DNA of 64,000 nt from assembly GCF_003952505.1 (NCBI RefSeq), contig NZ_CP034450.1:4650001-4714000 (forward strand), given 5' to 3'. The translations under genes and the position numbers were made by a program. The notes below the pieces were generated by a model, which worked only from the letters and a program-made list of their open reading frames with translations, did not search any database and had not been told where the DNA came from. Positions 1 through 64,000 of this stretch are shown here, piece after piece. The stretch is from Mesorhizobium sp. M4B.F.Ca.ET.058.02.1.1 (GTDB lineage: Bacteria > Pseudomonadota > Alphaproteobacteria > Rhizobiales > Rhizobiaceae). Each line of letters begins with the position of its first letter. The first letter of the stretch is position 1.

Positions 1-2
1 CA

Positions 3-407
3 ACGAATGCCAAGCGTGGCAAGAACGCCGCGCCGATCTCGCCGATCGCGCTTGAGGCGGTCAAACGCGTCGACGCCCTGTTCGATATCGAGCGCGACAT
101 CAACGGACTCGTCCCCGACGAACGTCTGCAACGACGCCGGCAGGAAAGCCGTCTTCTCGCCACCGAACTTGAGGCCTGGATGCGGGCAGAGCGGGCAAAA
201 CTGTCGCGCAGCTCTCCGGTCGCCGAGCCAATCGACTATATGCTGAAGCGCTGGGAAGGGTTCACGACCTTCCTCGGCGATGGCCGGATTTGCCTCACTA
301 ACAACGCGGCCGAACGCGCGCTGCGTGGTTTGCTCTCGGCAGAAAAGCTTGGTTGTTCGCGGGCTCCGATCGAGGTGCCGATCGGGCTGCCTTCATGGCG
401 ACGCTGA
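3..407 (+). pseudogene. IS66 transposase (TnpC) C-terminal fragment, left part
   Basis: The reading frame begins outside the window and gives the C-terminal catalytic part of an IS66-type TnpC (NAKRGKN..., DALFDIERDING, LTNNAAERALRG). Over about 412 bases it matches by eye the reverse strand of the IS66 copy near 36.1 kb. After NNAAERALRG one base is missing, so the normal ALGRKAWLFAGSD continuation is read out of frame and stops at 407. The other copy carries the same lesion, so the two share a recent ancestor. The homology ends exactly where RIT element 1 begins. It is non-functional. Confidence 0.9.
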
Positions 408-412
408 TCAAC

Positions 413-444
413 ACCTGCTTATACCGCGCGCGGCATAAGCAGGT
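413..444. repeat. Palindrome at left junction of RIT element 1
   Basis: Ten-base arms ACCTGCTTAT and ATAAGCAGGT enclose a GC-only core (CCGCGCGCGG). The whole 32 bp is self-complementary apart from one pair. It starts with the 6-bp ACCTGC that recurs at the right end of the element (3742-3747) and overlaps the left terminal repeat. It is a candidate recombination core or attachment site. Confidence 0.8.
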
Positions 445-470
445 TTATGCCGACCGCCGAACTATGCCGA
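439..470 (+). repeat. Left terminal inverted repeat of RIT element 1
   Basis: Its reverse complement matches 3716-3747 with one mismatch over 32 bases. It contains the motif TTATGCCGACCGCCGA followed by CTATGCCGA. Confidence 0.9.
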
Positions 471-569
471 GTGAGCAAGTTTTTACCAACACTTTCCTCA
501 ACGTAGCGGTAGCTGGATCGGCATAGCTTAGGCTCTCTCCGTCGCAATTAGACGCGAAGGAGAGGACAT

Positions 570-1788
570 ATGAACGCAAGTGACTATCTGCAACGCAGCA
601 CACTGTATCGGAAGCTGCTCCACGGGCCATTTGGCGAGTTTGCACGCGTTTATGCGGGCAGATTGTCGGACGAAGGCTTCGGTCGGCAATGCACCTGGCG
701 ATCGTCAAGCCTATTTCGTGAGCTGAATGACTGGCATGTCGGCAACGGGCACGATCTCCAGGATTTAAGCGAAGTTCATGTTGAGCGGTTTCTTGAGCAC
801 CGTTCCAAGCACTGGAGCATCGATTCGGGCACCGATCGGCGCTCCGGCGCTTGCTTGCCGCGTTACGGCAAGAAGGTTTGATACCAACCGCCCTTCCGAT
901 TGAGCGCACGGAGTACGAGCAGATTGTTGATGTGTTCGCGGCTTACCTCACGAATGAGAGGGGGCTCGCCCGCTCGACGGTGGAAAGCCACAAGCTGCTA
1001 TCGCGCCGATTTCTGCAGGAGGTCTGTCCGGCTGGCGCAGATGCGTTTGCAGCGCTCACCCCGGAGATCGTCATCGGTTATGTCGAGCGACATGCTCTCG
1101 ATGGCTCCGCCGACAGCGGCAAGGCAATGTGCGGGGTGGTGCGCGCCTTCCTGCGCTATTTGCATCTGAAGGGCTTCATTTCGGTGGCCTTGGCCAATTG
1201 TGTGCCGTCGATCCGTCGCTGGCGGCTTGCTGGCCTACCAACCTTCCTGCCACCACAGAAGGTTCAGGTGGTTCTCGATGCCTGCGATCGGACCACGGCA
1301 ATGGGCCTTCGCGACTATGCGGTTTTGATGGCGCTGGCCAAGCTGGGCTTGCGCGCCAGCGAGGTTGCCGCGCTCAGTCTTGACGATATCGATTGGCAGT
1401 CGGGCAGAGTCCTCGTCCATGGCAAGGGGCGGCGGCAAGCGATGATGCCGCTACGCCACGACGTCGGTGCAGCTATCGTCGCCTACATCCGGCATGGGCG
1501 ACCCGCTTCACCGTGTCGCCGGTTATTTCTGCGAATGCTTGCTCCGCACGTCGGCTTTGCCTCGCGAAGGAGGCCCTCGAGCGGGCGGGTATTCACGGCT
1601 ATGCGCACCACGGCGCGCATCTCTTCCGCCACAGCCTTGCGACCGACCTGCTGCGGTCGGGGGCCAGCTTTGCCGAGATCGGCCAGTTGCTTCGTCACCG
1701 GAGCATCGACAGCACAAGGATCTGTGCCAAGCTCGACATCGAGAAGCTGCGCGAACTGAGCCTGCCGTGGTCGGGAGGTGTCCAATGA
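570..1788 (+). pseudogene. ritA: RitA-type tyrosine recombinase, frameshifted
   Basis: Three frames must be joined to give one recombinase of about 405 residues. Frame 3 from the ATG at 570 (MNASDYLQRS...) runs to about 850, frame 2 carries the core-binding domain and catalytic Arg (KLGLRASEVAAL) to about 1540, and frame 1 carries the HLFRHSLATDLL motif and C-terminus to 1788. A good ribosome site (AAGGAGAGGAC) precedes 570. The final TGA overlaps the next ATG (ATGA at 1785-1788), as expected for translational coupling in a RIT trio. The two frameshifts separate the catalytic residues, so the protein should be inactive unless they are sequencing errors. Confidence 0.85.
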
Positions 1789-2708
1789 GCCGTCTTCGAA
1801 CAGCGCTCGAGCGCTATGTGGGCATGCGCCAGGGATTGGGATACAAGTATCATGGCCCCGCTCGGCGGTTGTCGGATTTCGTCACTTTTATGGAGGCTTG
1901 CGGCGCCGAGACCGTCACCACGGCGCTGGCGATGAAGTGGGTGACGTTGATCGGCCGACAACCGAGTTGGTCCATCCGCCTGACCGATGTGCGCTGCTTC
2001 GCTCAGCACCTCGCTCATTTCGATCCCCTGACGGAAGTGCCACCTCAAGACGCTGTGTCGCCGGCGCGGCGTGCAAAGCCCTACATCTATACCGATGCTG
2101 AGATCACGGCGCTTCTGGCGGCGGCACTGTCGCTGCCGCCGGCCAACGCGCTGCGTCGCTGGACATATCATTGCCTGTTCGGATTTATAGCGGTGGCCGG
2201 GCTACGCCATTCCGAAGCGCTCGACCTGCTCCGGGACGACGTCGATCTCGACCAAGGTATCCTCACCATTCGGGAGACGAAGTTCGGCAAGTCGCGGCTG
2301 GTCCCGCTCCATGCCACGACGGTCGCCGTGCTGTCGGACTATGCCGCGCGACGCGACGCGCATCTCGTCGCGCCTCGTAGCCCCTATTTCTTTGTCGCCG
2401 AGCAGGGCGGCAGATTGCTGCACCAATACGTGCACCGGGTGTGCTGGCAGCTGTCGCGACAGATCGGTCTGCGGCAGCGGGGGCAGCGCAATGGTCCGCG
2501 GATTCACGATCTTCGTCACCGTTTCGCCGTCCACGCCCTGACCAACTGGTATCGTGCGGGCGAAGATGTCGAGCGGGAACTGCCGGTCCTCTCGACCTTT
2601 CTCGGCCACGCCAATGTTCGCGACACCTACTGGTATCTATCCGCCGCGCCAGAGCTAATGACCCATGCCGCGCGACTGCTGGATAAGCGGTGGGAGGTTC
2701 ACTCATGA
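1785..2708 (+). CDS. ritB: RitB-type tyrosine recombinase (intact)
   Basis: This is a site-specific DNA recombinase or integrase of 307 residues, the middle gene of the RIT trio. An N-terminal SAM-like core-binding domain is followed by a catalytic domain with the first Arg in AGLRHSEAL, a Lys in KFGKSR, the box HDLRHRFAVH, and a downstream GHANVRDTYWYL holding the His and the nucleophilic Tyr. ATG at 1785 is chosen because GGGAGG lies 6 bases upstream and it overlaps the ritA stop. The open frame extends further upstream only inside ritA. Its own stop overlaps the ritC start. It is the only undamaged recombinase in this element. Confidence 0.9.
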   Translation: MSRLRTALERYVGMRQGLGYKYHGPARRLSDFVTFMEACGAETVTTALAMKWVTLIGRQPSWSIRLTDVRCFAQHLAHFDPLTEVPPQDAVSPARRAKPYIYTDAEITALLAAALSLPPANALRRWTYHCLFGFIAVAGLRHSEALDLLRDDVDLDQGILTIRETKFGKSRLVPLHATTVAVLSDYAARRDAHLVAPRSPYFFVAEQGGRLLHQYVHRVCWQLSRQIGLRQRGQRNGPRIHDLRHRFAVHALTNWYRAGEDVERELPVLSTFLGHANVRDTYWYLSAAPELMTHAARLLDKRWEVHS

Positions 2709-3627
2709 GTGCCCCGAACGATCTGGCCGTGCTGATCGAGCGGTGGTTCACCGATCGGCTCATGCGACATCGAGGCGTAAGCTCCAACCATCGCCTCCTA
2801 TCGCGACACCTTCCGGCTCCTGTTTGCATTCGTGCAGACACGCCTTGGCAGGTCTCCGTCGCAGTTGACACTGCGGGATTTGGACGCGCCTTTCATCGGC
2901 GCATTCCTGGAGGACCTCGAGACACTGCGATCCGCCTCAGTGAGGACCCGGAATCTCCGTCTTTCGGCCATTCGGTCTTTCTTCAGATATGCGTCGTTCG
3001 AGGAGCCGGCCCATAGCGCCCAGATTCAACGCGTGCTCGCGCTCCCGAGCAAGCGATGCGACAAGCGACAGCTTCAGTTTCTCACCAGGCCCGAGATTGA
3101 GGCGATCCTGGCCGTGATTACACTCTGCTGTTGCTGGCCGCGCAAACGGGGTTGCGGGTCTCGGAGACGTGCGATGCCTTGGCAAGGGCCGCAAGGAGCG
3201 AAGTACGCCGCTCACCAAGGTTGCACAGCAAGCCCTTCGGGGCTGGCTCAACGAGCCCAGGATGCGGGGTGCAACGGCTCTCTTTCCGAACATGCACGGC
3301 GGCAGGCTGAGCGCCGACGGCGTGCAGGCGCTGCTGAACAAATATGTCGCCAAGGCTCGCGAACACTGCGTCACCCTCCGCTCGAAGCGGGTGTCGCCCC
3401 ATGTTTTGAGACACAGCGCTGCCATGGAGTTGCTGCAAGCGGGCGTCGATTGTTCGGTCATCCCCCTATGGCTGGGTCATGAGGCGATGGTAACGACGCT
3501 GACCTATCTTCACGCACATCTTGAGCTGAAGGAATCCGCACTTGCCAAGCTGAAGCCATACGAACGCGCAAAGGCCGAACGATTTCGACCAAACGACCGG
3601 CTTCTTGCGTTCCTGAACGCCCTTTGA
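2705..3627 (+). pseudogene. ritC: RitC-type tyrosine recombinase, frameshifted with small deletion
   Basis: The gene starts at ATG 2705, coupled to ritB, but changes frame near 2800. It reads LGRSPSQLTLRDLDAPF and RTRNLRLSAIRSFFRYAS, then loses a few dozen bases near 3120-3170 between the Arg motif (LAAQTGLRVSE) and CLGKGRKERSTPL. The last frame to 3627 keeps the box HVLRHSAAMELLQAG and the region WLGHEAMVTTLTYLHAH with the presumed Tyr. The pieces match the RitC family in order. No single product can contain all catalytic residues, so the gene is dead. Confidence 0.82.
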
Positions 3628-3715
3628 GCATGAGAACTATGCCGAATGTCAACGACCGGTTCTTGGTCGAAATGGCGGGCAAAGCGCTTCATACCGCCAT
3701 GATCGGAAGAGGCGC

Positions 3716-3747
3716 TCGGCATAGCTCGGCGGTCGGCATAAACCTGC
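3716..3747 (-). repeat. Right terminal inverted repeat of RIT element 1
   Basis: It is the inverted partner of 439-470. The last six bases, ACCTGC, also occur at 413-418, giving a 6-bp direct repeat around the element. Confidence 0.9.
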
Positions 3748-3885
3748 AAGCTCAATGGTGTCGAACCGCTCGGCTATCTCGCCGATGTCCTCACCAGGAT
3801 CGTCAACGGCCACCCCAACAGCCAGATCGACGATCTCCTGCCTTGGGTCTACATCAACAAGCTCGAGCTCAAGGCCGTGGCCTGA
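3745..3885 (+). pseudogene. IS66 transposase C-terminal tail, different lineage
   Basis: It reads CKLNGVEPLGYLADVL...GHPNSQIDDLLPW...ELKAVA and stop, the C-terminus of an IS66 TnpC. It joins in frame across ACCTGC to the left fragment (MATLINT-C-KLNG), showing that RIT element 1 sits within a tnpC gene. The sequence is, however, clearly a different IS66 subtype from the 36-kb copy, which reads AKLNDIDPQAWLADVL at this place. A short CGCTTAC at 3892-3898 resembles an IS66 terminus. Confidence 0.8.
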
Positions 3886-4163
3886 GAACACCGCTTACCC
3901 TGTTACAAAGGACCTGGGGCGAAAAAAGTCTATCCGTCACTCTGACCACGAACATAAGAGTACCTTCGAATTTAGGGGACACACTCTCCTCCGCAAACAT
4001 CCACCTTTCGGGGCTCATTCCAGCACCCGTGTCAAGCGAAGTGAGGATTTGACCCCCGCATTGCCTCAAGCAAAATGTGTGCCGGTAGTGTCGCTGTTCC
4101 GAATGGTATGGTCAGGCGTTGTCATCCCGACTCGGAGGATGGATGGTAAGGCGGATGTCAGCG

Positions 4164-6029
4164 TCACGCGCCTGAAGCGAGGCCCTCGGCCAATTCCAGC
4201 GCTTGCCGCTCGAACAGGCGGCGGTAGGTGCCGCCGTCGAGACGGGTCAGGGCGGCATGATCGCCTTCCTCGATGATATGGCCGCCGTCGAAGACGAGCA
4301 GCCGATCGAGCGTGCGCACCGTCGCGAGCCGGTGCGCGATGACCAGCGTGGTCCGCCCGACCATTAACCGCTCCATCGCTTTTTGGATGAGCACCTCCGA
4401 TTCAGAGTCTAGGCTTGATGTCGCCTCGTCGAGGATCAGGACGGGCGCACTCGCGAGGAACGCGCGCGCAATTGCTACTCGCTGGCGCTCGCCCCCAGAG
4501 AGCTTCACACCGCGCTCGCCTACCAGCGTGCTGTAACCCTTCGGCAGGCCCTCGATGAACTCATGCGCGCTAGCAAGCCGGGCCGCTTCCTCAATTTCTG
4601 CTTGGCTAGCGCCGGGGCGGCCGTAGCCGATATTCTCGCTGAGTGTCCGGTGAAATAGGACGGGGTCCTGGTGCACCATCGCGATTTGGGAGCGCAGCGA
4701 AGTCTGCGTCACCTTCGAAACATCCTGCCCGTCAATCATAATGCGGCCGCCATTCACGTCATACAGCCGCTGGATGAGCTTTACGAAGGTGGTCTTTCCA
4801 GAACCAGAGGGGCCGACGAGACCGACGCGCTCGCCGGCTTTAATTGAAATGGAGAAGTCAGTATAGATCGGGTGATGGTTGCCGTAATCGAAGTAGACAT
4901 TCTCAAAGTCGACGGAGCCTTCGGTGATCCGGATCGGCTTGGCTCCGGGAATATCAGCTACCCCAAGTGGCTGGTTCTGGATATCGACCACCTCCTCCAT
5001 ATCGTTCACCGAGCGCTGCAGCTTGCGCAAATGCATACCGACCTCGCCGAGATAGCCTTGCACGACAAAGAAAGATGCGAGCACTAAAGCTACGTCGCCA
5101 GGGGTTGCCTGCCCGCGCGACCACAAAATCGAGGCATAGCCGATGACGGAAGCCCTGAGTACAACCAAAGTTAGACCTTGGGCTGTCATGTTGATCGTGC
5201 CACGAAACCAACTCCGGCGCATTCGATGGCGCCACTTGGCGACGACCGCCGCGAGGCGTTCGTCTTCCCGCGCTTCCGCGCCGAAGCTCCTGACGACCGC
5301 GTTGCAGCTGATTGCATCCGCGAGAGAACCGCTGATCCGTGTGTCGCAGCTGTTCGCCAGAGTCGCCGCCGGTGCCACGTAGCCGAGCGACAATGCGAAG
5401 GTGAGAGCGACATAGAAGAGCGACCCGCTGCCGACAATCAGACCCATCATCGGCCAGTTCCAGCCGAGCAGCGCGGTCGACCCTATGAGGATAAGAAGCG
5501 ATCGGAACAGCTCGTTCAATATTGTGTAGTTCATCAGGTCGAGCGCCCACATTCCGCGGGAGATCTTGCGTACAGTCGAACCTGCGAAGCTATTTGCATG
5601 CCAGGCTGTCGAAAAGCGCTGGACGCGATGGAATGCTTCTCCCGCCACATCCGACATCATCCTCAGCGTCATGTGGTTGATCCCCATGAAAGTGACGTGT
5701 CGCGTCACGACGGCACCGAGTGTGATTGCAACCAGCATGAAGGAGGCTGTAAGCGTTGGATCCCAAGCTGTGACTTTCGTCGTTGAAGCGCGGGCCACAG
5801 CATCGACGAGACGGCCCGAGTAGAGCGGCGTCAGCACGTCTGCCAACGCGGAGCCTAGGATCGCGGTCATGATGATCACGAGCCGGGCTGGCTCCCTGGT
5901 CCAGTGGCGGACAGTGAAGGCGAGAACGCTGCAAAAAGCGCTGTCGCGTAAATCACGAAGAAAACGGGTCATGCCTCTAGATCGGCGCACCGACGCTCCC
6001 CAACAAAGCCTTGCGTTCTGATGTGGCAC
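4164..6029 (-). CDS. ABC exporter, fused membrane and ATPase domains
   Basis: This is an ABCB/MsbA-type half-transporter that forms a homodimer in the inner membrane and exports a hydrophobic or amphipathic substrate. The N-terminal half holds about six transmembrane segments (residues ~45-330). The C-terminal ATPase has Walker A GPSGSGKTT (406-414), signature LSGGERQ (from ~510), Walker B VLILDEAT (~530) and a switch His in IAHRLATVRT. The length (621 aa from a GTG at 6029) is normal. An ATG at 5972 (MTRFLRDLRD) gives 602 aa and is an equally likely start. A 21-bp palindrome lies about 200 bp upstream. The substrate cannot be told from sequence. The nearest metabolic genes are the amidase, the methyltransferase-like gene and the ATP-grasp ligase, separated by IS debris. 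Confidence 0.88.
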   Translation of the reverse strand: MPHQNARLCWGASVRRSRGMTRFLRDLRDSAFCSVLAFTVRHWTREPARLVIIMTAILGSALADVLTPLYSGRLVDAVARASTTKVTAWDPTLTASFMLVAITLGAVVTRHVTFMGINHMTLRMMSDVAGEAFHRVQRFSTAWHANSFAGSTVRKISRGMWALDLMNYTILNELFRSLLILIGSTALLGWNWPMMGLIVGSGSLFYVALTFALSLGYVAPAATLANSCDTRISGSLADAISCNAVVRSFGAEAREDERLAAVVAKWRHRMRRSWFRGTINMTAQGLTLVVLRASVIGYASILWSRGQATPGDVALVLASFFVVQGYLGEVGMHLRKLQRSVNDMEEVVDIQNQPLGVADIPGAKPIRITEGSVDFENVYFDYGNHHPIYTDFSISIKAGERVGLVGPSGSGKTTFVKLIQRLYDVNGGRIMIDGQDVSKVTQTSLRSQIAMVHQDPVLFHRTLSENIGYGRPGASQAEIEEAARLASAHEFIEGLPKGYSTLVGERGVKLSGGERQRVAIARAFLASAPVLILDEATSSLDSESEVLIQKAMERLMVGRTTLVIAHRLATVRTLDRLLVFDGGHIIEEGDHAALTRLDGGTYRRLFERQALELAEGLASGA

Positions 6030-6036
6030 GCATCAT
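5977..6036 (-). CDS. Possible 19-residue leader ORF upstream of the ABC exporter
   Basis: Two adjacent ATG codons (6036 and 6033) follow a strong purine-rich ribosome site (GAGGAAAGGAAAGC). The frame reads MMRATSERKALLGSVGAPI and stops at 5977, 4 bases before the ATG at 5972 of the exporter. It overlaps the longer GTG-started version of the exporter in another frame. If the exporter starts at 5972, this would be a translationally coupled leader or a small peptide gene. No family is recognised, and it could be chance. Confidence 0.3.
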   Translation of the reverse strand: MMRATSERKALLGSVGAPI

Positions 6037-6224
6037 GCTTTCCTTTCCTCGTTCGAGTGTCACCACATCGCGGGCCGGCAGTTCCTGTCCTTCACTACCA
6101 CGCAAGCACAAATCATGCCGATGGACAGGAGCTGCCCCCAAAAGACCTTCGGCTTGTACTTCAATGGGCTGTCGGGCAAACAGCAAGCCTCCATGTCGGA
6201 TAGAGCCGTGTTGGAAACCTCACA

Positions 6225-6245
6225 AAACGACAGTAACTGTCGTTT
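6225..6245. promoter_or_regulatory. Perfect 21-bp palindrome, candidate operator of the ABC exporter
   Basis: Arms AAACGACAGT and ACTGTCGTTT are separated by a single A. It lies in the gene-free stretch upstream of the exporter, the position expected for a repressor site. The rest of 6037-6399 shows no gene that I can support. No regulator gene is adjacent. Confidence 0.5.
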
Positions 6246-6399
6246 GCCGATTTGCCGAGGATTGTCCTTGTGTGATCGAGGGCCGCAACGGCGATATTCC
6301 ACATGGGGCAATAGCGGGAGCGAGTCGCCCTGAAACCAAGCACATCCTTGGAAGGGGCTTGTTCACTGATACGATGGAAATACGGGCTCACGACCTGAC

Positions 6400-7375
6400 G
6401 TGGGGTCCAAGCATCTGATGGAGAACAGCCACGGAAGAATATACCGGTCTCGACGCGTCGATGAAGAGACAGCGATCCGACGTGAGGGCAAGCGCGTCTG
6501 GCGCGGGAAGTGCGCCTCTGATCCAAAGATCATTGCCGAGCTTATCCGTAAGCGGGTGCCAGCCGCCAAACGCGTGGTGTTCGAGACTGGAACCCTTCCG
6601 TCTGGTTCTATCACGCGCTACGCGCGGAAAGGGTGCCAGCGATGCATCGATGCTCGCCATGCCAAAGCTGCGCTCGATATGGCGCCGAATAAGACCGACG
6701 CGAACGACGCCGACGGTTTGGCGGATCTTGCAGAGGTGGGATTCTTCCGTGAGGTGCGGGTGAAAGGTTTTGACAGCATGCTGACCCGCACGCTCGTGGC
6801 GGCACGAACCCGGCTGGTCCGGATCACCACCGAACTTTCCAACCAGATTCGTGGAATCATGAAAACGTTCGGGCCTGCCTCGTTCCTGCACGTAAGGGGA
6901 ACCACGTTCGAGAAGAACGTTCGGCGCCTTCTTATCGACCACGAGGAACTTGCTCTCATCGTGCTGCCGATGTGGAGGCCTGGCGCGGCATTCGCATCCG
7001 TGCCGCCGAGCTTGGGCGCAAGCGTGCAGATGCAAGTCAGAGCGAGGCATGCCGCATGCTCATGTCGATCCCGGGCATCGGCACCATCACCGCAACCTCG
7101 TTCGCCACTGCCATTGAAGATCCGGACAACTTCAAGACGTCCCGATCTGTTGGACCTGGATAGGCCTGACGACGCGCTGCTACCAGTGCGAGAATCGATT
7201 ATGACGGCTATATATCCAGACGCCGCGACGGCCATTTGCGAGGGCTTCTCTACGAAGCGGCGTCGGTTATTCTGACGCGTAGCTCAACCGAGAGCACCCT
7301 GCGGACATGGGGTCTCCAGCTCCGGGAGAGGATCGGCTTCAAAAGAGTAGCTGCCCTGGCTGTCCGAGCGCGAAG
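6400..7375 (+). pseudogene. IS110-family transposase, degenerate
   Basis: Pieces of an IS110 transposase occur in order but in several frames: GLDASMK, then KRVWRGKCASDPKIIAEL, the DEDD-type region KTDANDADGLADLAEVG, then RMLMSIPGIGTITATSFATAIEDPDNFK in another frame, then DYDGYISRR.DGHLRGLLYEAASVIL. Internal stops and frameshifts occur near 6465, 6965 and 7160. IS110 elements lack inverted repeats, so the ends are not defined. Bases 7376-7616 hold nothing recognisable. Confidence 0.8.
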
Positions 7376-7616
7376 ATGCGATTAGATAACCCATTATAAA
7401 AACTCATCGGCCTCCCAACCTTAGGTAGGAGCGTGTATCTTTACGCCTGCTAATCTGCCGCTCGCAGAATCTATCCCAAGGCGTGGGCGAGAAGCGTTGG
7501 GGATGGACGGCTATGGTGGCCAGCGCGTTCGTCAGCCTTTCAGGGGCCGGTGCCCCAGCCTCTGCTGCGAGAGAATTTATGCGCGTGCCAATGATAAGAT
7601 GAGGCATGAGATGCCG

Positions 7617-8060
7617 TTCCGATTGCCGATGAGAATACATCAGACCGAACGTTTAATTCTCACCCCAATACGACGTGGAACAAGGCAGAGTTGTTCAAGC
7701 TGCACAATGACCCGCTTGTGCAGAAAGCAATTTGAACCATGTGCCGCAGAGCACTGAGGACGTACACAAATGGCTCAATCGATAGGTCAGTAGCGGAAGA
7801 ACAACTTTGGCGTCTAGCTGGTGCACGAAAGTGCAATGCTGGGCCGAGGTTTGTAGGTCGATGCGGTCTGCAAGACTATAAGGACCAATCCCGAATTTGC
7901 TTATGCTTTTTTTTGGAACATACGGCCGGACAGGTCTGGGCCCTGAAGCCGCACGCTTCACCATCACACATGCCTTACGAAATTCGACCAAGCAAAAAAA
8001 TTGTCGGTTTTATTGCGAGCGGCAACGAAAGGGCGTGCTGTAAGCCGGGACCGAGTCTGT
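7617..8060 (+). pseudogene. GNAT acetyltransferase, degenerate paralogue of the gene at 43.9 kb
   Basis: Fragments in shifting frames match the intact acetyltransferase at 43921-44466: QTERLILT, ELFKLHNDPLVQ, RFVGRCGLQDYKD, and GRTGLGPEAARFTITHALRN with the acetyl-CoA-binding region, then IVGFIASGNERA. Several small indels and a stop destroy the frame. It lies on the opposite strand from the nearby ATP-grasp gene. Confidence 0.75.
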
Positions 8061-8591
8061 GGGCGTCGCGGTGAAAAGCCGTCTCCCCGGGGTTCAGTGA
8101 GGGCGAAAGCCGAGTAGCTGAGCTCCTCCGATAGTCAGCTCACTTCGGCCATCTCAACCTCAGATACTCACGATCTTGATTCTATTCTAGCCAGTTTCGA
8201 GACATCCGACGCATCATAACTTTCCAAGAATTAGAGCATTCGCGCAATGGGACAAAGGTCTCATGTCGCCGACTAGTTCGCCTGGGATTGACCGGCAAGA
8301 GGCGCCACCACCATTGAGGTTGAGCGAGGCACTTGGCTCGTCCGACTCACGAATTTAAGAGGCATGTTCGAGGCTTGAGATGCATCTCAATCGGGATTGC
8401 ACGCTGACTGCGCTGGGGAGCGAACGGCGGGGAAGGCGAGTGGATGCGAAGACGAAATCGAGGCCGAGAACGCCGGGAAACATATCCCTTGCGAGATCGT
8501 CTCAAGTCTTCCAATTCGAGCGCGGCAAGCCCCGCGTCGTGATGCTCTCGGTGACAGCTTCAGCCCATCGTGGTGATAAGGGAAACAATGG
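8061..8591. other. Gene-free stretch before the amidase
   Basis: No ORF with recognisable similarity, no repeat of note and no RNA gene was seen. The ribosome site AAGGGA at its end serves the amidase. Confidence 0.5.
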
Positions 8592-10028
8592 ATGAAACTG
8601 CGTGAATACGCTACCCACGATGCCACCGGGCTCGCGGAGCTGGTAAACAGACGCGAGATCAGCGCAATCGAACTTGTACAATTGGCGCGTGAGGCTCACA
8701 ACCGCATGAACCCCACCATCAACGCCGTGGTCGAGTTCTATGACGACGCCGAGTCTGTGCGTGGGGCGGACACGGGGCCATTTACCGGGGTGCCCTTCCT
8801 GCGCAAGGACCTGGGGCCTACCGAGGCCGGTCGCCTTCAGGAGTGCGGAAGTCAGCTCTTTGTAGGCTATCGGCCAACTGTGGATAGCTACTTCATTCAG
8901 CGCGCGCGCGCGGCAGGGCTGCGTATCTTAGGTCGCACCACCACTCCGGAATTGGGGATCGGGAGTAGCGAGTCCGCGTTGTGCGGGGTCACCCGCAATC
9001 CCTGGAACCTTGAGCGAACGTCCGGCGGCTCGACGGCGGGCTCTGCGGCCGCTGTGGCTGCGGGAATTGTCCCGATCGCTAGCGGCGGCGACGGCGGTGG
9101 CTCGATCCGTGTACCCGCATCGTTCTGTGGTCTCGTCGGTTTAAACCCCTCACGCGGCCGGGTCTCCGGTGGCCCGAACCAGCAGGACGGTGGCCTCAGT
9201 CGGAGTCGCACCTTCCTTATGTGTCGCACCGTTCGCGACATGGCGGCGGCTCTGGATGTGTTCAGCGGCGCCTATCCGGGCGATCCATTCGTTATTGCTC
9301 CGCCGGAGCGGTCCTATGTGGAGGAGCTTCATCGTCCGACCGGTAGCCTGCGGGTTGGGGTGGCAATGTCGTCGTGGGTGGAAGGCCAAGTAGGCCCGGG
9401 CGTCCTTGAGGCCGTGATAAACACAGCGCAGCACCTTGAGGCCATGGGACATCGAATCGAAGAAATGCCTCCACCCTACCATCCGGCACTTTATCCAGAG
9501 GTCGCCGCCGCCATGTATCACATGGGACTCTTGACCCTCGATGCTACCGCCCGTGAGCTCGGGCGCAAGATTGACGAGCACACTCTGGAGCCAGTCAATC
9601 TAAAGCTGTACCGGAAAAGCAAACAACGCCCACTCACCTACGCGGGGGAAGTATTCCAGCGCGATCGCAAGTTTCGGGCCGATGTGGGTGAAGCAATCAA
9701 GGACTACGACATTCTCGTAACTCCCACAATGCCCTGCACGGCGTTTCGCCACGGGACATACTCGACTCTTGACGAGAACCTGACCGTTGAAGACTTTCTA
9801 CATGGCGCCGATCTAGCGATGCATCAGTACATGCACATCTTCAACGTCACGGGTCACCCATCCGTTTCACTGCCGCTTTTCCAAAGCCTGGACGGCTTAC
9901 CCATAGGTGTTCAGATTGTGGGGCGCTTCGGTGAGGAGGCGACCCTTGTTCGTATCGCCCGCGACCTGGAGGAGGCGATTCCATGGGCAGCGCGACGGCC
10001 GCCCGTGTTTGCTGGCGAGTGTGAATAG
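8592..10028 (+). CDS. Amidase-signature family amidohydrolase
   Basis: This is an amidase-signature enzyme of 478 residues, a normal length, hydrolysing a C-N amide bond of an unknown small substrate in the cytoplasm. The catalytic triad is visible: Lys72 in FLRKDLGP, cis-Ser147 in SGGSTAGSAAAVAAG, and nucleophile Ser171 in ASGGDGGGSIRVPA, with the 24-residue Ser-Ser spacing of the family. The C-terminal GLPIGVQIVG region is typical. ATG 8592 is preceded by AAGGGA 8 bases upstream. It stands alone on its strand between IS remnants. The family includes indoleacetamide hydrolases, aryl-acylamidases and GatA-like enzymes. Nothing here fixes the substrate, and no gatB or gatC is nearby. Confidence 0.92.
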   Translation: MKLREYATHDATGLAELVNRREISAIELVQLAREAHNRMNPTINAVVEFYDDAESVRGADTGPFTGVPFLRKDLGPTEAGRLQECGSQLFVGYRPTVDSYFIQRARAAGLRILGRTTTPELGIGSSESALCGVTRNPWNLERTSGGSTAGSAAAVAAGIVPIASGGDGGGSIRVPASFCGLVGLNPSRGRVSGGPNQQDGGLSRSRTFLMCRTVRDMAAALDVFSGAYPGDPFVIAPPERSYVEELHRPTGSLRVGVAMSSWVEGQVGPGVLEAVINTAQHLEAMGHRIEEMPPPYHPALYPEVAAAMYHMGLLTLDATARELGRKIDEHTLEPVNLKLYRKSKQRPLTYAGEVFQRDRKFRADVGEAIKDYDILVTPTMPCTAFRHGTYSTLDENLTVEDFLHGADLAMHQYMHIFNVTGHPSVSLPLFQSLDGLPIGVQIVGRFGEEATLVRIARDLEEAIPWAARRPPVFAGECE

Positions 10029-10644
10029 GAGTCGTTCTTCATGCGAACTCGTGCCGGGGTGTCCGGCCACCCTACCAATAGGCCGCCTGCGTGGGATCAG
10101 CACGATCGGAGCCCCGACTGCCTAGGGGCCGACTTCAGTACTCGCAAGGAAGCGCGCAATCCCAAAGGGCATACACCGCCCCTTCGCCGATCATGGACAG
10201 TGCGATGGGCGCGGGGAGATGCGCTAAAAAGCGTGACGCGACGCTACGACAAGGTCGTATTATGTTAGATTTGTGCGATTCTGAAGAGACTTTCCCGAAG
10301 GCTGGCTTGAGGCCATGGACTGCACGACGTTCTTCCTTACAGCTGCGCTCGTACAGATCGGAGACGGTCGAGAACCAAAAAGCCTGGCTAGCGCTGGCCG
10401 AGAACAGGCATGCCGATGAGTGTGTGACGCGCTGACGCAAGCTGGGCAACCGGACGCGAGCAGCCCTGGCGAGGCTAGAAGCTGCGGAATGAAAGATAGC
10501 CATCACCAATGTTATTTAGGAAGCGCAGAACCGGCGGTATCCTGTCCGGCTTTGTTTTCTTCATTTGGCTGCCCGCACCTCATACCTCTTGTGGCGCTCA
10601 TTTGGTCCAGTGTTGGGCTCTTCTCCCGGTTCGACTTCATTCCT
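10029..10644. other. Gene-free stretch after the amidase
   Basis: Only short ORFs without family resemblance occur. Nothing in it can be assigned. Confidence 0.5.
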
Positions 10645-10765
10645 GGTCGTGTCCCATCGGGTGGTGTAGCTCGGCGGTTACGAAGCCGCTCGTGCGAGCG
10701 CGCCGTTAGTAGCGGTGTAAATGCTAGGGGCGGCGGCGAGCTACACCACCCGATGGGACACGACC
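10645..10765. repeat. 121-bp MITE-like element with perfect 28-bp inverted ends
   Basis: The outer 28 bases at each side (10645-10672 and 10738-10765) are perfect inverted copies beginning GGTCGTGTCCCATCGGGTGG. The 65-bp centre has no ORF. The end resembles the sequence at 44875-44905 (GGTCGACGTCCCATCAGGTGG) beside an ISL3-type transposase remnant, so this is probably a non-autonomous derivative of an ISL3-family element. No target duplication is evident. Confidence 0.75.
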
Positions 10766-10935
10766 TTTTTGTCGGCATCACGCGACCCAAGAGGCGTTCT
10801 CCCGTTCGGGCTCATCAGCCGCTGCGCCAATTCTTCAACATCCACTCTGCCTCCCCTGAACAATGTCTGGATCAAACCGAGTTTCGCAAAAATATCGGCT
10901 TGAGCACCGGCGTCGTTCAAATGCAGGGCAGGCTC

Positions 10936-11250
10936 AATCCCGGCAAATTCGCTGGGCGCACTCCTTACGAATGATATCGATGTCGGACCGTATGATGCCG
11001 GCGGTGAAGGACGACTTGAAGGCGAGCATTGGCGGGATACGGTGCTTGATCCGTCGATGGTCCGGCTCAATGCGATTGTCGAGGTACTGGCTTTGACGGA
11101 TCCGGATCGGATTCAGCCGGCGCCGGGAGCGATCCTGCAAGCGATTTGTAGCATGCAGAAACGATTGCCTCCATCGATGACGACGCGCTCGGGCGGACTA
11201 TGACGGTCCAGTGCCTTTCTGAGGAAGCGCTGGCGCGCCGAAGCGGCGCT
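10936..11250 (-). pseudogene. IS6-family transposase C-terminal remnant
   Basis: The reverse strand gives FLRKALDRH, ERVVIDGGN, then after a frame change IRIRQSQYLDNRIEPDHRRIKHRI and PMLAFKSF-like sequence, ending ECAQRICRD and stop. The DNRxEQDHRRIKxR block is diagnostic of IS6-family DDE transposases. The N-terminus is missing and an internal stop splits the frames. Confidence 0.75.
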
Positions 11251-11677
11251 TGATGAGCCTCGACATCTGGGACCGCAGCTATTTCGTCGGACACTTGCGC
11301 GGTAACAGCGTTGTCCATTCGGTTGAGCAGCGCCATGGGAATCCCATTGTCGTGGTCCTTACATGCTACTGTGGTTCCGCTCCCGCAGCGGTAGGGACAA
11401 GCGCCTGGGAGAACGTCCGTTGCCTACCAGTCTCCCTTCCAAATACACCGCAAAACCCTCATCGGCAGCCATGGGCAGATTTCGCCCTTTCTGATCTCGA
11501 GGTTTGATGTCGCGCAGACCAAGCAAAATTGCCCGTGGTTCTTCAGCGTTGTCCCTTTTGTGAATCCCCGCCGAAATGCCATGCTGATGTTGGACGCAAG
11601 CGTGCTGGCCAAGAAAGCGCTGGTCGTAAACGATCGCAGGGCAGAAGGCATCGACCGCTTCACTTATATGGCGAGCG
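11251..11677. other. Unassigned stretch before the methyltransferase-like gene
   Basis: A reverse-strand frame of about 115 codons (11359-11706) overlaps the end of the downstream gene and has no family resemblance I recognise. It may be part of a decayed gene. No RNA or repeat was seen. Confidence 0.35.
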
Positions 11678-12805
11678 TCACAAGCGCCGGAACGGTGGTA
11701 GTTCAATGGCTAATTCCGGCAGCGACGCGGGAGTTTCTATGTAGACATACTCGTTTGGAATGCAGGGCGGAGCCATCGCCGAAATGAGTCTTCGCAGATT
11801 GTCCGCGCTGTTGCTGACAGCTAGCGTGTAGAAATTTCCGCAATTCCATGTCACGCATCCATATTTGAAATAAGCAGCCAATGCTGCTGACATATCGTCA
11901 AGCGTCGTCTCGTTCCGGCTCATACGCTGGAGAATTACGTCAGTTTTATTTTTGATATCATCCGGATTGAAAAAACGCGTCTTATATCCGTGATCTTTCT
12001 GCAGCTCCCGACGCAAGTATTCATCGGAATCAGCGTTTCTGAATTTTTCTAGGAAGAGAAATATGCCTTCTTCTTTCAAATGACGTTTCACAAAACCAAT
12101 CTGCACCATTCGATTGGGCGAATACATTTGAAACGTGGTGTCCTCCAAGATGATGTCGAATCCGTCGGAAAATTGCTTGAGCCCCGGCGTCGCGACCATT
12201 CGACTTCGGGTCAAGTGATGGAATGGGCCCAGGAAGAACGTCGCATGTTCGGGTCGTCCGTGAAGAAAGAAGCTCTCCTCGTTTTCCTTATTCGGACTGC
12301 ACGAAAGAGTTTGAATCTTTCCCTTGCCTAATTTGGCTAGCGTTCGAGCAAGTATGCCTTCGGCGGCGCCGAGTATATAGATTCGAGTCAGGCTGTCATC
12401 ATGCCCAGTGAATCCATATCGCAAGAACGCATCGCCAAGGCGAATGTCCTCCTCAAGACGATAAGGAATACTGCTAAAATAATGAGGGCCGAAACGGCCC
12501 CAGATCTGGCGTTGCACATTGTTTAAGCCTACCAGCGCCTCATCCCCTTGGAAAAGTCGCGGATCAACGCGCGGCAATTTGGTCGGAACTCCTGATCGTC
12601 CAGCAGCCGTCGCCGAGAAAAATTCGGCCATTTCATTCAGTCGGGGCGCTTTATCGCACTCCCTAAAAAAATCTTGCATCTGCTGTTCCATTTCGGTCGC
12701 CCCGGCGAATTGCTCGACGCCACAACCTCGGGCAGTGCAAGCATGAGGCTGCTGCTCTAGGTGCATCGATCGAGAAGAAACGCTATTCTTGCTACGCTTG
12801 GTCAT
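11678..12805 (-). CDS. SAM-dependent methyltransferase-like protein
   Basis: This is a 375-residue protein with a Rossmann-type methyltransferase core. Motif I is IYILGAAEGILAR (from ~142), an acidic strand is FDIILEDTTFQM (~216-227), and a late strand is HLKEEGIFLFLEKF (~242-255). An N-terminal helical extension precedes the fold. The ATG at 12805 lacks a clear ribosome site, and ATGs at codons 14 and 39 are alternatives. It lies 162 bp downstream of the ATP-grasp ligase on the same strand and is probably co-transcribed with it. I infer methylation of the ligase product or its precursor. No narrower family is recognised, and catalytic activity is unproven. Confidence 0.7.
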   Translation of the reverse strand: MTKRSKNSVSSRSMHLEQQPHACTARGCGVEQFAGATEMEQQMQDFFRECDKAPRLNEMAEFFSATAAGRSGVPTKLPRVDPRLFQGDEALVGLNNVQRQIWGRFGPHYFSSIPYRLEEDIRLGDAFLRYGFTGHDDSLTRIYILGAAEGILARTLAKLGKGKIQTLSCSPNKENEESFFLHGRPEHATFFLGPFHHLTRSRMVATPGLKQFSDGFDIILEDTTFQMYSPNRMVQIGFVKRHLKEEGIFLFLEKFRNADSDEYLRRELQKDHGYKTRFFNPDDIKNKTDVILQRMSRNETTLDDMSAALAAYFKYGCVTWNCGNFYTLAVSNSADNLRRLISAMAPPCIPNEYVYIETPASLPELAIELPPFRRL

Positions 12806-12967
12806 CAGGTTAGTTGTCCATCATTGAAAGCGGCGGCTGTGGCCGGAAACGAAGATAGGTCATCATCGTCGACTGCCACTGTCTCGTGCTCTAAATTTTT
12901 CCATCAACTTTCGGCGACCACCTCCTACCTTGCGTCAAATTTGCTGGCGTAAGAGCCGCAGATGTTC

Positions 12968-14197
12968 CTATTTGCCAGCGGTCGGAAATGATGTGATCGA
13001 CCAGCCGACTAAGTTGACGGCGCGCTGAAGTATCGCCTTGCTCCGGGCAGGGGTGTGTGAAGCGGCGATGACATGTCCGATCGTGTCTCGGGATTCGCCT
13101 TTTCTGATTATCTGGGTCTGGGGTTCAACATAGAATTTGACCTCGGCTACACCCGGGATGGCAGCAGCCTGACTGTCGCCGGCGATCCACTCGAGCGTGC
13201 CATCGCGGTCAGCAACCAGGAATCGCGCGGCCGCTGTCTGCGAATGCCTTTTGCGCAAGTCCCACTCCTCGCCGATGACAAGCCTGATATGCTCGGTGAC
13301 GAGATCGACGCCGTAAGCCAGCTTAACTAGTTGGGGAGTGGGCGTGCCATGAAGCCGCGGATTGACTTCAATGACGACTGGGCCACGCTTGGTCCACCGG
13401 AATTCAATCCCCGTTGGCCCCCAGCCAAGGCCCAGAGCTCGCAAACAGCTAAGCGAAACAGCGGCGATACGCCCATGCTCGTCATGAGTTAGCGGTGCCG
13501 GAAAAGTGAACTCACGAAAGACGAAATGCGGTGGGGGGCCGAAGTCAGCGGTGCCAATCGCAATAACCTCATTTCCCATTATGTCAGCGCTATAGTATGG
13601 GCCTTGTGCGAATTCTTCGACAAGTATCCTCGGCGAAGACCGCCATATATGCTTCCCGCCCAACAGAAAGGTCGTGTGTTCGGCCAACTCATCGAGGGTG
13701 CGGCACAATCGAACACCTCTGCTGCCGACGCCTACGGCTGGCTTAAGAATCACCGGCAGCCCGATCTCAACGGCAAAGCTTTCCACGTCCGTCGCATTCG
13801 TGGCCAAGCGATAAGCAGGTGTTGGGACCCCGGCCTCCGCGAGGAGCTGACGTTGAGTAAATTTGTCGCAGCATCGTTCAATGGATGCGGGGTTCGGTCC
13901 CAGCAGATCGAAATAGCGGCAGAGTTTGCCAACTGTCGCGTAGACCGCCTCCCAGGGGCTCGTAATGCCAGCAATATCATACGTCGCACGTAGCCGGGAA
14001 CATTCGGCGATCAGCGCATCGAGATTGTCCGTATCGACACGAATTGCCTCAATTCCTTCCGCCGCGAGATAGTCGTACTGAGCTGGATCAGCCGACAGGG
14101 TAATTGGATGAAGGCCAAGACGCTGCGCCGCTTGGACATACAGCAGACCAGTGGATCTCGCATGGCCTTCAACTAGGATGAGAGCTCTTCTTGCCAT
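12968..14197 (-). CDS. ATP-grasp amide/peptide ligase, copy 1
   Basis: This ATP-dependent carboxylate-amine ligase of the BacD/CarB-like ATP-grasp class has 409 residues. The N-terminal pre-ATP-grasp domain starts MARRALILVEGH. The ATP clamp is seen in VILKPAVGVGSRGVRL (Lys152, glycine loop 155-161). Mg/ATP ligands are in GIEFRW (Glu264) and VIEVNPRLHG (Glu277, Asn279, Arg281). The ATG at 14197 is preferred over an upstream TTG. The protein is about three-quarters identical by eye to the gene at 38.4-39.7 kb, and roughly 200 bp upstream are also conserved. Expected chemistry is acyl-phosphate formation and coupling to an amine, for example a dipeptide. The actual substrates are unknown. It is followed by the methyltransferase-like gene. 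Confidence 0.85.
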   Translation of the reverse strand: MARRALILVEGHARSTGLLYVQAAQRLGLHPITLSADPAQYDYLAAEGIEAIRVDTDNLDALIAECSRLRATYDIAGITSPWEAVYATVGKLCRYFDLLGPNPASIERCCDKFTQRQLLAEAGVPTPAYRLATNATDVESFAVEIGLPVILKPAVGVGSRGVRLCRTLDELAEHTTFLLGGKHIWRSSPRILVEEFAQGPYYSADIMGNEVIAIGTADFGPPPHFVFREFTFPAPLTHDEHGRIAAVSLSCLRALGLGWGPTGIEFRWTKRGPVVIEVNPRLHGTPTPQLVKLAYGVDLVTEHIRLVIGEEWDLRKRHSQTAAARFLVADRDGTLEWIAGDSQAAAIPGVAEVKFYVEPQTQIIRKGESRDTIGHVIAASHTPARSKAILQRAVNLVGWSITSFPTAGK

Positions 14198-14440
14198 CGA
14201 CTGTAAACCCCGGCATTGTGTGCTTTGCAACGGTGCCCGACCTCAAACTCAAGGTGAACGTATCATTGTCAGCTATCAGCGGTCGCAAAGATTCTGTGAA
14301 GTTAGTTGAAGTGTCTGTTAAACGATTGCCGGCGGTGTGACACGGAGCGTCTCGACAAATTTAGGAGCGTTGCGAATGTTCAAGGGACGCGAGTTTGGCC
14401 AGGTTACTGCTTTGGGTGCGCTTGTACCTGCCTATAATCT
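14198..14440 (-). promoter_or_regulatory. Conserved upstream region of ATP-grasp copy 1
   Basis: It shares extended similarity with the region upstream of the second ATP-grasp gene (39718-39960), including ATTGTCAGC and CGGTCGCAAAGATTC, then AAGTT.AGTTGA. Conservation outside the coding region suggests a promoter or operator copied with the gene. No known box could be matched with confidence. Confidence 0.5.
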
Positions 14441-14523
14441 CACTTGCGTGATTTGGAAGAACTGATGGCGAGCGCCTGGTTGTGGTCTCGTTCCAGACTG
14501 TCACGAATGGAATGGGTGCGTGT

Positions 14524-14640
14524 TTCGGTAATTGCCGGACACCCTTTTCGCTAAATCCCGGACAGTATTGGAGTGCACCCCTCGACTGAGACAAGGAAAA
14601 TCGCGGACAGTTTCCCTGCAAGAGAGGAAACTGGGGCATG
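14524..14640 (-). repeat. IS21-type end remnant
   Basis: This stretch (GCCGGACACCC..., CTCGACTGAGACAA, CGCGGACAGTTT) matches in inverted orientation the sequence at 59850-59935 just upstream of an istA remnant. A start-like ATGGCCGGACGG follows at 14638, but no transposase continues from it. Confidence 0.5.
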
Positions 14641-14699
14641 GCCGGACGGCAAAGAGTTATTGATGAGGACCAGAAGCTGGAGCTTCTCCAGCGCATGGA

Positions 14700-15426
14700 G
14701 GCGGGTGGACACTACGAAGATCCACGCCTCGGCGCTGGCGAAGGTCGCCTCGAAGTCCTTGGCGAGCCGACGGCATCGTCCGAGCCAGGCGAAAGTTCGC
14801 TCGACGACGCATCGTCGCAGCAGCACCTCGAAGCCTTTGGCCGCGTCGGAGCGCCGGATGATTTCGATGGTCCACGTGCAGGTCGGCCCGGGCCTGGGTC
14901 AGTTTTCTCCGGCATAGCCGCCGTCGGCGAATAGATGGCGCAGCCAGGGATAGAGCTGTCGAATGGAGGCAATGACGCGGACCGCTCCATCCCTGTCCTG
15001 GATGTCGGCAGGATGGACCATTAGCCCGACCCAGATGCCCCTCGGTGTGGTGATAATGGCGCTGCGACCCTTGATCTTCTTGCCGGCGTCGTAGCCGCGC
15101 AAGCCCGTAACGTCCGTGGTCTTTGCCGATTGGCTGTCGATGATGCCGGCGCTCGGGCTCGCCTCACGCCCAAGCGCCAGACGTGCCGCGGCCACCCGAT
15201 GGAAGTTGATGTTCTTCCACAGCCCATTGGTCTCGCAGGCATAGAAATAGCGTTGAAGCGTCGAAACAGGTGGAAAGCGGTCCGGCAATGCCCGCCAGTG
15301 GTAGCCTGTCCAGGCGATGTAGAGGAGCCGTCCACGACCGCCCGCAACTCGGTCGTGCGCGGTCGTACCGTCGCCCTTGCCTCGGGCATGAACGGCTCGA
15401 TCGCCGCCCCATTCCTTATCCGTTAA
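14700..15426 (-). pseudogene. IS5-family transposase, degenerate
   Basis: Reverse-strand frames give LTDKEWG, LLYIAWTGYHWRALPDRFPP, TLQRYFYACETNGLWKNINFH, IIDSQSAKTTDVTGLRGYDAGKKIKGR, the Asp-containing HPADIQDRDGAVRVIAS, LRHLFADGGYAGE, and [21 protein letters not shown], all IS5-family landmarks. Frame changes near 15330 and 14900 and loss of the extreme termini make it inactive. It interrupts a BNR-repeat gene on the same strand, whose sequence resumes directly upstream at 15427. Confidence 0.85.
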
Positions 15427-15944
15427 CGCATTTGAATTGCGGTAGAGGATCTTCTTCTTCCCGCCGTCCTTGGAGCGGAACACGCCCCGTTCCTCGTAGA
15501 GGCCGAACGCGTCGCTGAGCGCGGCGAGATAAAGGATGTCGGGGGGCGTGCGGAACGCAAATCTTGCCGATATGGCGGGTCTCCTTCAGCCTCAGATGAG
15601 TCAACTGCGACCGCCATCGGTCGACCTGTAGACCCATGTCCGTAAAGAGACCTCGACGAGGATCGTCGTTTTCGCCCGTGCCGGCATAGATGACGTTCGA
15701 GTCGGCACCGGCGACCGCGAGCGCGCCAAAGCTGGCGCCCTTGAACTAACCGACGGACGCGTTGCGCCAACAAACACCGCCGTCGATCGTCTTCTACACC
15801 CCGCCCGCGCAGGCACCGGAATAGAACACCAGCGGGTCGTCGTAGTTGCCCGCGACGGCCACAACGCGGTCACCTCTGGCGGGTCCAACGCCATTTGAGG
15901 GCCTTGAGGCTTTTGGGATCAGTCACATGAATCTGCGTAGACAT
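15427..15944 (-). pseudogene. BNR/VPS10-type repeat protein, 5' remnant
   Basis: From the ATG at 15944 (MSTQIHVTDPKSLKALKWR) the reverse strand shows typical beta-propeller repeat text in mixed frames: VAVAGNYDDPLVFYSGACAGGV, KTIDGGVCWRN, ALAVAGADSNVIYAGTGE, YRSTDGGRS, and finally VFRSKDGGKK, where the IS5 remnant starts. Such proteins (sialidase-like or VPS10-like, annotated as glycosyl hydrolases) are usually about 1000 residues long. Only about 170 codons remain, with stops. It lies 119 bp after the CapA gene on the same strand. Confidence 0.7.
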
Positions 15945-16063
15945 CGCATCAGCTCTCGAGAATGATGTTATTGTGCCCAATGAAGTTGCTAGCCCATTCT
16001 TCATCCTCGGCTCTATCAAGGCGCTTTGGCTTAAATGGCGGGCTGGATGTATGGCTGGTGCAG

Positions 16064-17284
16064 CTACACCAGATCGAACTTTCCGGCCCCTTCGACAACC
16101 TCGATCCGTGAACCATACGCCATCGACGCCGATGCAACCCTCCCCAAGATGCGATCGGCAGCGGCTCCCGTGGCCAAATGCGGCACCAACCGGCGCTGCA
16201 GGACTTCGTCCTTCAGCCCCTCCTCGCCTCCGAGAATGACCGGGTGGAGGGTTAGAGATGTCAGCCGATGGTTCTGATCGAAGGAGCAGAGGCCGACGGC
16301 ACTTTCCCAAACCTCGTTTGGCTTCCAAATGTCCGACCGTGAATGGAAGATGAAATTGCCGAGGCTGTGGAAGATCGGTCGGCCCTGATAGATTTCGATG
16401 GGCAAGAGTACCGGAACGCCATGGCTGACGAAGATCGCCGCGCCTGCATCGATGCATTGCCGCGCGAAGGCGCTGATCCAGTCGGGCGACTGCAGCCAAT
16501 GGCTCGCCCAGTGATGGTGGTGCAGATAAGCAATTACCAGATTTCCGCCATCTGCGGCCATTCGAATGGCCCGGAGATTGTTCTTGAGATCTTCTTTGTC
16601 GATAAAGACCGTTCGCTCGAACCGGTCCGACTTGCGAAAGGCCGCGCGCCCGATCCACAGTTCCCCTTGATTGAGCTGCGGCTGGTCCTCCGGCTCGTAC
16701 AGGTCCAATGAGGAGTATCCAGCCTTGTCGAGGATCGCCTTAAGGTGGCCGAAAGCCTCGGCATCGACATCGAGAATCCGAGACATCCGAAGACGATTGA
16801 TGCCGGGTCGCTCTGGCCGGTGGTCGGTAGCGTCGGCTGCATACATCAAGTCGTCCCCCGGCCCCCCATCCATGGCAACCATCGCAACGGCTCGTTTGCC
16901 AAATGTGGCGCTGGCTGGTCCGAGCGCCTCGCTTGCGTTGCGCCCAATTCCCGCATGCAGGAACCCCCTCTTGCCGACCTCGTCCAACGTCGAGAGGATG
17001 CCCGAGGGCCCCAGATCAAAGGAGTGATTGTTGGATAGTGAGAGGGCCTTGAAGCCCGTCTCATCCAGGGAGTCCAGAACAAACGGTTTGCTGCTTCCGA
17101 ACCAATAGCCTTTCATCGGCCACCCGCCATGTGAGCCGTATATCGTCCCCTCGAAGTTCGTAAATGCGAGATCCGCGCCCTTTAGGATTGCCTTCACGCG
17201 ATCGAACTCCGGGCATCTGATATTTCGCGTATCGTGATGAATTAGGGACTGGCCAGTGACTGCCAAAGTAAAATTGTCGTTCAT
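16064..17284 (-). CDS. CapA-family metallophosphatase-like protein
   Basis: This protein of 406 residues has the calcineurin-like fold of CapA/PgsA proteins, which are linked to poly-gamma-glutamate synthesis or turnover. Visible landmarks are LAVTGQSLIHHD, the Asp/Glu site DLAFTNFEGTI, LSLSNNHSFDLGPSGILSTLDEV, the His cluster AYLHHHHW, and the tail IEIYQGRPIFHSLGNFIF. The usual GHHPH motif before that tail reads VSHGVP. ATG 17284 is chosen over the longer frame because an AGAAGG site precedes it and homology starts there. No signal peptide or membrane anchor is seen, unlike many CapA proteins, which suggests a cytoplasmic role. It is 107 bp after the last gene of the peptide importer, probably in the same operon. 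Confidence 0.8.
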   Translation of the reverse strand: MNDNFTLAVTGQSLIHHDTRNIRCPEFDRVKAILKGADLAFTNFEGTIYGSHGGWPMKGYWFGSSKPFVLDSLDETGFKALSLSNNHSFDLGPSGILSTLDEVGKRGFLHAGIGRNASEALGPASATFGKRAVAMVAMDGGPGDDLMYAADATDHRPERPGINRLRMSRILDVDAEAFGHLKAILDKAGYSSLDLYEPEDQPQLNQGELWIGRAAFRKSDRFERTVFIDKEDLKNNLRAIRMAADGGNLVIAYLHHHHWASHWLQSPDWISAFARQCIDAGAAIFVSHGVPVLLPIEIYQGRPIFHSLGNFIFHSRSDIWKPNEVWESAVGLCSFDQNHRLTSLTLHPVILGGEEGLKDEVLQRRLVPHLATGAAADRILGRVASASMAYGSRIEVVEGAGKFDLV

Positions 17285-17391
17285 TTTGGGGCCTTCTGTT
17301 TGGATTCTTCCGAGGCGGCCGCGCTTGGTGAATGTTGAGGGGAGGGGCAACAAGCAGCTCAAAGCTCTGCAGCTATCATGAATGGCAATCG

Positions 17392-18429
17392 TCAGAGTTT
17401 GGGTCCAGCCGGAGACAGGGCCACTTCCAACGGCCGCTCGGTTCGTCGGCCCAGCGGGAAATGACATCTGAAGCTGTGCTCCGTGTCGTCCGGGTCTGTT
17501 GAGGATTCGGGGAATACGCGGCTGCAGATTTCCTGCGCGTAACGGCAGCGGGGGTGGAACTCGCAGCCGGTTGGCCGCCTCATCAGGCTCGGCACCTCCC
17601 CCTTGAGCTCGATCCTATTGAGCACTGCATCCGGGTTAGGCTCGGGATTGGCTGCAAGCAGCGCCTCGGTGTAGGGATGGCGCGGTTGGTCAAAGATACG
17701 GTCGGTCGAGCCGACCTCAATAAAGCGGCCGAGATACATGATCGCCATGCGATCGGTCATGTGGCGCACCACGTTAAGATTGTGCGTGATGATCAGGATA
17801 GCCATGCCGAGTTCGTCCTGGAGCCGCGCGAGAAGATTGAGCACCTCGCCCTGCACGGAAACGTCGAGGCCTCCGGTCGGCTCATCGGCAATGATCAAGT
17901 CTGGATTCAGCGCGAGAGCACGCGCGATACCCACGCGCCTGGCCTGACCTCCGGAAAGCTGATGGGGATAGCGGCGTCCAAAATCCGCCGGCAAGCCGAC
18001 CATCCGAAGCAGGCGCTCGGCTTCGCCTCCGGCATCGCGATCCCTTAGTCCATGGATCCGAAACGGCTGTGTCAGGAGCGATCGCACCGTCAGCCTTGGC
18101 GAGAGCGAGCCGACGGGATCCTGGAACATCATCGCCATGCGCCGCAAATAAGGCTTGCGTTCGACCCCGGTGAGCTCCTCAATTTCCTGTCCGTCGAAGC
18201 TGACGCTGCCGCTCACAGCCCTCTGCAAGCCGATTATCGTGCGCGCGATGGTGGATTTGCCTGAGCCACTTTCACCGGCAAGGGCGAGTGTCTCGCCCTT
18301 GCGGATTTCAAACGAGACACCGCATACTGCGTCGATGAAAGGCGCTGTCGTCCCGGAAGCTAGCGCCTTGAGCGGACCCATGGTGCGGAAGCGGACCCGC
18401 AGGTCCTGAACGCGGAGCAGCGCGCTCAT
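17392..18429 (-). CDS. Oligopeptide ABC importer ATPase (OppF/DppF type)
   Basis: This is the second ATPase of a peptide/nickel-family importer, 345 residues from ATG 18429 (MSALLRVQDLRV). It carries Walker A GESGSGKST, signature LSGGQARRVGIARAL, Walker B LIIADEPTGGLD, a switch His in ITHNLNVVRHMTD, and the C-terminal oligopeptide-transporter extension with Cys residues (CEFHPRCRYAQEIC). The ATG overlaps the stop of the preceding ATPase gene (ATGA), so the two are translationally coupled and should form the ATPase heterodimer. The longer upstream reading frame is an overlap with that gene. Confidence 0.92.
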   Translation of the reverse strand: MSALLRVQDLRVRFRTMGPLKALASGTTAPFIDAVCGVSFEIRKGETLALAGESGSGKSTIARTIIGLQRAVSGSVSFDGQEIEELTGVERKPYLRRMAMMFQDPVGSLSPRLTVRSLLTQPFRIHGLRDRDAGGEAERLLRMVGLPADFGRRYPHQLSGGQARRVGIARALALNPDLIIADEPTGGLDVSVQGEVLNLLARLQDELGMAILIITHNLNVVRHMTDRMAIMYLGRFIEVGSTDRIFDQPRHPYTEALLAANPEPNPDAVLNRIELKGEVPSLMRRPTGCEFHPRCRYAQEICSRVFPESSTDPDDTEHSFRCHFPLGRRTERPLEVALSPAGPKL

Positions 18430-19448
18430 GCCGAAACCAGCCTTTCTTTGTCGAGGAGATGGCATCGGGCGACTTGGTCCACGCCGATGCGATACTCTAC
18501 CGGGTTCTCTTGGGCACAGCGGTTGGACGCATGTCGGCAACGTGTGCAAAAGATGCATCCCTTCCTGCTGCCGAGGAGACTTGGCACCTCGCCCGGAATG
18601 GTCGGCAAAGTGCGGGTGCTTTTCTTGATCCGCCCGGGATCGCACTCAAGTAGCGAGCGCGTGTAGGGGTGAGCAGGATTGTGGAAGATGTCCCGAACGG
18701 CGCCCTGCTCCACCACTTCGCCCGCATACATGACGGCGACCCGGTCACACAACTCAGCCACCGCTCCGAGATGGTGGGAGACGAACAGAATCGAGCAGCC
18801 GATCTCCTTTTGCAGATCCTTGAGCAAATGAATGATCTGCACTTCCAAGGTCGCATCAAGCGCGGTGGTTGGCTCGTCGGCGACGAGGAGCGCCGGTTTC
18901 ACTAAAAGCGCCATGGCAATGCAAACGCGCTGACGCATGCCGCCAGAGAAGTGATGCGGATAGGCGCCGATACGGCTTTGGGGATCGGGAATTCCGACCC
19001 GGTGAAGCATCTCGAGCGCACGAGCGCGCTTTTCGCTGCGGCTTTCTTGTTCGTGGTGCTGAATATCGATCATCTGGCTCTCGATGGTCCGCACCGGATT
19101 GAGTGCGGTCATCGGATCCTGAAAGATCATGGAGAGACGATCGCCGAGCAGGCTCCGACGTCCCTGAGCGGTCATTGTGAGCAGGTCTCGTCCTTCGAAC
19201 AGGATGCTGCCTGCTGTCACATCTGCATTCTCGGGGAGCAGGCCCATCACCGTATAGGCGAGCGTCGACTTCCCGGATCCGCTTTCGCCGACGATGCCAA
19301 CCACCTCTGCGGCCGGGACATTGAGCGAAACGTTCCGCAACGCATGGATGCGCCCACGCGGCGTACCGAAATCGAGAGTGAGGTCACGGATCTCAAGAAG
19401 CGGGCGGCGGCTGGAAGAGGGCGGCGGTCTCGAATGGTCGTGTCTCAT
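18426..19448 (-). CDS. Oligopeptide ABC importer ATPase (OppD/DppD type)
   Basis: This is the first ATPase of the importer, 340 residues. Walker A is GESGSGKSTLAY, signature FSGGMRQRVCIAMAL, Walker B LLVADEPTTALD, switch His VSHHLGAVAELCD, with the Cys-containing C-terminal domain (CIFCTRCRHASNRC). The ATG at 19448 overlaps the stop of the permease gene upstream by four bases. It sits in the order binding protein, OppB, OppC, OppD, OppF, CapA. Confidence 0.92.
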   Translation of the reverse strand: MRHDHSRPPPSSSRRPLLEIRDLTLDFGTPRGRIHALRNVSLNVPAAEVVGIVGESGSGKSTLAYTVMGLLPENADVTAGSILFEGRDLLTMTAQGRRSLLGDRLSMIFQDPMTALNPVRTIESQMIDIQHHEQESRSEKRARALEMLHRVGIPDPQSRIGAYPHHFSGGMRQRVCIAMALLVKPALLVADEPTTALDATLEVQIIHLLKDLQKEIGCSILFVSHHLGAVAELCDRVAVMYAGEVVEQGAVRDIFHNPAHPYTRSLLECDPGRIKKSTRTLPTIPGEVPSLLGSRKGCIFCTRCRHASNRCAQENPVEYRIGVDQVARCHLLDKERLVSA

Positions 19449-20338
19449 AGGTCTTTCCGCAGCTTGGGATCGAAGATGTCGCGTAGCGCCTCACCGAGGA
19501 ATGTGAAGCCTAGCGTTGCGAGAACGACAGGAATGCCGCCGGCGATGACCGGCCAGGGCGACTGATTGATGGAGCTATAGCCATCGCTGAGTATCACTCC
19601 CCAATCAGGAGTCGGTGGGCGCACGCCTAAGCCGAGAAAACTGAGACCTGCTTCTACGGCGATGACGGTCGGCACATCCATGCTCACCAGAATCAGAAGC
19701 GGGCCGATGACGTTAGGCAGTACGTGCACGGCGACAATACGCGTCGTGCTCGCGCCCATGCTGCGCTCTGCGGCTATGTACTCACTGTTGCGCAGGGCCC
19801 ATGTCTGGGTGCGGACTACACGCCCGTAGATCGGCACCGACCCTATTGCGATGACGAAAATGAGAGTGGCCAGACTGGGTCCGAGAAGCGCGATCATGGC
19901 CAACGCGAAAATGATGCTTGGAATGGAGCGCTTCGTATCGAATACAAGCAGGAGCAAATTGTCGAGCCAGCGCGGCCCTATGCCTGCGATGAGGCCAAGC
20001 GTAAGACCGACTGCCAGCGAACTGCCAAGAGAGGCGAAAGCGACGAGGAGCGGGATGCGGCCGCCCATCATGACGCGCGAAAACGTGTCGCGACCCAGAT
20101 GGTCCGTGCCCAGAAGAAATTCCAGCGAAGGGCCCTCCAGGCGCGGCCCAGCCATGATCCGGATCGGGTCCTGCGCGATGATGAGCGGCGCAAATACCGC
20201 ACTTGCCACCACAAGCGCGACGAGCGCTGCTCCGAGCACGCCCAGAGGGTGGTTGCACAATTGCCGTAGGAAGCTACGGAAGACGCCGAGGCCCTCTTCC
20301 CCATTGGCTTCGGGATGGATAGCTTCAATGCTCGCCAT
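19445..20338 (-). CDS. Oligopeptide ABC importer permease (OppC/DppC type)
   Basis: This inner-membrane subunit of 297 residues has about six helices. An N-terminal segment NHPLGVLGAALVALVVASAVFAP precedes the FLLGTDHLGRDTFSR motif typical of DppC, and the EAA-like loop is EYIAAERSMGAS...HVLPNVIGPL. ATG 20338 (MASIEAIHPE) is preferred to the upstream ATG at 20413, which lies within the OppB gene. It is one base from the end of oppB. Confidence 0.92.
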   Translation of the reverse strand: MASIEAIHPEANGEEGLGVFRSFLRQLCNHPLGVLGAALVALVVASAVFAPLIIAQDPIRIMAGPRLEGPSLEFLLGTDHLGRDTFSRVMMGGRIPLLVAFASLGSSLAVGLTLGLIAGIGPRWLDNLLLLVFDTKRSIPSIIFALAMIALLGPSLATLIFVIAIGSVPIYGRVVRTQTWALRNSEYIAAERSMGASTTRIVAVHVLPNVIGPLLILVSMDVPTVIAVEAGLSFLGLGVRPPTPDWGVILSDGYSSINQSPWPVIAGGIPVVLATLGFTFLGEALRDIFDPKLRKDL

Positions 20339-20339
20339 G

Positions 20340-21278
20340 CTAGAGGTTCTCGCGGATTCGAGGATCGAGCGCTGCAGCGACCAAGTCGGAGAGCGTCGTA
20401 GTGAGGACGACAAGGAAGCTAGTGATGAGCACGGTGCCCATCACTATCGGATAGTTGCGCGCATTGACCGCGTCCACAATTAACGCGCCGATGCCAGGTC
20501 TCGCGAAGACTACCTCGATAAAGACAGCGGACGAAAGTAGCGATGCTATTCCAACGCCGAGTATTGTCACGGTCGGCAGGATCGCGAGCGGCAGCGCGTA
20601 TCGTGCAACGATGCGCCATTCCGAAATCCCAAACGAGCGGGCCATGCGTATGTGGTTTTCCCCTAGAACCTCTAGCATGGATGCACGCACCAATCGGGAA
20701 ATGTAGCCGACCCAGCCACTTCCTATGGCAAAGGCTGGGAGGATGAGATGGATAAGCCCGTCCCAGAAACCATTGCCGGCTCCGATCGCCGGCAACCAAT
20801 GCAGAGTCACGGCGAAAATCAGCAGGGCGTAGACGGCCATAACAAAGGAAGGAATTGCGATCGTGGCGATCGTCAGGACGCCGGCTACCTGATCGATCAC
20901 GGAGCTTCGCCGCATGGCCGAGCAACAGCCGAGCGGCACTGCGACCGCGACCGCCCATGAGATTGAGACCAGGATCAGTTCGATCGTATAGGGCAATTGC
21001 TCGAAGACGATATCGGCAACAGCTCTCTGGCTGAACACATCATAACCGAGATTGCCGTGGAGCAGCCCGCCGAAGAAGATGGCAATCTGCACGACAAGCG
21101 GCTTGTCGAGCCCCATCTGCTGATGGAGCTGCGCCTTCATCTCGGGCGTCGCGCGTGGGCCGAGCAGAATCGCGGCAGGATCGCCCGGCACGGCATGGAT
21201 CATCAGGAACAGAAGCGTCACCGCGATCACAATGATTGCGACCGCGAGCGCGATCCGTTTGAGAAAATAGAACCACAT
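20340..21278 (-). CDS. Oligopeptide ABC importer permease (OppB/DppB type)
   Basis: This inner-membrane subunit of 312 residues begins MWFYFLKRIALAVAIIVIAVTLLFLM. It has the family motifs PGDPA near the N-terminus, a EAA-like loop ENHIRMARSFGISEWRIVARYALPLAI, and VFARPGIGALIVDAVNARNYPIV near the end. It is 25 bp downstream of the binding-protein gene. Confidence 0.92.
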   Translation of the reverse strand: MWFYFLKRIALAVAIIVIAVTLLFLMIHAVPGDPAAILLGPRATPEMKAQLHQQMGLDKPLVVQIAIFFGGLLHGNLGYDVFSQRAVADIVFEQLPYTIELILVSISWAVAVAVPLGCCSAMRRSSVIDQVAGVLTIATIAIPSFVMAVYALLIFAVTLHWLPAIGAGNGFWDGLIHLILPAFAIGSGWVGYISRLVRASMLEVLGENHIRMARSFGISEWRIVARYALPLAILPTVTILGVGIASLLSSAVFIEVVFARPGIGALIVDAVNARNYPIVMGTVLITSFLVVLTTTLSDLVAAALDPRIRENL

Positions 21279-21303
21279 GTTCTTACTCAGCCGCGCTGCT
21301 CAA

Positions 21304-22887
21304 TTAAGCCGTCGAAAAATCGAGATACAATGGGATTCCATCCGGACGCGTCGCGGCCTGTGTTTGCTTGGCGCGATACATGACTGGATTGCCGCCATGG
21401 GTCAGGAACCGGTAGGCGCCCGAATCCTCCATGAGATCCTGCATCTCGTAGTAGAGCTTCGCGCGCGCCTCCTTGTCCTCGGTCGTGACCCCCTTGGCGT
21501 AGAGTTCATCGAAACGCTGGCTACGGAAACGCTCCCAGTTCCACACGCCGACCTGGTCTTGCAAGAACGAAGAGGTCGGATAAGATGGGTCAGGCAAACT
21601 TGAAAAATCATTTATGATGAGTTGCAGATCCTTCCAGCGTTCGCCCTCGGACTCCTTGCCAACTGTAGAGAACGAGCCACGATCCTGGGCATTGATCTCG
21701 ACTTTGATGCCGATCTGCGACAATTGCGCCTGCACGATCACGGCTATGGTCGAGAAAGTGCTCACATTCGTGCAATCGATGGTCAAGGTCAGATCGCTCA
21801 CACCGGCCTTTTCCAGGAACTCCTTGGCCTTTGCGAGATTGCCTTCCGGTGGGACGAGCGCCTTATCGCGATGCCCGACAATCCCCGGAGCAATGATGCC
21901 CGTCGCGACATCGGCCTGGCCCGAATAGGCAGCCTCCAGGATCTGCGGCACATTGATCGCCCATTGGATCGCCTTGCGGACATTGATGTCCTTCAGCTTG
22001 GGGTGATCCATATTCATGCCGATCCAGGCGTAACGGAGCGAGGGATGTTCCTCAACCTTGGTGTCGGCGGGCGAATTGCTCTTGAACGTCGCGAGTGAAT
22101 CCAGACTGGTGCTGGTGAAATCGATGTCGCCCGCCTGGTAGGCCCGTTCCGCCGTCTTGATATCGGAGATCGGCAGAATGCGGATTTCGTCAAAGCCGGG
22201 TTTCGGGCCTGACCAGTCCGGATTGCGCGTCAAGAGCAGATACTGGTTCGCCTTCCAGTCGGCGAGTACATAGGGGCCGGAGAAAGCGGGCGGCTTCATG
22301 CCGAAATCACCGCCGTCCTTTGTTGCCTTCATCACGGCATCCTCGCAAATGATATGACCAGCCCCATAAGGGAGCGCGATGTTCCATAGCGGCACGAAGG
22401 GTGTCTTGAGCACGATCACGCCAGTATAGTCATCTTCCAACTCGACATGATCGAGCGGCCCCCAATCGCCCTTGTCCGGCGAATTGTGCTTGATCACGCG
22501 CTCGAACGAGAACTTGACGTCCTTAGCTGTCAGCTCGCCGTGACCGCCAGTGAACTTGATGCCTTTCTTTAGTCGGAAGCGGATGTGAGTAGGATCGACC
22601 TGCTCGATTTTTTCTGCCGCCTCCAGCTCCCAGCCCCATTCTGAGCCGGGCTTATAATGCGTGAGCTTCGAATAGATGCAATTCATCACGTCGACATCGG
22701 GGCCACCCTGGTAGAAGCCCGGATCGAGCTTGGCGATGTCGCGCATGCCGCGCGCCTTGAGCACCTTGCCTCCGGCTGCCCAGATGGCTTGTGACAATGG
22801 CATGCCGGCGGCGATGACACCCCCGCCAAGCGCGGCGCCGATTTTGAGAAAGGCTCGACGGCTTACATTTCCTGCGATAGCATCCAT
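21304..22887 (-). CDS. Peptide ABC importer substrate-binding protein (family 5, Tat-exported)
   Basis: This periplasmic peptide-binding protein of 527 residues is the first gene of the importer operon. Residues ~9-17 (SRRAFLKIG) followed by a hydrophobic stretch form a twin-arginine signal. The SBP_bac_5 landmarks are FRLKKGIKFTGGHGELTAKDVKFSFER, FSGPYVLADWK, IWAINVP-like repeats and the closing lobe with YYEMQDLMEDSG. It is a different subfamily from the binding proteins at 46.3 and 60.8 kb. Ligand identity is unknown. Transcription probably starts in the 463-bp gap shared with the divergent LysR gene. Confidence 0.92.
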   Translation of the reverse strand: MDAIAGNVSRRAFLKIGAALGGGVIAAGMPLSQAIWAAGGKVLKARGMRDIAKLDPGFYQGGPDVDVMNCIYSKLTHYKPGSEWGWELEAAEKIEQVDPTHIRFRLKKGIKFTGGHGELTAKDVKFSFERVIKHNSPDKGDWGPLDHVELEDDYTGVIVLKTPFVPLWNIALPYGAGHIICEDAVMKATKDGGDFGMKPPAFSGPYVLADWKANQYLLLTRNPDWSGPKPGFDEIRILPISDIKTAERAYQAGDIDFTSTSLDSLATFKSNSPADTKVEEHPSLRYAWIGMNMDHPKLKDINVRKAIQWAINVPQILEAAYSGQADVATGIIAPGIVGHRDKALVPPEGNLAKAKEFLEKAGVSDLTLTIDCTNVSTFSTIAVIVQAQLSQIGIKVEINAQDRGSFSTVGKESEGERWKDLQLIINDFSSLPDPSYPTSSFLQDQVGVWNWERFRSQRFDELYAKGVTTEDKEARAKLYYEMQDLMEDSGAYRFLTHGGNPVMYRAKQTQAATRPDGIPLYLDFSTA

Positions 22888-22899
22888 GATCGATTCCCC

Positions 22900-22914
22900 A
22901 ATTGTTGAACAATT
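22900..22914. promoter_or_regulatory. Perfect 15-bp palindrome in the importer leader
   Basis: AATTGTT and AACAATT flank one base, 12 bp upstream of the binding-protein start codon and overlapping the likely ribosome-site region (GGGGAATCGATC). It could be an operator or an RNA hairpin affecting translation. Confidence 0.4.
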
Positions 22915-23350
22915 TCCCCCGGAGCGGGGTCGCTTTCATTTTGTAGCGCGGAAGTGCCTGCGAAGGTTCAGCTATCTCTGATAGACCAGTGGCTCGAATA
23001 TGTAGGTGTGCCGCGAAACGTTTTTGCTGAATGCCATGTAATCAAGCGTCATCATCTTGAAGTCACCTGGCAAAGCTGTCAGGGCCGCCATCGCAAGCAT
23101 TTTCACGGATCGAGTAAACTCGTTCGGCCCCCTTTTTATCCGTTGGCTGGATCATGATTGCCCTGCCCATGCTACGCCGAGGTTTGACGGCTAAATTCGA
23201 ATGTTGATGGCTAAAGATGGGAAATTGTGGTTGCCGTCAATTTATTAAATTTTTGTGACGCCCGATTAGGATGGCTAATATAGAGGATTGCTAACATAGC
23301 GGTTCGAACGTACGCTCCGAGCCAGAACGGCACGTTCAGAGGATGAATTA
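22915..23350. promoter_or_regulatory. Divergent promoter region between peptide importer and LysR gene
   Basis: No gene occurs here. Four copies of a GAYGGCTAA-like word (23187-23195, 23207-23215, 23270-23279 and 23286-23295, the last two looser) lie toward the LysR gene, in an AT-richer stretch. Arrangement and position fit LysR-type control of both directions. Confidence 0.45.
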
Positions 23351-24265
23351 GTGAGGGAACCAAATGAACACGCTGCCCTCGGGTTAAAGTGTGCTCGCGC
23401 ATTCGGAGAAATCATAAAGGTTGGCTCGACGCGCGGTGCTGCGCGTTTTCTCGGTGTCACGCAATCCGCCGTCAGCCAGCAATTGAAGCTCTTCGAAGAG
23501 ATGGTCGGAGAAAAGCTCTTCGTCCGAGACCGGCGCGGCCTCATCCCCACGACACGTGCGATCGAAATCTATAACAAGATCGATCGCTATTTTGAGACGC
23601 TTGTCCGAATAGAAAAGGAGATCATCGGGTCCTTCGGTTCGGCCAGAGAGAGTCTGACGATTGCCGCGCCCCATTTATCATGCCTGTTGTTTGTTCCCCA
23701 GCTTATCAGTGCCCTTGATCGAACAGAGCCTGACGCGGAGTTTTATGTCAGGGCGCAGGGCTACGATCAAATCGCGCAGAGCATATTGACAGGAGAGGCA
23801 GATGTGGGAATTTCCCGGCTTCCCTTGGATGATCGGTTCTTTGAGTGGCGTACGTTCACGGTGAGCAAGTGTGTGTGCATGATGTCGTCCCAGCACGCCT
23901 TGGCGCACAAGGGCGAGATCACGGCGGATGACATTGCCGGGGAGCGCTACATTATTCTCGATCGTGAATTCGCGTCACATCACACCGGAATGATGTTAGA
24001 GGAACCCGTCAAGGTGCGAACCGACGCTGTCGGCTTTGTGGCGGGATACGTGGCGGAAGGCTTGGGAATCTCAATTGCCAACGAATTCATCGCTGCGCAG
24101 TGCGCCTTATTCAACCTGAAAGTCGTCCCCTTTCTTTCTTCCGCGACCTACGAATACGTGGTGTTCTGGAGGCTAGGAAGTGCGAAAACTCTCCTCAGAG
24201 AAGCGTTGGTTAACGCCATAGAAAGCTGGGTAAAGGACGTCGGCCTGAGGCATGTGCGCGATTGA
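23351..24265 (+). CDS. LysR-family transcriptional regulator
   Basis: This DNA-binding regulator of 304 residues has an N-terminal winged helix-turn-helix (GSTRGAARFLGVTQSAVSQQ, then LFEEMVGEKLFVRDRRGLIPT, residues ~25-65) followed by a periplasmic-binding-protein-like effector domain (ADVGISRLPLDD, AEGLGISIANEF). The start is a GTG at 23351. It faces away from the peptide importer operon, the usual arrangement for a regulator of that operon, possibly with the transported peptide or a breakdown product as inducer (inference). Confidence 0.9.
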   Translation: MREPNEHAALGLKCARAFGEIIKVGSTRGAARFLGVTQSAVSQQLKLFEEMVGEKLFVRDRRGLIPTTRAIEIYNKIDRYFETLVRIEKEIIGSFGSARESLTIAAPHLSCLLFVPQLISALDRTEPDAEFYVRAQGYDQIAQSILTGEADVGISRLPLDDRFFEWRTFTVSKCVCMMSSQHALAHKGEITADDIAGERYIILDREFASHHTGMMLEEPVKVRTDAVGFVAGYVAEGLGISIANEFIAAQCALFNLKVVPFLSSATYEYVVFWRLGSAKTLLREALVNAIESWVKDVGLRHVRD

Positions 24266-25004
24266 ACCATCTATATTTGTTTGTAGGTCCGCTGCCGGGG
24301 AGTCGCCGCCATGCCCCCAAGGCCGCGGCCTGGATGGGGAGGAGTCGGGGTCGACCCCATAAGCAGGTACGTTTCGGATGTGATCAAGCGCCCATAAGCG
24401 CGGAATCTCCAAACCTGCTTGCTGCAACCCGAGCGACATACCGCTCTCCCCCGCGTACAGCTTCCATTGCTTTCATGTGCGTGCTCTGCCAAAATTCCGG
24501 CCCGGCCCGGCCCGTCGCGCTGCCGCACTCCCATGTAGAACCGCCGCAACGTGCCCCCATAGTTCCTCATGTCCCTCATGAGGCGATCGAGTTGGCCGAC
24601 GCCATGCCTTGCGCGCGGTGCACGTCCCGACCTATGCCGTCCTGCAGATCGCGGAGGCCAGCCGACAGGCGCATCGTGGCACGAGTCACTCTGAATCGCC
24701 AGCCGGAACGGGCACGAAGGACTCTTCCGCAGTAAGCCCGCAGACGGGTTCCGGCCCAGTTCAACTCTACCAGGCCAGGTTTGCCTTTTGGCTGACCGCT
24801 CTTCACCTTCGGAGCAGGCAGTGCAGAGGGGTTCTTACCGACCACGAAGCCGCTCCAACTGGCTAGCCAGATTTAATGTCCGCCTGCGGCGAAAGCGTAC
24901 GCATCCGGTGAAGCTTCTGATTACCCACATCGTCGGCGGGCCTATTGCCCCGTATGAATCTGCCGTGATTCTGTCCGTGACGCCGAATCACGGAGGCGTC
25001 ACGG
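24266..25004. other. Unassigned stretch after the LysR gene
   Basis: Reverse-strand frames (24271-24579 and 24576-24845) are continuous but match no family that I recognise. They may be a decayed mobile element. No RNA gene or clear repeat was found. Confidence 0.35.
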
Positions 25005-25416
25005 ATGCGAGACAAGACCAGCAGCAGCGAGAGCGCTTTGCAGGAGGAAGAGCTTTCTGCGGCGGCCCTTCCAGACAAGCGTCTGGCCCGTCGGCTGCAA
25101 CGGTTGCTGGAGCAGATGTCAGCTGCGCCGGGCAAGCCAATCCCGGCGGCCTGCGGCGACCGGGCGGCGGCGAAAACATAGAGTTCTCGCCGGCCATTTC
25201 GCCGCGACTGCGGCGCGCGTTGCGGCGGGCGAAGGTCCGATCCTTATCCTGCAGGACACGACCGAATTTATCTACAGCCGCGCGCAGCCGGGCAAAATCG
25301 GATTCACCAAAACCATCAACGCCGGGCGCTACAAGGCCGGGCAGCTCAACGTGCTGACCTTGTGCGGGGTGCTGATGCATTCGAGCCTGGCCGTCACTGC
25401 GGTGCTGAGGTCAAGC
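25005..25416 (+). pseudogene. IS4-family (Tn5-like) transposase, N-terminal remnant
   Basis: From ATG 25005 the frame reads ELSAAALPDKRLARRLQRLLEQM, GKPIPAACGDRAAAKT and a stop. In another frame it continues HFAATAARVAAGEGPILILQDTTEF and IGFTKTINAGRYKAGQLNVLTLCGVLMHSS. The LGDKRL-like DNA-binding box and the ILQDTTEF block with the first catalytic Asp are typical of Tn5-like IS4 transposases. Internal sequence is missing and the C-terminal two-thirds are gone. Confidence 0.7.
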
Positions 25417-25644
25417 TTTCGATGGGGAGACGCGATGATATTCTTCGAGGAGGAGTTTGACTTCCTCGATGCCTTCATCGGTGAAGGCCAAGATCCGGTC
25501 GTCATCGTTGGCCCCGTACACCCAGATGACGCCGTCCTCGGGCTCGAGAACGAGGGTCAGGTCCTGGATGAGTGCTTCGCTGACGCCGAGGTCGCTGGCG
25601 ACACGTTCGACGGTGTAGACGTGATGCACCTTATTGCGCTGCAT
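25411..25644 (-). CDS. Small hypothetical protein coupled to an IS66 transposase gene
   Basis: The ATG at 25644 comes two bases after the stop of the IS66 tnpC remnant, so it would be translated by re-initiation. The product of 77 residues is acidic toward its C-terminus (VLEPEDGVIWVYG, AFTDEGIEEVKLLLEEY) with an N-terminal segment resembling a helix-turn-helix (YTVERVASDLGVSEALIQDL). I recognise it only as a small protein of the kind seen beside rhizobial IS elements. A start at GTG 25695 inside tnpC is possible. It could be an IS66 passenger gene. Confidence 0.55.
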   Translation of the reverse strand: MQRNKVHHVYTVERVASDLGVSEALIQDLTLVLEPEDGVIWVYGANDDDRILAFTDEGIEEVKLLLEEYHRVSPSKA

Positions 25645-25646
25645 GA

Positions 25647-26740
25647 TCAGGCCGCAGCTGGTTGGGTCCGCAGTTTTGCGGATCTCCAATTCCACGGCAG
25701 CAAATCATCGATCTGATGGGCCGGATAGGCGGGCAGTCGGACGAGGACGTCGGCGAGCCAGGTCTGCGGGTCGATGTCGTTCATCTTGGCGCTGACGATC
25801 ATGCTGTAGAGAACGGCAGCGCGCTGTCCGCCGCGATCGGAACCGCAGAACAGCCAGGACTTCTCGCTCGGCTGCATTGTTCGATAGGCAGATCCGCCCA
25901 TCATCGAGGAACCGGGTGAAGGATGACCAGCGGCGCAGCATGTGGTTGAAGGCCTTGGTCAGGTCGTGCCCGCGCGAGAGCTTGTCGCGCGTCTCGATCA
26001 TCCAGCGCTCGAGTTCGGTGACCAGCGGCGCGCTCCGCTCTTGGCGCACGGAGTGGCGTTGGGCGACAGGCCGTTGATCGCGCGCTCGATATCGAACAGG
26101 GCATCAATGCGCTTTCACGGCGTCGACCGCCAGCGGATAGACCAGGTTGGGCTTCTCGCCCTGCGCCTTCTCGCGCGCCGCCGCTTCGATATCGGCCAGC
26201 TCGAACACTTTGCGCCGGCTGTGAGCCCAGCAGCTGGCTTCCATAACAGGCGCCGGCTGACGGCCCGTCGCATAGAGATCAACTACCAAAGGCATCGGCC
26301 TGCAGAATGCCGCTCCAGCCGGCGAGATGCGCCGCGGGATGTTCGCCTCGACGACCGCCGCCGGCGGATCGGCGCCGCCGAACGGTCGGTCATCGCGCAC
26401 ATAGGTCCATAATCGGCCAGTATCGGTCTTGCCCTTGGCCAGCCGGCACCGTCGTATCGTCGCCGTGCAGACGTGAAGCGGCCAGCACATCGGCTTCGAG
26501 CTGCTTAAACAGCGGCATCAGCACCGCGGCGCCGGCGCCGACCTGGTCGGCGAGCGTCGACAGGCTGAGCGGCACGCCTTCGCACGCATAGCGTTCAGCC
26601 TGGCGGTTGAGCGGCTGATGCTGGCCGAACTTCTCGAACAGGATCATCGCCAGCAGGCCGGGACCGGCCCAGCCACGCGGGGTGGCGTGGAACGGCGCCG
26701 GAGCCTGGCTGATCGCCTCGCAGTCGCGGCAGGTGAACTT
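25647..26740 (-). pseudogene. IS66 transposase (TnpC), degenerate, fused to purF
   Basis: Successive reverse-strand frames give [148 protein letters not shown] and NDIDPQTWLADVLVRLPAYPAHQIDDLLPWNW. These are the IS66 TnpC domains in order, with several frameshifts. The N-terminal third is absent because the homology begins abruptly inside the reading frame of the purF remnant. Confidence 0.85.
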
Positions 26741-28167
26741 CGTTCTCAGCGCTTTTTGGTCGAGCAGGCGGGTCCGATACTCGGCAGTGAAGCAGGCGTC
26801 GCAGAATTGAGGCAGTTTGTGCTCGCGGGCCGTTTCGCCGAGAGCCCGATAAAGCCCGCCGATCGACAAGAAGCCGAGCGAATCGACACGGATGAATTTG
26901 GCCATTTCCTCGATCGACATGCGCGACGCTAAAAGTTTCGCCGTCTCAGGCGTGTCGACGCCGTAGAAGCATGAGGAGCGGGTCGGCGGCGAAGCAACGC
27001 GCATATGCACTTCCTTCGCGCCTGCATCGCGCAGCAACTGCACGACCTTCTGGCTGGTTGTGCCTCGCACTATCGTCGACCAGCACGATGCGCTTATCCT
27101 CGATCATGCGACGGTTGGCATTGTGGTTCAACTTGACGCCCATGTGGCGGATGGAATCGGTCGGCTGGATGAAGGTTCGGCCGACATAGTGGTTGCGAAT
27201 GATGCCGAGCTCGAAGGGCAGGCCGGCGGCTTGGGCGAAGCCGATCGCGGCCGGGGTGCCGCCGTCGGGCACAGGCACGACGATATCGGCATCGACCGGG
27301 TTCTCGATGGCGAGCTCGGCGCCAATCTTCTTCCGCACTTCATAGACGTTGCGGCCCTTGACCGACGAATCCGGACGAGAGAAATAGACATACTCGAAAA
27401 TGCAGAACCGCGGTTTCTGCGTTTCGAACGGGAACAGGCTCTCCACTCCCTCAGCGGTGATGATGACCATCTCGCCAGGCTTCAGGTCTCGAACAAAGCG
27501 CGCACCGATGATGTCGAGCGCGCAGGTCTCTGAGGCCAGGATCCAGGCGCCCTCAAGTTCGCCTAGTACCAGCGGCCGGATCCCGAGCGCGTCGCGGCAG
27601 CCGATCATTTTTGTGGGGGAGAACGCTACCAATGAGAACGCGCCCTCCAGTTGGCGAACCGCATCTATGAAGCGCGAAATGACGTCCCTTCCCGACGCTG
27701 GTCGCGATGAGATGCAAGATCGTTTCGGTGTCCGAGGTCGACGAGAAGATCGAACCCTGCTTCTGCAGCGCACGCTGTAGCGTCATCCCATTGGTGATGT
27801 TGCCGTTGTGGGCGATGGCAAAGCCGCCGTCGGCCAACTCGGCGAAGAAAGGCTGTACGTTGCTCAGCCCGGGTCCGCCCCCAGTGGCGTAGCGGGTGTG
27901 GCCGATGGCGCGCGTGCCCTTCAGCCGGTCGAGGACCGGCTGCTTGGTAAAGGTGTCGCCGATCAGACCGACATGACGTTCGACGTGGAACTGCGTGCTG
28001 TCATAGGAGACAATCCCCGCCGCCTCCTGCCCCCGGTGCTGCAGGGCATGCAAGCCGAGGGTGACGATAGTGGCCGCATCCAAGGGGCCAAAGACTTCGA
28101 ATATGCCGCATTCATCATGAAAATGATCATCGGCCTCCGCAGAGAATAGTTTATCTGCCTCAAACAT
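26741..28167 (-). pseudogene. purF: Amidophosphoribosyltransferase (PurF), frameshifted and truncated
   Basis: This was the first enzyme of purine synthesis (PRPP plus glutamine to phosphoribosylamine). From ATG 28167 it reads FHDECGIFEVFG with the nucleophilic Cys, ALQHRGQEAAGI, IGHTRYATGG and AHNGNITN (glutaminase domain). A frameshift near 27690 leads to FVRDLKPGEMVIIT, RPDSSVKGRNVYEVRKKIG, VPVPDGGTPAAIGFAQ and VLVDDS (PRPP loop). Another near 27065 leads to GAKEVHMRVASPP, SCFYGVDTP and DSLGFLSIGGLYRALGE, ending at RLLDQ where IS66 text takes over. About 20-30 C-terminal residues are lost. A chromosomal copy presumably does the work. Confidence 0.88.
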
Positions 28168-28436
28168 TTGTCATGATCATTATCCGAAGCACAAGATGAG
28201 GTAAGCTGTCGTCTTCGCCTGAATCGGACCATGAGGGGGCGGATGTCGGCCGCGAGCCCCCAGCCGACATCGTCCCAATGCGCCAGCCTCTTGCCGCATC
28301 AGAGATGATCATCCGGCAACGGCGGGATCACATGTAAGTGGCTTGATAGGACTTGAAAGTCTACCGTAAGGCACGTGGTCCCGCGAAGCCGAAGTCATCG
28401 CGGGATCCCATCCTTGCGTGATTGTGCCAATGGTCG

Positions 28437-29579
28437 CTAGTAGGTAAGCATGATCTTTTGGTAGATGTCGACGGCTTTGGCCAACTGATCAATCTCCACG
28501 TACTCATTGGCGGTATGGGCCTGATCAATACTCCCAGGCCCAAGAATAACGCAGGGAATACCACCCAGAGACAGCTGACTCGCGTCCGTCCCATATGGAA
28601 CTCCGCGGTGCTGGCCCGTTCCGGCAACTTCAGCACAGGCCTTTGCCGCCACCGAGGCGATTTTTGTGGCTTCCGCACTCGGGGAGCTGGATCTTCCAGA
28701 GCGGGTAGCAGCGAGCGCACGTTGATCTTATCGGGACCCTGGCGCAGGCCTTCCAGGATGTTTTCTACCTCCTGTAGCGCTTCCGCCGGTCGCTCTCCTG
28801 GTATGAGCCGCCGGTCGATCCACACGCGGCAGGATGGCGGTACCGTCGCCAATTCCGTACCCCCTTCGATGAGCGTGATCGTAAGGGTCGGGGGCTGACC
28901 AGGGGGTGCACGCGTTGGGACAGAGTCTCGTTAATCTTGTCGAGCGCCAAGATAACCTTGGCCATTCCCGTGATCGCGTTCACTCCGAGGTGGGGCTTGG
29001 AGCTGTGAGCGGCCACCCCCTCCACTTCAACTTGCCAGCGAACCGATCCTTTATGTGCAACGACAAGCTCCAAGTCAGTGGGCTCACCGACCACCGCGGC
29101 CTCATAGGATACGCCTGATTGAGCGATCTTTCGCGCTCCCTTCTTTCGGTATTCTTCGTCGACACTTGCGCCTAGGACAATCGTGTATCGTGGCTTACGG
29201 TCCCTAGAGTGCTAAGAGCCATGAGCATTGCCGCGAGCGGACCCTTATCGTCACAACTTCCTCGCCCATAAATCCGACCATCCCGTTCGTCCGGCGAAAA
29301 AGGATCTGCCTCCCAATTATCAACCGGCACCGTGTCCATGTGAGATATGAACAGGACACGCTTATCGGGCTCCTGCCCAGGAACCCAGGTGAAGAAGTTG
29401 GCGCGTCCGTCGGTGACTTCCTGATATTCAAAGGGTAGATTTCGCTCTCGACAAAAGGCCTCGAGGAACTCAGCGACCTTTTGTTCACCGCTCCCCTTCG
29501 CCGACGCTGAAGGGTTGATGCTCTCAATTTTTATGAGTTGTTTGAGAAGCTCTACCGTTTGTGTGCTGATGGACGACAT
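28437..29579 (-). pseudogene. M20-family metallopeptidase (ArgE/DapE type), multiply frameshifted
   Basis: This was a zinc amidohydrolase acting on N-acyl amino acids or dipeptides. From ATG 29579 (MSSISTQTVELLKQ) it shows LFISHMDTVP (zinc His), YGRGSCDDKGPLAAMLMAL (bridging Asp), then in another frame GASVDEEYRKKG (catalytic Glu), VGEPTDLELVVAHKGSVRWQVEVEG and AAHSSKPHLGVNAI, then PPSCRVWIDRRLIPGE, and finally YGTDASQLSLGGIPCVILGPG and DQAHTANEYVEID. At least four frame changes are needed. It lies next to the aminotransferase gene on the same strand. Confidence 0.85.
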
Positions 29580-29617
29580 GAATACTCCTATCCCTCCTTG
29601 AGAACGCAAGCTTGCGG

Positions 29618-30811
29618 CTATGCCAGCCAGTTCTTTGCCAGGCCGACAACTCGGTCAGCTTCGTCTGCTGTGTTGTATAAATGTAGCGAGAAGCGCAGCA
29701 TTCCCCGGCGTGCTGAGACGATCACCTGGTTTTTCATCAAATGCTCGTGCAGCGACTGAATGCGACTGTCGGCTTCGCGCGAACCAGGTGCTGGATCTCC
29801 AAGAGCAACGATACTTCCGGTGTGATCCCCTGGTGCTCCGCCGCAGACGGGGAGTCCGAGATCTAGGAGGCCCGATGCCAGTCGCCTTGCAACGGATGTA
29901 ACGCTTTGTTCAATGGCCGGCGTGCCGATTTCCATTAGCTGTCCGATAGACGCGTAGACCGCTATGACGCCCGCAAAATTGTAATGGCCAATTTCAAAAC
30001 GGGGCGCGCCCGCGCGCAATTTTACCGAATCGAATATTGGAGCCGACTCTGGCGCTTCGCCCAAATCGATACTAAAGCGGGCGAGATAGGCAGGGCTTAG
30101 ACGATCGGCCCATTCCCGGCGGCAATATAGAAATCCCAACCCATAGAGGCCCATCAACCCCTTGTAAGATGATACCACCAAACCGTCGACGCCAAGCAGA
30201 TTGACATCGGTATGGAGGATGCCAACTGATTGGGAGGCGTCGGCCAAAAGAAAGGCGCCAAGACGCTTGCAAGCCTCCGCTATCGGCTCGATCACAGTCT
30301 TAAAGCCTGGCACCATTGTGACAGTCGATACTGTAACGATACGGGTGCGCGAGTCGATTTGATGGATAATAGCGTCGCAAGGGATTGCGCCGTTATTTGT
30401 TTCTACAATCCGCAACTCAACTCCGTGCTTGTCCCTGAGTTGCAGCCAAGGGAGGATATTGTTTGCGTGCTCCAACTGGCGGCACAGGACAAGATTGTCT
30501 CCCGGCCTCCAAGCAATCGCGTTTCCAATTATGTTAATGCCTTCCGATGCATTCTTCGTAACAGCGATTTCGTCCTTTTCGGCCCCAATAAATTGAGCAA
30601 ATCTGGAGCGTGTTCGCTCGACAAGCTGCATCATTCCCTCTTCGTCATTCAAGCCGTTTAGTCGATTATCAAGGTGCTGGTCCATGGACGTGCGGGTGGT
30701 TCTGGATATGAGCCCCTGATTTGCAACATCCATGTAAATGGCCCTTTGGGTGGCTGGAAATTCCTGCCGGAGGACGTCCAAAGGAAGAAAATGGCTTATC
30801 ATGCTCGTCAT
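29618..30811 (-). CDS. Class V aminotransferase (cysteine desulfurase/isopenicillin epimerase-like)
   Basis: This PLP-dependent enzyme of fold type I, class V, has about 397 residues from ATG 30811. Cofactor-site residues are visible: Asp191 in LLADASQSVG, Lys217 in SSYKGLMGLYGLG (Schiff base), and His115 in RQLEHANN, which stacks on the PLP ring. Substrate-side ARRGMLRFSLHLYNT near the C-terminus is as in NifS/CsdA/isopenicillin-N-epimerase relatives. There is no loop Cys in the usual desulfurase position (after GRSG), so desulfurase activity is doubtful. It ends 38 bp before the dead M20 peptidase and is divergent from an Lrp-type regulator. A role in catabolism or epimerisation of an amino acid is inferred. 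Confidence 0.82.
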   Translation of the reverse strand: MTSMISHFLPLDVLRQEFPATQRAIYMDVANQGLISRTTRTSMDQHLDNRLNGLNDEEGMMQLVERTRSRFAQFIGAEKDEIAVTKNASEGINIIGNAIAWRPGDNLVLCRQLEHANNILPWLQLRDKHGVELRIVETNNGAIPCDAIIHQIDSRTRIVTVSTVTMVPGFKTVIEPIAEACKRLGAFLLADASQSVGILHTDVNLLGVDGLVVSSYKGLMGLYGLGFLYCRREWADRLSPAYLARFSIDLGEAPESAPIFDSVKLRAGAPRFEIGHYNFAGVIAVYASIGQLMEIGTPAIEQSVTSVARRLASGLLDLGLPVCGGAPGDHTGSIVALGDPAPGSREADSRIQSLHEHLMKNQVIVSARRGMLRFSLHLYNTADEADRVVGLAKNWLA

Positions 30812-30841
30812 AAGATCCGTGTTACGTGGTAAAGAGCGCAA

Positions 30842-31083
30842 AACCTACTCGGGACGCCCATTTCTGCAGTTGTGGCAACGACAGTGCCTTAATTGAGAAG
30901 CGGTAGAGCTACCTTTCATACCATTCGGCCGAATTTATAAGACAAGAGGTTCACCACCGAGAGGCAAATGCTTTTCGTTGACCGGATCATTTTATGGCTT
31001 GATCCTTGTGGAACTCAGGCTAATATCGTGAGAGATAAGCAGTTTTTCTGCGCAAATCTCTCCTTTTTTGCAGTGATCGTGAA
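30842..31083. promoter_or_regulatory. Divergent promoter region with palindrome (aminotransferase / Lrp gene)
   Basis: The 242-bp gap between the two genes contains the perfect 12-bp palindrome ATTCGGCCGAAT (30923-30934) in an otherwise AT-richer stretch, a plausible site for the adjacent Lrp-type regulator. Confidence 0.45.
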
Positions 31084-31545
31084 ATGGACCTGGATCGAGT
31101 TGATCGCAAGCTTCTCAACGCAGTGCAGCGCGACAATCGCCTGACGACGGCTGAATTGGGCGAACTTGCGGGCCTTTCTGCGACCGCTTGTCAGCGGCGA
31201 CTGAAGCGACTGCGTGATGAAGGTGTGATCGAGGCTGACGTTGCCATAGTCTCGCCACAAGCCGTAGGTCGCCCCATGCTCATGCTGGCGTCGATCAGTC
31301 TCGAGCGTGAGCGGGTAGATATCATTGATCGGTTTAAGCAGGCGGTTCGGCGCACGCCTGAGATCATGAGTGCGTACTATGTGACGGGTGAAGCCGATTT
31401 CGTTCTCTTGATCTCTGTGCAGGACATGGCCGAGTATGAGGCATTTACCCGCCGATTTTTTCATGAGTCTGATATCAAAGCAGTCAAGACAATGGTCGTA
31501 ATGGATCGAATCAAGGCGTCATTGGCTCTGCCTATTGAAGAATAA
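31084..31545 (+). CDS. Lrp/AsnC-family transcriptional regulator
   Basis: This regulator of 153 residues, the family length, begins MDLDRVDRKLLNAVQRDNRLTTAE with the helix-turn-helix LGELAGLSATACQRRLKRLRDEGVI (residues ~25-50). The C-terminal RAM ligand domain has SAYYVTGEADFVLLISVQDM and ends in a short helix. Such proteins sense amino acids and often control the divergent gene, here the aminotransferase. Confidence 0.92.
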   Translation: MDLDRVDRKLLNAVQRDNRLTTAELGELAGLSATACQRRLKRLRDEGVIEADVAIVSPQAVGRPMLMLASISLERERVDIIDRFKQAVRRTPEIMSAYYVTGEADFVLLISVQDMAEYEAFTRRFFHESDIKAVKTMVVMDRIKASLALPIEE

Positions 31546-32524
31546 TGACAGTATGCGCCCGCATTCAGTTGCGCTGGCACCTTGCGGTCTCAAGCGCATC
31601 AACCTGATAACTAATCGCGATTCGTCGGGTGGTAATACGATCTAGGGCGGCGGTGAAGTGCGTCTTATCTTTTCGACGTACTGGATCAGATTGATCGCAA
31701 AGCTTGGCTGCCGGTGGCAGCATCGTGACTTCGCTTTCGGTCGCTTCACTTGTGGCTTCAATGAACTTGCGCCGGGATGAGTGCAGGGGCGTTGCCCCTG
31801 CGGCCGGATGTCTCCGCTGCCGATCAGCGCTGGCACCGCCTGCTTGAGAACTGCATCAGCGTGACGTTGTTGCCGGGGTCCACCACCACGTATTCGCGGC
31901 TGTGAGACGTGCCATATCGATCCTCCTTTGACCACTGTCGGTGCGCCGGGAAGCGGATGCGGCATTGCGCCAGGACTCCACCTCACCTTGCGTTGCACGG
32001 CCACTTAATCGGAGAACCTGCTTGGGGTTCCCGACATTGCACCTCAAGCGAGAGTCGACTGGCGGGCCGATCGCACTGCACGTTGGGCCCAGATCAGAAC
32101 AAGACATGCAACGTGGGCACGAAGCGCAGATGCCGGGACAGCCCGACGAAATCATTGTGTGGACGCGGCGCCTTTGGACATGCCCCCGTTCGGCGAGGGT
32201 CGAGTATCCCCAGGGGTTGGCATCAGTCGTGCCCGAACGAACAGCCGGGTGACCGCTGGCGAGTCGGGAATCTTCCACTTCGTCAATAGTCTGGGTTGCG
32301 CGCGAAACGGCAGAAAAACGCAGCTTTCCTGCTCGAAACAGGCATGATTTATGCAAAGCGCATCCTGGTCGGCCCTACATCTAAAACAGCGCTGACAGCT
32401 TCGGCTTTGTTGTGCGGATGGGATCGACACGAGATTGTCACTCGGCTGAAAGCCGTCGAGGCTAGCCGATCGACCTGCTCGCGCTCAAGGGGCTCTCGAT
32501 CCAAAATCGCTTGGAGGTATGGCA
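31546..32524. other. Mostly unassigned stretch before the MmgE/PrpD gene
   Basis: There is no recognisable gene. Reverse-strand frames of 120-166 codons lack family resemblance. The only noteworthy item is a strong ribosome site (AAAGGAGGATCGAT) at about 31917-31930 on the reverse strand, ahead of a 19-codon ORF. The last bases hold the ribosome site GGAGG of the next gene. Confidence 0.4.
31856..31915 (-). CDS. Short ORF behind a near-ideal ribosome binding site
   Basis: AAAGGAGG is followed by six bases and ATG. The frame encodes MARLTAANTWWWTPATTSR and stops. It may be a true micro-peptide or leader, or the start of a decayed gene, since other frames stay open further downstream. No homologue is recognised. 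Confidence 0.25.
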   Translation of the reverse strand: MARLTAANTWWWTPATTSR

Positions 32525-33919
32525 ATGGATGTGACAACGCAACTCATTAGACATGTTCTCAACTCCAATCTGGAGACGATACCTGAGAAAGCGATCGAAC
32601 GTGCGAAGCTCTCAATCCTTGACACTATCGCGTGCGCGATCGGCGGATCGAATGATCCTATCGCCCGCTTCTCTCGCGACTTGGGTGCGTTGTCGGGCGG
32701 CAAGCCAGAATGTACGGTTTGGGTTTCGGGAGAGAAGCTCCCCGCCAGCTTGGCGGCGCTGGTCAATGCGACGACGGCCAGAGCCCTTGATTTTGATGAG
32801 ACATATGAGATCTGTATCAACGGCTGCCACGCAAGCGCGTATGATGTGCCGCCGGCGCTGGCACTGGCCGAACGTGACCTTTCGATTACCGGAAGCGAAT
32901 TGCTCTGCGCAGTCGCGACCGCTATCGATTTGCACATGCGTCTTGCGCGCAGCGTCACAACCAACGCAATAGACACAGGACGCGACAATATGGTCGCGGT
33001 CTGGGGCGCCACCGCGGTTAGTACAAAGTTGCTGCGGCTCGACGAAGAGAAAACGCGCAATGCGTTCGGTATCGCTTACGCCCACGCTGCTGGCGAATTT
33101 CAGATGTATGAAGAAGGCGCCCACACTGTAGCGCTGCAGCAGGGATTGCGCGCTCGCTCGGGCCTTGAGGCTGCCCTTTCAGCTATGGTGGGCTTCAATG
33201 GCCCACGGGAGCCCTTCTTTGGCAAGTATGGGTTCTACAAGGCCTTCGAACCAGACTACGAGCTAGAGATGCTTATGGATGGCCTCGGTTCCGATTATTT
33301 GAACGCTTCCATTAGCTTTAAGCCTTGGCCCTCCTGCAGGGCTACGCATCACGGGATCCATGGACTGCTGCAATTGCGTGAGAGACACAACTTCACGGGT
33401 GAGGATATTGTCTCAATCGAACTCGGGTTGAATCAGCGCGCTAGGAGCGTTGTCGCCCAGCCGCACGACCGAAAGTGGAACCCAAAGGATCCTGTCGTAG
33501 CGCGATTCAGTCTGCCTTACGCCGTCTCTGTGGCGGCGCAGCGTGGCAGCGTCGCGATTACCGATTTTCGCAAGGAAACGCTTATGGATCCCGCTGTACG
33601 GGAGATCATGGCGGCCACGAAGGTCGAAATTGATCCTGAAATCGATCGCACACACGGGCGCGATGGGAATTCGCCGACAACAGTTAAGGTGAATTTAAAG
33701 TCTGGAGCACAATATTCCATTCGTATCGACGAGCCGTTCGGGCATCCGGAAAACCCGGCCTTGCTCGCCGACGGCATGCGGAAATTAGAGGCATGTGCCG
33801 AAATGTCGATGTTGCCGTTCTCTGAAAAACAGCTCGGGTTGATAAGCGAGTTCGTAAACGAACTTGATAAGCGGGCTTCGTTGGCGCCGCTATTTAAGCT
33901 GCTAGTCGGCGGCAACTAG
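32525..33919 (+). CDS. MmgE/PrpD family protein
   Basis: This member of the 2-methylcitrate dehydratase/aconitate decarboxylase-like superfamily has 464 residues. Family signatures include AKLSILDTIACAIGG near the N-terminus, ARALDFDETYE...CHASAYDVPPALALAE with the active-site Asp/His region, SISFKPWPSCRATHHGI and the C-terminal dimerisation part LLADGMRKLEACAEM. ATG 32525 is chosen because GGAGG lies 7 bases upstream, whereas ATG 32519 touches it. No prpB or prpC is nearby, so it is not a methylcitrate-cycle operon. It more likely dehydrates or isomerises an unknown carboxylic acid. It stands alone. Confidence 0.88.
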   Translation: MDVTTQLIRHVLNSNLETIPEKAIERAKLSILDTIACAIGGSNDPIARFSRDLGALSGGKPECTVWVSGEKLPASLAALVNATTARALDFDETYEICINGCHASAYDVPPALALAERDLSITGSELLCAVATAIDLHMRLARSVTTNAIDTGRDNMVAVWGATAVSTKLLRLDEEKTRNAFGIAYAHAAGEFQMYEEGAHTVALQQGLRARSGLEAALSAMVGFNGPREPFFGKYGFYKAFEPDYELEMLMDGLGSDYLNASISFKPWPSCRATHHGIHGLLQLRERHNFTGEDIVSIELGLNQRARSVVAQPHDRKWNPKDPVVARFSLPYAVSVAAQRGSVAITDFRKETLMDPAVREIMAATKVEIDPEIDRTHGRDGNSPTTVKVNLKSGAQYSIRIDEPFGHPENPALLADGMRKLEACAEMSMLPFSEKQLGLISEFVNELDKRASLAPLFKLLVGGN

Positions 33920-34004
33920 GCCTCCGCGCTCCCGACACCCAAATAGTTTCTGCTCAGCGGTGCCCACCCGGCCCATCTATATGCCATCATAGAGGGACAG
34001 GGCG

Positions 34005-34215
34005 TCTCAACGATGTCCAGATACGGCCGCGGCTCCGATTGGGTGACCGGAATTGGTAAAACAATGAGAATGATCGAATGATCCGACCGGTCCGACCATG
34101 CTACAAGCACCGTGTAGACCTTCTCGCCGACAGCGGGGGGCCCGACAGCGGCAATGAGCTGATGTGAGCCACTTGGAAACCGTTGATGTGAGATCAGGCT
34201 TGATGCAAAATAGCA
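34005..34215. repeat. Interspersed ~190-bp repeat, copy A
   Basis: Aligned by eye with 45570-45755: GATGTCCAGA.A, GTGACCGGAA.TGGT, TGAGAATGATC, CCGACCGGTCCG, AGCACC.TGTAGACCTT.TCGCCGACAGC, GATGTGAGCCACTT, CCGTTGATG. It is non-coding and possibly the end region of an IS. Confidence 0.6.
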
Positions 34216-34548
34216 TTGCTTGGTCGTTGAAAGGTTCAAGATCCCAGCCGTCGAGGATCAGCAACTGCACGCCGGCCGAGCGTGCGTAGCGGCCGTTGGC
34301 ACTGGCGAAGTCGAGAGTGGCGAACAGGCGCGGGACACGCCGGTACAGCACTGAGCGGCCACTCACGATGGGCCGCAGATGGCCGGATTGTCGTGGCCGT
34401 CGACCCGGTCGCCAACGATCAGCTTGAGGAACAGGGCTAGATCCAGGCCGCGCTCGCTGTGATAATCGACATCCCCGCGGATGCTGCGTGCTGGCGCAGC
34501 TTTGAGAACGCAGGCGCAATCATAGCCTAGCCATCCGGCGTGCGACAA
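34216..34548 (-). pseudogene. IstB-type (IS21) transposition ATPase remnant
   Basis: The reverse strand reads SVLYRRVPRLFATLDFASANGRYAR followed by QLLILDGWDLEPFN. This is the Walker B neighbourhood of IstB, the AAA+ helper of IS21 elements. The Walker A region is degraded (SGRSVLY in another frame) and the C-terminal half is missing, replaced by the interspersed repeat. Confidence 0.7.
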
Positions 34549-35115
34549 TTATTGAGCCTCGGCATTGGCGGCAAGTTCATCGAACGCCTTTGCCATGCCG
34601 GCCAGGCCCCTGGTGTTCAAGCGACCAAGGAGGATGGGATGTGCAAGGATGTCGTTTTTTCTTCTTCAGTGTAACAGCGAGCGTCTTCAGTGGTAATAGC
34701 GAGAACCGGATCTCTGAAGAGCCCGAGCTGATGCGCCTGCTGGAAGCAGGCGCCAGGCAGTTTCCTGTCGCCGGTCGGACGCATGGCTCTGGCAGTCAGC
34801 AGTACGAGCCTGGAAACAAGATCGGGACGCACGATCGTGACCCGCGCGGCGACGCTTCTGAATTGCCAACCAGCGTGATTTGTTTCCAATCCCAGCGTTT
34901 CGAGGAAGCTAGTTGTTTAGTCACGTCACCCACGCCGCCGAGGCGGTTAATATAGTTCCGATCAGCGGGATAGTCAGTGCCACACAACGTGGAGCTGATC
35001 AACCGCGATCACCCGAAATCGTCGGACAGCCCGTCCATCCGTCGAACAAATGAACTCTTTCCCTCCGCGCCGAAGCCGGCACCATGTAGAAATACAATTG
35101 GCTCACCGGCTCCGC
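34549..35115 (-). pseudogene. Alpha/beta-hydrolase, degenerate
   Basis: Reverse-strand text includes GEPIVFLHGAGFGAEGKSSFVRR (oxyanion-loop region), DYPADRNYINRLGGVGDVT, WKQITLVGNS.GAS in place of the GxSxG nucleophile elbow, VTIVRPDLVSRLVLL, and AHQLGLFRDPVLAIT. The pieces are ordered as in meta-cleavage-product hydrolases, but stops and frame changes are frequent. Confidence 0.6.
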
Positions 35116-35678
35116 TCGTAATGCGAGGTGCCGAGCGGCGTCAGGTGGGCTGAATTGCGCGCAGCCGATCGCTCACTTTCTGAGTGTACCAGCGTCACGG
35201 TGTCACTTTCTGCGGCCACCTTCTATCAGCACAGGCGACTAGCGTTTTCTTGGTGCTTACGCGTACAAGCACGATTGCCGGTAGGAGTAGAAGATTCCTC
35301 TCTTTACAATGTTCTTCGAACATGCAACTCGAAAGCCCTCGTTTACCAAGGCGCGGAATACGTGTGGCCCCAGCAGGTTAAGGCAGACCTCATCATTGAA
35401 GGCAGGATGAGGCGTTCCTCTACGCTGATCAAAAAGCATAGCCCGGACACGGCAGAGTGATGAGCCGTCGAAAGTATCGCCAGTCCCCCGATGGCCAGCT
35501 GCGATGACCTTTCAGAAATGCTTCGGTTCCCTCGCCGGCCGGCTGGGCAGACGACGAATCGGCCACCGTGGCGCTTCGATGACCCGGAAGGTGCCAGAAG
35601 GGAAGATAGGTGTTATTGAGCCGCAACGTCCTTCCGGTCTGGGCCGCGGCGGGGTGCGGTCTGCGTTAAGCCGCAGCG
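35116..35678. other. Gene-free stretch before the IS66-associated DUF6429 gene
   Basis: Only short ORFs with no family resemblance occur. No repeat or RNA was identified. Confidence 0.45.
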
Positions 35679-35912
35679 ATGGAGATCGACACCGACAAGA
35701 TCGATGATGCGGTCCTGGCACTGCTTTGGCTGACCCTGCACAATGAACGGTGCGCCTGGAAGGGCTTTGACTAGGACGTGACGGATCGACTTCACCGGAA
35801 GGGACTGATCGCCGACCCGGTCAACAAGGCAAAATCCTTGGTGTTGACGAACGAGGGTCTTCGGCGCTCGGAGGAACTGTTTCGCGCGCTGTTTACGCGG
35901 CCGACGCCATGA
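35679..35912 (+). pseudogene. DUF6429 family small protein gene with premature stop
   Basis: The frame from ATG 35679 reads MEIDTDKIDDAVLALLWLTLHNERCAWKGFD, then TAG at 35772-35774, then DVTDRLHRKGLIADPV, LVLTNEGLRRSEELFRALF and TGA. The second copy at 60.4 kb has Trp (TGG) at the stop position, so TAG is a nonsense mutation. The last 20 bases overlap, tail to tail, the end of the IS66 tnpC frame. The protein's function is unknown. Confidence 0.75.
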
Positions 35913-37517
35913 GCGCCCGAGCGGGCCGCCAGTTCCAAGGCAGGCCCTCGAGCCGTGTGATCGGCGTGTCGGCGATGCGGGAGAGGACGTCGGCAAGCCA
36001 GGCCTGGGGGTCAATATCGTTGAGCTTGGCGGTGTTGATCAGCGTCGCCATGAAGGCAGCCCGATCGGCACCTCGATCGGAGCCCGCGAACAACCAAGCT
36101 TTTCTGCCGAGAGCAAACCACGCAGCGCGCGTTCGGCCGCGTTGTTAGTGAGGCAAATCCGGCCATCGCCGAGGAAGGTCGTGAACCCTTCCCAGCGCTT
36201 CAGCATATAGTCGATTGGCTCGGCGACCGGAGAGCTGCGCGACAGTTTTGCCCGCTCTGCCCGCATCCAGGCCTCAAGTTCGGTGGCGAGAAGACGGCTT
36301 TCCTGCCGGCGTCGTTGCAGACGTTCGTCGGGGACGAGTCCGTTGATGTCGCGCTCGATATCGAACAGGGCGTCGACGCGTTTGACCGCCTCAAGCGCGA
36401 TCGGCGAGATCGGCGCGGCGTTCTTGCCACGCTTGGCATTCGTTGCGATGTCGGCAAGCACGAAGAACTTGCGGCGCGCATGCGCCCAGCACAGCGCCTG
36501 GGTCAGCGGACCGGGATCACGGTCCACCTTGAAGAGCGGATTGTAGCCGCCATAGGCATCGGCCTGCAGAATGCCGGTGAAGCTCCGCAAATGACGCTCG
36601 GGATGTTCCTGCCGCCGATCGCGCGAGGCATAGTAGAGGGCCGCCGGCGGCGATGTTCCGCCGAACGGCCGGTCATCCCTGACGTAGGTCCAGATGCGAC
36701 CGGTATCGGTCTTGCCGCGGGCCAGGATCGGCACGGTCGTGTCATCGGCATGTAGGCGGTCAGCACAAGCACATGGGCCTCGATCAGCGTATGCACCGGC
36801 TTGAGCGCCGCGGCACAAGCTCCGACCTGATCGGCCAGTGTGGAAAGGCTGAGGTCGATGCCCTCGGGCATAGCGCTCGCTCTGCCGGTTCAGCGGCTGG
36901 TGCTGGGCGAACTTCTCGAACAGGATCATCGCCAAAAGGTTCGGCCCGGCAAAGCCGCGCGGCGTCACATGGAAGGGCGCCGGCGGCTGCGAGATCTTCT
37001 CGCATTCGCGGCAAGAGAACTTCTCGCGCACGGTCTGGATCACCTTCCACTGGCGCGGGATCACCTCCAGCGTCTCGGTAACGTCCTCGCCAAGCTTGGC
37101 CAGCTTGCCCGAACCGCAACACGGGCAGTTCGCCGGCGCGGCTATGACCACGCGCTCACGGGGCAGATGTTCGGGGAAAGGCTTGCGCGACGGTCGCTTG
37201 CGCTCGAACGCCCTGACCGTCGAGGAGCGTGCCGTCAGTTCCGCCGCCAATTCGTCCTGGCTGGCGTCGGCTTCCAGTTCCTCAAGCTGCAACTCCATCT
37301 GTTCGAGAAGCCGCGCCTTGCGCTCCGAGCGGCGGCCATGGATCTCGCGCTTCAGCTTCTCGATCTCCAGCCTGAGTCGGGCGATCAGCGCATCCGAGTG
37401 CGAGTTCACGGCTTGCGCGCGGGCGGCGACTGCTTGCGCCTCCCGGCAGGCTGCACGCTCGGCGAGCGCGTGCGCACTGGCAAGATCACCAGGAAGCTGA
37501 TCGGCTGCATCGGTCAT
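35893..37517 (-). pseudogene. IS66 transposase (TnpC), frameshifted
   Basis: This DDE transposase of IS66 has about 530 codons from ATG 37517. It shows an N-terminal coiled coil (IARLRLEIEKLKREIHG), a zinc-finger-like CPCCGSGKL, FSCRECEKISQPPAPFHVTPRGFAGPNLLAMILFEKF, DDTTVP (first Asp), RDDRPFGG, LQADAYGGYNPLF (second Asp), CWAHARRKFF and NNAAERALRG (Glu). Two compensating frame changes corrupt residues between SERYA and RLHADDTTVP (36750-36880), and one base is missing near 36095, after which MFAGSDRGADRAAF and PLPWNW-like text continue to 35893. The same missing base is present in the fragment at 3-407. Confidence 0.88.
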
Positions 37518-37562
37518 GGCGCGATGGAATCATATTCGCTCCCGCCATGCCAGCGGTTTTGC

Positions 37563-37910
37563 TCATCCCGCCGAGCTTGGACGCCAGGTTTTTTGCGGCA
37601 TTCGCCAGTCGATGCCTTCGAGCCGATAGCCAAGCTGAGCGGGCGTGATCACCACCGTACCGTCGGCCGCCGAGGGCCAGATGAAGCGGCCGCGCTCGAG
37701 CTTCTTCGTAAACAGGCATGCACCCTGGCCGTCGTGCCAGGTCACCTTGATCAGCCCTCCCTGCCGCCCGCGGAAACAGAACAAATGACCGCTGTGCGGA
37801 TCGCGCTTCAATGTCTCCTGCACCATCAGCGACAGGCCGGGGAAGCCCTTGCGCATATCCGTATAGCCAGTGGCGAGCCACACCTTCACACCGCTCGGGA
37901 TCGAGATCAT
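37563..37910 (-). CDS. tnpB: IS66 accessory protein TnpB
   Basis: A 115-residue protein (IS66 Orf2 family), needed with TnpA and TnpC for IS66 transposition. Typical text is GVKVWLATGYTDMRKGFPGLSLMVQETLKRDPHSGHLFCFRGRQGGLIKV and WHDGQGACLFTKKLERGRF. It is intact. Its ATG at 37910 overlaps the tnpA stop. Confidence 0.93.
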   Translation of the reverse strand: MISIPSGVKVWLATGYTDMRKGFPGLSLMVQETLKRDPHSGHLFCFRGRQGGLIKVTWHDGQGACLFTKKLERGRFIWPSAADGTVVITPAQLGYRLEGIDWRMPQKTWRPSSAG

Positions 37911-38302
37911 CGCCGCTCCAGCACATCCAGGATCCGGCCGAGCGCCTCGCTATCGATATCACTCTCGACCCGCAGGCGGCGGGCGCCGCCAAGCTCGATC
38001 GTCACCATGCTGCTCTTCTTGCGCGGTCGGGAGATCGGCGGTGGCTGCGCAGGCGCAGGTGGCGCTGGCAGTGCCTCGACGACCTCCACGGGAACGAGCT
38101 GCGGCACGAACGGCGCGGAGATCTGGCAGAGCTCCTTGCGCCACCGGAAAAGCTGGCTCACATGGATGCCAGCCGATCGCGCAATCTCGGAAACACTGGC
38201 CCCAAGCTCAAACGTCGCGGCGACCAGCCGCTCCTTCTCCTCGCGAGACCAGCGCCGGCGCCGCTCGACCGACGTGATCACTTCGATCTGATGCTTCGTC
38301 AC
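37907..38302 (-). CDS. tnpA: IS66 accessory protein TnpA
   Basis: A 131-residue protein with an N-terminal helix-turn-helix (RRWSREEKERLVAATFELGASVSEIARSAGIHVSQLFRWRKEL), a Pro-rich linker (residues ~75-95) and a C-terminal basic/acidic tail. It is the standard first gene of IS66 and appears intact. Confidence 0.92.
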   Translation of the reverse strand: MTKHQIEVITSVERRRRWSREEKERLVAATFELGASVSEIARSAGIHVSQLFRWRKELCQISAPFVPQLVPVEVVEALPAPPAPAQPPPISRPRKKSSMVTIELGGARRLRVESDIDSEALGRILDVLERR

Positions 38303-38418
38303 AGGGCTACTCCTAGTGCTTGCACTAGGACTTGCAGCCTTCAGCCTACCTCAGCAAGGCGGCCGTCACCGTGGGGATACGCCGCAACTCCCCTGTCGTC
38401 GAGTGAACGAATGTTCTA

Positions 38419-39717
38419 TTACGATCGCTTTTTGGGCGCCACGTCCGTTCGTGCGGGAATTTGAAGGGCTTCTGATTGTCCTTGTTCGCCAAGGGTCTGA
38501 AATGGTGAGATCGACCAACTAATTAAGTCGATGGCACGATCAAGTATCGCCTCCGTCTGAGCAAGGCTGGGTGAAGCTGCAACGACATGCCCGATGCGGT
38601 CTCGGTAATCGCCTTTCCTGACGATCGGCGTCATTGGCTTAACATAGAATTTGACCTCGGCGACACCTGATACGGCAGCCGCCCGACCGCCTCCATCGAT
38701 CCAATCGAGGTTGCCATCGCGATCAGGAAGTAGGTAGCGCGCGGCCGCAGTGTGCGAACGCCTTCTGTGCAAATTTGATTCGTCGCCCGTGACAAGCGTA
38801 ATGTGCTCGGTGATGAGATCGACACCGTAAGCCAGCTGAGCCAGTTGAGATGCGGGGGCGCCGCCAAGCCGCGGATTGATTTCAATGACGACTGGGCCGC
38901 GCTTTGTCCAGCGGAATTCAATGTTCGTCGGGCCCCAGCTCAAACCGAGAGCTTGCAAACAGCTCAACGAAATACCGGAGATACGCTGATACTCGTCGTC
39001 TGTTATCGGGGCCGGATAAGTAAACTCACGAAAGACGAAATGCGGTGGGGGACCGAACTCAGCGGCGGCAATCTCGAATACCTCATTTCCCATTATGTCA
39101 GCGTAATAAAACCGGCCTTTTGCGAATTCTTCGACAAGTATAATCGGCGAAGACCGCCATATATGCTTCCCGCCCAATAGGTAGCTCGTATGTTCGGCTA
39201 ACTCATCAACGCTGCGGCACAATCGGACACCTATACTGCCGCTGCCCGTGGCAGGTTTGAGAATAACCGGTAGGCCGATTTCCGCGGCAGCGCTCTCTAC
39301 GTCCGGCGCATTTGCCGCCACGCGATAAGCAGGTATTGGCACGCCGGCCTCCGCAAGGAGCTGACGTTGGACGGATTTGTCACAGCATCGCTCAATCGAT
39401 GCGGGGTTAGGGCCCGGTAGACCGAAGTGCTGACAGAGCTTGCCAACCATAGCATAAGCCAACTCGTCGTCGCCCGAAAAGCCCGTAATGCCAGCAATCT
39501 GATAGGTTGCACCCAGCCGGGAACATTCGTGGATGAGCGCATCGAGATTATCTGTATCGACACGGATTGCCTCAGCACTTTTCGTCGCAAGATAGTCGTA
39601 CCGAGCTGGATCAGCCGACAGGGCAATCGGATGAAGGCCAAGGCGCTGGGCCGCTTGAACATACAGCAGACCGTTACCCTTATGGCCTTCAACCAGGATG
39701 AGCGCTCTTCTTTTCAT
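38419..39717 (-). CDS. ATP-grasp amide/peptide ligase, copy 2
   Basis: A paralogue of the gene at 12968-14197 with the same domain order. It starts MKRRALILVEGH (ATG 39717, with CGGAGA upstream) and has the ATP clamp VILKPATGSGSIGVRL and metal site VIEINPRLGGAPASQL. Here the canonical EINPRLGG is kept, whereas copy 1 has EVNPRLHG. It is 432 residues, with a C-terminal extension after SISPF (LGEQGQSEALQIP...) not shared with copy 1. No methyltransferase gene follows; IS66 lies directly downstream. A shared upstream region suggests shared regulation. Function is inferred as amide-bond formation between an amino acid and another amine. Confidence 0.86.
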   Translation of the reverse strand: MKRRALILVEGHKGNGLLYVQAAQRLGLHPIALSADPARYDYLATKSAEAIRVDTDNLDALIHECSRLGATYQIAGITGFSGDDELAYAMVGKLCQHFGLPGPNPASIERCCDKSVQRQLLAEAGVPIPAYRVAANAPDVESAAAEIGLPVILKPATGSGSIGVRLCRSVDELAEHTSYLLGGKHIWRSSPIILVEEFAKGRFYYADIMGNEVFEIAAAEFGPPPHFVFREFTYPAPITDDEYQRISGISLSCLQALGLSWGPTNIEFRWTKRGPVVIEINPRLGGAPASQLAQLAYGVDLITEHITLVTGDESNLHRRRSHTAAARYLLPDRDGNLDWIDGGGRAAAVSGVAEVKFYVKPMTPIVRKGDYRDRIGHVVAASPSLAQTEAILDRAIDLISWSISPFQTLGEQGQSEALQIPARTDVAPKKRS

Positions 39718-39960
39718 TGGCGTTGATCTCCGTTGCGTGCTGTGCGGCATATAAGCGTAAAAGGCATCAGCTTCTTATCTGTGCCTGACCCAGGCCTTGG
39801 CGAACGTACCATTGTCAGCGATTTGCGGTCGCAAAGATTCGGTAAAGTTTAGTTGAGGGATTTGTTGCAAACGCCTTGATTACCGGCCGTGTGGCATGGA
39901 GCCCAGCGACCGGGGTGCGATCTTCAATAGACGCCAGTTTGACCAGTCAATGATCCTGCT
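39718..39960 (-). promoter_or_regulatory. Conserved upstream region of ATP-grasp copy 2
   Basis: It matches 14198-14440 in pieces: GAACGTACCATTGTCAGC, GGTCGCAAAGATTCGGTAAAG and TTGAGGGATTTGTT. See the entry for copy 1. Confidence 0.5.
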
Positions 39961-39984
39961 TTGCTTGCGCTGGTACCTAGGAAT

Positions 39985-40110
39985 GCGTTTTTCGATGAAG
40001 CCGGCCACCGAGTCCGATCATTCCGATTTCATTCCGCCCGGGCGTTCCGATTGAAGTCGGCCATTTCTCGGACTGATCCTGGGTCTGGTTGATGTTTGGA
40101 TCGGGTTCTG
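39985..40110 (-). repeat. IS21-family terminal region remnant
   Basis: Repeated GAAGCCGGCCA / CATTCCGATTTCATTCCG words followed by TTTCTCGGACTGATCCTGGGTCT match the right end of the IS21 element at 54960-55102 in inverse orientation. It lies next to the IstB tail. Confidence 0.75.
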
Positions 40111-40117
40111 TTTGAGC

Positions 40118-40290
40118 TCAAGCGTGCGGTGTTTCAGGGGCTATTGGCGAGCGCTGTTTTCGCATGCTCTCTCCGGTCAGATCGATGCGATAGGCGTTGT
40201 GAACGAGGCGATCCAGGATGGCATCGGCCGTCCTCGCGGCACGCCTAGTGACCAAGCGAGTAGGCCGGCCAGCTCTTGCCTGTGCCGGGC
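40118..40290 (-). pseudogene. istB: IstB (IS21 helper ATPase) C-terminal fragment
   Basis: It reads ADAILDRLVHNAYRIDLTGESMRKQRSPIAPETPHA and stop, the exact C-terminal signature of IstB. Upstream homology is lost near 40290. Together with the terminal region at 39985-40110 it marks the right end of a deleted IS21 copy. Confidence 0.88.
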
Positions 40291-40606
40291 GGACTGGGTT
40301 CATAATGCCCGTTATCAGGGTGACGAAGGAAAGAAGATCGTCCGTTACGCTTTCATCCGCCATCCGCGTGCGGGCGAAGACATTTTCGTAACTGGTCGTC
40401 AGCGTTATTGCGGAGAGCTGCTTATGTTGGGCGGCAACCGGATTGCAGCTGGCGCTGATTCCGATCTGGATGACGCAAGAGACCGCCCTAACGATGGCGG
40501 TCCGCGAGGCGTCTCGGCTTGCGCTTTCATGCCTGCGCGACCTATGCCGTGAGATCGATGCGTGTGTAGGCTTTCCAAGGCGAGTCACGCCGGTCGGGAG
40601 ACCATA
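40291..40606. other. Unassigned stretch
   Basis: Both strands contain open frames without recognised similarity. It is probably mobile-element debris. Confidence 0.35.
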
Positions 40607-40768
40607 ATGCAGCGCAGCCAATTTCGGACCAACCAGCCAGACCTGTTCTCCGCAGAGACCGCCTCCCGTTGTTCCGGGCGAAGTGCCGGAAAGCGCTCTT
40701 CCGTTGATCGAAGCCTTTTTGAGCGAAGCCGCGGCGTGAGCCAGAGGGGCCCGGGGGGCAAATCATGA
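40607..40768 (+). pseudogene. Small ORF preceding a serine recombinase, frameshifted
   Basis: MQRSQFRTNQPDLFSAET, then a frame change (the other frame reads LPVVPGEVPESALP and ALLSEAAA). The stop overlaps the recombinase ATG (ATGA at 40765-40768). The N-terminal pattern, a basic start then (Y/N)QxDLF, is shared with the small gene at 63105-63302. Confidence 0.5.
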
Positions 40769-40985
40769 AGATCACCGCTGAACATCTTGCGCGCGGCGCT
40801 TATGCCTATGTTCGGCAGCCCACGGCCGATCAGCTTGCGAGCAATCCCGAGAGCCGGCCGACGCCAGTACGGCCTTGCAGAGCGTGCGCGGACCCTTAGC
40901 TGGAAAGACGCCATCTCGAAGGGGAGCAGACACCGGAGCGGCTCGGCTACCGCTCGGGTTGCGGTCATGCCTTCTCGGCCTCGGC
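40765..40985 (+). pseudogene. Large serine recombinase, N-terminal fragment
   Basis: It reads MKITAEHLARGAYAYVRQPTADQLASNPESR, then in another frame RRQYGLAERARTLSWKD. The YVRQSTADQ block normally contains the catalytic Ser (YxRQS); here it reads RQPT. The gene is cut off near 40985, where IS66 text begins. Confidence 0.72.
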
Positions 40986-41007
40986 GATCTCGGCCATCAA
41001 CAAACGC

Positions 41008-41508
41008 CAGCGTTGAAGCCGTGAAGCGCATCGATGCCCTGTTCGATATCGAGCGCGAGATCAACGGCCTGTTGCCAGGCCAACGCCTCGCCGTGCGCAA
41101 AGAGCGGAGCGCGCCGCTGGTCACCGAGCTCGAGCGCTGGATGTCGAGACGCGCGACAAGCTCTCGCGCGGACACGATCTGACCAAGGCCTTCAACTACA
41201 TGCTGCGCCGCTGGTCATCCTTCACCCGGTTCCTCGACGATGGGCGGATCTGCCTATCCAACAATGCAGCCGAGCGAGCCCTGCGCGGCATGAAAGTCCT
41301 GGCTGTTTTGCGGTTCCGATCGCGGCCGACAGCGCGCTGCCGTTCTCTACAGCCTGATCGCCAGCGCCAAGTTGAATGACGTCGACCCTCACGCCTGGCT
41401 CGCCGATATCCTGGCGCGCATCGCAGCCCACCCAGCACAGCGGATCGACGAGCTCCTCCCTTGGAACTGGCGCCGCGAGGGCCTCGACGCTGCGGCCGCC
41501 CAGCGCAA
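41008..41508 (+). pseudogene. IS66 transposase (TnpC) C-terminal fragment
   Basis: SVEAVKRIDALFDIEREINGLLPGQRL, ERSAPLVTELERW, then in shifted frames LTKAFNYMLRRWSSFTRFLDDGRICLSNNAAERALRG and [40 protein letters not shown]. It is close to the copy at 25.6-26.7 kb. The homology ends at 41508, where IS256 text continues in the same frame. Confidence 0.85.
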
Positions 41509-42095
41509 TGGCTACCGCGACCGGGACTGGGAGACGCGGGCCGGGACGGTCGAGCTGCGCAAGCTCAGGAAGGGAAGCTACTTCCCGGGTTTCCTCGAAC
41601 CGCGCCGCATGGCAGAGAAGGCGCTGACCGCCGTCATCCAGGAAGCTTATGTGCAAGGCATCTCGACCCGGTCGGTTGACGACCTGGTCAAGGCCATGGG
41701 CATGAGCGGCATCTCCCAGAGCCAGGTCTCGCGGCTGTGCGAGGAGATCGACGGCAAGGTGAAGGCCTTCCTCAAGCGGCCGATCGAGGGCGATTGGCCA
41801 TACCTGTGTGATCGACGCATTTACCTGAAGGTCCGCCGCGGTGGGCGGATCGTCTCGGTCGCCGTCATCATCGCTGTCGGCGTCAACGCGGACGGCCGGC
41901 GCGAGGTGCTGGGCATGGAGGTCGGCACGTCTGAGGCCGAGCCGATCTGGACGGAATTCCTGCGCAAGCTGACACGTCGCGGCCTGCGCGGCGTCAAGCT
42001 CGTCGTCTCTGACGCGCACGAAGGCCTCAAGAGCGCCGTCACCAAGGTGCTGTCGGCGACATGGCAGAGGTGCCGCGTGGGGCTGTTGAGGAAGC
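41509..42095 (+). pseudogene. IS256-family transposase, central part
   Basis: [63 protein letters not shown]...[18 protein letters not shown] and [55 protein letters not shown] (second Asp) mark an IS256/Mutator transposase. A small insertion changes the expected LWIDATYLKV, with the first catalytic Asp, to [10 protein letters not shown]. It is truncated at the N-terminus by IS66 and at the C-terminus near 42095. Confidence 0.88.
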
Positions 42096-42137
42096 TGGCT
42101 TTTCCACACCCGGTGCGAGGCAAGGACGCCTTGCCGT

Positions 42138-43012
42138 CAAACTGCGGAATGCCTTCTCAGGGTTCCTCGACGGACGCCAGAGGGCGCATCAGCAGCACCA
42201 ATCCCAGAAAATGGGCAAACAAAGCGGCCGCCAGCCGCTTGAGGTTTACCGCCGCCGCGGTGAGGTAGGCTTGGATCGTCATATTGGCGAGACCCCGCCG
42301 AACCGCTCGGGCAAGACCGTGCCAGTTCTTCGCCTCGCCATGGTAGCCTTCCGAGCGTCACCGGTGACGCTGATAGAGCTGTTTGTCCTCTTCCGACCAT
42401 CGCTCACGACGCCTGCGCGCCCTCAGCAACGCCGGATAATTATCGCCTACAACGACCGCCTTGTTGACGCGCCCTTTGGACAAGCAAATGGAGGCAAGGT
42501 CGCAGCCGGCGCAGTCGCTGGCGCGTGAATAGAAGAAGCGTTACCCGCCGGGGGGCCGCAACGTTTTTCCGCGCAGGCACTTCAGGATGTCGTGCTTGGC
42601 ATCGTAGCGGAAACGGCGCATCGGGACGGGGCTGCGGATTGGCTCCGCCTTGGCCGGTGTCAAGGCATCGATCGCGCGACACTCGAAAGCCCCGTACACT
42701 TTTGCGTAGGCATAGCCGGCATCTGCCATGACTGTGCTGATGGAGAGCCCTGTGGCCTCCATGGTGGCATCGATCCGATCGACGATCATTTGCCCTTCGT
42801 TGAGCTCGCCGGTGGTCACGGCGAAATCAAGGACCACACCGCGCAGATCATCAACGATGGCATGTTGTTTGTAGGCGGGCTCCAGCCTGCGATTGCGGGG
42901 CTTTTGTCGCCATGTTGGCATCCGGATCAGTGACACAGATCTTCTTGAACTTCCCGGTTTTGCGGCTCTTTCTGAGTGCCGCCTGCGCATCCTCGTTCGC
43001 CACGTTGCGCTG
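42138..43012 (-). pseudogene. IS1182-family transposase, degenerate
   Basis: Reverse-strand text in several frames: KSRKTGKFKKICVTDPDANM, YKQHAIVDDLRGVVLDFAVTTGELNEGQMI, VMADAGYAYAKVYGAFECR, IDALTPAKAEPIRSPVPMRRFRYDAKHDILKC, then [76 protein letters not shown]. The N-terminus is missing and frames shift repeatedly. Confidence 0.85.
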
Positions 43013-43374
43013 GCTTTATGACCGGCGCGATCTCGCCGAGGCCAAGGCTGATCTTGCCGCATGGCTTGCCAAATGGTCGGGCCGCTACCCAGGACTGACG
43101 ACGTGAGTGGAGCAGACCCTCGAGTGCACGCTGACCTTCTTTCGTCTACTACGCCAGCACCACAAGCACCTCAAGAGCACCAACATGCTCGAACGGCTCA
43201 ACGAGGAAATTCGCCGGCGCACCTATGTCGTGCGCATCTTGCCAACACCGAAAGCTGCCTGCGACTCGTCAGGGCTCTTGCCATCGAGACCAACGAAAAC
43301 TGGATGGAGGCCAACCGCTACATCAACATAGACGACCTACGCGAGCACAAGAAGGCTCGCTCTACGCCAAGCCG
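43005..43374 (+). pseudogene. IS256-family transposase, C-terminal fragment
   Basis: RDLAEAKADLAAWLAKWSGRYPGLTT, stop, VEQTLECTLTFFRLLRQHHKHLKSTNMLERLNEEIRRRTYVVRI, then in another frame NTESCLRLVRALAIETNENWMEANRYINIDDLREHKK. The STNMLERLNEEIRRR block contains the catalytic Glu of IS256. It seems to be a different IS256 subtype from the fragment at 41.5 kb. Confidence 0.82.
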
Positions 43375-43920
43375 CATGACCGGCTCCATGGCCGCCCCTT
43401 TTTGCAGAACTTGACGCACACAACCAACTCCCGAAGCCTTGGTTTCCACGGCGATTGCCCATCCCCTGGCACTCCGATTCACCGCGATAACGGCCAGTGA
43501 ATCAGGCTTCGCCTGGCAACGAAACCGGAAACTGAAATCGCAAGGAAACAGCCCACAAACACGTCGTTTCCGGCAAATTCGATACTGGAAATCAGCTGGT
43601 TTCTACGTACATGAATCACTTGCGATTCTTCACGACGATTTTCGGCGGACGAGGTTTCTCGGCTGGGCGGTGCCCAGGTCGAATGCATAGAACACACCCT
43701 CACTCAACGTCGGGACGGAAAGAGCGGGAGACGCTCTTTACGCTACATTTGAGGCTTCGACGGCTTCGGCCGTACAAACTGCCTCAGCTATTGAGCGTAG
43801 AGGAGACGCGGTTGACGACAGAGGCTATTCTGGCTAGCTCAGCTGAGTGGGTGATCCGAACCGACGTCCGCGACCGCAGCCAAATCGCAGCACTCGATAC
43901 GCCGCGAACACCATACGTGC
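43375..43920. other. Gene-free stretch
   Basis: No recognised coding or RNA features. Short overlapping ORFs only. Confidence 0.45.
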
Positions 43921-44466
43921 CTACCCTGCAAGCTGGTGCTGCGGCTGGGAAAAATACTCCTCGCGGGTCATTTCGTAATATCGGCAGAGTTCCCCGCTAT
44001 GCCAGCGGTCGTCGATATAGCGCAGCCCCAGCTTCGTGGCTGCCCGATGCGCCCGTGCATTGCCGCACCCAATGATGCCGACAACCTTTTCCTTGGTACA
44101 GTTTCGTAGGGCGTGCGTGATGGCGAAGCGTGCGGCCTCCGGACCCAAACCTCGTCCTATTCCGTGTTGCGCCAGTAAATAGGCGAGTTCGAGATTATTG
44201 GTGTCCTGGTAGTTGCGCAGGTCACAGCGACCGATGAAAATCGGACCATCATCGGCCTTTTCGTACACCATCCAGGCTCCGAAGCCGTTGGTGCGCCACT
44301 GGGCCAAAAAAAAATTGAGCCACTTGCGCACATCCTCAATAGTTTGCGGCACATTCCTGAAGTTTGCCTCCTGAACCACCGGATCGTTATGCAGCTTGAA
44401 CAATTCGGGCTCGTGTTCGGGCCGCATGGAGGTGAGGATCAAACGTTCGGTCTGATATGTGATCAT
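43921..44466 (-). CDS. GNAT acetyltransferase (RimJ/RimL type)
   Basis: This acetyl-CoA-dependent N-acetyltransferase of 181 residues is intact. It begins MITYQTERLILTSMRPEHEPELFKLHNDP. The acetyl-CoA-binding region is ELAYLLAQHGIGRGLGPEAARFAITHALRN, an R/Q-x-x-G-x-G/A variant (GIGRGLG). The C-terminal IIGCGNARAHRAATKLGLRYID is typical of RimJ/RimL-like enzymes, which acetylate ribosomal proteins or small toxins and antibiotics. ATG 44466 has GGAGA 7 bases upstream. A degenerate copy lies at 7.6-8.1 kb, and both copies lie within several kb of an ATP-grasp ligase, so a role in self-protection or tailoring of the ligase product is possible but unproven. Confidence 0.87.
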   Translation of the reverse strand: MITYQTERLILTSMRPEHEPELFKLHNDPVVQEANFRNVPQTIEDVRKWLNFFLAQWRTNGFGAWMVYEKADDGPIFIGRCDLRNYQDTNNLELAYLLAQHGIGRGLGPEAARFAITHALRNCTKEKVVGIIGCGNARAHRAATKLGLRYIDDRWHSGELCRYYEMTREEYFSQPQHQLAG

Positions 44467-44874
44467 CGGTATTCTCCAATCTGAGCGACTGATGTGGTGC
44501 CAGAGACGAAGCTCCTGCGTGCTGGAGTTCTCGAAACAGCCGAGAATTTGTTGGCATCAAGGCAAGCTCCCTTGATTGGCGAGATGCACAGTCTCGCCCC
44601 AGGCGACTTGGGGCGATGAACCCGATATGCTGCCTTGTGACATCGCCACTACCCACAATGAACGCACCGCTTCACGCGGGTTGCGTCCACGATTGATAGA
44701 ACGGGATTCGCGAGCTCCACATTAGCAGGCGCACAGATGTGCGCACCTACCAAGGTTGCGAGGGTTCTGTCGCAAAATCTGAGACGACTTGTGAATAGCC
44801 ATCTTGGCCTGCCTGCCAGGCGGGGGGATTCGAATTGCTCCGCGATCGACGGGTCAGGGAGTAGGCGTACCTCG
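44467..44874. other. Gene-free stretch
   Basis: Nothing recognisable. The right boundary carries an ISL3-like terminal sequence at about 44875. Confidence 0.4.
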
Positions 44875-45415
44875 GGTCGACGTCCCATCAGGTGGCGTAG
44901 CTTGGCCGTTCGACCATGGCTCAGTGATGGCGGCGCGGACAGCGGCGTGGTCACGAACGATGCCGTTGGCGAAAGATGCGACGAGACTTCTCCTGGCGGC
45001 CTCGATCCACGGCTCGAGATCATCGGCAAGCTTCTTGCGGATCATGGAATGGAAACCGACGACTAGGTTGCGTGCTTCCACCAGCATGGGCACGCCCGCC
45101 TCGACAGCGGCTATCATCACAGTGTCGGCTTTACTCAGATGATCACGTGCAGTGGTCATCAACCGTGCGATCGTTCTGGCTGAGGGCACCTTGTGGAGTT
45201 GCTGATCGGATGCCTGCTAGGCGTGTCTTCGTCGCCGTGCCCATTCGCTGACGACGCCCAGGCGTCCCCGAAAGCCCTTTGTCTTCAGCCGCCGCCAAAG
45301 CTCGCTCGCATTGTCGCAGCCCGAGACCCAATGCCCGTCCAGAAAGGGGAGCCAGGCCTCGAGTGAACTCTGCCGAACGCGGAAGATATCGGTCCGCTGG
45401 CCGCGGATTCACGGC
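44875..45415 (-). pseudogene. ISL3-family transposase, C-terminal remnant
   Basis: The reverse strand gives LPFLDGHWVSGCDNASELWRRLKTKGFRGRLGVVSEWARRR in one frame, then IARLMTTARDHLSKADTVMIAAVEAGVPMLVEARNLVVGFHSMIRKK and RRSLVASFANGIVRDHAAVRAAITEPWSNGQ, typical of the ISL3 DDE domain and its C-terminus. A terminus-like GGTCGACGTCCCATCAGGTGG lies at ~44877. The N-terminal half is missing. Confidence 0.78.
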
Positions 45416-45569
45416 GGGAACTCGAGGGGGACGACGGTAGGCCCACGGGACTACCAGGAAGTCGAACTCCGTCGAGACTTTCTTTGTTCTACGTCCGAGC
45501 TCCTCGAAGAGAGGGCGTGGAGGTTACGTGCTGCTGCAGTTTACAGAGCTCGGCTGCCAGGTCTTTCCC

Positions 45570-45755
45570 CTTCGACGATGTCCAGAACAATATTCGCGGC
45601 CGCGGGTGACCGGAAATGGTATAACAGTGAGAATGATCCGACCGGTCCGGCCCTGCTTCAAGCACCTTGTAGACCTTATCGCCGACAGCAGGGCCGGACA
45701 GCGGAAATGAGGTGATGTGAGCCACTTCGCGACCGTTGATGAGATCAAAATAGCA
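45570..45755. repeat. Interspersed ~190-bp repeat, copy B
   Basis: Partner of 34005-34215, diverged but collinear. Non-coding. Confidence 0.6.
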
Positions 45756-45837
45756 TAGCCAGCACAGCGCGCTTGTCGGACGCCCGGCCGTTGAAGAGCC
45801 TGGAGGACGAAAACCGGAGGTTCAAGAAGTCTGCTGG

Positions 45838-46030
45838 CGGTATCGGCGCTCGACGCCGCGACGCTGAAGGTCGCCGGATCTCATCGAGCGCGCGCCCAGC
45901 CTGAAGGTGGAGCCCGTGTCGGGTCCCGGCCAGTACGTCATCTGCATCACGCACTGCAATACTCGCTCCTTCGACACAACGATTAGGATCGCGTTGCCGG
46001 GATGGGCCCCAAGGCTGTCATCCCCTGCAA
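45838..46030 (+). pseudogene. Fragment of a peptide-binding protein gene
   Basis: It reads VSALDAATLKVA, then DLIERAPSLKVEPVSGPGQYVICITHCNTRSFDTTIRIAL, collinear with ALQGGQV...DLIKRVPNLKVEVLSGPEHYCYVMFCDTAPFDNKDLRMAL of the binding protein at 60.8 kb. It is a short internal relic of a further copy of this gene family. The stretch after it up to 46317 includes IS-like debris and the upstream region of the next gene. Confidence 0.72.
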
Positions 46031-46317
46031 TGGACCCGCAGGACGCTGATCCCTTACGACTTCGAAGCGAACAAAGCGCGCACCTATTCGAACGATACTT
46101 CAAGAAACTCAAACACTTGAGACACAAAGCCACACCCTGCGGCTCAACCTCCCGCCCACAATCGTCGCTTATTTGCGCAGGAAGCAAAAATGCGCACATT
46201 TCCTGCGTACGCAGACGATAATTCGCGCAAAGCGGCCCACTCTCGCTGGTACGTTTGCCAAAACTGAGGCCGGATAATCGGCGCCAGGGAACAGAAATAG
46301 TAAGTGAGGAGCATCCA

Positions 46318-47907
46318 ATGTCGCAGGAACTCGACTATCTCAGCCGCCGCGTTGCTGCAGGCCGGCTGAGCCGACGTGAATTTCTTGGCCGTGCGACGGC
46401 GCTGGGGGTGAGCGCCACCTTCGCCAACTCGCTTCTTGCCGGCGCTGCAAAGGCGCAGGCGCCACGAACGGGAGGCATCCTGAAAGCCGGCATCCGGGGT
46501 GGTGCAGCGACCGATAGCCTCGACCCGGCGTCCTTCGTCAGTTCGGTCCCCATCGTCTTGGGCAAGTGTTGGGGTGAGTTGCTGTTGGAAATGACACCCG
46601 ACGGCAGCATCGATTACCGCATTGCCGAGGAAATAGGCTCGTCGAAGGACGCCAAAACCTGGACGATGAAGATCCGCAACGGCATCCAGTTTCACAACGG
46701 CAAGGAGGTCACTTCTCAGGACGTCGTCGCCACCCTGGAGCGCCATTCGGACAAGAAGTCGAAATCCGGCGCACTTGGCCTCCTGAAAGGTATTGAATCG
46801 CTCAAGGCTGATGGCCGCGACGTCGTGATCACGCTCAATGAGTCCAACGTCGATCTGCCCTACTTGCTAACTGACTACCATCTGATCATCCAGCCCAACG
46901 GCGGCAAGGATGATCCTGCCGCCGGCATCGGCGCCGGCCCCTATAAGGTGACAGTCAACGAGCCCGGCGTGCGGCACGGAGGCGAAAAGTTCAAAGACTA
47001 CTGGCAGCCCGGCGAGATAGGTTTCGCCGACCAAGTCGAAATTATCGTCATCAATGACGCCACGGCGCGTATTGCTGCCCTGCAAAGCAACCATGTTCAC
47101 ATCATCAACAGCCTCGAGCCGAAGGTCATCGACCTGCTCAAACGTATCCCCGGGGTGACAATCCAGAACGTTTCTGGACGCGGCTACCTTTACTTCAACA
47201 TGTTCTGCGATACCCCGCCATTTGACAACAACGATCTCAGAATGGCATTGAAACTCGCAACGAACCGCGAGGAAATGCTGGATAAAATCCTTCGCGGCTA
47301 CGGCGCAATAGGTAACGACTTCCCGATCAATGCCGCCTACCAGCTCTTCCCCGAGGACATCGAGCAGCGCGTCTTTGATCCAGACAAGGCCAAGTTCCAC
47401 TATCAGAAGTCGGGCCATAGCGGGCCGGTCCTACTCAGGACCTCCGAGGATGCCTTCCCCGGAGCTGTCGACGCCGCCCAGCTCTTCCAGCAGAGCTGTG
47501 CCAAGGCCGGCATCACCATCGAGGTGAAACGCGAGCCGAGCGACGGATATTGGTCTGAGGTCTGGCTAAAGCAGCCCTTCTCGACCGGCGGCTGGAACGG
47601 TCGCTCGACGCAGGACCAGATATACTCAACCGCCTATTTGTCGACCGCGGCATGGAATGACACGCACTTCTTCAACGAGAATTTCGACAAACTTCTGATC
47701 GAGGCGCGCGCCGAATTCGACCAGGACAAGCGCAAGAACCTCTATCGTGAGATGGCCATCATCGTTCGGGACCAGGGCGGGACGATCGCGCCGCTGTTCA
47801 GCCAAAACATCGACGCGACAGGACCGGGTGTGAATGGGTTCGTGAAGAGCCCTATGCGGGATCTGGGTAATGCCTCCGCATTGGTGCAATGCTGGCTGGA
47901 AGCGTGA
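46318..47907 (+). CDS. Peptide ABC importer substrate-binding protein (family 5), copy 1
   Basis: A Tat-exported periplasmic binding protein of 529 residues. It has a signal with RLSRREFLGRATALG (twin Arg) and an AKA-type cleavage region, then FKIRNGIQFHNGKEVTSQDVVATLERH, IGAGPYKVTVNEPGVRHGG, and an SBP_bac_5 fold to the end (...VQCWLEA). ATG 46318 is chosen for its GAGGAG site; the frame is open upstream. It is about three-quarters identical by eye to the protein at 60.8 kb. Its GTGA end carries the start of a decayed permease gene, so it has lost its own membrane partners and would depend on the permease operon at 56.2-59.7 kb. Confidence 0.92.
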   Translation: MSQELDYLSRRVAAGRLSRREFLGRATALGVSATFANSLLAGAAKAQAPRTGGILKAGIRGGAATDSLDPASFVSSVPIVLGKCWGELLLEMTPDGSIDYRIAEEIGSSKDAKTWTMKIRNGIQFHNGKEVTSQDVVATLERHSDKKSKSGALGLLKGIESLKADGRDVVITLNESNVDLPYLLTDYHLIIQPNGGKDDPAAGIGAGPYKVTVNEPGVRHGGEKFKDYWQPGEIGFADQVEIIVINDATARIAALQSNHVHIINSLEPKVIDLLKRIPGVTIQNVSGRGYLYFNMFCDTPPFDNNDLRMALKLATNREEMLDKILRGYGAIGNDFPINAAYQLFPEDIEQRVFDPDKAKFHYQKSGHSGPVLLRTSEDAFPGAVDAAQLFQQSCAKAGITIEVKREPSDGYWSEVWLKQPFSTGGWNGRSTQDQIYSTAYLSTAAWNDTHFFNENFDKLLIEARAEFDQDKRKNLYREMAIIVRDQGGTIAPLFSQNIDATGPGVNGFVKSPMRDLGNASALVQCWLEA

Positions 47908-47990
47908 ACGGAGTGCTTATGAACTCACCCGTTCTGAGTTGGTTGCCCAGCGCGTCGCGCTGGGCGTTCTGCTAGCCGTGATCCGAACGT
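47904..47990 (+). pseudogene. Remnant of a DppB-type permease start
   Basis: GTGAACGGAGTGCTT overlaps the stop of the binding-protein gene exactly as in the intact operon at 56206. The next codons give VNGVLMNSPVLS, and in a shifted frame LVAQRVALGVLLAVI, matching VNGVLVGSPVLRLIVQRIAQGILLLF. The rest of the gene is gone. Bases 47991-48410 hold no recognised gene. Confidence 0.7.
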
Positions 47991-48410
47991 TGAACTCCAA
48001 GTTCTGGACAATAGCAGGCCATCTCATGTGCATGCGCATGCATTGGCTTTAGACGCTGTTCGATAGCTGTGAAGGCGCGCCAGCGCTTTCTTCACCTGAT
48101 CGATTAGGAGGCGTCCCTGCACGTTATCGCGCCCGACCCAATGACCCAGACTCAGTTCGATGGTTGGAAACGGATTGCTCTCGTCCAACGACGAAACACG
48201 GGATGGTTCAAGAAGGGCGGCGACCGGAAAGCCTTCAGTCGCTGGCTAATCGCTTGTTGATGGCCAGCTACCTTATCCTAAACGCGCCTGAAGCCGGTTC
48301 ACCTTCGGCCTCATCCATAGGTTGGGTCACCGGGGCCAAGGAATCGCTGTCTGGCTCATCCAGCATCCCTTGACGATGCAGTGAGAACGGAAATTCGAAA
48401 GGATCCACAA

Positions 48411-50153
48411 ATGACACCTGCGGCCAATTATACTGAAGCTGACGTGGCGCGCGACATCGGCTACGTGACTATGCAAGACGGAATGCGCGTCGCGTACATC
48501 TCTTACTGCCCCAAGTCAGGCCGCCATCCGACCGTTTTCCTCTATTCTCCCTATGACGCGAGCGCAACTCGTTTCGAAGTTGCGAAGCCGTTTCTAGATG
48601 CCGGCTATGCCTTCGTCGGGGCCAACTTCCCTGCGACTGGTTCTTCGGAAGGTATCCTGGAAACATGGTTCGACCGGAAAGAGGGACTCTATGGTGCGGA
48701 AGTTGTCGAATGGATTGCTAAACAGCCTTGGAGTAGTGGCAATGTTGGGATGGTTGGCAATTCATCTGCGGCCTCGGTTCAAATGTGGGTCGCGGCAGAA
48801 CAGCCGCCTCATTTGAGGGCCATCGTAGCGTCCGGCATGTTCGACGCCTATGAGTGGATTTACCAAGGCGGAATGCTACAACTTTACAGCCTAAAATGGG
48901 CTTTTACCAGTCAGTTCATCAGTCAGGCCAGCGGAGTGAGTGACCGGATAAAAGCGGGAGATACGGAGTGTTCTGCGATTTGTGGGAGCGACCGGCAGGT
49001 CGTCAAAAATTCATTCTACAACGAAATACGAAGACATCCACTAAATGATGAGTGGTGGGATTCGATCTATTTGGCGCGCAAAGAGGTGGCCGGCAAGATC
49101 CGAGTACCCACTATGCTTATTGGCGCTTGGCAGGATCGCTATGCCGTAAGGGAAAGCGCTCGCGTAATGACTCAATTAATGCCGAGCGTACAGCACAAGA
49201 AGCTTGTCCTGATCGACGGCGATCACGGAGGGACCGGAGCACTTGGGCCACGAGCTCCTCTGCTTGTCGACAATGAGCGGATGAAGTTCCTCGACCGTTG
49301 GGTGAAGGGCGCTAAGAATGGAATTGAAAATGAACCTCCAGTAACTGTTTACTGGGAAGCCTGGGAGCCCGAAGGAGATCCCAAGAAGCAGGTTGCGGGT
49401 TGGGTTACACACCACAAGGCTTGGCCAGAACCGACCGTCGAGCGTCGCTCCTACTATCTCACGGCCGACGCCAAGATATCGCCTGACAAACCCGGTGCCA
49501 CCCCTTACGAGGGCGCTCGCGCGTACCTCTACCCGACGGGAGCAGAACTCTATGGAAACAATGAGCAATTCGCGGCTAAGCCATATCAGCAGGGCGTGTT
49601 GAACTACAGGACGGACGCGGCCGCCTCGGATATGACGCTACTTGGAAGCCCGCAAGTGACCTTCTACCTCAGCATTGACGATGGGGATGACACAGACCTA
49701 GAACTAACATTGAAGGACGTCGGCCCTGACGGCAACGTACTCTTCCTCCAATCGGGCCAACTGCGCGCGTCCCTTCGCGCTATCGATGAACAGCGGACCT
49801 CTTCGGACGAAATCGTTCATCTATTCCGTGAACGCGAAAAACTCATGCCGGGTAGAATATATGAGATAAAAATGTCGATCTCGCCGATTGGTCACGTAGT
49901 CCGAGAAGGGCATAGCCTTGAGCTAACCATCGGCGCTCCCAACCCTATCATCAAACAATCCATCGGCAGCTTTCCAATTGGTGCCGCATCTATTAACAGG
50001 GTCCATCACTCGGAGAAGTATCCCTCAAGCATCGTCTTGCCCATAATACCCGGGGCGAAGGCCCAAGCGCCTGCGCCCGAACGTGGCATACAGCGAGCTA
50101 AACCTTGCCGAAAAGAAACTGAATTTGAGCCCGGCGGGCTGCCGACTCGTTGA
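48411..50153 (+). CDS. CocE/NonD family (X-Pro dipeptidyl-peptidase-like) hydrolase
   Basis: A serine hydrolase of 580 residues with a peptidase S15 alpha/beta-hydrolase domain (VFLYSPYDAS, FPATGSSEGI, nucleophile region VGMVGNSSAAS with Ser118/Ser119, an acid-bearing TMLIGAWQDRYAVRES, and His in LIDGDHGGTG), followed by a C-terminal jelly-roll PepX_C domain (SYYLTADAKISPDKP, LLGSPQVTFYLS, IYEIKMSISPIGHVVREGHSLELTI). The usual nucleophile elbow GxSYxG is GNSSAA here, a notable variant. No signal peptide is seen. ATG 48411 with AAAGGA upstream is preferred over GTG 48381. It lies among peptide-transporter genes and may cleave an imported acylated peptide or ester. Confidence 0.86.
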   Translation: MTPAANYTEADVARDIGYVTMQDGMRVAYISYCPKSGRHPTVFLYSPYDASATRFEVAKPFLDAGYAFVGANFPATGSSEGILETWFDRKEGLYGAEVVEWIAKQPWSSGNVGMVGNSSAASVQMWVAAEQPPHLRAIVASGMFDAYEWIYQGGMLQLYSLKWAFTSQFISQASGVSDRIKAGDTECSAICGSDRQVVKNSFYNEIRRHPLNDEWWDSIYLARKEVAGKIRVPTMLIGAWQDRYAVRESARVMTQLMPSVQHKKLVLIDGDHGGTGALGPRAPLLVDNERMKFLDRWVKGAKNGIENEPPVTVYWEAWEPEGDPKKQVAGWVTHHKAWPEPTVERRSYYLTADAKISPDKPGATPYEGARAYLYPTGAELYGNNEQFAAKPYQQGVLNYRTDAAASDMTLLGSPQVTFYLSIDDGDDTDLELTLKDVGPDGNVLFLQSGQLRASLRAIDEQRTSSDEIVHLFREREKLMPGRIYEIKMSISPIGHVVREGHSLELTIGAPNPIIKQSIGSFPIGAASINRVHHSEKYPSSIVLPIIPGAKAQAPAPERGIQRAKPCRKETEFEPGGLPTR

Positions 50154-50329
50154 GCTTAGTGCAGCGGCTGCCAGAAAACTCTCACTTTGGTAACTACATT
50201 TCCTGCGAAACCGATAGGGAACGTAAATCGAATCGTGTTCGGCACGGGAGCAGGTGACCCTTGATCTCCAGAAAGCGCAGGTCTGGCCTACGACGTCGTT
50301 AGCATCTGACCGGACGACCTTGGGGTTGC

Positions 50330-50500
50330 TCTACTTACCCGCACTGGCGATCAACGGGGCGAGGCCGGCGAGGCTTGAGGCCTGCTAGCTAATTAGTAAA
50401 GCGCCAGAAGAACGATGCCGCCGATGCCGAGACGACTGTGATTGGGGCCTAGCGGCCGGAGATGCGATTCGTCGAGCCGAAATCGGAAGAACAGCAGGCC
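50330..50500 (+). pseudogene. IS110-family transposase, 5' part (left of IS21 insertion)
   Basis: LVKRQKNDAADAETT, RPEMRFVEPKSEEQQA, typical of the IS1111 group of IS110 (QKNDAADAEAI motif). The reading continues at 55103 with RAVLFRARQRLVHQRTDLVNALRA after removal of IS21 and one copy of the 7-bp duplication. It has stops and a missing N-terminus. Confidence 0.82.
50494..50500 (+). repeat. Target-site duplication of IS21 (left copy)
   Basis: GCAGGCC, repeated at 55103-55109 directly after the right end of the IS21 element. Confidence 0.85.
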
Positions 50501-50672
50501 TGCGGATTCCGACGTGAAGCCGGCCGCCATTCCGATTTGAAGCCGGCCAGTCATTCCGATTTCATTCCGGCCACCATTCCAATCAAAAGTCGGCCAGTTT
50601 TCGGCACTGAACATTACCTCCTGGGTCAGCAACTTTGACATCAAATGCCCCGCGATGAACGGGGAGATTTTG

Positions 50673-51310
50673 ATGCCGGCAAAGAGAAGGCTGACCATGA
50701 GACAGTTACGACAAATGCTGCGGCTTGCCGGAAGCGGGATGAGCTCCCGCGAGATTGCCGTCGTATTGGGAATAGCGCGCAGTACGGTGCAGGATAATCT
50801 GCAGCGCGCGGCCGCGGTTGGATTGAGCTGGCCCTTGCCGGGCGAACTGACCGACGATGCGCTCGAGAACAAACTCTTCACTCGCAACGGCGTCAAACAG
50901 GGCACGAGAAGACGCACAGAACCAAACTGGGCCGATCTTGCGGTCGAGCTCAAGAAGCCCGGTGTGACCTTGCTCATCCTGTGGGAGGAGTATCGTGGGT
51001 CGCATCCCGACGGTTACGGCTACAGTCGCTTTTGTGAACTTCTACGGGGACTTAAGCAGCGACTGTCACCGACGATGCGCCAGGAACACGCCGCCGGCGA
51101 CAAGGAGGTCCACTATTCCGGCAAGAAGATCCCGATCGTTGATCGAGACACCGGCGAGATTCGTGAGGCGGAGATCTTTGTGGCGGTCTTGGGAGCGTTC
51201 AGCTTCACATATGCCGAAGCAACCTGGACCCACACACTGCCTGATTGGATTGGTTCACACGTCAGGATGTTTCGTTTCTTTGATGGCGTTCCCCGCCTGA
51301 TCGTCCCCGA
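50673..51310 (+). pseudogene. istA: IstA (IS21 transposase), 5' part interrupted by RIT element 2
   Basis: From ATG 50673: TMRQLRQMLRLAGSGMSSREIAVVLGIARSTVQDNLQRA (helix-turn-helix), VGLSWPLPGELTDDALENKLF, ILWEEYRGSHPDGYGYSRFCELLR, FVAVLGAFSFTYAEATWTHTLPDWIGSHVRMFRFFDGVPRLIVPD. It is interrupted at LIVPD and resumes at 54811 with KLKSGVSRASFYDPEINRSYGMMASHYGVE. Confidence 0.9.
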
Positions 51311-51332
51311 TTTTGTCCCCGGGAACAAAATC
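51309..51332. repeat. Palindrome at left junction of RIT element 2
   Basis: GATTTTGTCCCC and GGGAACAAAATC form a 24-bp palindrome with one mismatched pair, between the target motif CCCCGA and the left terminal repeat. Its position parallels the palindrome of RIT element 1 (413-444). Confidence 0.8.
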
Positions 51333-51335
51333 GCA

Positions 51336-51362
51336 GTTTTGCGTCCAATGCCGTTATGTGGC
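51336..51362 (+). repeat. Left terminal inverted repeat of RIT element 2
   Basis: GTTTTGCGTCCAATGCCGTT... pairs with 54782-54808, one mismatch in 27. Confidence 0.9.
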
Positions 51363-51466
51363 GAACGGAGTCAAATCCCGCATTTGCGAACATTATCGTT
51401 GCACTAGTGGCAACATAATGGAGCGCTCATGACATGGTGATCTCGTTGTTTCCTTAGGAGATTATC

Positions 51467-52776
51467 ATGCTAGAGAAGTACTACATCCGCCCTTCTACTA
51501 TCGATCGCATTCACGAGTCCTGGATCGCCTCCACCGTCGAACAATACGTCGGCTGGATGGCAGAACGCCGCTATACGGATCGCAGCGTGTCTCGCCGGAT
51601 TCCCATTGTGGTGAGTTTCGGCGAGTTCGCAAAAGCTCAGGGAGCCCGCGAAGTTAAGAACCTACCTGATCACGTCGAGCCATTCGTGCAAGCGTGGATT
51701 GGTGAGCATGCTAGACGACGCTCGGGCCGGCGACGCAAGCAGATCGCCAATGAAGTACGCAATCCCATCCGCCAGATGCTGAAGCTGGCGGTCTCCGGCT
51801 ACATTGGTCGGGGTCGTCCTCATAAGCCGGATAACCCGTTCGAACGTCAGGCGCCGGGGTTGTTGAAGTACCTGCCGAAGAGAAGGGGCTTCGTCAGAGA
51901 TCGATATACCAGTACCAATTTAGTTTGCGTCAGTTCGCAACCTATCTTGAGCGCATCGGCATCGACGACCTCGCAAAGCTGTCGCCAATCGTGCTCAGCG
52001 GGTTCATTGCCGAATACGCCCCGCCACGAGTTTCTTGGTCGACGGTGCGCAATGCATGCGGGGTGCTACGGGTCTTTCTGCGCTACCTCCATCGTGAGGG
52101 GGGTCTGGCCAAGGATCTCAGTTCGCTTGTCGAGTTTCCGCAGTCGTACCGGCACGCTGGTGTTCCGCGATCGATCAGTTGGGAACAGGTCGAGCAAGTG
52201 CTGGCAGGTATCGACAGACGGTCCACCTCCGGCAAGCGCGACTACGCAATGATGATGCTGCTCGCAACCTATGGACTGCGGGCTGCGGAGGTCGCCACGC
52301 TCACGCTTGATGACATTGACTGGCGCAACGAACGGCTCAAGATTCGGGATCGCAAAGCAGGCAATACCACCACTTATCCGCTCTCGGCGGCGGTGGGGGC
52401 TGCGATCATCGAATACCTCAAAAACGGGCGACCTGCCACGACATGCCGTGAGGTATTTATGCGCTGCTGTGCTCCACACGCCCCGATAGGCTCCGCGGCG
52501 GTCGTCTGTCGCGCCGCCCATTTCATCCGCAAAGCCGGCATTAGCGTGCCACGCGCCGGCTCCCATGTCCTACGTCACAGCTGTGTGCAGCGACTGCTAA
52601 ACGCCAATTTTCCGCTGAAGCACATCGGCGACTACGTTGGCCACCGCAGCGCCTCCTCCACCCAGATGTACGGGAAGATCGCTGTCGAACAGCTGCGCGA
52701 GGTTGCACTCGGCATGGGGAGGACGTGCTGTGAGCCACGATGGACGTTTCCAGAGTTTTCTCCGCCACGAGATTGA
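51467..52776 (+). pseudogene. ritA: RitA-type tyrosine recombinase, one frameshift
   Basis: It starts MLEKYYIRPSTIDRI (ATG 51467, with AGGAGA upstream). The N-terminal domain is in frame to about 51855, then one base disturbs the frame, after which VEVPAEEKGLRQRSIYQYQFSLRQFATYLE continues. The catalytic domain has YGLRAAEVATL (Arg), SHVLRHSCVQRLL (His/Arg), and HIGDYVGHRSASSTQMYGKI (His, Tyr). A single indel in an otherwise complete 435-codon gene could also be a sequencing error. The end overlaps ritB. Confidence 0.85.
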
Positions 52777-53720
52777 GCAATTCCTCGCCCACAAGCGCTC
52801 GTTGCGACGGCGCTATGATGTCGAAGAGAAGACGCTCGCGCTGTTCGATGCCTACTTGTCGAAGAACAACATTGGTAGCCTTGCCGAGATAACCCCGGCA
52901 CTGGTGGATGAGTTTCTCCTCTCGCGTCCAAGGTTGCGCCCGAGAAGCTATAACCACCTGCGCTGTACGGTAGGGCGACTGTTCTCATATCTCGTCGATC
53001 ACGAGAAGCTCGCCCAGACACCGTTGAGATCCCCGCCACGGCGCGGAAGATATCAGCGCACGCCATTTATCTTCGACACAGACGCAGCCGCTCGGTTGCT
53101 CGCTCTTGCCAAGGCGCTTCCGAGCCATGGCGGTACGATCGAGCGTGGCAACACATATTTCGTACTGTTCGCTGTCCTTTACGGACTGGGATTGCGTGTC
53201 GGCGAGGCCTGCCGGCTATGCCTCAAAGACGTCGATCTGGAACGGCGGCTGCTCGTTATCCGGGAGACGAAGTTCTACAAGAGCCGCCTCGTCCCATTTG
53301 GGCCGAAGCTCGGAGCACTCCTGGGCCAGCATCTGCATCAACGCCAGACTACGGCCCTCTCAACCAATACTCCGGACGATCAGCCGCTGTTTTGCTTGCG
53401 CGGAGGTCGCCCAATCAATCCTGAGACCATCAGCCAGACCTTTCACGCTATGGTCCCGAGCCTAAATCTGCGGATACCACCCGGCATTTCGCCTCCACGC
53501 CTGCACGATCTGAGACACTCGTTTGCCATTGGCACACTCACGCGTTGGTAGGCTCGGCCTCGATCCTCAGACGAAGCTTCTTGCGCTCTCGACTTTCATG
53601 GGGCACGGCGACATCAGTTCCACTGCGGTGTATCTGACGCCGACCCCGGAGCTTCTCGAACACGCCAACCGACGCTTCAGTGCCTTTGCCGCGGCAACGC
53701 TCGCGGAGGATCGGTCATGA
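52730..53720 (+). pseudogene. ritB: RitB-type tyrosine recombinase, 2-base deletion
   Basis: A GTG start at 52730 follows GGGGAGGA. The frame holds the core-binding domain (HEIEQFLAHKRSLRRRYDVEEKTL), YGLGLRVGEACRL (Arg), RETKFYKSRLVPFG (Lys) and RLHDLRHSFAIGTLTRW, then TAG at 53549. Restoring two bases gives RLGLDPQTKLLALSTFMGHGDISSTAVYLTPTPELLEHANRRF to 53720, which carries the second His and the Tyr nucleophile. As read, the product lacks the nucleophile and is inactive. Confidence 0.87.
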
Positions 53721-54721
53721 CCCTCTCCTCGGTACACTGGTCCAGTCATTTTTTGCTGATCATCTCCCGGTTCAAAAGGGGCTGCGGCTCGGTTCGCCGC
53801 AGTTATCGTGACACGATCCGCCTGTTCCTTTGCTTCGTGTCCGAGCAGCGTGGCCGCAGAATTACTGCACTGGCCCTTGATGACCTGACGTTCGAACGGA
53901 GTCTGGCATTCCTTAAGCACCTGGAACAAGAACGCGGCAACTCGGTACGTACTCGCAATCAACGTCGCGCTGCACTGAACACCTTCTTTGCCTACCTCGC
54001 TGTGCGTGCACCCGAGATGCTGGCGGTTTGTCAGCAAGTCGCGGCAATTCCCGTCAAGCGCACATCACTGCCTGATACACACTTCCTGGAGCGGGAGGAG
54101 GTAGCGGCCTTGTTTCGTTCGCTGCCTCGGCAAGGGCATCTCGCGCTGCGCGACCACACACTATTGCTCTTCCTTTACAACACGGGCGCCAGGGTACAGG
54201 AAGTTGCGGATCTTCGTATCGAGCACCTCGAACTCAAGCCGCCGGCCAAAGTCCACTTGCACGGCAAAGGTGACAAGTTGCGAACGTGCCCGCTTTGGGA
54301 TGAGACATTGAAGCATATCCAGGCACTCCTGGCCCAGCGCCGCGCAGCGCCAGGCGAGCCAGTCTTTTGCGCTCCGAAGGCTCGTCCTCTAACGAGGTTC
54401 GGGATCTATAAGATTGTCCGACGACACGGCGCATCCTTCGATACACACGGGCCGAAATCCAGACGTGTCAGCCCACATCTATTCCGGCACACCGCTGCCT
54501 GCCACCTACTGGAATCCGGTGTCGAAGTTAATGTCATACGCAGTTGGCTCGGGCACGTGAGTCTCGACACGACAAACCGTTATGCCGAGCTGACGCTAGG
54601 CGCCAAAGCCGAGGCGCTACGCGCCTGCGAAGTGAGTGGTTCAGGTATTTCAACGGTACCCCGACCACGTGTTCCCTGGAAGGACGACAAAACCCTCCTC
54701 GACTGGCTCAACTCGCTGTAG
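53717..54721 (+). CDS. ritC: RitC-type tyrosine recombinase (intact)
   Basis: The third recombinase of the trio, 334 residues, intact. The N-terminal SAM-like domain is RSYRDTIRLFLCFVSEQRG, RTRNQRRAALNTFFAYLA. The catalytic domain is YNTGARVQEVADL (Arg), LHGKGDKLRTCPL (Lys), SPHLFRHTAACHLLESGV (His-x-x-Arg) and SWLGHVSLDTTNRYAELTL (His, Tyr). ATG 53717 overlaps the ritB stop. It is the only complete recombinase in this element, whereas RIT element 1 keeps only ritB. Confidence 0.92.
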   Translation: MTLSSVHWSSHFLLIISRFKRGCGSVRRSYRDTIRLFLCFVSEQRGRRITALALDDLTFERSLAFLKHLEQERGNSVRTRNQRRAALNTFFAYLAVRAPEMLAVCQQVAAIPVKRTSLPDTHFLEREEVAALFRSLPRQGHLALRDHTLLLFLYNTGARVQEVADLRIEHLELKPPAKVHLHGKGDKLRTCPLWDETLKHIQALLAQRRAAPGEPVFCAPKARPLTRFGIYKIVRRHGASFDTHGPKSRRVSPHLFRHTAACHLLESGVEVNVIRSWLGHVSLDTTNRYAELTLGAKAEALRACEVSGSGISTVPRPRVPWKDDKTLLDWLNSL

Positions 54722-54781
54722 CGCATTATGTGTCCTCTCGCCCGCGGCCCACCTTCGAAATACCGGCTCAAACCGTTGCCA

Positions 54782-54808
54782 GCCACATAACGGCATTGGA
54801 CACAAAAC
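54782..54808 (-). repeat. Right terminal inverted repeat of RIT element 2
   Basis: Inverted partner of 51336-51362. Followed by istA sequence reading DKLKSGV. Confidence 0.9.
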
Positions 54809-54937
54809 CCCGACAAGCTGAAGTCGGGCGTCAGCCGCGCCAGCTTCTACGATCCCGAGATCAATCGCAGCTACGGCATGATGGCATCCCATTATGGCGT
54901 CGAGCATGCGAAAACAGCGCTCGCCAAGAGCGTCTGA
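54809..54937 (+). pseudogene. istA: IstA continuation after RIT element 2
   Basis: DKLKSGVSRASFYDPEINRSYGMMASHYGVE continues the split istA frame, then the homology stops (HAKTALAKSV and TGA at 54935-54937). The remaining istA and istB are deleted, and the IS21 right-end repeats begin at about 54960. Confidence 0.85.
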
Positions 54938-55102
54938 AACAGCGCAAGCTTGACCGGAAACGAAACCCAATCCAAACATCAACGAGACCCAGGATCAGTC
55001 CGAAAAATGGCTGGCTTCAAATCGGAACACCCGCCGGAATGAAATCGGAATGACTGGCCGGCTTCAAATCGGAATCGATGGCCGGCTTCATCGGAATACG
55101 CA

Positions 55103-55109
55103 GCAGGCC
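55103..55109 (+). repeat. Target-site duplication of IS21 (right copy)
   Basis: GCAGGCC, identical to 50494-50500. Confidence 0.85.
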
Positions 55110-55560
55110 AGGGCAGTGTTGTTTCGAGCTCGCCAGCGCCTCGTCCATCAGCGTACCGATCTAGTGAATGCATTGCGTGCGATTCTCTACGAATACGGCC
55201 ACGTCGTCGCGCAAGGCATCCACCACCTCACTCGCATTAAGGACATCGTCGAGGAACCATAGAGCAATCTGCCGGAACTGATCCGCAACGGATGCCAGGA
55301 CCTTATCGACCAGATTGCATGAAGACGGAGCGGATCGAGGCCGAGAGCGTGCAGCTCAGGAAGCTGGCGACAGAGACCGAAACTGTGCGGCGGCTGCAGA
55401 CCATGCCGGGAGTTGGCCCCCTGACCGCGCTGGGGACGGTTGAAGCATTCGCACCCGACATGGTCAGCTTCAAACGCGGCCGGGACTTCGCGGCTTGGCT
55501 GGGCCTTGTCACACGGCAGCATTCCTCGGGAGGATGCGTAAGCCTTGGCATACAAGCGGA
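55103..55560 (+). pseudogene. IS110-family transposase, 3' part (right of IS21 insertion)
   Basis: RAVLFRARQRLVHQRTDLVNALRAILYEYGHVVAQGIHHL, then in another frame LRKLATETETVRRLQTMPGVGPLTALGTVEAFAPDMVSFKRGRDFAAWLGLVTRQHSSGG. This is the Transposase_20 domain of the IS1111 group. It breaks off after SSGG, where a second IS110-type fragment follows. Confidence 0.85.
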
Positions 55561-55574
55561 GGGACCGAGCGTCT

Positions 55575-55885
55575 GCTCAATAGTCAAGTCGCCAACCGCC
55601 GAGGAGGAGGACCGTCGCCGCGTCGTGCGCGAACGCAAGGTGTTGATCGATGAGCGAATGCTCGATGTCAATTGCCTCAAGGGGTTGCTTTTCAGCCAAG
55701 GGACCTCCGATTAGGAGCCGTTGCTCGCCATTCGGCGAAAGGGGCTTGAGGATTTAAGGACCGACGCGACGACGGCCGGGCACTACCTGTCCATCTGAAA
55801 ACTCAGATCTGCCGCGAACTCGATAGGCTGGAGTTACCGCTCGAACAGATCAAGGCGGTAGAATCGAGCGAGATGCGCCTTTGAC
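55575..55885 (+). pseudogene. Second IS110-family transposase fragment
   Basis: EEEDRRRVVRERKVLIDERMLDVNCLKGLLFSQGTSD, stop, then AIRRKGLEDLRTD and, in another frame, LKTQICRELDRLELPLEQIKAVES. This resembles the N-terminal half of a different IS110 branch (loops RE..L..ER...VNR.KGLL..QGI). It is directly joined to the previous fragment. Bases 55886-56080 are the upstream region of the mini binding-protein gene and contain no other gene. Confidence 0.65.
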
Positions 55886-56080
55886 CAAGGAGAGGTCGCC
55901 GCTTATGCGGGCCCGCGCCAACGACCAGCATCGTTGCCTATGTGCGCAGAGCCCGGGAAAACGCCGATTTCCTGCATTGATGGGAGAAATATTCCGCAAC
56001 ACGGCCCAATGAGGTGGATACTGTCATCAAAACAAAGGCCGCATGGTCGGCACTAGGGAACAAAGGCAGACGAGCAGCTC

Positions 56081-56209
56081 ATGTCGCAAGAACTTGACTA
56101 TCTCGGCCGCCGCTTAGTTGCGGCCCGGTTGAGCCGACGCGAATTTCTCGGCAGTGCGACGGCGCTCGGCGTTGGCGCCACCTCGGCGCAATGCTGGCTC
56201 GAAGCGTGA
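56081..56209 (+). CDS. Internally deleted peptide-binding protein (signal peptide plus last residues), 42 aa
   Basis: The frame MSQELDYLGRR, AARLSRREFLGSATALG, VGATS is the twin-arginine signal region of the binding-protein family at 46.3 and 60.8 kb. It continues directly with AQCWLEA and stop, the last residues of the same family. About 1.46 kb of coding sequence is missing, yet the frame is intact. Its TGA overlaps the GTG of the permease gene (GTGA), so translation through it could still feed the operon. It may act as a leader ORF, but cannot bind ligand. Functional relevance is uncertain. Confidence 0.75.
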   Translation: MSQELDYLGRRLVAARLSRREFLGSATALGVGATSAQCWLEA

Positions 56210-57180
56210 ACGGAGTGCTTGTGGGCTCGCCGGTTCTGAGGCTGATTGTCCAGCGCATAGCGCAGGGCATTCTCCTCCTCTTCGCCGTCTCGGTGCTGAT
56301 CTTCGCGGGAACCCAAATCCTTCCAGGCGACGTGGCGCAGTCCATCCTCGGTCAGTCGGCCACGCCCGAGGCGGTCGCCAATCTGCGCCGGGAACTCGGC
56401 CTCAACGATCCCGCCATCGTGCGTTACTTCCAGTGGCTCGGCGGGGCTTTGACCGGCGATCTCGGCACCGCGCTCACCACGCGACAGGAGATCACCGCGA
56501 CGCTGATGCCACGGATGTGGAACACGCTGTTCCTCGCCTTCTGGGCTGCCGTGGTGTCGGTTCCCCTCGCCATCATCCTCGGGCTGCTGGCGGTGCGCCA
56601 CCGAAATGGCCCTATCGATAAGGCCATTTCGGGTTTCGCGCTGGCTTCAACATCGCTGCCTGAATTCTTCATCGGCTATCTGCTTATCTTATTCCTTGCC
56701 GTGAAGCTGCAGTGGTTCCCGTCGATCTCGACCGTCTATGACGGCATGCCCTTCCTGGAGAAGCTGAAGGCGATCGTGCTGCCGGCAACGGCTCTAGTGT
56801 TTGTCGTACTCGCTCACATGATGCGCATGACGCGTGCCGCCATCCTGAACGTGATGCAATCAGCCTACATCGAGACGGCTGAGCTTAAGGGCCTTTCCGC
56901 CTTCGACATCATCCGCAAGCACGCCCTCCCGAACGCGGTCGCGCCCATCATCAACGTCGTCATGCTCAACCTTGCCTACCTCGTGGTCGGCGTGGTCGTG
57001 GTCGAGGTGATCTTCGTCTATCCGGGCATGGGGCAATATCTGGTCGACCATGTCGTCAAGCGCGATGTGCCGGTGGTGCAGGCGGTCGGCCTGGTTTTCG
57101 CCGCAGTCTATATCGGCCTGAACATCGTCGCCGATATCGCCTCCATTCTCGCAAATCCACGTTTGGGGCATCCGAAATGA
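56206..57180 (+). CDS. Peptide ABC importer permease (DppB type)
   Basis: An inner-membrane permease of 324 residues with six predicted helices (LRLIVQRIAQGILLLFAVSVLIF first). It has the motifs ILPGDVAQSILG, GDLGTALTTRQEI, an EAA-like loop SAYIETAELKGLSAFDIIRKHALPNAVAPI, and VIFVYPGMGQYLVDHVVKRDVPVV. A GTG start at 56206 is chosen because it overlaps the preceding stop and because VNGVL is conserved at the two decayed loci. Its own binding-protein gene is deleted. Confidence 0.92.
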   Translation: MNGVLVGSPVLRLIVQRIAQGILLLFAVSVLIFAGTQILPGDVAQSILGQSATPEAVANLRRELGLNDPAIVRYFQWLGGALTGDLGTALTTRQEITATLMPRMWNTLFLAFWAAVVSVPLAIILGLLAVRHRNGPIDKAISGFALASTSLPEFFIGYLLILFLAVKLQWFPSISTVYDGMPFLEKLKAIVLPATALVFVVLAHMMRMTRAAILNVMQSAYIETAELKGLSAFDIIRKHALPNAVAPIINVVMLNLAYLVVGVVVVEVIFVYPGMGQYLVDHVVKRDVPVVQAVGLVFAAVYIGLNIVADIASILANPRLGHPK

Positions 57181-58016
57181 CCGCGGTCGCGCTTAGATCT
57201 GTCCGCACAATCCCCTTCGGGGCTTTGGTCGGCCTAATCCTGACCGGGCTGTTAGTGATCTCCGCGCTTTTTGCGCCATGGATCTCCCCGTACGGCAATA
57301 GCCAGATCGTGGGCGATGTATGGGGGCCGGTGTCGTCGACGCACTGGCTGGGCACCGACAATCTCGGGAGAGACCTGCTCTCGCGCATGATCTATGGAGC
57401 CCGTATCACCATCTTCATCGCCGCCATGGCCACCGCCTTGTCCTTCTCGCTCGGCGCCATCCTCGGCTTCACGGCGGCGGTCGTCGGCGGTATGGTCGAC
57501 ATGCTGATGTCGCGGTTTGTCGATCTCTTGATGTCGATACCGACGCTGATCTTCGGTCTGGTTGTGCTGTCAGTGCTGCCCTCGAACAACGTGACGCTCA
57601 TCCTCGTAATGGGGGTTCTAAGCTCGACGCGCGTTTACCGCCTCTCACGCGCGGTTGCGGTTGACATCAACGCGATGGACTTCGTCGAAGCGGCCAAGTT
57701 GCGCGGTGAGAGTCTCGGCTGGATTATCTTCTGCGAGATCCTGCCCAACGCACTGTCGCCGCTGGTGGCGGAACTCGGCCTGCGTTTCATCTTTTCGGTG
57801 CTGTTCCTCTCGGCGCTCTCGTTCCTCGGGCTCGGTGTGCAACCGCCGGAGGCCGATTGGGGCGGCATGGTGAAGGAGAATAAGGACGGCATTGTCTTCG
57901 GGATACCTGCCGCCCTCATCCCGGCCGCTGCGATCGCGACGCTGTCTATCTCCGTTAACCTGGTAGCCGACTGGGGGCTTACCCGCACCGCCAGTCTCAA
58001 GGGAGGACGGGAATGA
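57177..58016 (+). CDS. Peptide ABC importer permease (DppC type)
   Basis: An inner-membrane permease of 279 residues. The DppC landmark HWLGTDNLGRDLLSRMIYGAR follows the first helix. The EAA-like loop is MDFVEAAKLRGESLGWIIFCEILPNALSPL, and LSFLGLGVQPPEADWGGMVKE is near the end. ATG 57177 overlaps the dppB stop and TGA overlaps the next gene, so the operon is tightly coupled. Confidence 0.93.
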   Translation: MTAVALRSVRTIPFGALVGLILTGLLVISALFAPWISPYGNSQIVGDVWGPVSSTHWLGTDNLGRDLLSRMIYGARITIFIAAMATALSFSLGAILGFTAAVVGGMVDMLMSRFVDLLMSIPTLIFGLVVLSVLPSNNVTLILVMGVLSSTRVYRLSRAVAVDINAMDFVEAAKLRGESLGWIIFCEILPNALSPLVAELGLRFIFSVLFLSALSFLGLGVQPPEADWGGMVKENKDGIVFGIPAALIPAAAIATLSISVNLVADWGLTRTASLKGGRE

Positions 58017-59686
58017 TGGTTAAGGTTCGGACAAAACCGCGGCGCGACGAGGACAACATTCTGCTCGACATCAGGAACCTCAAGGTCGAGGCGACGCTTT
58101 ATTCGCCGGGCGAGAAGCCGCGCGACGTCACCATCGTGGACGGAGTGTCGCTGCTGTTGAAGCGCGGCAAGGTGCTTGGACTGATCGGTGAATCCGGCGC
58201 CGGAAAGTCGACCATCGGCCTTTCCTCAATGGGCTATGGCCGCGGCGGAGTCCGTATCACCGGCGGCGAGGTATTCCTGAACGGCCGCGATATCCTCAAG
58301 GGCGGCGTCCGGGATTTACGCAGGGTGCGCGGCAGCGAGGTCTGCTATGTCGCGCAGTCGGCTGCTGCCGCTTTCAACCCTGCGCACCGGCTCATGGACC
58401 AAGTGGTGGAAGCAGCGCTTCTGCATGGCGTTGGGACTAAGGCCGAGGCGGAGAAGCGCGCGCTGGCGCTGTTCACGAAACTCCGCTTGCCCGACCCCAA
58501 AAGCATCGGCCGCCGCTATCCACACCAGGTCTCTGGCGGCCAATTGCAGCGCGTCATGACTGCGATGGCCCTGTGCTCCCAACCCGACCTGATCGTATTC
58601 GACGAGCCGACCACGGCACTCGACGTGACGACGCAGATCGACGTGCTGGCAGCCATCAAGGATGCTATCCGCGACACTGGCGTCGCGGCGCTCTACATCA
58701 CCCACGATCTCGCGGTTGTCGCCCAGGTCTCCGACGAAATTATGGTGCTGCGGGACGGTAAGACTGTGGAGCACGGCGAAACACGGCAGATCATCGAGGC
58801 GCCTCGCATGGACTACACCAAAGCGTTGGTTTCGGTGCGCTCGATCGAGCATGAGGAGAAGGGACCTACGCCGAAGCCGCTGCTCTCTGTCGAGCACGTC
58901 ACGGCTGCCTACGGCGGCGGTGCCGTGAAGGTTTTGCAGGGCGTCTCGGTTGACGTCCATCCTGGCCAGACGCTGGCCGTCGTCGGGGAGTCGGGGTCCG
59001 GAAAATCCACCTTGGCCCGCGTCGTCACGGGGCTGCTGCCGCCGATCGCCGGCAGCATCACCTTCGCCGGCCGCACACTCACGCCCAGGCTTGCCGACCG
59101 CTCCAAGGACGATCTGCGTGAATTGCAGATGATCTATCAGATGGCGGACGTCGCGATGAATCCGCGCCAGAAGGTCGGAACCATCATCGGACGGCCGCTC
59201 GAATTCTATTTCGGTATGCGCGGACGTGAGCGCGAGGTCCGCGTCAGCGAATTGCTCGACGAGATCGAAATGGGCAAGGGCTTCATCGACCGGTATCCCG
59301 CTGAGCTTTCGGGCGGGCAAAAGCAGCGGGTCTGCATCGCCCGCGCCCTAGCGGCAAAGCCGAAGCTAATCATCTGCGACGAAGTAACGAGCGCTCTCGA
59401 CCCGCTGGTGGCCGACGGCATCCTGAAGCTGTTGCTTCGTCTGCAGAAGATTGAGGACGTGGCTTACCTGTTCATCACGCACGACCTCGCGATCGTGAAG
59501 GCGATCGCGGATTCCATCGCGGTCATGTATCGCGGCCAGGTCGTCCGCTACGGCTCGAAGACGCAGGTGCTAACGCCACCGTTCGACGCGTATACCGACC
59601 TCCTGCTATCTTCCGTACCTGAAATGGAGGTCGGGTGGCTGGAGCATGCGATTAACGACCGCCGAATGGAGAGCGCGGGGAACTGA
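58013..59686 (+). CDS. Peptide ABC importer ATPase, fused DppD-DppF type
   Basis: A single 557-residue protein with two ABC domains, replacing separate D and F subunits. Domain 1 has Walker A GESGAGKST (~59-67), signature VSGGQLQRVMTAMAL, Walker B LIVFDEPTTALD and His in ITHDLAVV. Domain 2 has Walker A GESGSGKST (~323-331), signature LSGGQKQRVCIARAL, LIICDEVTSALD (Asp-Glu kept, Pro replaced by Val) and ITHDLAIV. The start is ATG 58013 or 58016, with GGGAGG upstream and overlap with dppC. It should energise the DppB/DppC channel and serve the binding proteins encoded at 46.3 and 60.8 kb. Confidence 0.93.
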   Translation: MMVKVRTKPRRDEDNILLDIRNLKVEATLYSPGEKPRDVTIVDGVSLLLKRGKVLGLIGESGAGKSTIGLSSMGYGRGGVRITGGEVFLNGRDILKGGVRDLRRVRGSEVCYVAQSAAAAFNPAHRLMDQVVEAALLHGVGTKAEAEKRALALFTKLRLPDPKSIGRRYPHQVSGGQLQRVMTAMALCSQPDLIVFDEPTTALDVTTQIDVLAAIKDAIRDTGVAALYITHDLAVVAQVSDEIMVLRDGKTVEHGETRQIIEAPRMDYTKALVSVRSIEHEEKGPTPKPLLSVEHVTAAYGGGAVKVLQGVSVDVHPGQTLAVVGESGSGKSTLARVVTGLLPPIAGSITFAGRTLTPRLADRSKDDLRELQMIYQMADVAMNPRQKVGTIIGRPLEFYFGMRGREREVRVSELLDEIEMGKGFIDRYPAELSGGQKQRVCIARALAAKPKLIICDEVTSALDPLVADGILKLLLRLQKIEDVAYLFITHDLAIVKAIADSIAVMYRGQVVRYGSKTQVLTPPFDAYTDLLLSSVPEMEVGWLEHAINDRRMESAGN

Positions 59687-59829
59687 GTTAAACGCGCCGC
59701 TCCTAGGGAAATGGGCAACGATAGTGTCATGCCTGCCGCCGGCCCCATTGCTTCTCCAGATTCCGAGATTAGTCGGACAGTTTTGAAGCAGACATAGTAC
59801 CTGTGGGTAAGCAACCTTGGCATGCATTT

Positions 59830-59960
59830 CCGATTGATTGCGTGTTTCAGAAATTCGCGGACACCCATCCCGCTATTTATTTGTCTCAGTCGAGGGGTGC
59901 ACTCCACTGCTGTCCGCGATTTAGCGGAACGACTGTCCGTTTTTGCGAAATGCGCAGATT
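59830..59960 (+). repeat. IS21-type left-end remnant
   Basis: AATTCGCGGACACCC, TGTCTCAGTCGAGGGGTGCACTCCA and GCTGTCCGCGATT match the inverted remnant at 14524-14640. It precedes a decayed istA. Confidence 0.65.
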
Positions 59961-59978
59961 GATCATCAAGGAGATGGG

Positions 59979-60320
59979 ATGCCGAAAAGACGAAGGCCAT
60001 AAGACAATTACGACAACTGCTTCGGATTAACGCGGACGGATTGAGCGTTCGCGACCTTTGCCACGATGCTGGGCATTGCGGTAGCACGGTGCAGGACAAT
60101 ATCAGCTCGCGAACTGCCGTCGGACTTTCCTGGCCGTTGCCGGCAGACCTGGCGGATGATGTTCTCGAACATCCGCTCTTTTCCCGCCAAGGAGTCAAAC
60201 AAGGACTACGCCGACGCACACTGGATTGGAGGGCACTCGAGATCGAGCTGACGAAGCCGGGCGTGACACTGTTCGATCCTGTCTGAGATATCGCACTGTC
60301 CATTCCAACGGCTACGGCTA
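59979..60320 (+). pseudogene. istA: IstA (IS21 transposase) N-terminal remnant
   Basis: In mixed frames it reads IRQLRQLLRINADGLSVRDLATMLGIA, STVQDNI, AVGLSWPLPADLADDVLEHPLFSRQGVKQGLRRR, LEIELTKPGVTL and HSNGYGYR. It is similar to the istA at 50.7 kb but broken by indels and cut at about 60320. Confidence 0.82.
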
Positions 60321-60327
60321 CAGGCGC

Positions 60328-60555
60328 TCAAGGCGTGGGCCGCGTAAACAGGGCGCGAAACAGTTCCTCGGAGTGCCGAGGGCCCTCATCCGTTAGCACC
60401 AAGGATTTTGCCTTGTTGACCGGGTCGGCGATCAGCCCCTTCGGTGCAGTCGATCCGTCACGTCCCAGTCAAAGCCCGTCCAGGCGCACCGTTCATTGTG
60501 CAGCGTCAGCCACGGCAGCGTCAGGACCGCATCACTTGTTGGTGTCGATCTCCAT
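60328..60555 (-). pseudogene. DUF6429 family small protein gene, frameshifted
   Basis: From ATG 60555 it reads MEIDTNK, then a 5-base deletion relative to the 35.7-kb copy, then LTLHNERCAWTGFDWDVTDRLHRRG with further frame slips and LFRALFTRPTP. It includes the tail-to-tail region shared with IS66 tnpC, so it came with an IS66 end. Bases 60556-60793 are upstream sequence without a gene, ending in a strong ribosome site. Confidence 0.7.
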
Positions 60556-60793
60556 CGCAGCAGTTTAGCACAGCTGCCTGTCGCGACGCGGACCGGATGG
60601 ACACCAAGAGCCGGCGATGGCGGCGGGTTCACATCCTACCAGACTGGCTTCATTGCGTTATAGGCGAGAGTAACGCCGGTTTCCTGCGGTCATTGACGGA
60701 ATTCGCTTAAAGGCGACTCCATTTAAGTTGTTACTATCGAGAAACAGAGGCTGCACTACAGCCTAAGGGAAACACCTAAGGAAGGAGGACCAA

Positions 60794-62377
60794 ATGTCGC
60801 AGGAACTTGACTATCTCAGCCGCCGCGTCGCTGCGGGCCGGCTGAACCGACGTGAATTTCTAGGCCGCGCGACGGCGCTCGGCGTCTCGGTCACGTTCGC
60901 GAATTCGCTCCTCGCTAGCGCCGCGCGCGCGCAAGGGCCGGTCCGCGGCGGGATCATCAAGGGCGGTCTCGCGGGCGGTGAGGCGACCCAAAGCCTAGAT
61001 CCGGCGACCTTCATGACGTTGCCGTCCAGCTTCGGCAAATGCTGGGGCGAGTATCTGGTGCAGCTGGCGCCCGACGGCGGACTGGAACACCGCCTCGCCG
61101 AGGAAATCGGCTCGTCCAAGGACGCCAAGGTCTGGACCTTCAAAATCCGTCAGGACGTGGAATTCCACAACGGCAAGACCTTGACGGCGGAAGACGTTGT
61201 GGCGACGTTGGATCGCCATTTCAATAAGGAATCGAAGTCCGGCGCGCTGGGTATCTTAGCCAACATCGAGGGGCTCAAGGCCGATGACCGTGATGTCGTC
61301 ATCACCTTAAAGCAGCCAGACGCCGAGCTGCCCTACCTGATGACGGACTATCATCTCGTCATCCAGCCGAACGGTGGCAAGGACAGTCCGGCCGAAGGCA
61401 TTAGCGCAGGGCCCTACAAGGTGACCGTGAATGAGCCGGGCGTCCGCTATGGCGGCGAGCGCTTTGCCAATTTCTGGCAGTCCGACAAGATGGGCTTCGC
61501 GGACCAGATCGAGATACTCGCCATCAACGATGCCACCGCCCGCGTTTCCGCGCTGCAAGGCGGCCAGGTGCATATGATCAATAAGATCGTGCCCAAGGTC
61601 GTCGATCTTATCAAGCGCGTGCCCAACCTGAAGGTGGAGGTCCTGTCGGGTCCCGAGCACTACTGTTACGTTATGTTCTGCGACACAGCGCCCTTCGACA
61701 ATAAAGATCTCAGGATGGCGCTCAAGCTCGCAGTGGATCGTCAGGAAATGGTCGACAAGATCCTGCGCGGCTACGGCACGGTCGGCAACGACTTCCCGAT
61801 CAATGTCACATATCGGCTTTACCCTGAAGACATTGAGCAGCGCGCCTTCGATCCCGAAAAGGCAGCCTTTCACTATAAAAAGTCGGGTCACAGCGGGCCG
61901 ATCCTGCTCAGGACTTCCGAAGTGGCCTTTCCCGGCGCCGTCGATGCCGCGCAGCTCTATCAGCAGAGCTGCGCAAAGGCCGGCATCACCCTCGAGGTCA
62001 AGCGCGAGCCGAGCGATGGCTACTGGTCGGACGTCTGGCTAAAGCAGCCCTTTTGCAACACCTACTGGTCTGGGCGCGCTACGCAGAGCCAAATGTACTC
62101 AACCGTCTATTTGTCGACGGCTTCCTGGAACGACTCACATTTTTTTAACGACAGGTTCGACAAGCTTCTCATCGAGGCGCGCGCCGAACTCGACGAGGAG
62201 AAGCGCAAGAACCTCTATCGTGAAATGGCCATCATCGTCCGAGACGAGGGAGGGACGATCGTGCCGATGTTCAACCAGTACATCGACGCGATCTCCGACA
62301 AGGTTGGCGGCTATGTCGGAGGGGTCGGCCCACTAATGGACGGTAACGCGTTCGCGAAATGCTGGATCGAGGCCTGA
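60794..62377 (+). CDS. Peptide ABC importer substrate-binding protein (family 5), copy 3
   Basis: A Tat-exported periplasmic peptide-binding protein of 527 residues. ATG 60794 follows GAAGGAGG at good spacing. The signal is RLNRREFLGRATALG (twin Arg) with a cleavage region ASAARAQG. Domain landmarks are FKIRQDVEFHNGKTLTAEDVVATLDRH, GISAGPYKVTVNEPGVRYGG, FCDTAPFDNKDLRMALKLAVDRQEMVDKILRGYG and CNTYWSGRATQSQ, ending AKCWIEA. It differs from copy 1 mainly in the ligand-facing C-terminal part (for example NTYWSGRATQ versus TGGWNGRSTQ), so the two may bind different peptides. No permease follows, only its decayed start. Confidence 0.92.
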   Translation: MSQELDYLSRRVAAGRLNRREFLGRATALGVSVTFANSLLASAARAQGPVRGGIIKGGLAGGEATQSLDPATFMTLPSSFGKCWGEYLVQLAPDGGLEHRLAEEIGSSKDAKVWTFKIRQDVEFHNGKTLTAEDVVATLDRHFNKESKSGALGILANIEGLKADDRDVVITLKQPDAELPYLMTDYHLVIQPNGGKDSPAEGISAGPYKVTVNEPGVRYGGERFANFWQSDKMGFADQIEILAINDATARVSALQGGQVHMINKIVPKVVDLIKRVPNLKVEVLSGPEHYCYVMFCDTAPFDNKDLRMALKLAVDRQEMVDKILRGYGTVGNDFPINVTYRLYPEDIEQRAFDPEKAAFHYKKSGHSGPILLRTSEVAFPGAVDAAQLYQQSCAKAGITLEVKREPSDGYWSDVWLKQPFCNTYWSGRATQSQMYSTVYLSTASWNDSHFFNDRFDKLLIEARAELDEEKRKNLYREMAIIVRDEGGTIVPMFNQYIDAISDKVGGYVGGVGPLMDGNAFAKCWIEA

Positions 62378-62460
62378 ACGGAGCGTATGGGCACGCTCGT
62401 TTTGGGCTGGTTGCCCAGTGCCTCGCGATTGAAGCGGCGATATAATTGCAGACTCCGACA
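62371..62460 (+). pseudogene. Remnant of a DppB-type permease start
   Basis: GGCCTGAACGGAGCGTATGGGCACGCTCGTTTTGGGCTGGTTGCCCAGTG aligns with the operon junction GCGTGAACGGAGTGCTT...CTGATTGTCCAGCG at 56203 and with the remnant at 47904. The remainder of the gene is absent. Confidence 0.6.
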
Positions 62461-62649
62461 ATACCGAGCGAAGATACCCCGCCAGCAATCGTCGCCTTTG
62501 TGCATATAAGATAGAGAAACGCGGAGTTCCTGTGGACTGGGGAGTTTTGTAAAAAGTGACCTGAGACCCTTGTTCCCTCCAGTTCAACGGAGAGAGCAAT
62601 GCTCTGATGCTCCGATACCATTTTCTGGACCGCCGGAAGGTAGAGTTTC

Positions 62650-62790
62650 CCGGCTTTCTCACGATGGCGGGCTGGCGGCGCCATCGGGATTGAGCAACGA
62701 GATCGGGACCTTGTGTCCGATTGCGCCATGTGGACGCACCTCGTTGTACAACACGACGACAGAACGCCCACGGGATCGCGGAGCACGAGC
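62650..62790 (-). pseudogene. IS3-family transposase OrfB C-terminal fragment
   Basis: The reverse strand reads LYNEVRPHGAIGHKVPISLLNPDGAASPPS and stop, the typical C-terminus of an IS3-family OrfB. The rest is missing. Bases 62791-63104 hold nothing else recognised. Confidence 0.75.
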
Positions 62791-63104
62791 TTTTTTACCC
62801 GTGGCATCCTTGGGCCGGGAGCCTGGCCCATATTCATGAGGTGGTCAGAAGGCTGGTAGAGAGGTTTTCCGTTGCAGCCTCCCTGGTCGGGGATCCGATC
62901 GATGGCTGGAGATTCCAGCCTGGATGTTTGATCGGGCGGCTAGTGCCGCCTGGCAGGTTGGCGCCGCTCCCCATGTCGATATTGCTGCGCTACGCGCGTT
63001 GGCGGCGCTGCTGCAGGATGTAACACCCGCTTCGGGCACCCCATCGCAAATGCGAGATTCGAGCGCAGCATTGGGCTCTCACGACGCGAATCGGGGAGAT
63101 GTCC

Positions 63105-63302
63105 ATGCCGCGCCAGCTCACCACGTATCAGTTGGATCTGTTCACCAATCCGCACGATGTCGAGACGCCGCGGACGCCGCTATGGCAGACGCAGCCCGCC
63201 GAGACGCGCCGGACGCTGACGAAGCTGATGATCCGCCTGATCCTCGACCACGCCGACGGCGACCTCGCTCGGGAACGGCAGGAGGCGCGCCATGATGTCT
63301 GA
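63105..63302 (+). CDS. Small ORF preceding a large serine recombinase
   Basis: A 65-residue protein, MPRQLTTYQLDLFTNPHD, then TRRTLTKLMIRLILDHADGDL. ATG 63105 has GGGGAG at good spacing. Its end overlaps the recombinase start by about 10 bases. A related, broken small ORF occupies the same position before the recombinase fragment at 40.8 kb. The family is not named by me. It is likely a partner or regulator of the recombinase. Confidence 0.65.
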   Translation: MPRQLTTYQLDLFTNPHDVETPRTPLWQTQPAETRRTLTKLMIRLILDHADGDLARERQEARHDV

Positions 63303-64000
63303 GAAGATCAGGCCGCACCATCTGGAGCGCAAGGCGATCCTGTATGTTCGGCAATCCTCGGCCCATCAGGTCCTCCACAATCGTGAGAGCAGCGCCCTGC
63401 AGTATGCGATGCGCGATCGCCTGACGGCGCTTGGCTGGTCTCGCATCGAGACGGTCGACGAAGACCTCGGTCGCTCGGCGGCCGGCGGCGTCACACGTGC
63501 CTGATTCGACCGAATGGTAGCCGAAGTCTGCCTCGGCAAGGTCGGTGCGGTCGCGGCGCGGGAAGTATCGCGCTTCGCCCGCAACAGCCGTGACTGGCAG
63601 CAGCTCATCAAGATGTGCCGCGTCGTCGATACCGTGCTGGTCGATCAGGAGACGGTCTATGCGCCGCGTCAGGGTAATGACCGGCTGCTGCTGGGACCGA
63701 AGGGCAGCCTCAACGAGTACGAACTCGATCTTCTGCGTCAGCGTTCCCTGTCGGCACGCTACGAGAAGGCCCGGCGCGGCGAGCTCATTGTCACGGCCCC
63801 GGTCGGCTTCGTGAAGGTCGGCGACAGGCTTGAGAAGGATCCCGATCGCCGTGTCCAGGACGCCATCATTCTCGTCTTCGACAAGGCGCCCGAACTCGGC
63901 AGCGCCCGGCAGGCCCTGCTCTGGTTCCTCGAGCATGGGCTGGATTTGCCAGCCAAGCGCTACAACGGTGACGTGGTCTGGCGTCGGCCAAATTATGCGA
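63292..64000 (+). pseudogene. Large serine recombinase, nonsense mutation, runs off the window
   Basis: A site-specific recombinase of the resolvase/large-serine class. It starts MMSEKIRPHHLERKAILYVRQSSAHQVLHN (catalytic Ser in YVRQSS), then DRLTALGWSRIETVDEDLGRSAAGG. An in-frame TGA at 63502-63504 replaces the usual Gly before [52 protein letters not shown]. The later part ([30 protein letters not shown]) continues in frame to the window edge. Confidence 0.85.

Follow-up and report, generated by a model that had tools for sequence, protein, structure and literature searches.

Two RIT elements lie in the window, a stretch of 64,000 nucleotides of Mesorhizobium sp. M4B.F.Ca.ET.058.02.1.1 (NZ_CP034450.1, positions 4,650,001 to 4,714,000), and each has a palindrome outside one of its terminal inverted repeats. 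This raises the question of what the palindrome is, and what decides the end at which it lies. RIT elements consist of three adjacent tyrosine recombinase ORFs in the same orientation, span ~3.5 kb, and are bounded by terminal inverted repeats (Van Houdt et al, 2012; PMC3414803). The same authors described a "28-9 bp inverted repeat and overlapping palindromic sequence flanking ritA and ritC", and noted that these end features fit the usual core and arm sites poorly. One RIT trio is inserted in an IS66 tnpA gene (PMC2864759), and a 2023 table lists the target specificity, empty site and movement of RIT elements as not tested (PMC10214605).

Layout of the two window elements

Both window elements contain three successive same-strand frames matching Pfam Phage_integrase, and both have the size (~3.5 kb) and terminal inverted repeats (~28-34 bp) of RIT elements. 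They measure 3297 bp (element 1) and 3471 bp (element 2) from arm to arm, and their terminal inverted repeats, 6-mers included, extend over 33 nt at 97% and 32 nt at 91%, respectively. Below, P is the palindrome, D and S are the 6-mers outside and inside it, and X and Y are the two halves of the interrupted target gene.

Element 1
413..418, + strand: outer 6-mer D, ACCTGC, on the palindrome side, adjoining the X half of an IS66-type transposase ORF
419..438, no strand: 20-bp palindrome P, TTATACCGCGCGCGGCATAA, two inverted 10-bp half-sites, element-borne, 9/10 pairs
439..444, + strand: inner 6-mer S, GCAGGT, exact reverse complement of D
445..471, + strand: left arm (terminal inverted repeat)
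570..1759, + strand: ritA, broken (ORFs 570-881 and 851-1759, in different frames)
1785..2708, + strand: ritB, open
2690..3627, + strand: ritC, broken (ORFs 2690-3016, 2832-3482 and 3169-3627)
3715..3741, + strand: right arm, inverted copy of the left arm
3742..3747, + strand: far 6-mer ACCTGC (D again), at a bare junction with the Y half (AAGCTCAATGG) of the IS66 ORF
35973..36143, - strand: elsewhere in the window, IS66-type copy without insertion, with ACCGCC where the insertion would be and no palindrome

Element 2
51305..51310, + strand: outer 6-mer D, CCCCGA, adjoining the X half of an IS21 istA ORF
51311..51330, no strand: 20-bp palindrome P, TTTTGTCCCCGGGAACAAAA, 9/10 pairs
51331..51336, + strand: inner 6-mer S, TCGCAG, just 4/6 complementary to D
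51337..51362, + strand: left arm
51467..52776, + strand: ritA, broken (ORFs 51467-52252 and 51925-52776, in different frames)
52637..53551, + strand: ritB frame, ending soon after an H-x-L-R-H box
53717..54721, + strand: ritC, open
54782..54807, + strand: right arm
54808..54813, + strand: far 6-mer CCCCGA (D again), at a bare junction with the Y half (CAAGCTGAAG) of istA

The two elements share a plan: towards ritA the order is [6 bp]-[20-bp P]-[6 bp]-arm, and the end next to ritC has just arm-[6 bp]. The palindrome with its single mismatched pair, the 6-bp repeats and the bare ritC-side end that had been noted from the sequence are all present in both elements. The palindromes had been put at ~22-25 bp (413-444 and 51309-51332); they are there, but each is exactly 20 bp long and sits between two 6-mers. 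In element 1, S is the spacer of a complete 10-6-10 core made up of a P half, S and the left arm.

ritA is frameshifted in both window elements, ritC is broken in element 1 and ritB is shortened in element 2, so both copies are probably immobile relics. Intact trios are annotated in relatives (e.g. L150-L153 and L186; L numbers denote individual loci). For the catalytic R-H-R-H-Y residues, all three proteins of the intact Salipiger trio show by eye the G-x-R box, H-x-x-R-H and LGH...Y; the window copies are broken.

Origin of the palindrome and the 6-mers

We measured where palindromes fall relative to the arm, with the register set from the terminal repeats and the arm motif alone (of 125 loci supplied, 77 had a usable terminal repeat and 64 entered the measurement). 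A 20-bp window with at least 8/10 pairs was centred exactly 16 bp outside the arm at 23 of 52 left ends and 9 of 54 right ends, and none was centred at -15 or -17. The background was 21 of 6238 windows with at least 8/10 pairs, 12 of which represent a second symmetric point at -3. At two of the 32 palindromic ends (L074 left and L075 right), the palindrome is a stretch of target sequence and not P.

P resembles the arms. Across the 32 ends, including the two of target sequence, the two P halves matched the arm at 7.56 and 7.59 of 10 positions, compared with 2.45 for random sequence; here the register had been set without P and no end was selected on similarity. In a curated set of 71 loci the corresponding means were 7.06 and 7.30, against 2.83 (X) and 1.71 (Y), and are raised by selection, since calling P required at least 5/10 similarity or a perfect palindrome.

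The curated set was chosen by eye from parser output and comprises 50 of 80 loci from genome contigs (the other 30 were dropped), 8 of 12 plasmid loci from a RitC search, 7 of 9 plasmid loci from a RitB search, 4 of 25 RitB-centred loci (L040-L052 and L170-L181, two others of which are element 1 itself) and the two window elements. The parser relied on arm match, on the palindrome and on its similarity to the arm, and never on 6-mers or flanks; arms were set by hand in 11 loci. The parsing of ends covered neither the weaker RitB matches L053-L069 nor L001-L039, whose flanks were too short. Dropped loci were truncated at contig ends, were degenerate, or had no second arm or no recognisable arms. 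The loci counted below are related to one another.

Uninterrupted target copies contain no palindrome. The empty site of element 2 in L167 (X 60/60, Y 58/60), that of L154 in L162-L164 and that of L156 in L165, L166 and L169 each have one 6-mer and no palindrome. In the window, the uninterrupted IS66-type copy is identical to the X flank of element 1 over 60 bp (60/60) and matches on the Y side at 42/60. The Y flank of element 1 is nearer (55/60) to another IS66 copy, which carries ACCTGC, so its original 6-mer is ambiguous between ACCGCC and ACCTGC. P could in principle be target sequence beside which a RIT element inserts, as might be suggested by its adjoining the same target half in all classified junctions. 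The empty sites argue against this reading, as does the likeness of P to the element's own arm; moreover, when an element is inverted, the orientation of P follows the element and not the target. We therefore consider a target-borne palindrome vanishingly unlikely.

The 6-bp direct repeats had been taken for target repeats. The outer and far 6-mers are the same in just 26 of the 49 loci that have one palindrome and both ends read. Three loci combine differing 6-mers with a known original, and each keeps that original on the bare side alone. In these three informative loci (L156, L187 and L190, all ritC-side insertions; for L190 the best comparison has 95.1% identity over 41 bases) the native 6-mer is thus the bare-side 6-mer, which identifies the "direct repeat" as a crossover 6-mer rather than a duplication. 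The ritA-side locus L153 bears on this rule by inference only, as a search for its empty site matched its own record alone. The rule is not absolute: L071 and L072, with identical bodies, differ between right arm and P (TGCCGC and TGGCGG). L154 and L156 differ by one base in the other 6-mer.

Variation among inner 6-mers resembles that among codons of the target class, and just 19 of 49 loci have the same inner and outer 6-mer. Element 1 had prompted a model in which every insertion regenerates S as the reverse complement of D. We rejected it on that count and because S can hold another codon of the same target class, as in L135 and L111, whose targets belong to the same tyrosine-recombinase class.

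Palindrome side and target half

Among the 71 curated loci, P lies on the ritA side only in 36, on the ritC side only in 13, on both sides in four and on neither in ten; in the remaining eight, one end is unreadable. The original prediction placed the palindrome at the left, ritA end as part of a single asymmetric core. Most loci with one palindrome (36 of 49), both window elements included, do have it there. Yet the ritC end carries it in 13 of the 49, and copies in the same genome with identical bodies carry P at opposite ends: L150/L151 (3824/3824 identical positions), L074/L075 (3419/3419) and L071/L072 (3411/3411). These pairs make a P fixed at the ritA end extremely improbable.

The fixed property of P is the target half joined to it. 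Classified X flanks had P in 31 of 31 cases and classified Y flanks lacked it in 47 of 47, with the X and Y classes drawn up after the flanks had been seen and 55 junctions unclassified. In the three pairs above and in L154/L156 (3799/3800), P also keeps its orientation relative to the rit genes and is identical in the element frame, with the body lying on the other side of it. In L150/L151 the same IS110 gene is on both flanks.

A body that flips in place, by recombination of the bare arm-6-Y end with the internal core (P half, S and arm) of the integrated copy, would leave P beside X while body orientation varied, and a complete core does persist in integrated copies. However, such a flip predicts that P is reversed in the element frame, and none of the four tested pairs, in which P is asymmetric, shows this reversal (0/4). 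We regard in-place flipping as very unlikely.

The four loci with P at both ends might point to a linear mobile form with a palindrome at each end, one of which is lost upon insertion. L121, however, has two classified X flanks (L124 likewise by eye; L086 and L099 are unclassified), as explained by recombination between two insertions, and complementary loci with two Y flanks and no P make up six of the ten that lack it (L083, L103, L115, L126, L137 and L147). X/X loci with two palindromes and Y/Y loci with none are expected of recombination between oppositely oriented copies. The constant orientation of P on either side further requires just one P between the arms, and we judge the linear form very unlikely. 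The other four no-P loci (L079, L134, L183 and L188) each have one unclassified, possibly damaged end.

A P consensus gave 23 matches in 20 RIT-bearing genomes and a reversed-pattern control gave 0. No clear case of a solo P between two X halves was found among these 23 matches, of which seven were retrieved (L217-L223). L217 and L218, from the genome of L112, are RIT copies truncated at the ritA end with P at the ritC side. In both, P is joined to the same X sequence that has P on its ritA side in L112. In L219 and L220, P adjoins an arm. P of L222 is 2.7 kb away from the arm of L134, which suggests an insertion between them and that L134, scored as having no palindrome, had a P. The match in L223 is at a contig end, and that in L221, away from any RIT arm, looks like chance.

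A predicted twin attachment site

Since P keeps its orientation in opposite-side pairs, it would have lain between the right and left arms in a closed form of the element, and since its halves resemble the arms, the junction of that form would hold two back-to-back 10-6-10 cores. We consider it probable that P is half of a twin attachment site, either core of which can be used, with the P half going to X and the arm to Y. The original prediction, that P serves as a recombination core in an element that passes through a closed intermediate, remains the best reading of it, but its confinement to one end does not hold.

The mobile, probably circular form would join the right arm to the left as armR-[6]-P-[6]-armL. 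For Salipiger profundus JLT2016, which has intact trios and in which four copies were read, the predicted circle junction is CCACCTGATGATAA-[6]-TAATGATCACCTCTCCATTA-[6]-TTATCATCAGGTGG, with one P in this orientation. It would contain two complete mirror-image cores, each of inverted 10-bp half-sites around a 6-bp crossover, on which RitA, RitB and RitC would presumably act. A target X-D-Y would be recognised in one polarity, and whichever core is used would have its P half-site joined to X and its arm to Y. Use of core 1 would place P on the ritA side; use of core 2 would place it on the ritC side, and the gene body would then lie inverted with respect to the target. In the informative loci the 6-mer of the element lies on the P side and that of the target on the bare side, an outcome expected of an exchange that is productive mostly for the strand cut where the 6-mer meets arm or X. 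We lean towards the view that RIT circle junctions carry tandem mirror-image tyrosine-recombinase cores, that a polar target is combined with free orientation, that each insertion keeps one complete core, and that mainly one polarity of strand exchange is productive.

The same twin-core junction might instead exchange both strands, by cut-out and paste-in, with the 6-mer pattern arising from heteroduplex mismatch repair or replication. Spacer 6-mers do change over time, as the identical bodies of L071 and L072 show, and the codon-like variation of inner 6-mers also fits. Against it, all three informative loci show one outcome, the native 6-mer on the bare side, and we hold two-strand exchange to be possible though doubtful.

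The armR-6-P-6-armL junction was absent from a scan of IMG/VR contigs with the exact pattern, and at up to two mismatches in 50 RIT-bearing genomes the one match was an integrated end (L123) and no circle. An IMG/VR scan with element 2 RitC found no relative. In the related SE-6945, no attS reads were seen even at 229x coverage (PMC9345347), so a rare RIT circle would be missed in contigs.

The twin-core site resembles SE-6283 and SE-6945, which use tyrosine recombinases, have a circle with a 6-bp spacer between inverted terminal motifs and a top-strand bias, and leave the incoming 6-mer on one flank and the target 6-mer on the other (PMC9345347, PMC10214605). This split of 6-mers holds in 3/3 informative RIT loci, with the exception of L071/L072 noted above, and points to a like way of working, not to membership. 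Unlike the SE circle, with one spacer and two terminal motifs (C-6-C'), the RIT junction would have two spacers and an extra pair of inverted half-sites. SE core genes are IntA, Tfp, IntB and Srap, whereas RIT elements have RitA, RitB and RitC: the window elements have three integrase-matching frames between the arms, and the intact relative L150 has just three annotated genes. The Tn554 family likewise consists of tyrosine-recombinase transposons with a 6-bp footprint, but has the non-catalytic TnpC beside TnpA and TnpB where RIT has a third recombinase, and the available text mentions no internal palindrome (PMC10214605). By annotation, L150 encodes three integrase-fold recombinases and no further gene.

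Tn916/Tn1549-type conjugative transposons form a circular junction in which inverted repeats enclose a short crossover, and tolerate differing coupling sequences; they have a single core at the junction and conjugation genes, and are not known to have a twin core. To our knowledge, a twin attachment site of this kind has not been described for any transposon. The available text of the published RIT account (PMC3414803) makes no mention of the 6-20-6 layout, of side switching, of a target-half rule or of a twin-core reading; Ricker et al (2013) and Nielsen et al (2017) may contain part of this.

RIT elements are common, with 530 plasmid records matching element 2 RitC at E<=1e-30, and the layout offers a concrete mechanism with exact predicted junction sequences. 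It may explain why RIT ends looked irregular to earlier authors, and for annotation it means that a RIT element extends beyond one arm, on either side. RIT elements thereby offer a natural system that uncouples target polarity from element orientation, and raise the question of what role three recombinases play at four half-sites. The excess of ritA-side palindromes (36 of 49) suggests that the two cores may be used unequally.

Layout of the window elements and test against chance

Both RIT elements of the window (transposons with a ritA-ritB-ritC recombinase trio between inverted terminal arms) are nested inside other insertion sequences and share one layout, D (6 bp)-P (20-bp palindrome)-S (6 bp)-left arm ... 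right arm-D (6 bp). We call D the outer and S the inner 6-mer, the one at the bare end the far 6-mer, and the two target halves either side of the insertion point X and Y, in fixed target polarity.

RIT elements of the window and the genes they interrupt
413-3747: element 1, in an IS66-type transposase ORF
51305-54813: element 2, in an IS21 istA ORF

By eye, the transposase frame is regained in element 1 reading from the left flank through the 6-mer into the right flank (AAC ACC TGC AAG CTC), and in element 2 across the 6-mer (GTC CCC GAC AAG). P pairs at 9/10 positions in each. The rit genes are decayed in both elements: ritA is frameshifted in both, ritC is frameshifted in element 1, and ritB of element 2 has an early stop. 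The IS66 gene interrupted by element 1 appears to be a mosaic, with an X flank (353-412) 60/60 identical to the copy at 35973-36143 and a Y flank (3748-3807) closer, at 55/60, to another IS66 copy of the same genome (L195). The IS21 hosting element 2 has an inverted array of 23-24-bp repeats at each boundary (50505-50604 and 55000-55090; 76 nt at 84% complementarity), suggestive of multiple sites for transposase binding at the IS21 ends.

Loci for comparison came from a RitC alignment against GTDB genomes (80 loci), from plasmids found via RitC and RitB (21 regions) and from further genomes. In a chance test with the register set solely from the terminal repeats and arm motif, and hence independent of P, a palindrome lay exactly 16 bp outside the arm at 23/52 left and 9/54 right ends, two of these 32 being a palindromic target stretch and not P (L074 left, L075 right). 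No end had one at 15 or 17 bp. Background windows were palindromic in 21/6238 cases, 12 of them at the other point of symmetry, -3, where S is centred. Across 20 RIT-bearing genomes there are 23 occurrences of the P consensus, versus 0 for a reversed control.

The side of the palindrome and the target half

The original prediction placed the palindrome at the left, ritA end only. Among 71 curated loci, P is on the ritA side only in 36, the ritC side only in 13, both sides in 4 and neither in 10; the remaining 8 have one unreadable end, with P at the ritC side in 4, at the ritA side in 3, and 1 bare. P can thus lie on either side, and is therefore not a ritA-end feature. Side switching is clearest in Salipiger profundus, whose four copies have bodies identical over 3824 bp. 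L150 and L151, inserted in opposite orientation in copies of one IS110 gene, carry P at opposite element ends and on the same target side, as do L074 and L075 in a tyrosine-recombinase gene of one Burkholderia genome (bodies 3419/3419 identical). L071 and L072, from one Sinorhizobium genome (3411/3411), also have P on opposite ends, the target half being classified for L072 only. The genome of L112 holds two further copies (L217 and L218, ritA end truncated) with P at the ritC side beside the same X sequence. In several draft assemblies, contigs of 3.37-3.41 kb (L084, L097, L122, L136, L139) start and stop at or near RIT arms without P, a pattern that would be expected of multi-copy repeats with varying P side.

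Flanks were classed by their own sequence as upstream (X) or downstream (Y) of an IS66 or tyrosine-recombinase target. P was present at 31/31 X-type flanks and Y-type flanks were bare in 47/47; because the classes were drawn up after the flanks were inspected, and the loci are related, the joining of P to X is a rule, not a probability. Junctions outside the classes comprise 32 with P and 23 bare. Six of the ten loci lacking P have two Y flanks and four have one unclassified end; for L134, counted among them, P is located about 2.7 kb off in L222 (P 4400, arm 7081), the two apparently driven apart by something that inserted later next to the inner 6-mer. Where both ends carry P, L121 has two classified X flanks, L124 two istA X halves by eye, and L086 and L099 are unclassified. 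Loci of the X/X and Y/Y kinds are what one would expect if two insertions in opposite orientation had recombined. RIT elements often insert into the codons for the H-x-L-R-H catalytic box in other tyrosine-recombinase genes (L074, L091, L117 and other such loci); the rit genes themselves also encode this motif.

An element-borne palindrome and a predicted twin core

The possibility raised with the original prediction, that the palindrome belonged to the pre-insertion target, was checked against empty sites, and P proved absent before insertion. The empty site of element 2 (Mesorhizobium plasmid) matches X at 60/60 and Y at 58/60 around a single CCCCGA, and those of L154 and L156, in strawberry-notch genes of Sphingobium and Blastomonas/Sphingopyxis, are likewise P-free. 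The nearest uninterrupted counterparts of the element 1 site are more distant; the one at 35973-36143 (X 60/60, Y 42/60) and another on a Mesorhizobium plasmid (X 59/60, Y 43/60) each carry ACCGCC and lack P. A target-borne palindrome would also be reversed in the rit-gene frame between opposite sides, and flipping of the body in place predicts reversal in the element frame. Four element pairs differ in the side that carries their imperfect P (bodies identical in three, 3799/3800 in L154/L156), and in each pair P is letter-for-letter the same in the rit-gene frame. Since an element-borne P keeps one orientation whichever side of the body it occupies, it must, judging from these sequences, once have lain between the right and left arms of a closed form.

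P halves match the arm at means of 7.56 and 7.59 of 10 positions in the P-independent register (random 10-mers, 2.45; 32 ends, 19 distinct sequences, no similarity selection, two target stretches included). Curated-set means are 7.06 and 7.30 (n=64), raised by the P call itself; the target flanks score 2.83 for X (n=64) and 1.71 for Y (n=69). In 39/71 loci the arm's first seven bases recur at +17. The usual tyrosine-recombinase core has inverted half-sites around a short crossover. As the P halves resemble the arm, the junction we infer, armR-6-P-6-armL, would read as two complete back-to-back cores (half-site, 6, half-site, half-site, 6, half-site). An IMG/VR scan and 50 genomes contained no such junction, which is weak evidence against the junction because circles of SE-6945, a strand-biased circularizing integrative element, are reported at ~0.001 per chromosome copy, invisible at 229x coverage (PMC9345347).

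Origin of the 6-mers and relation to known systems

The 6-bp direct repeats had been taken for target repeats. Across the 49 loci that have a single P and two readable ends, the outer equals the far 6-mer in only 26, the inner equals the far in 17 and the outer in 19, with all three the same in 12 and all different in 11; they are thus not target duplications. Origin could be followed in three loci with differing 6-mers and near-identical empty sites. The native 6-mer of L156, GCGATC, is the bare-side one (P side, GCCATC). The bare-side 6-mer of L187 in its context has 46/46 matches in all of the best 5 plasmids listed of 42 matching records, and the plasmid search gave none to the P-side version. 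The bare-side version of L190 matches 46/46 in three records; its P-side version had no full match (best, 95.1% over 41 bases). In these loci, then, the 6-mer accompanying P comes from the element, and the one beside the arm is native to the target. L153 agrees by inference, with GTGAAG on the P side, as in the other three Salipiger profundus copies, and GTTAAG on the bare side; a search for its empty site found none. This placement would be expected if, of the two strands, chiefly the one cut at the 6-mer's arm/X edge were exchanged effectively. The pattern is not absolute: L071 and L072 differ in the 6-mer that separates the right arm from P (TGCCGC and TGGCGG, respectively) though their bodies are identical, and inner 6-mers look like alternative codons from the same class of target, so spacers do get replaced.

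The SE elements handle their 6-mers in a similar way, but with one core in the circle, versus two in the RIT junction proposed here. RITs were described from Cupriavidus metallidurans, where one trio interrupts an IS66 tnpA gene (PMC2864759). Van Houdt 2012 (PMC3414803) reports an inverted repeat with an overlapping palindrome not fitting the usual core/arm sites, and Idola 2023 (PMC10214605) gives target specificity, empty site and movement as not tested for RITs. We found no published account of the D-P-S layout with side switching and the target-half rule in the literature covered, outside which lies Ricker 2013, the paper cited for RITs. We therefore class the window elements as RIT elements whose attachment-site architecture is newly resolved and possibly without precedent. 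RITs of C. necator pHG1 are named in the 2010 paper (PMC2864759); one copy there has a perfect P with complementary 6-mers on the ritA side.

RIT cluster of plasmid pHG1, Cupriavidus necator H16
L199, 3345-12833: a dense group of several RIT units, some complete and some partial

The perfect palindrome of one unit in this cluster is TCATGCCGCTAGCGGCATGA.
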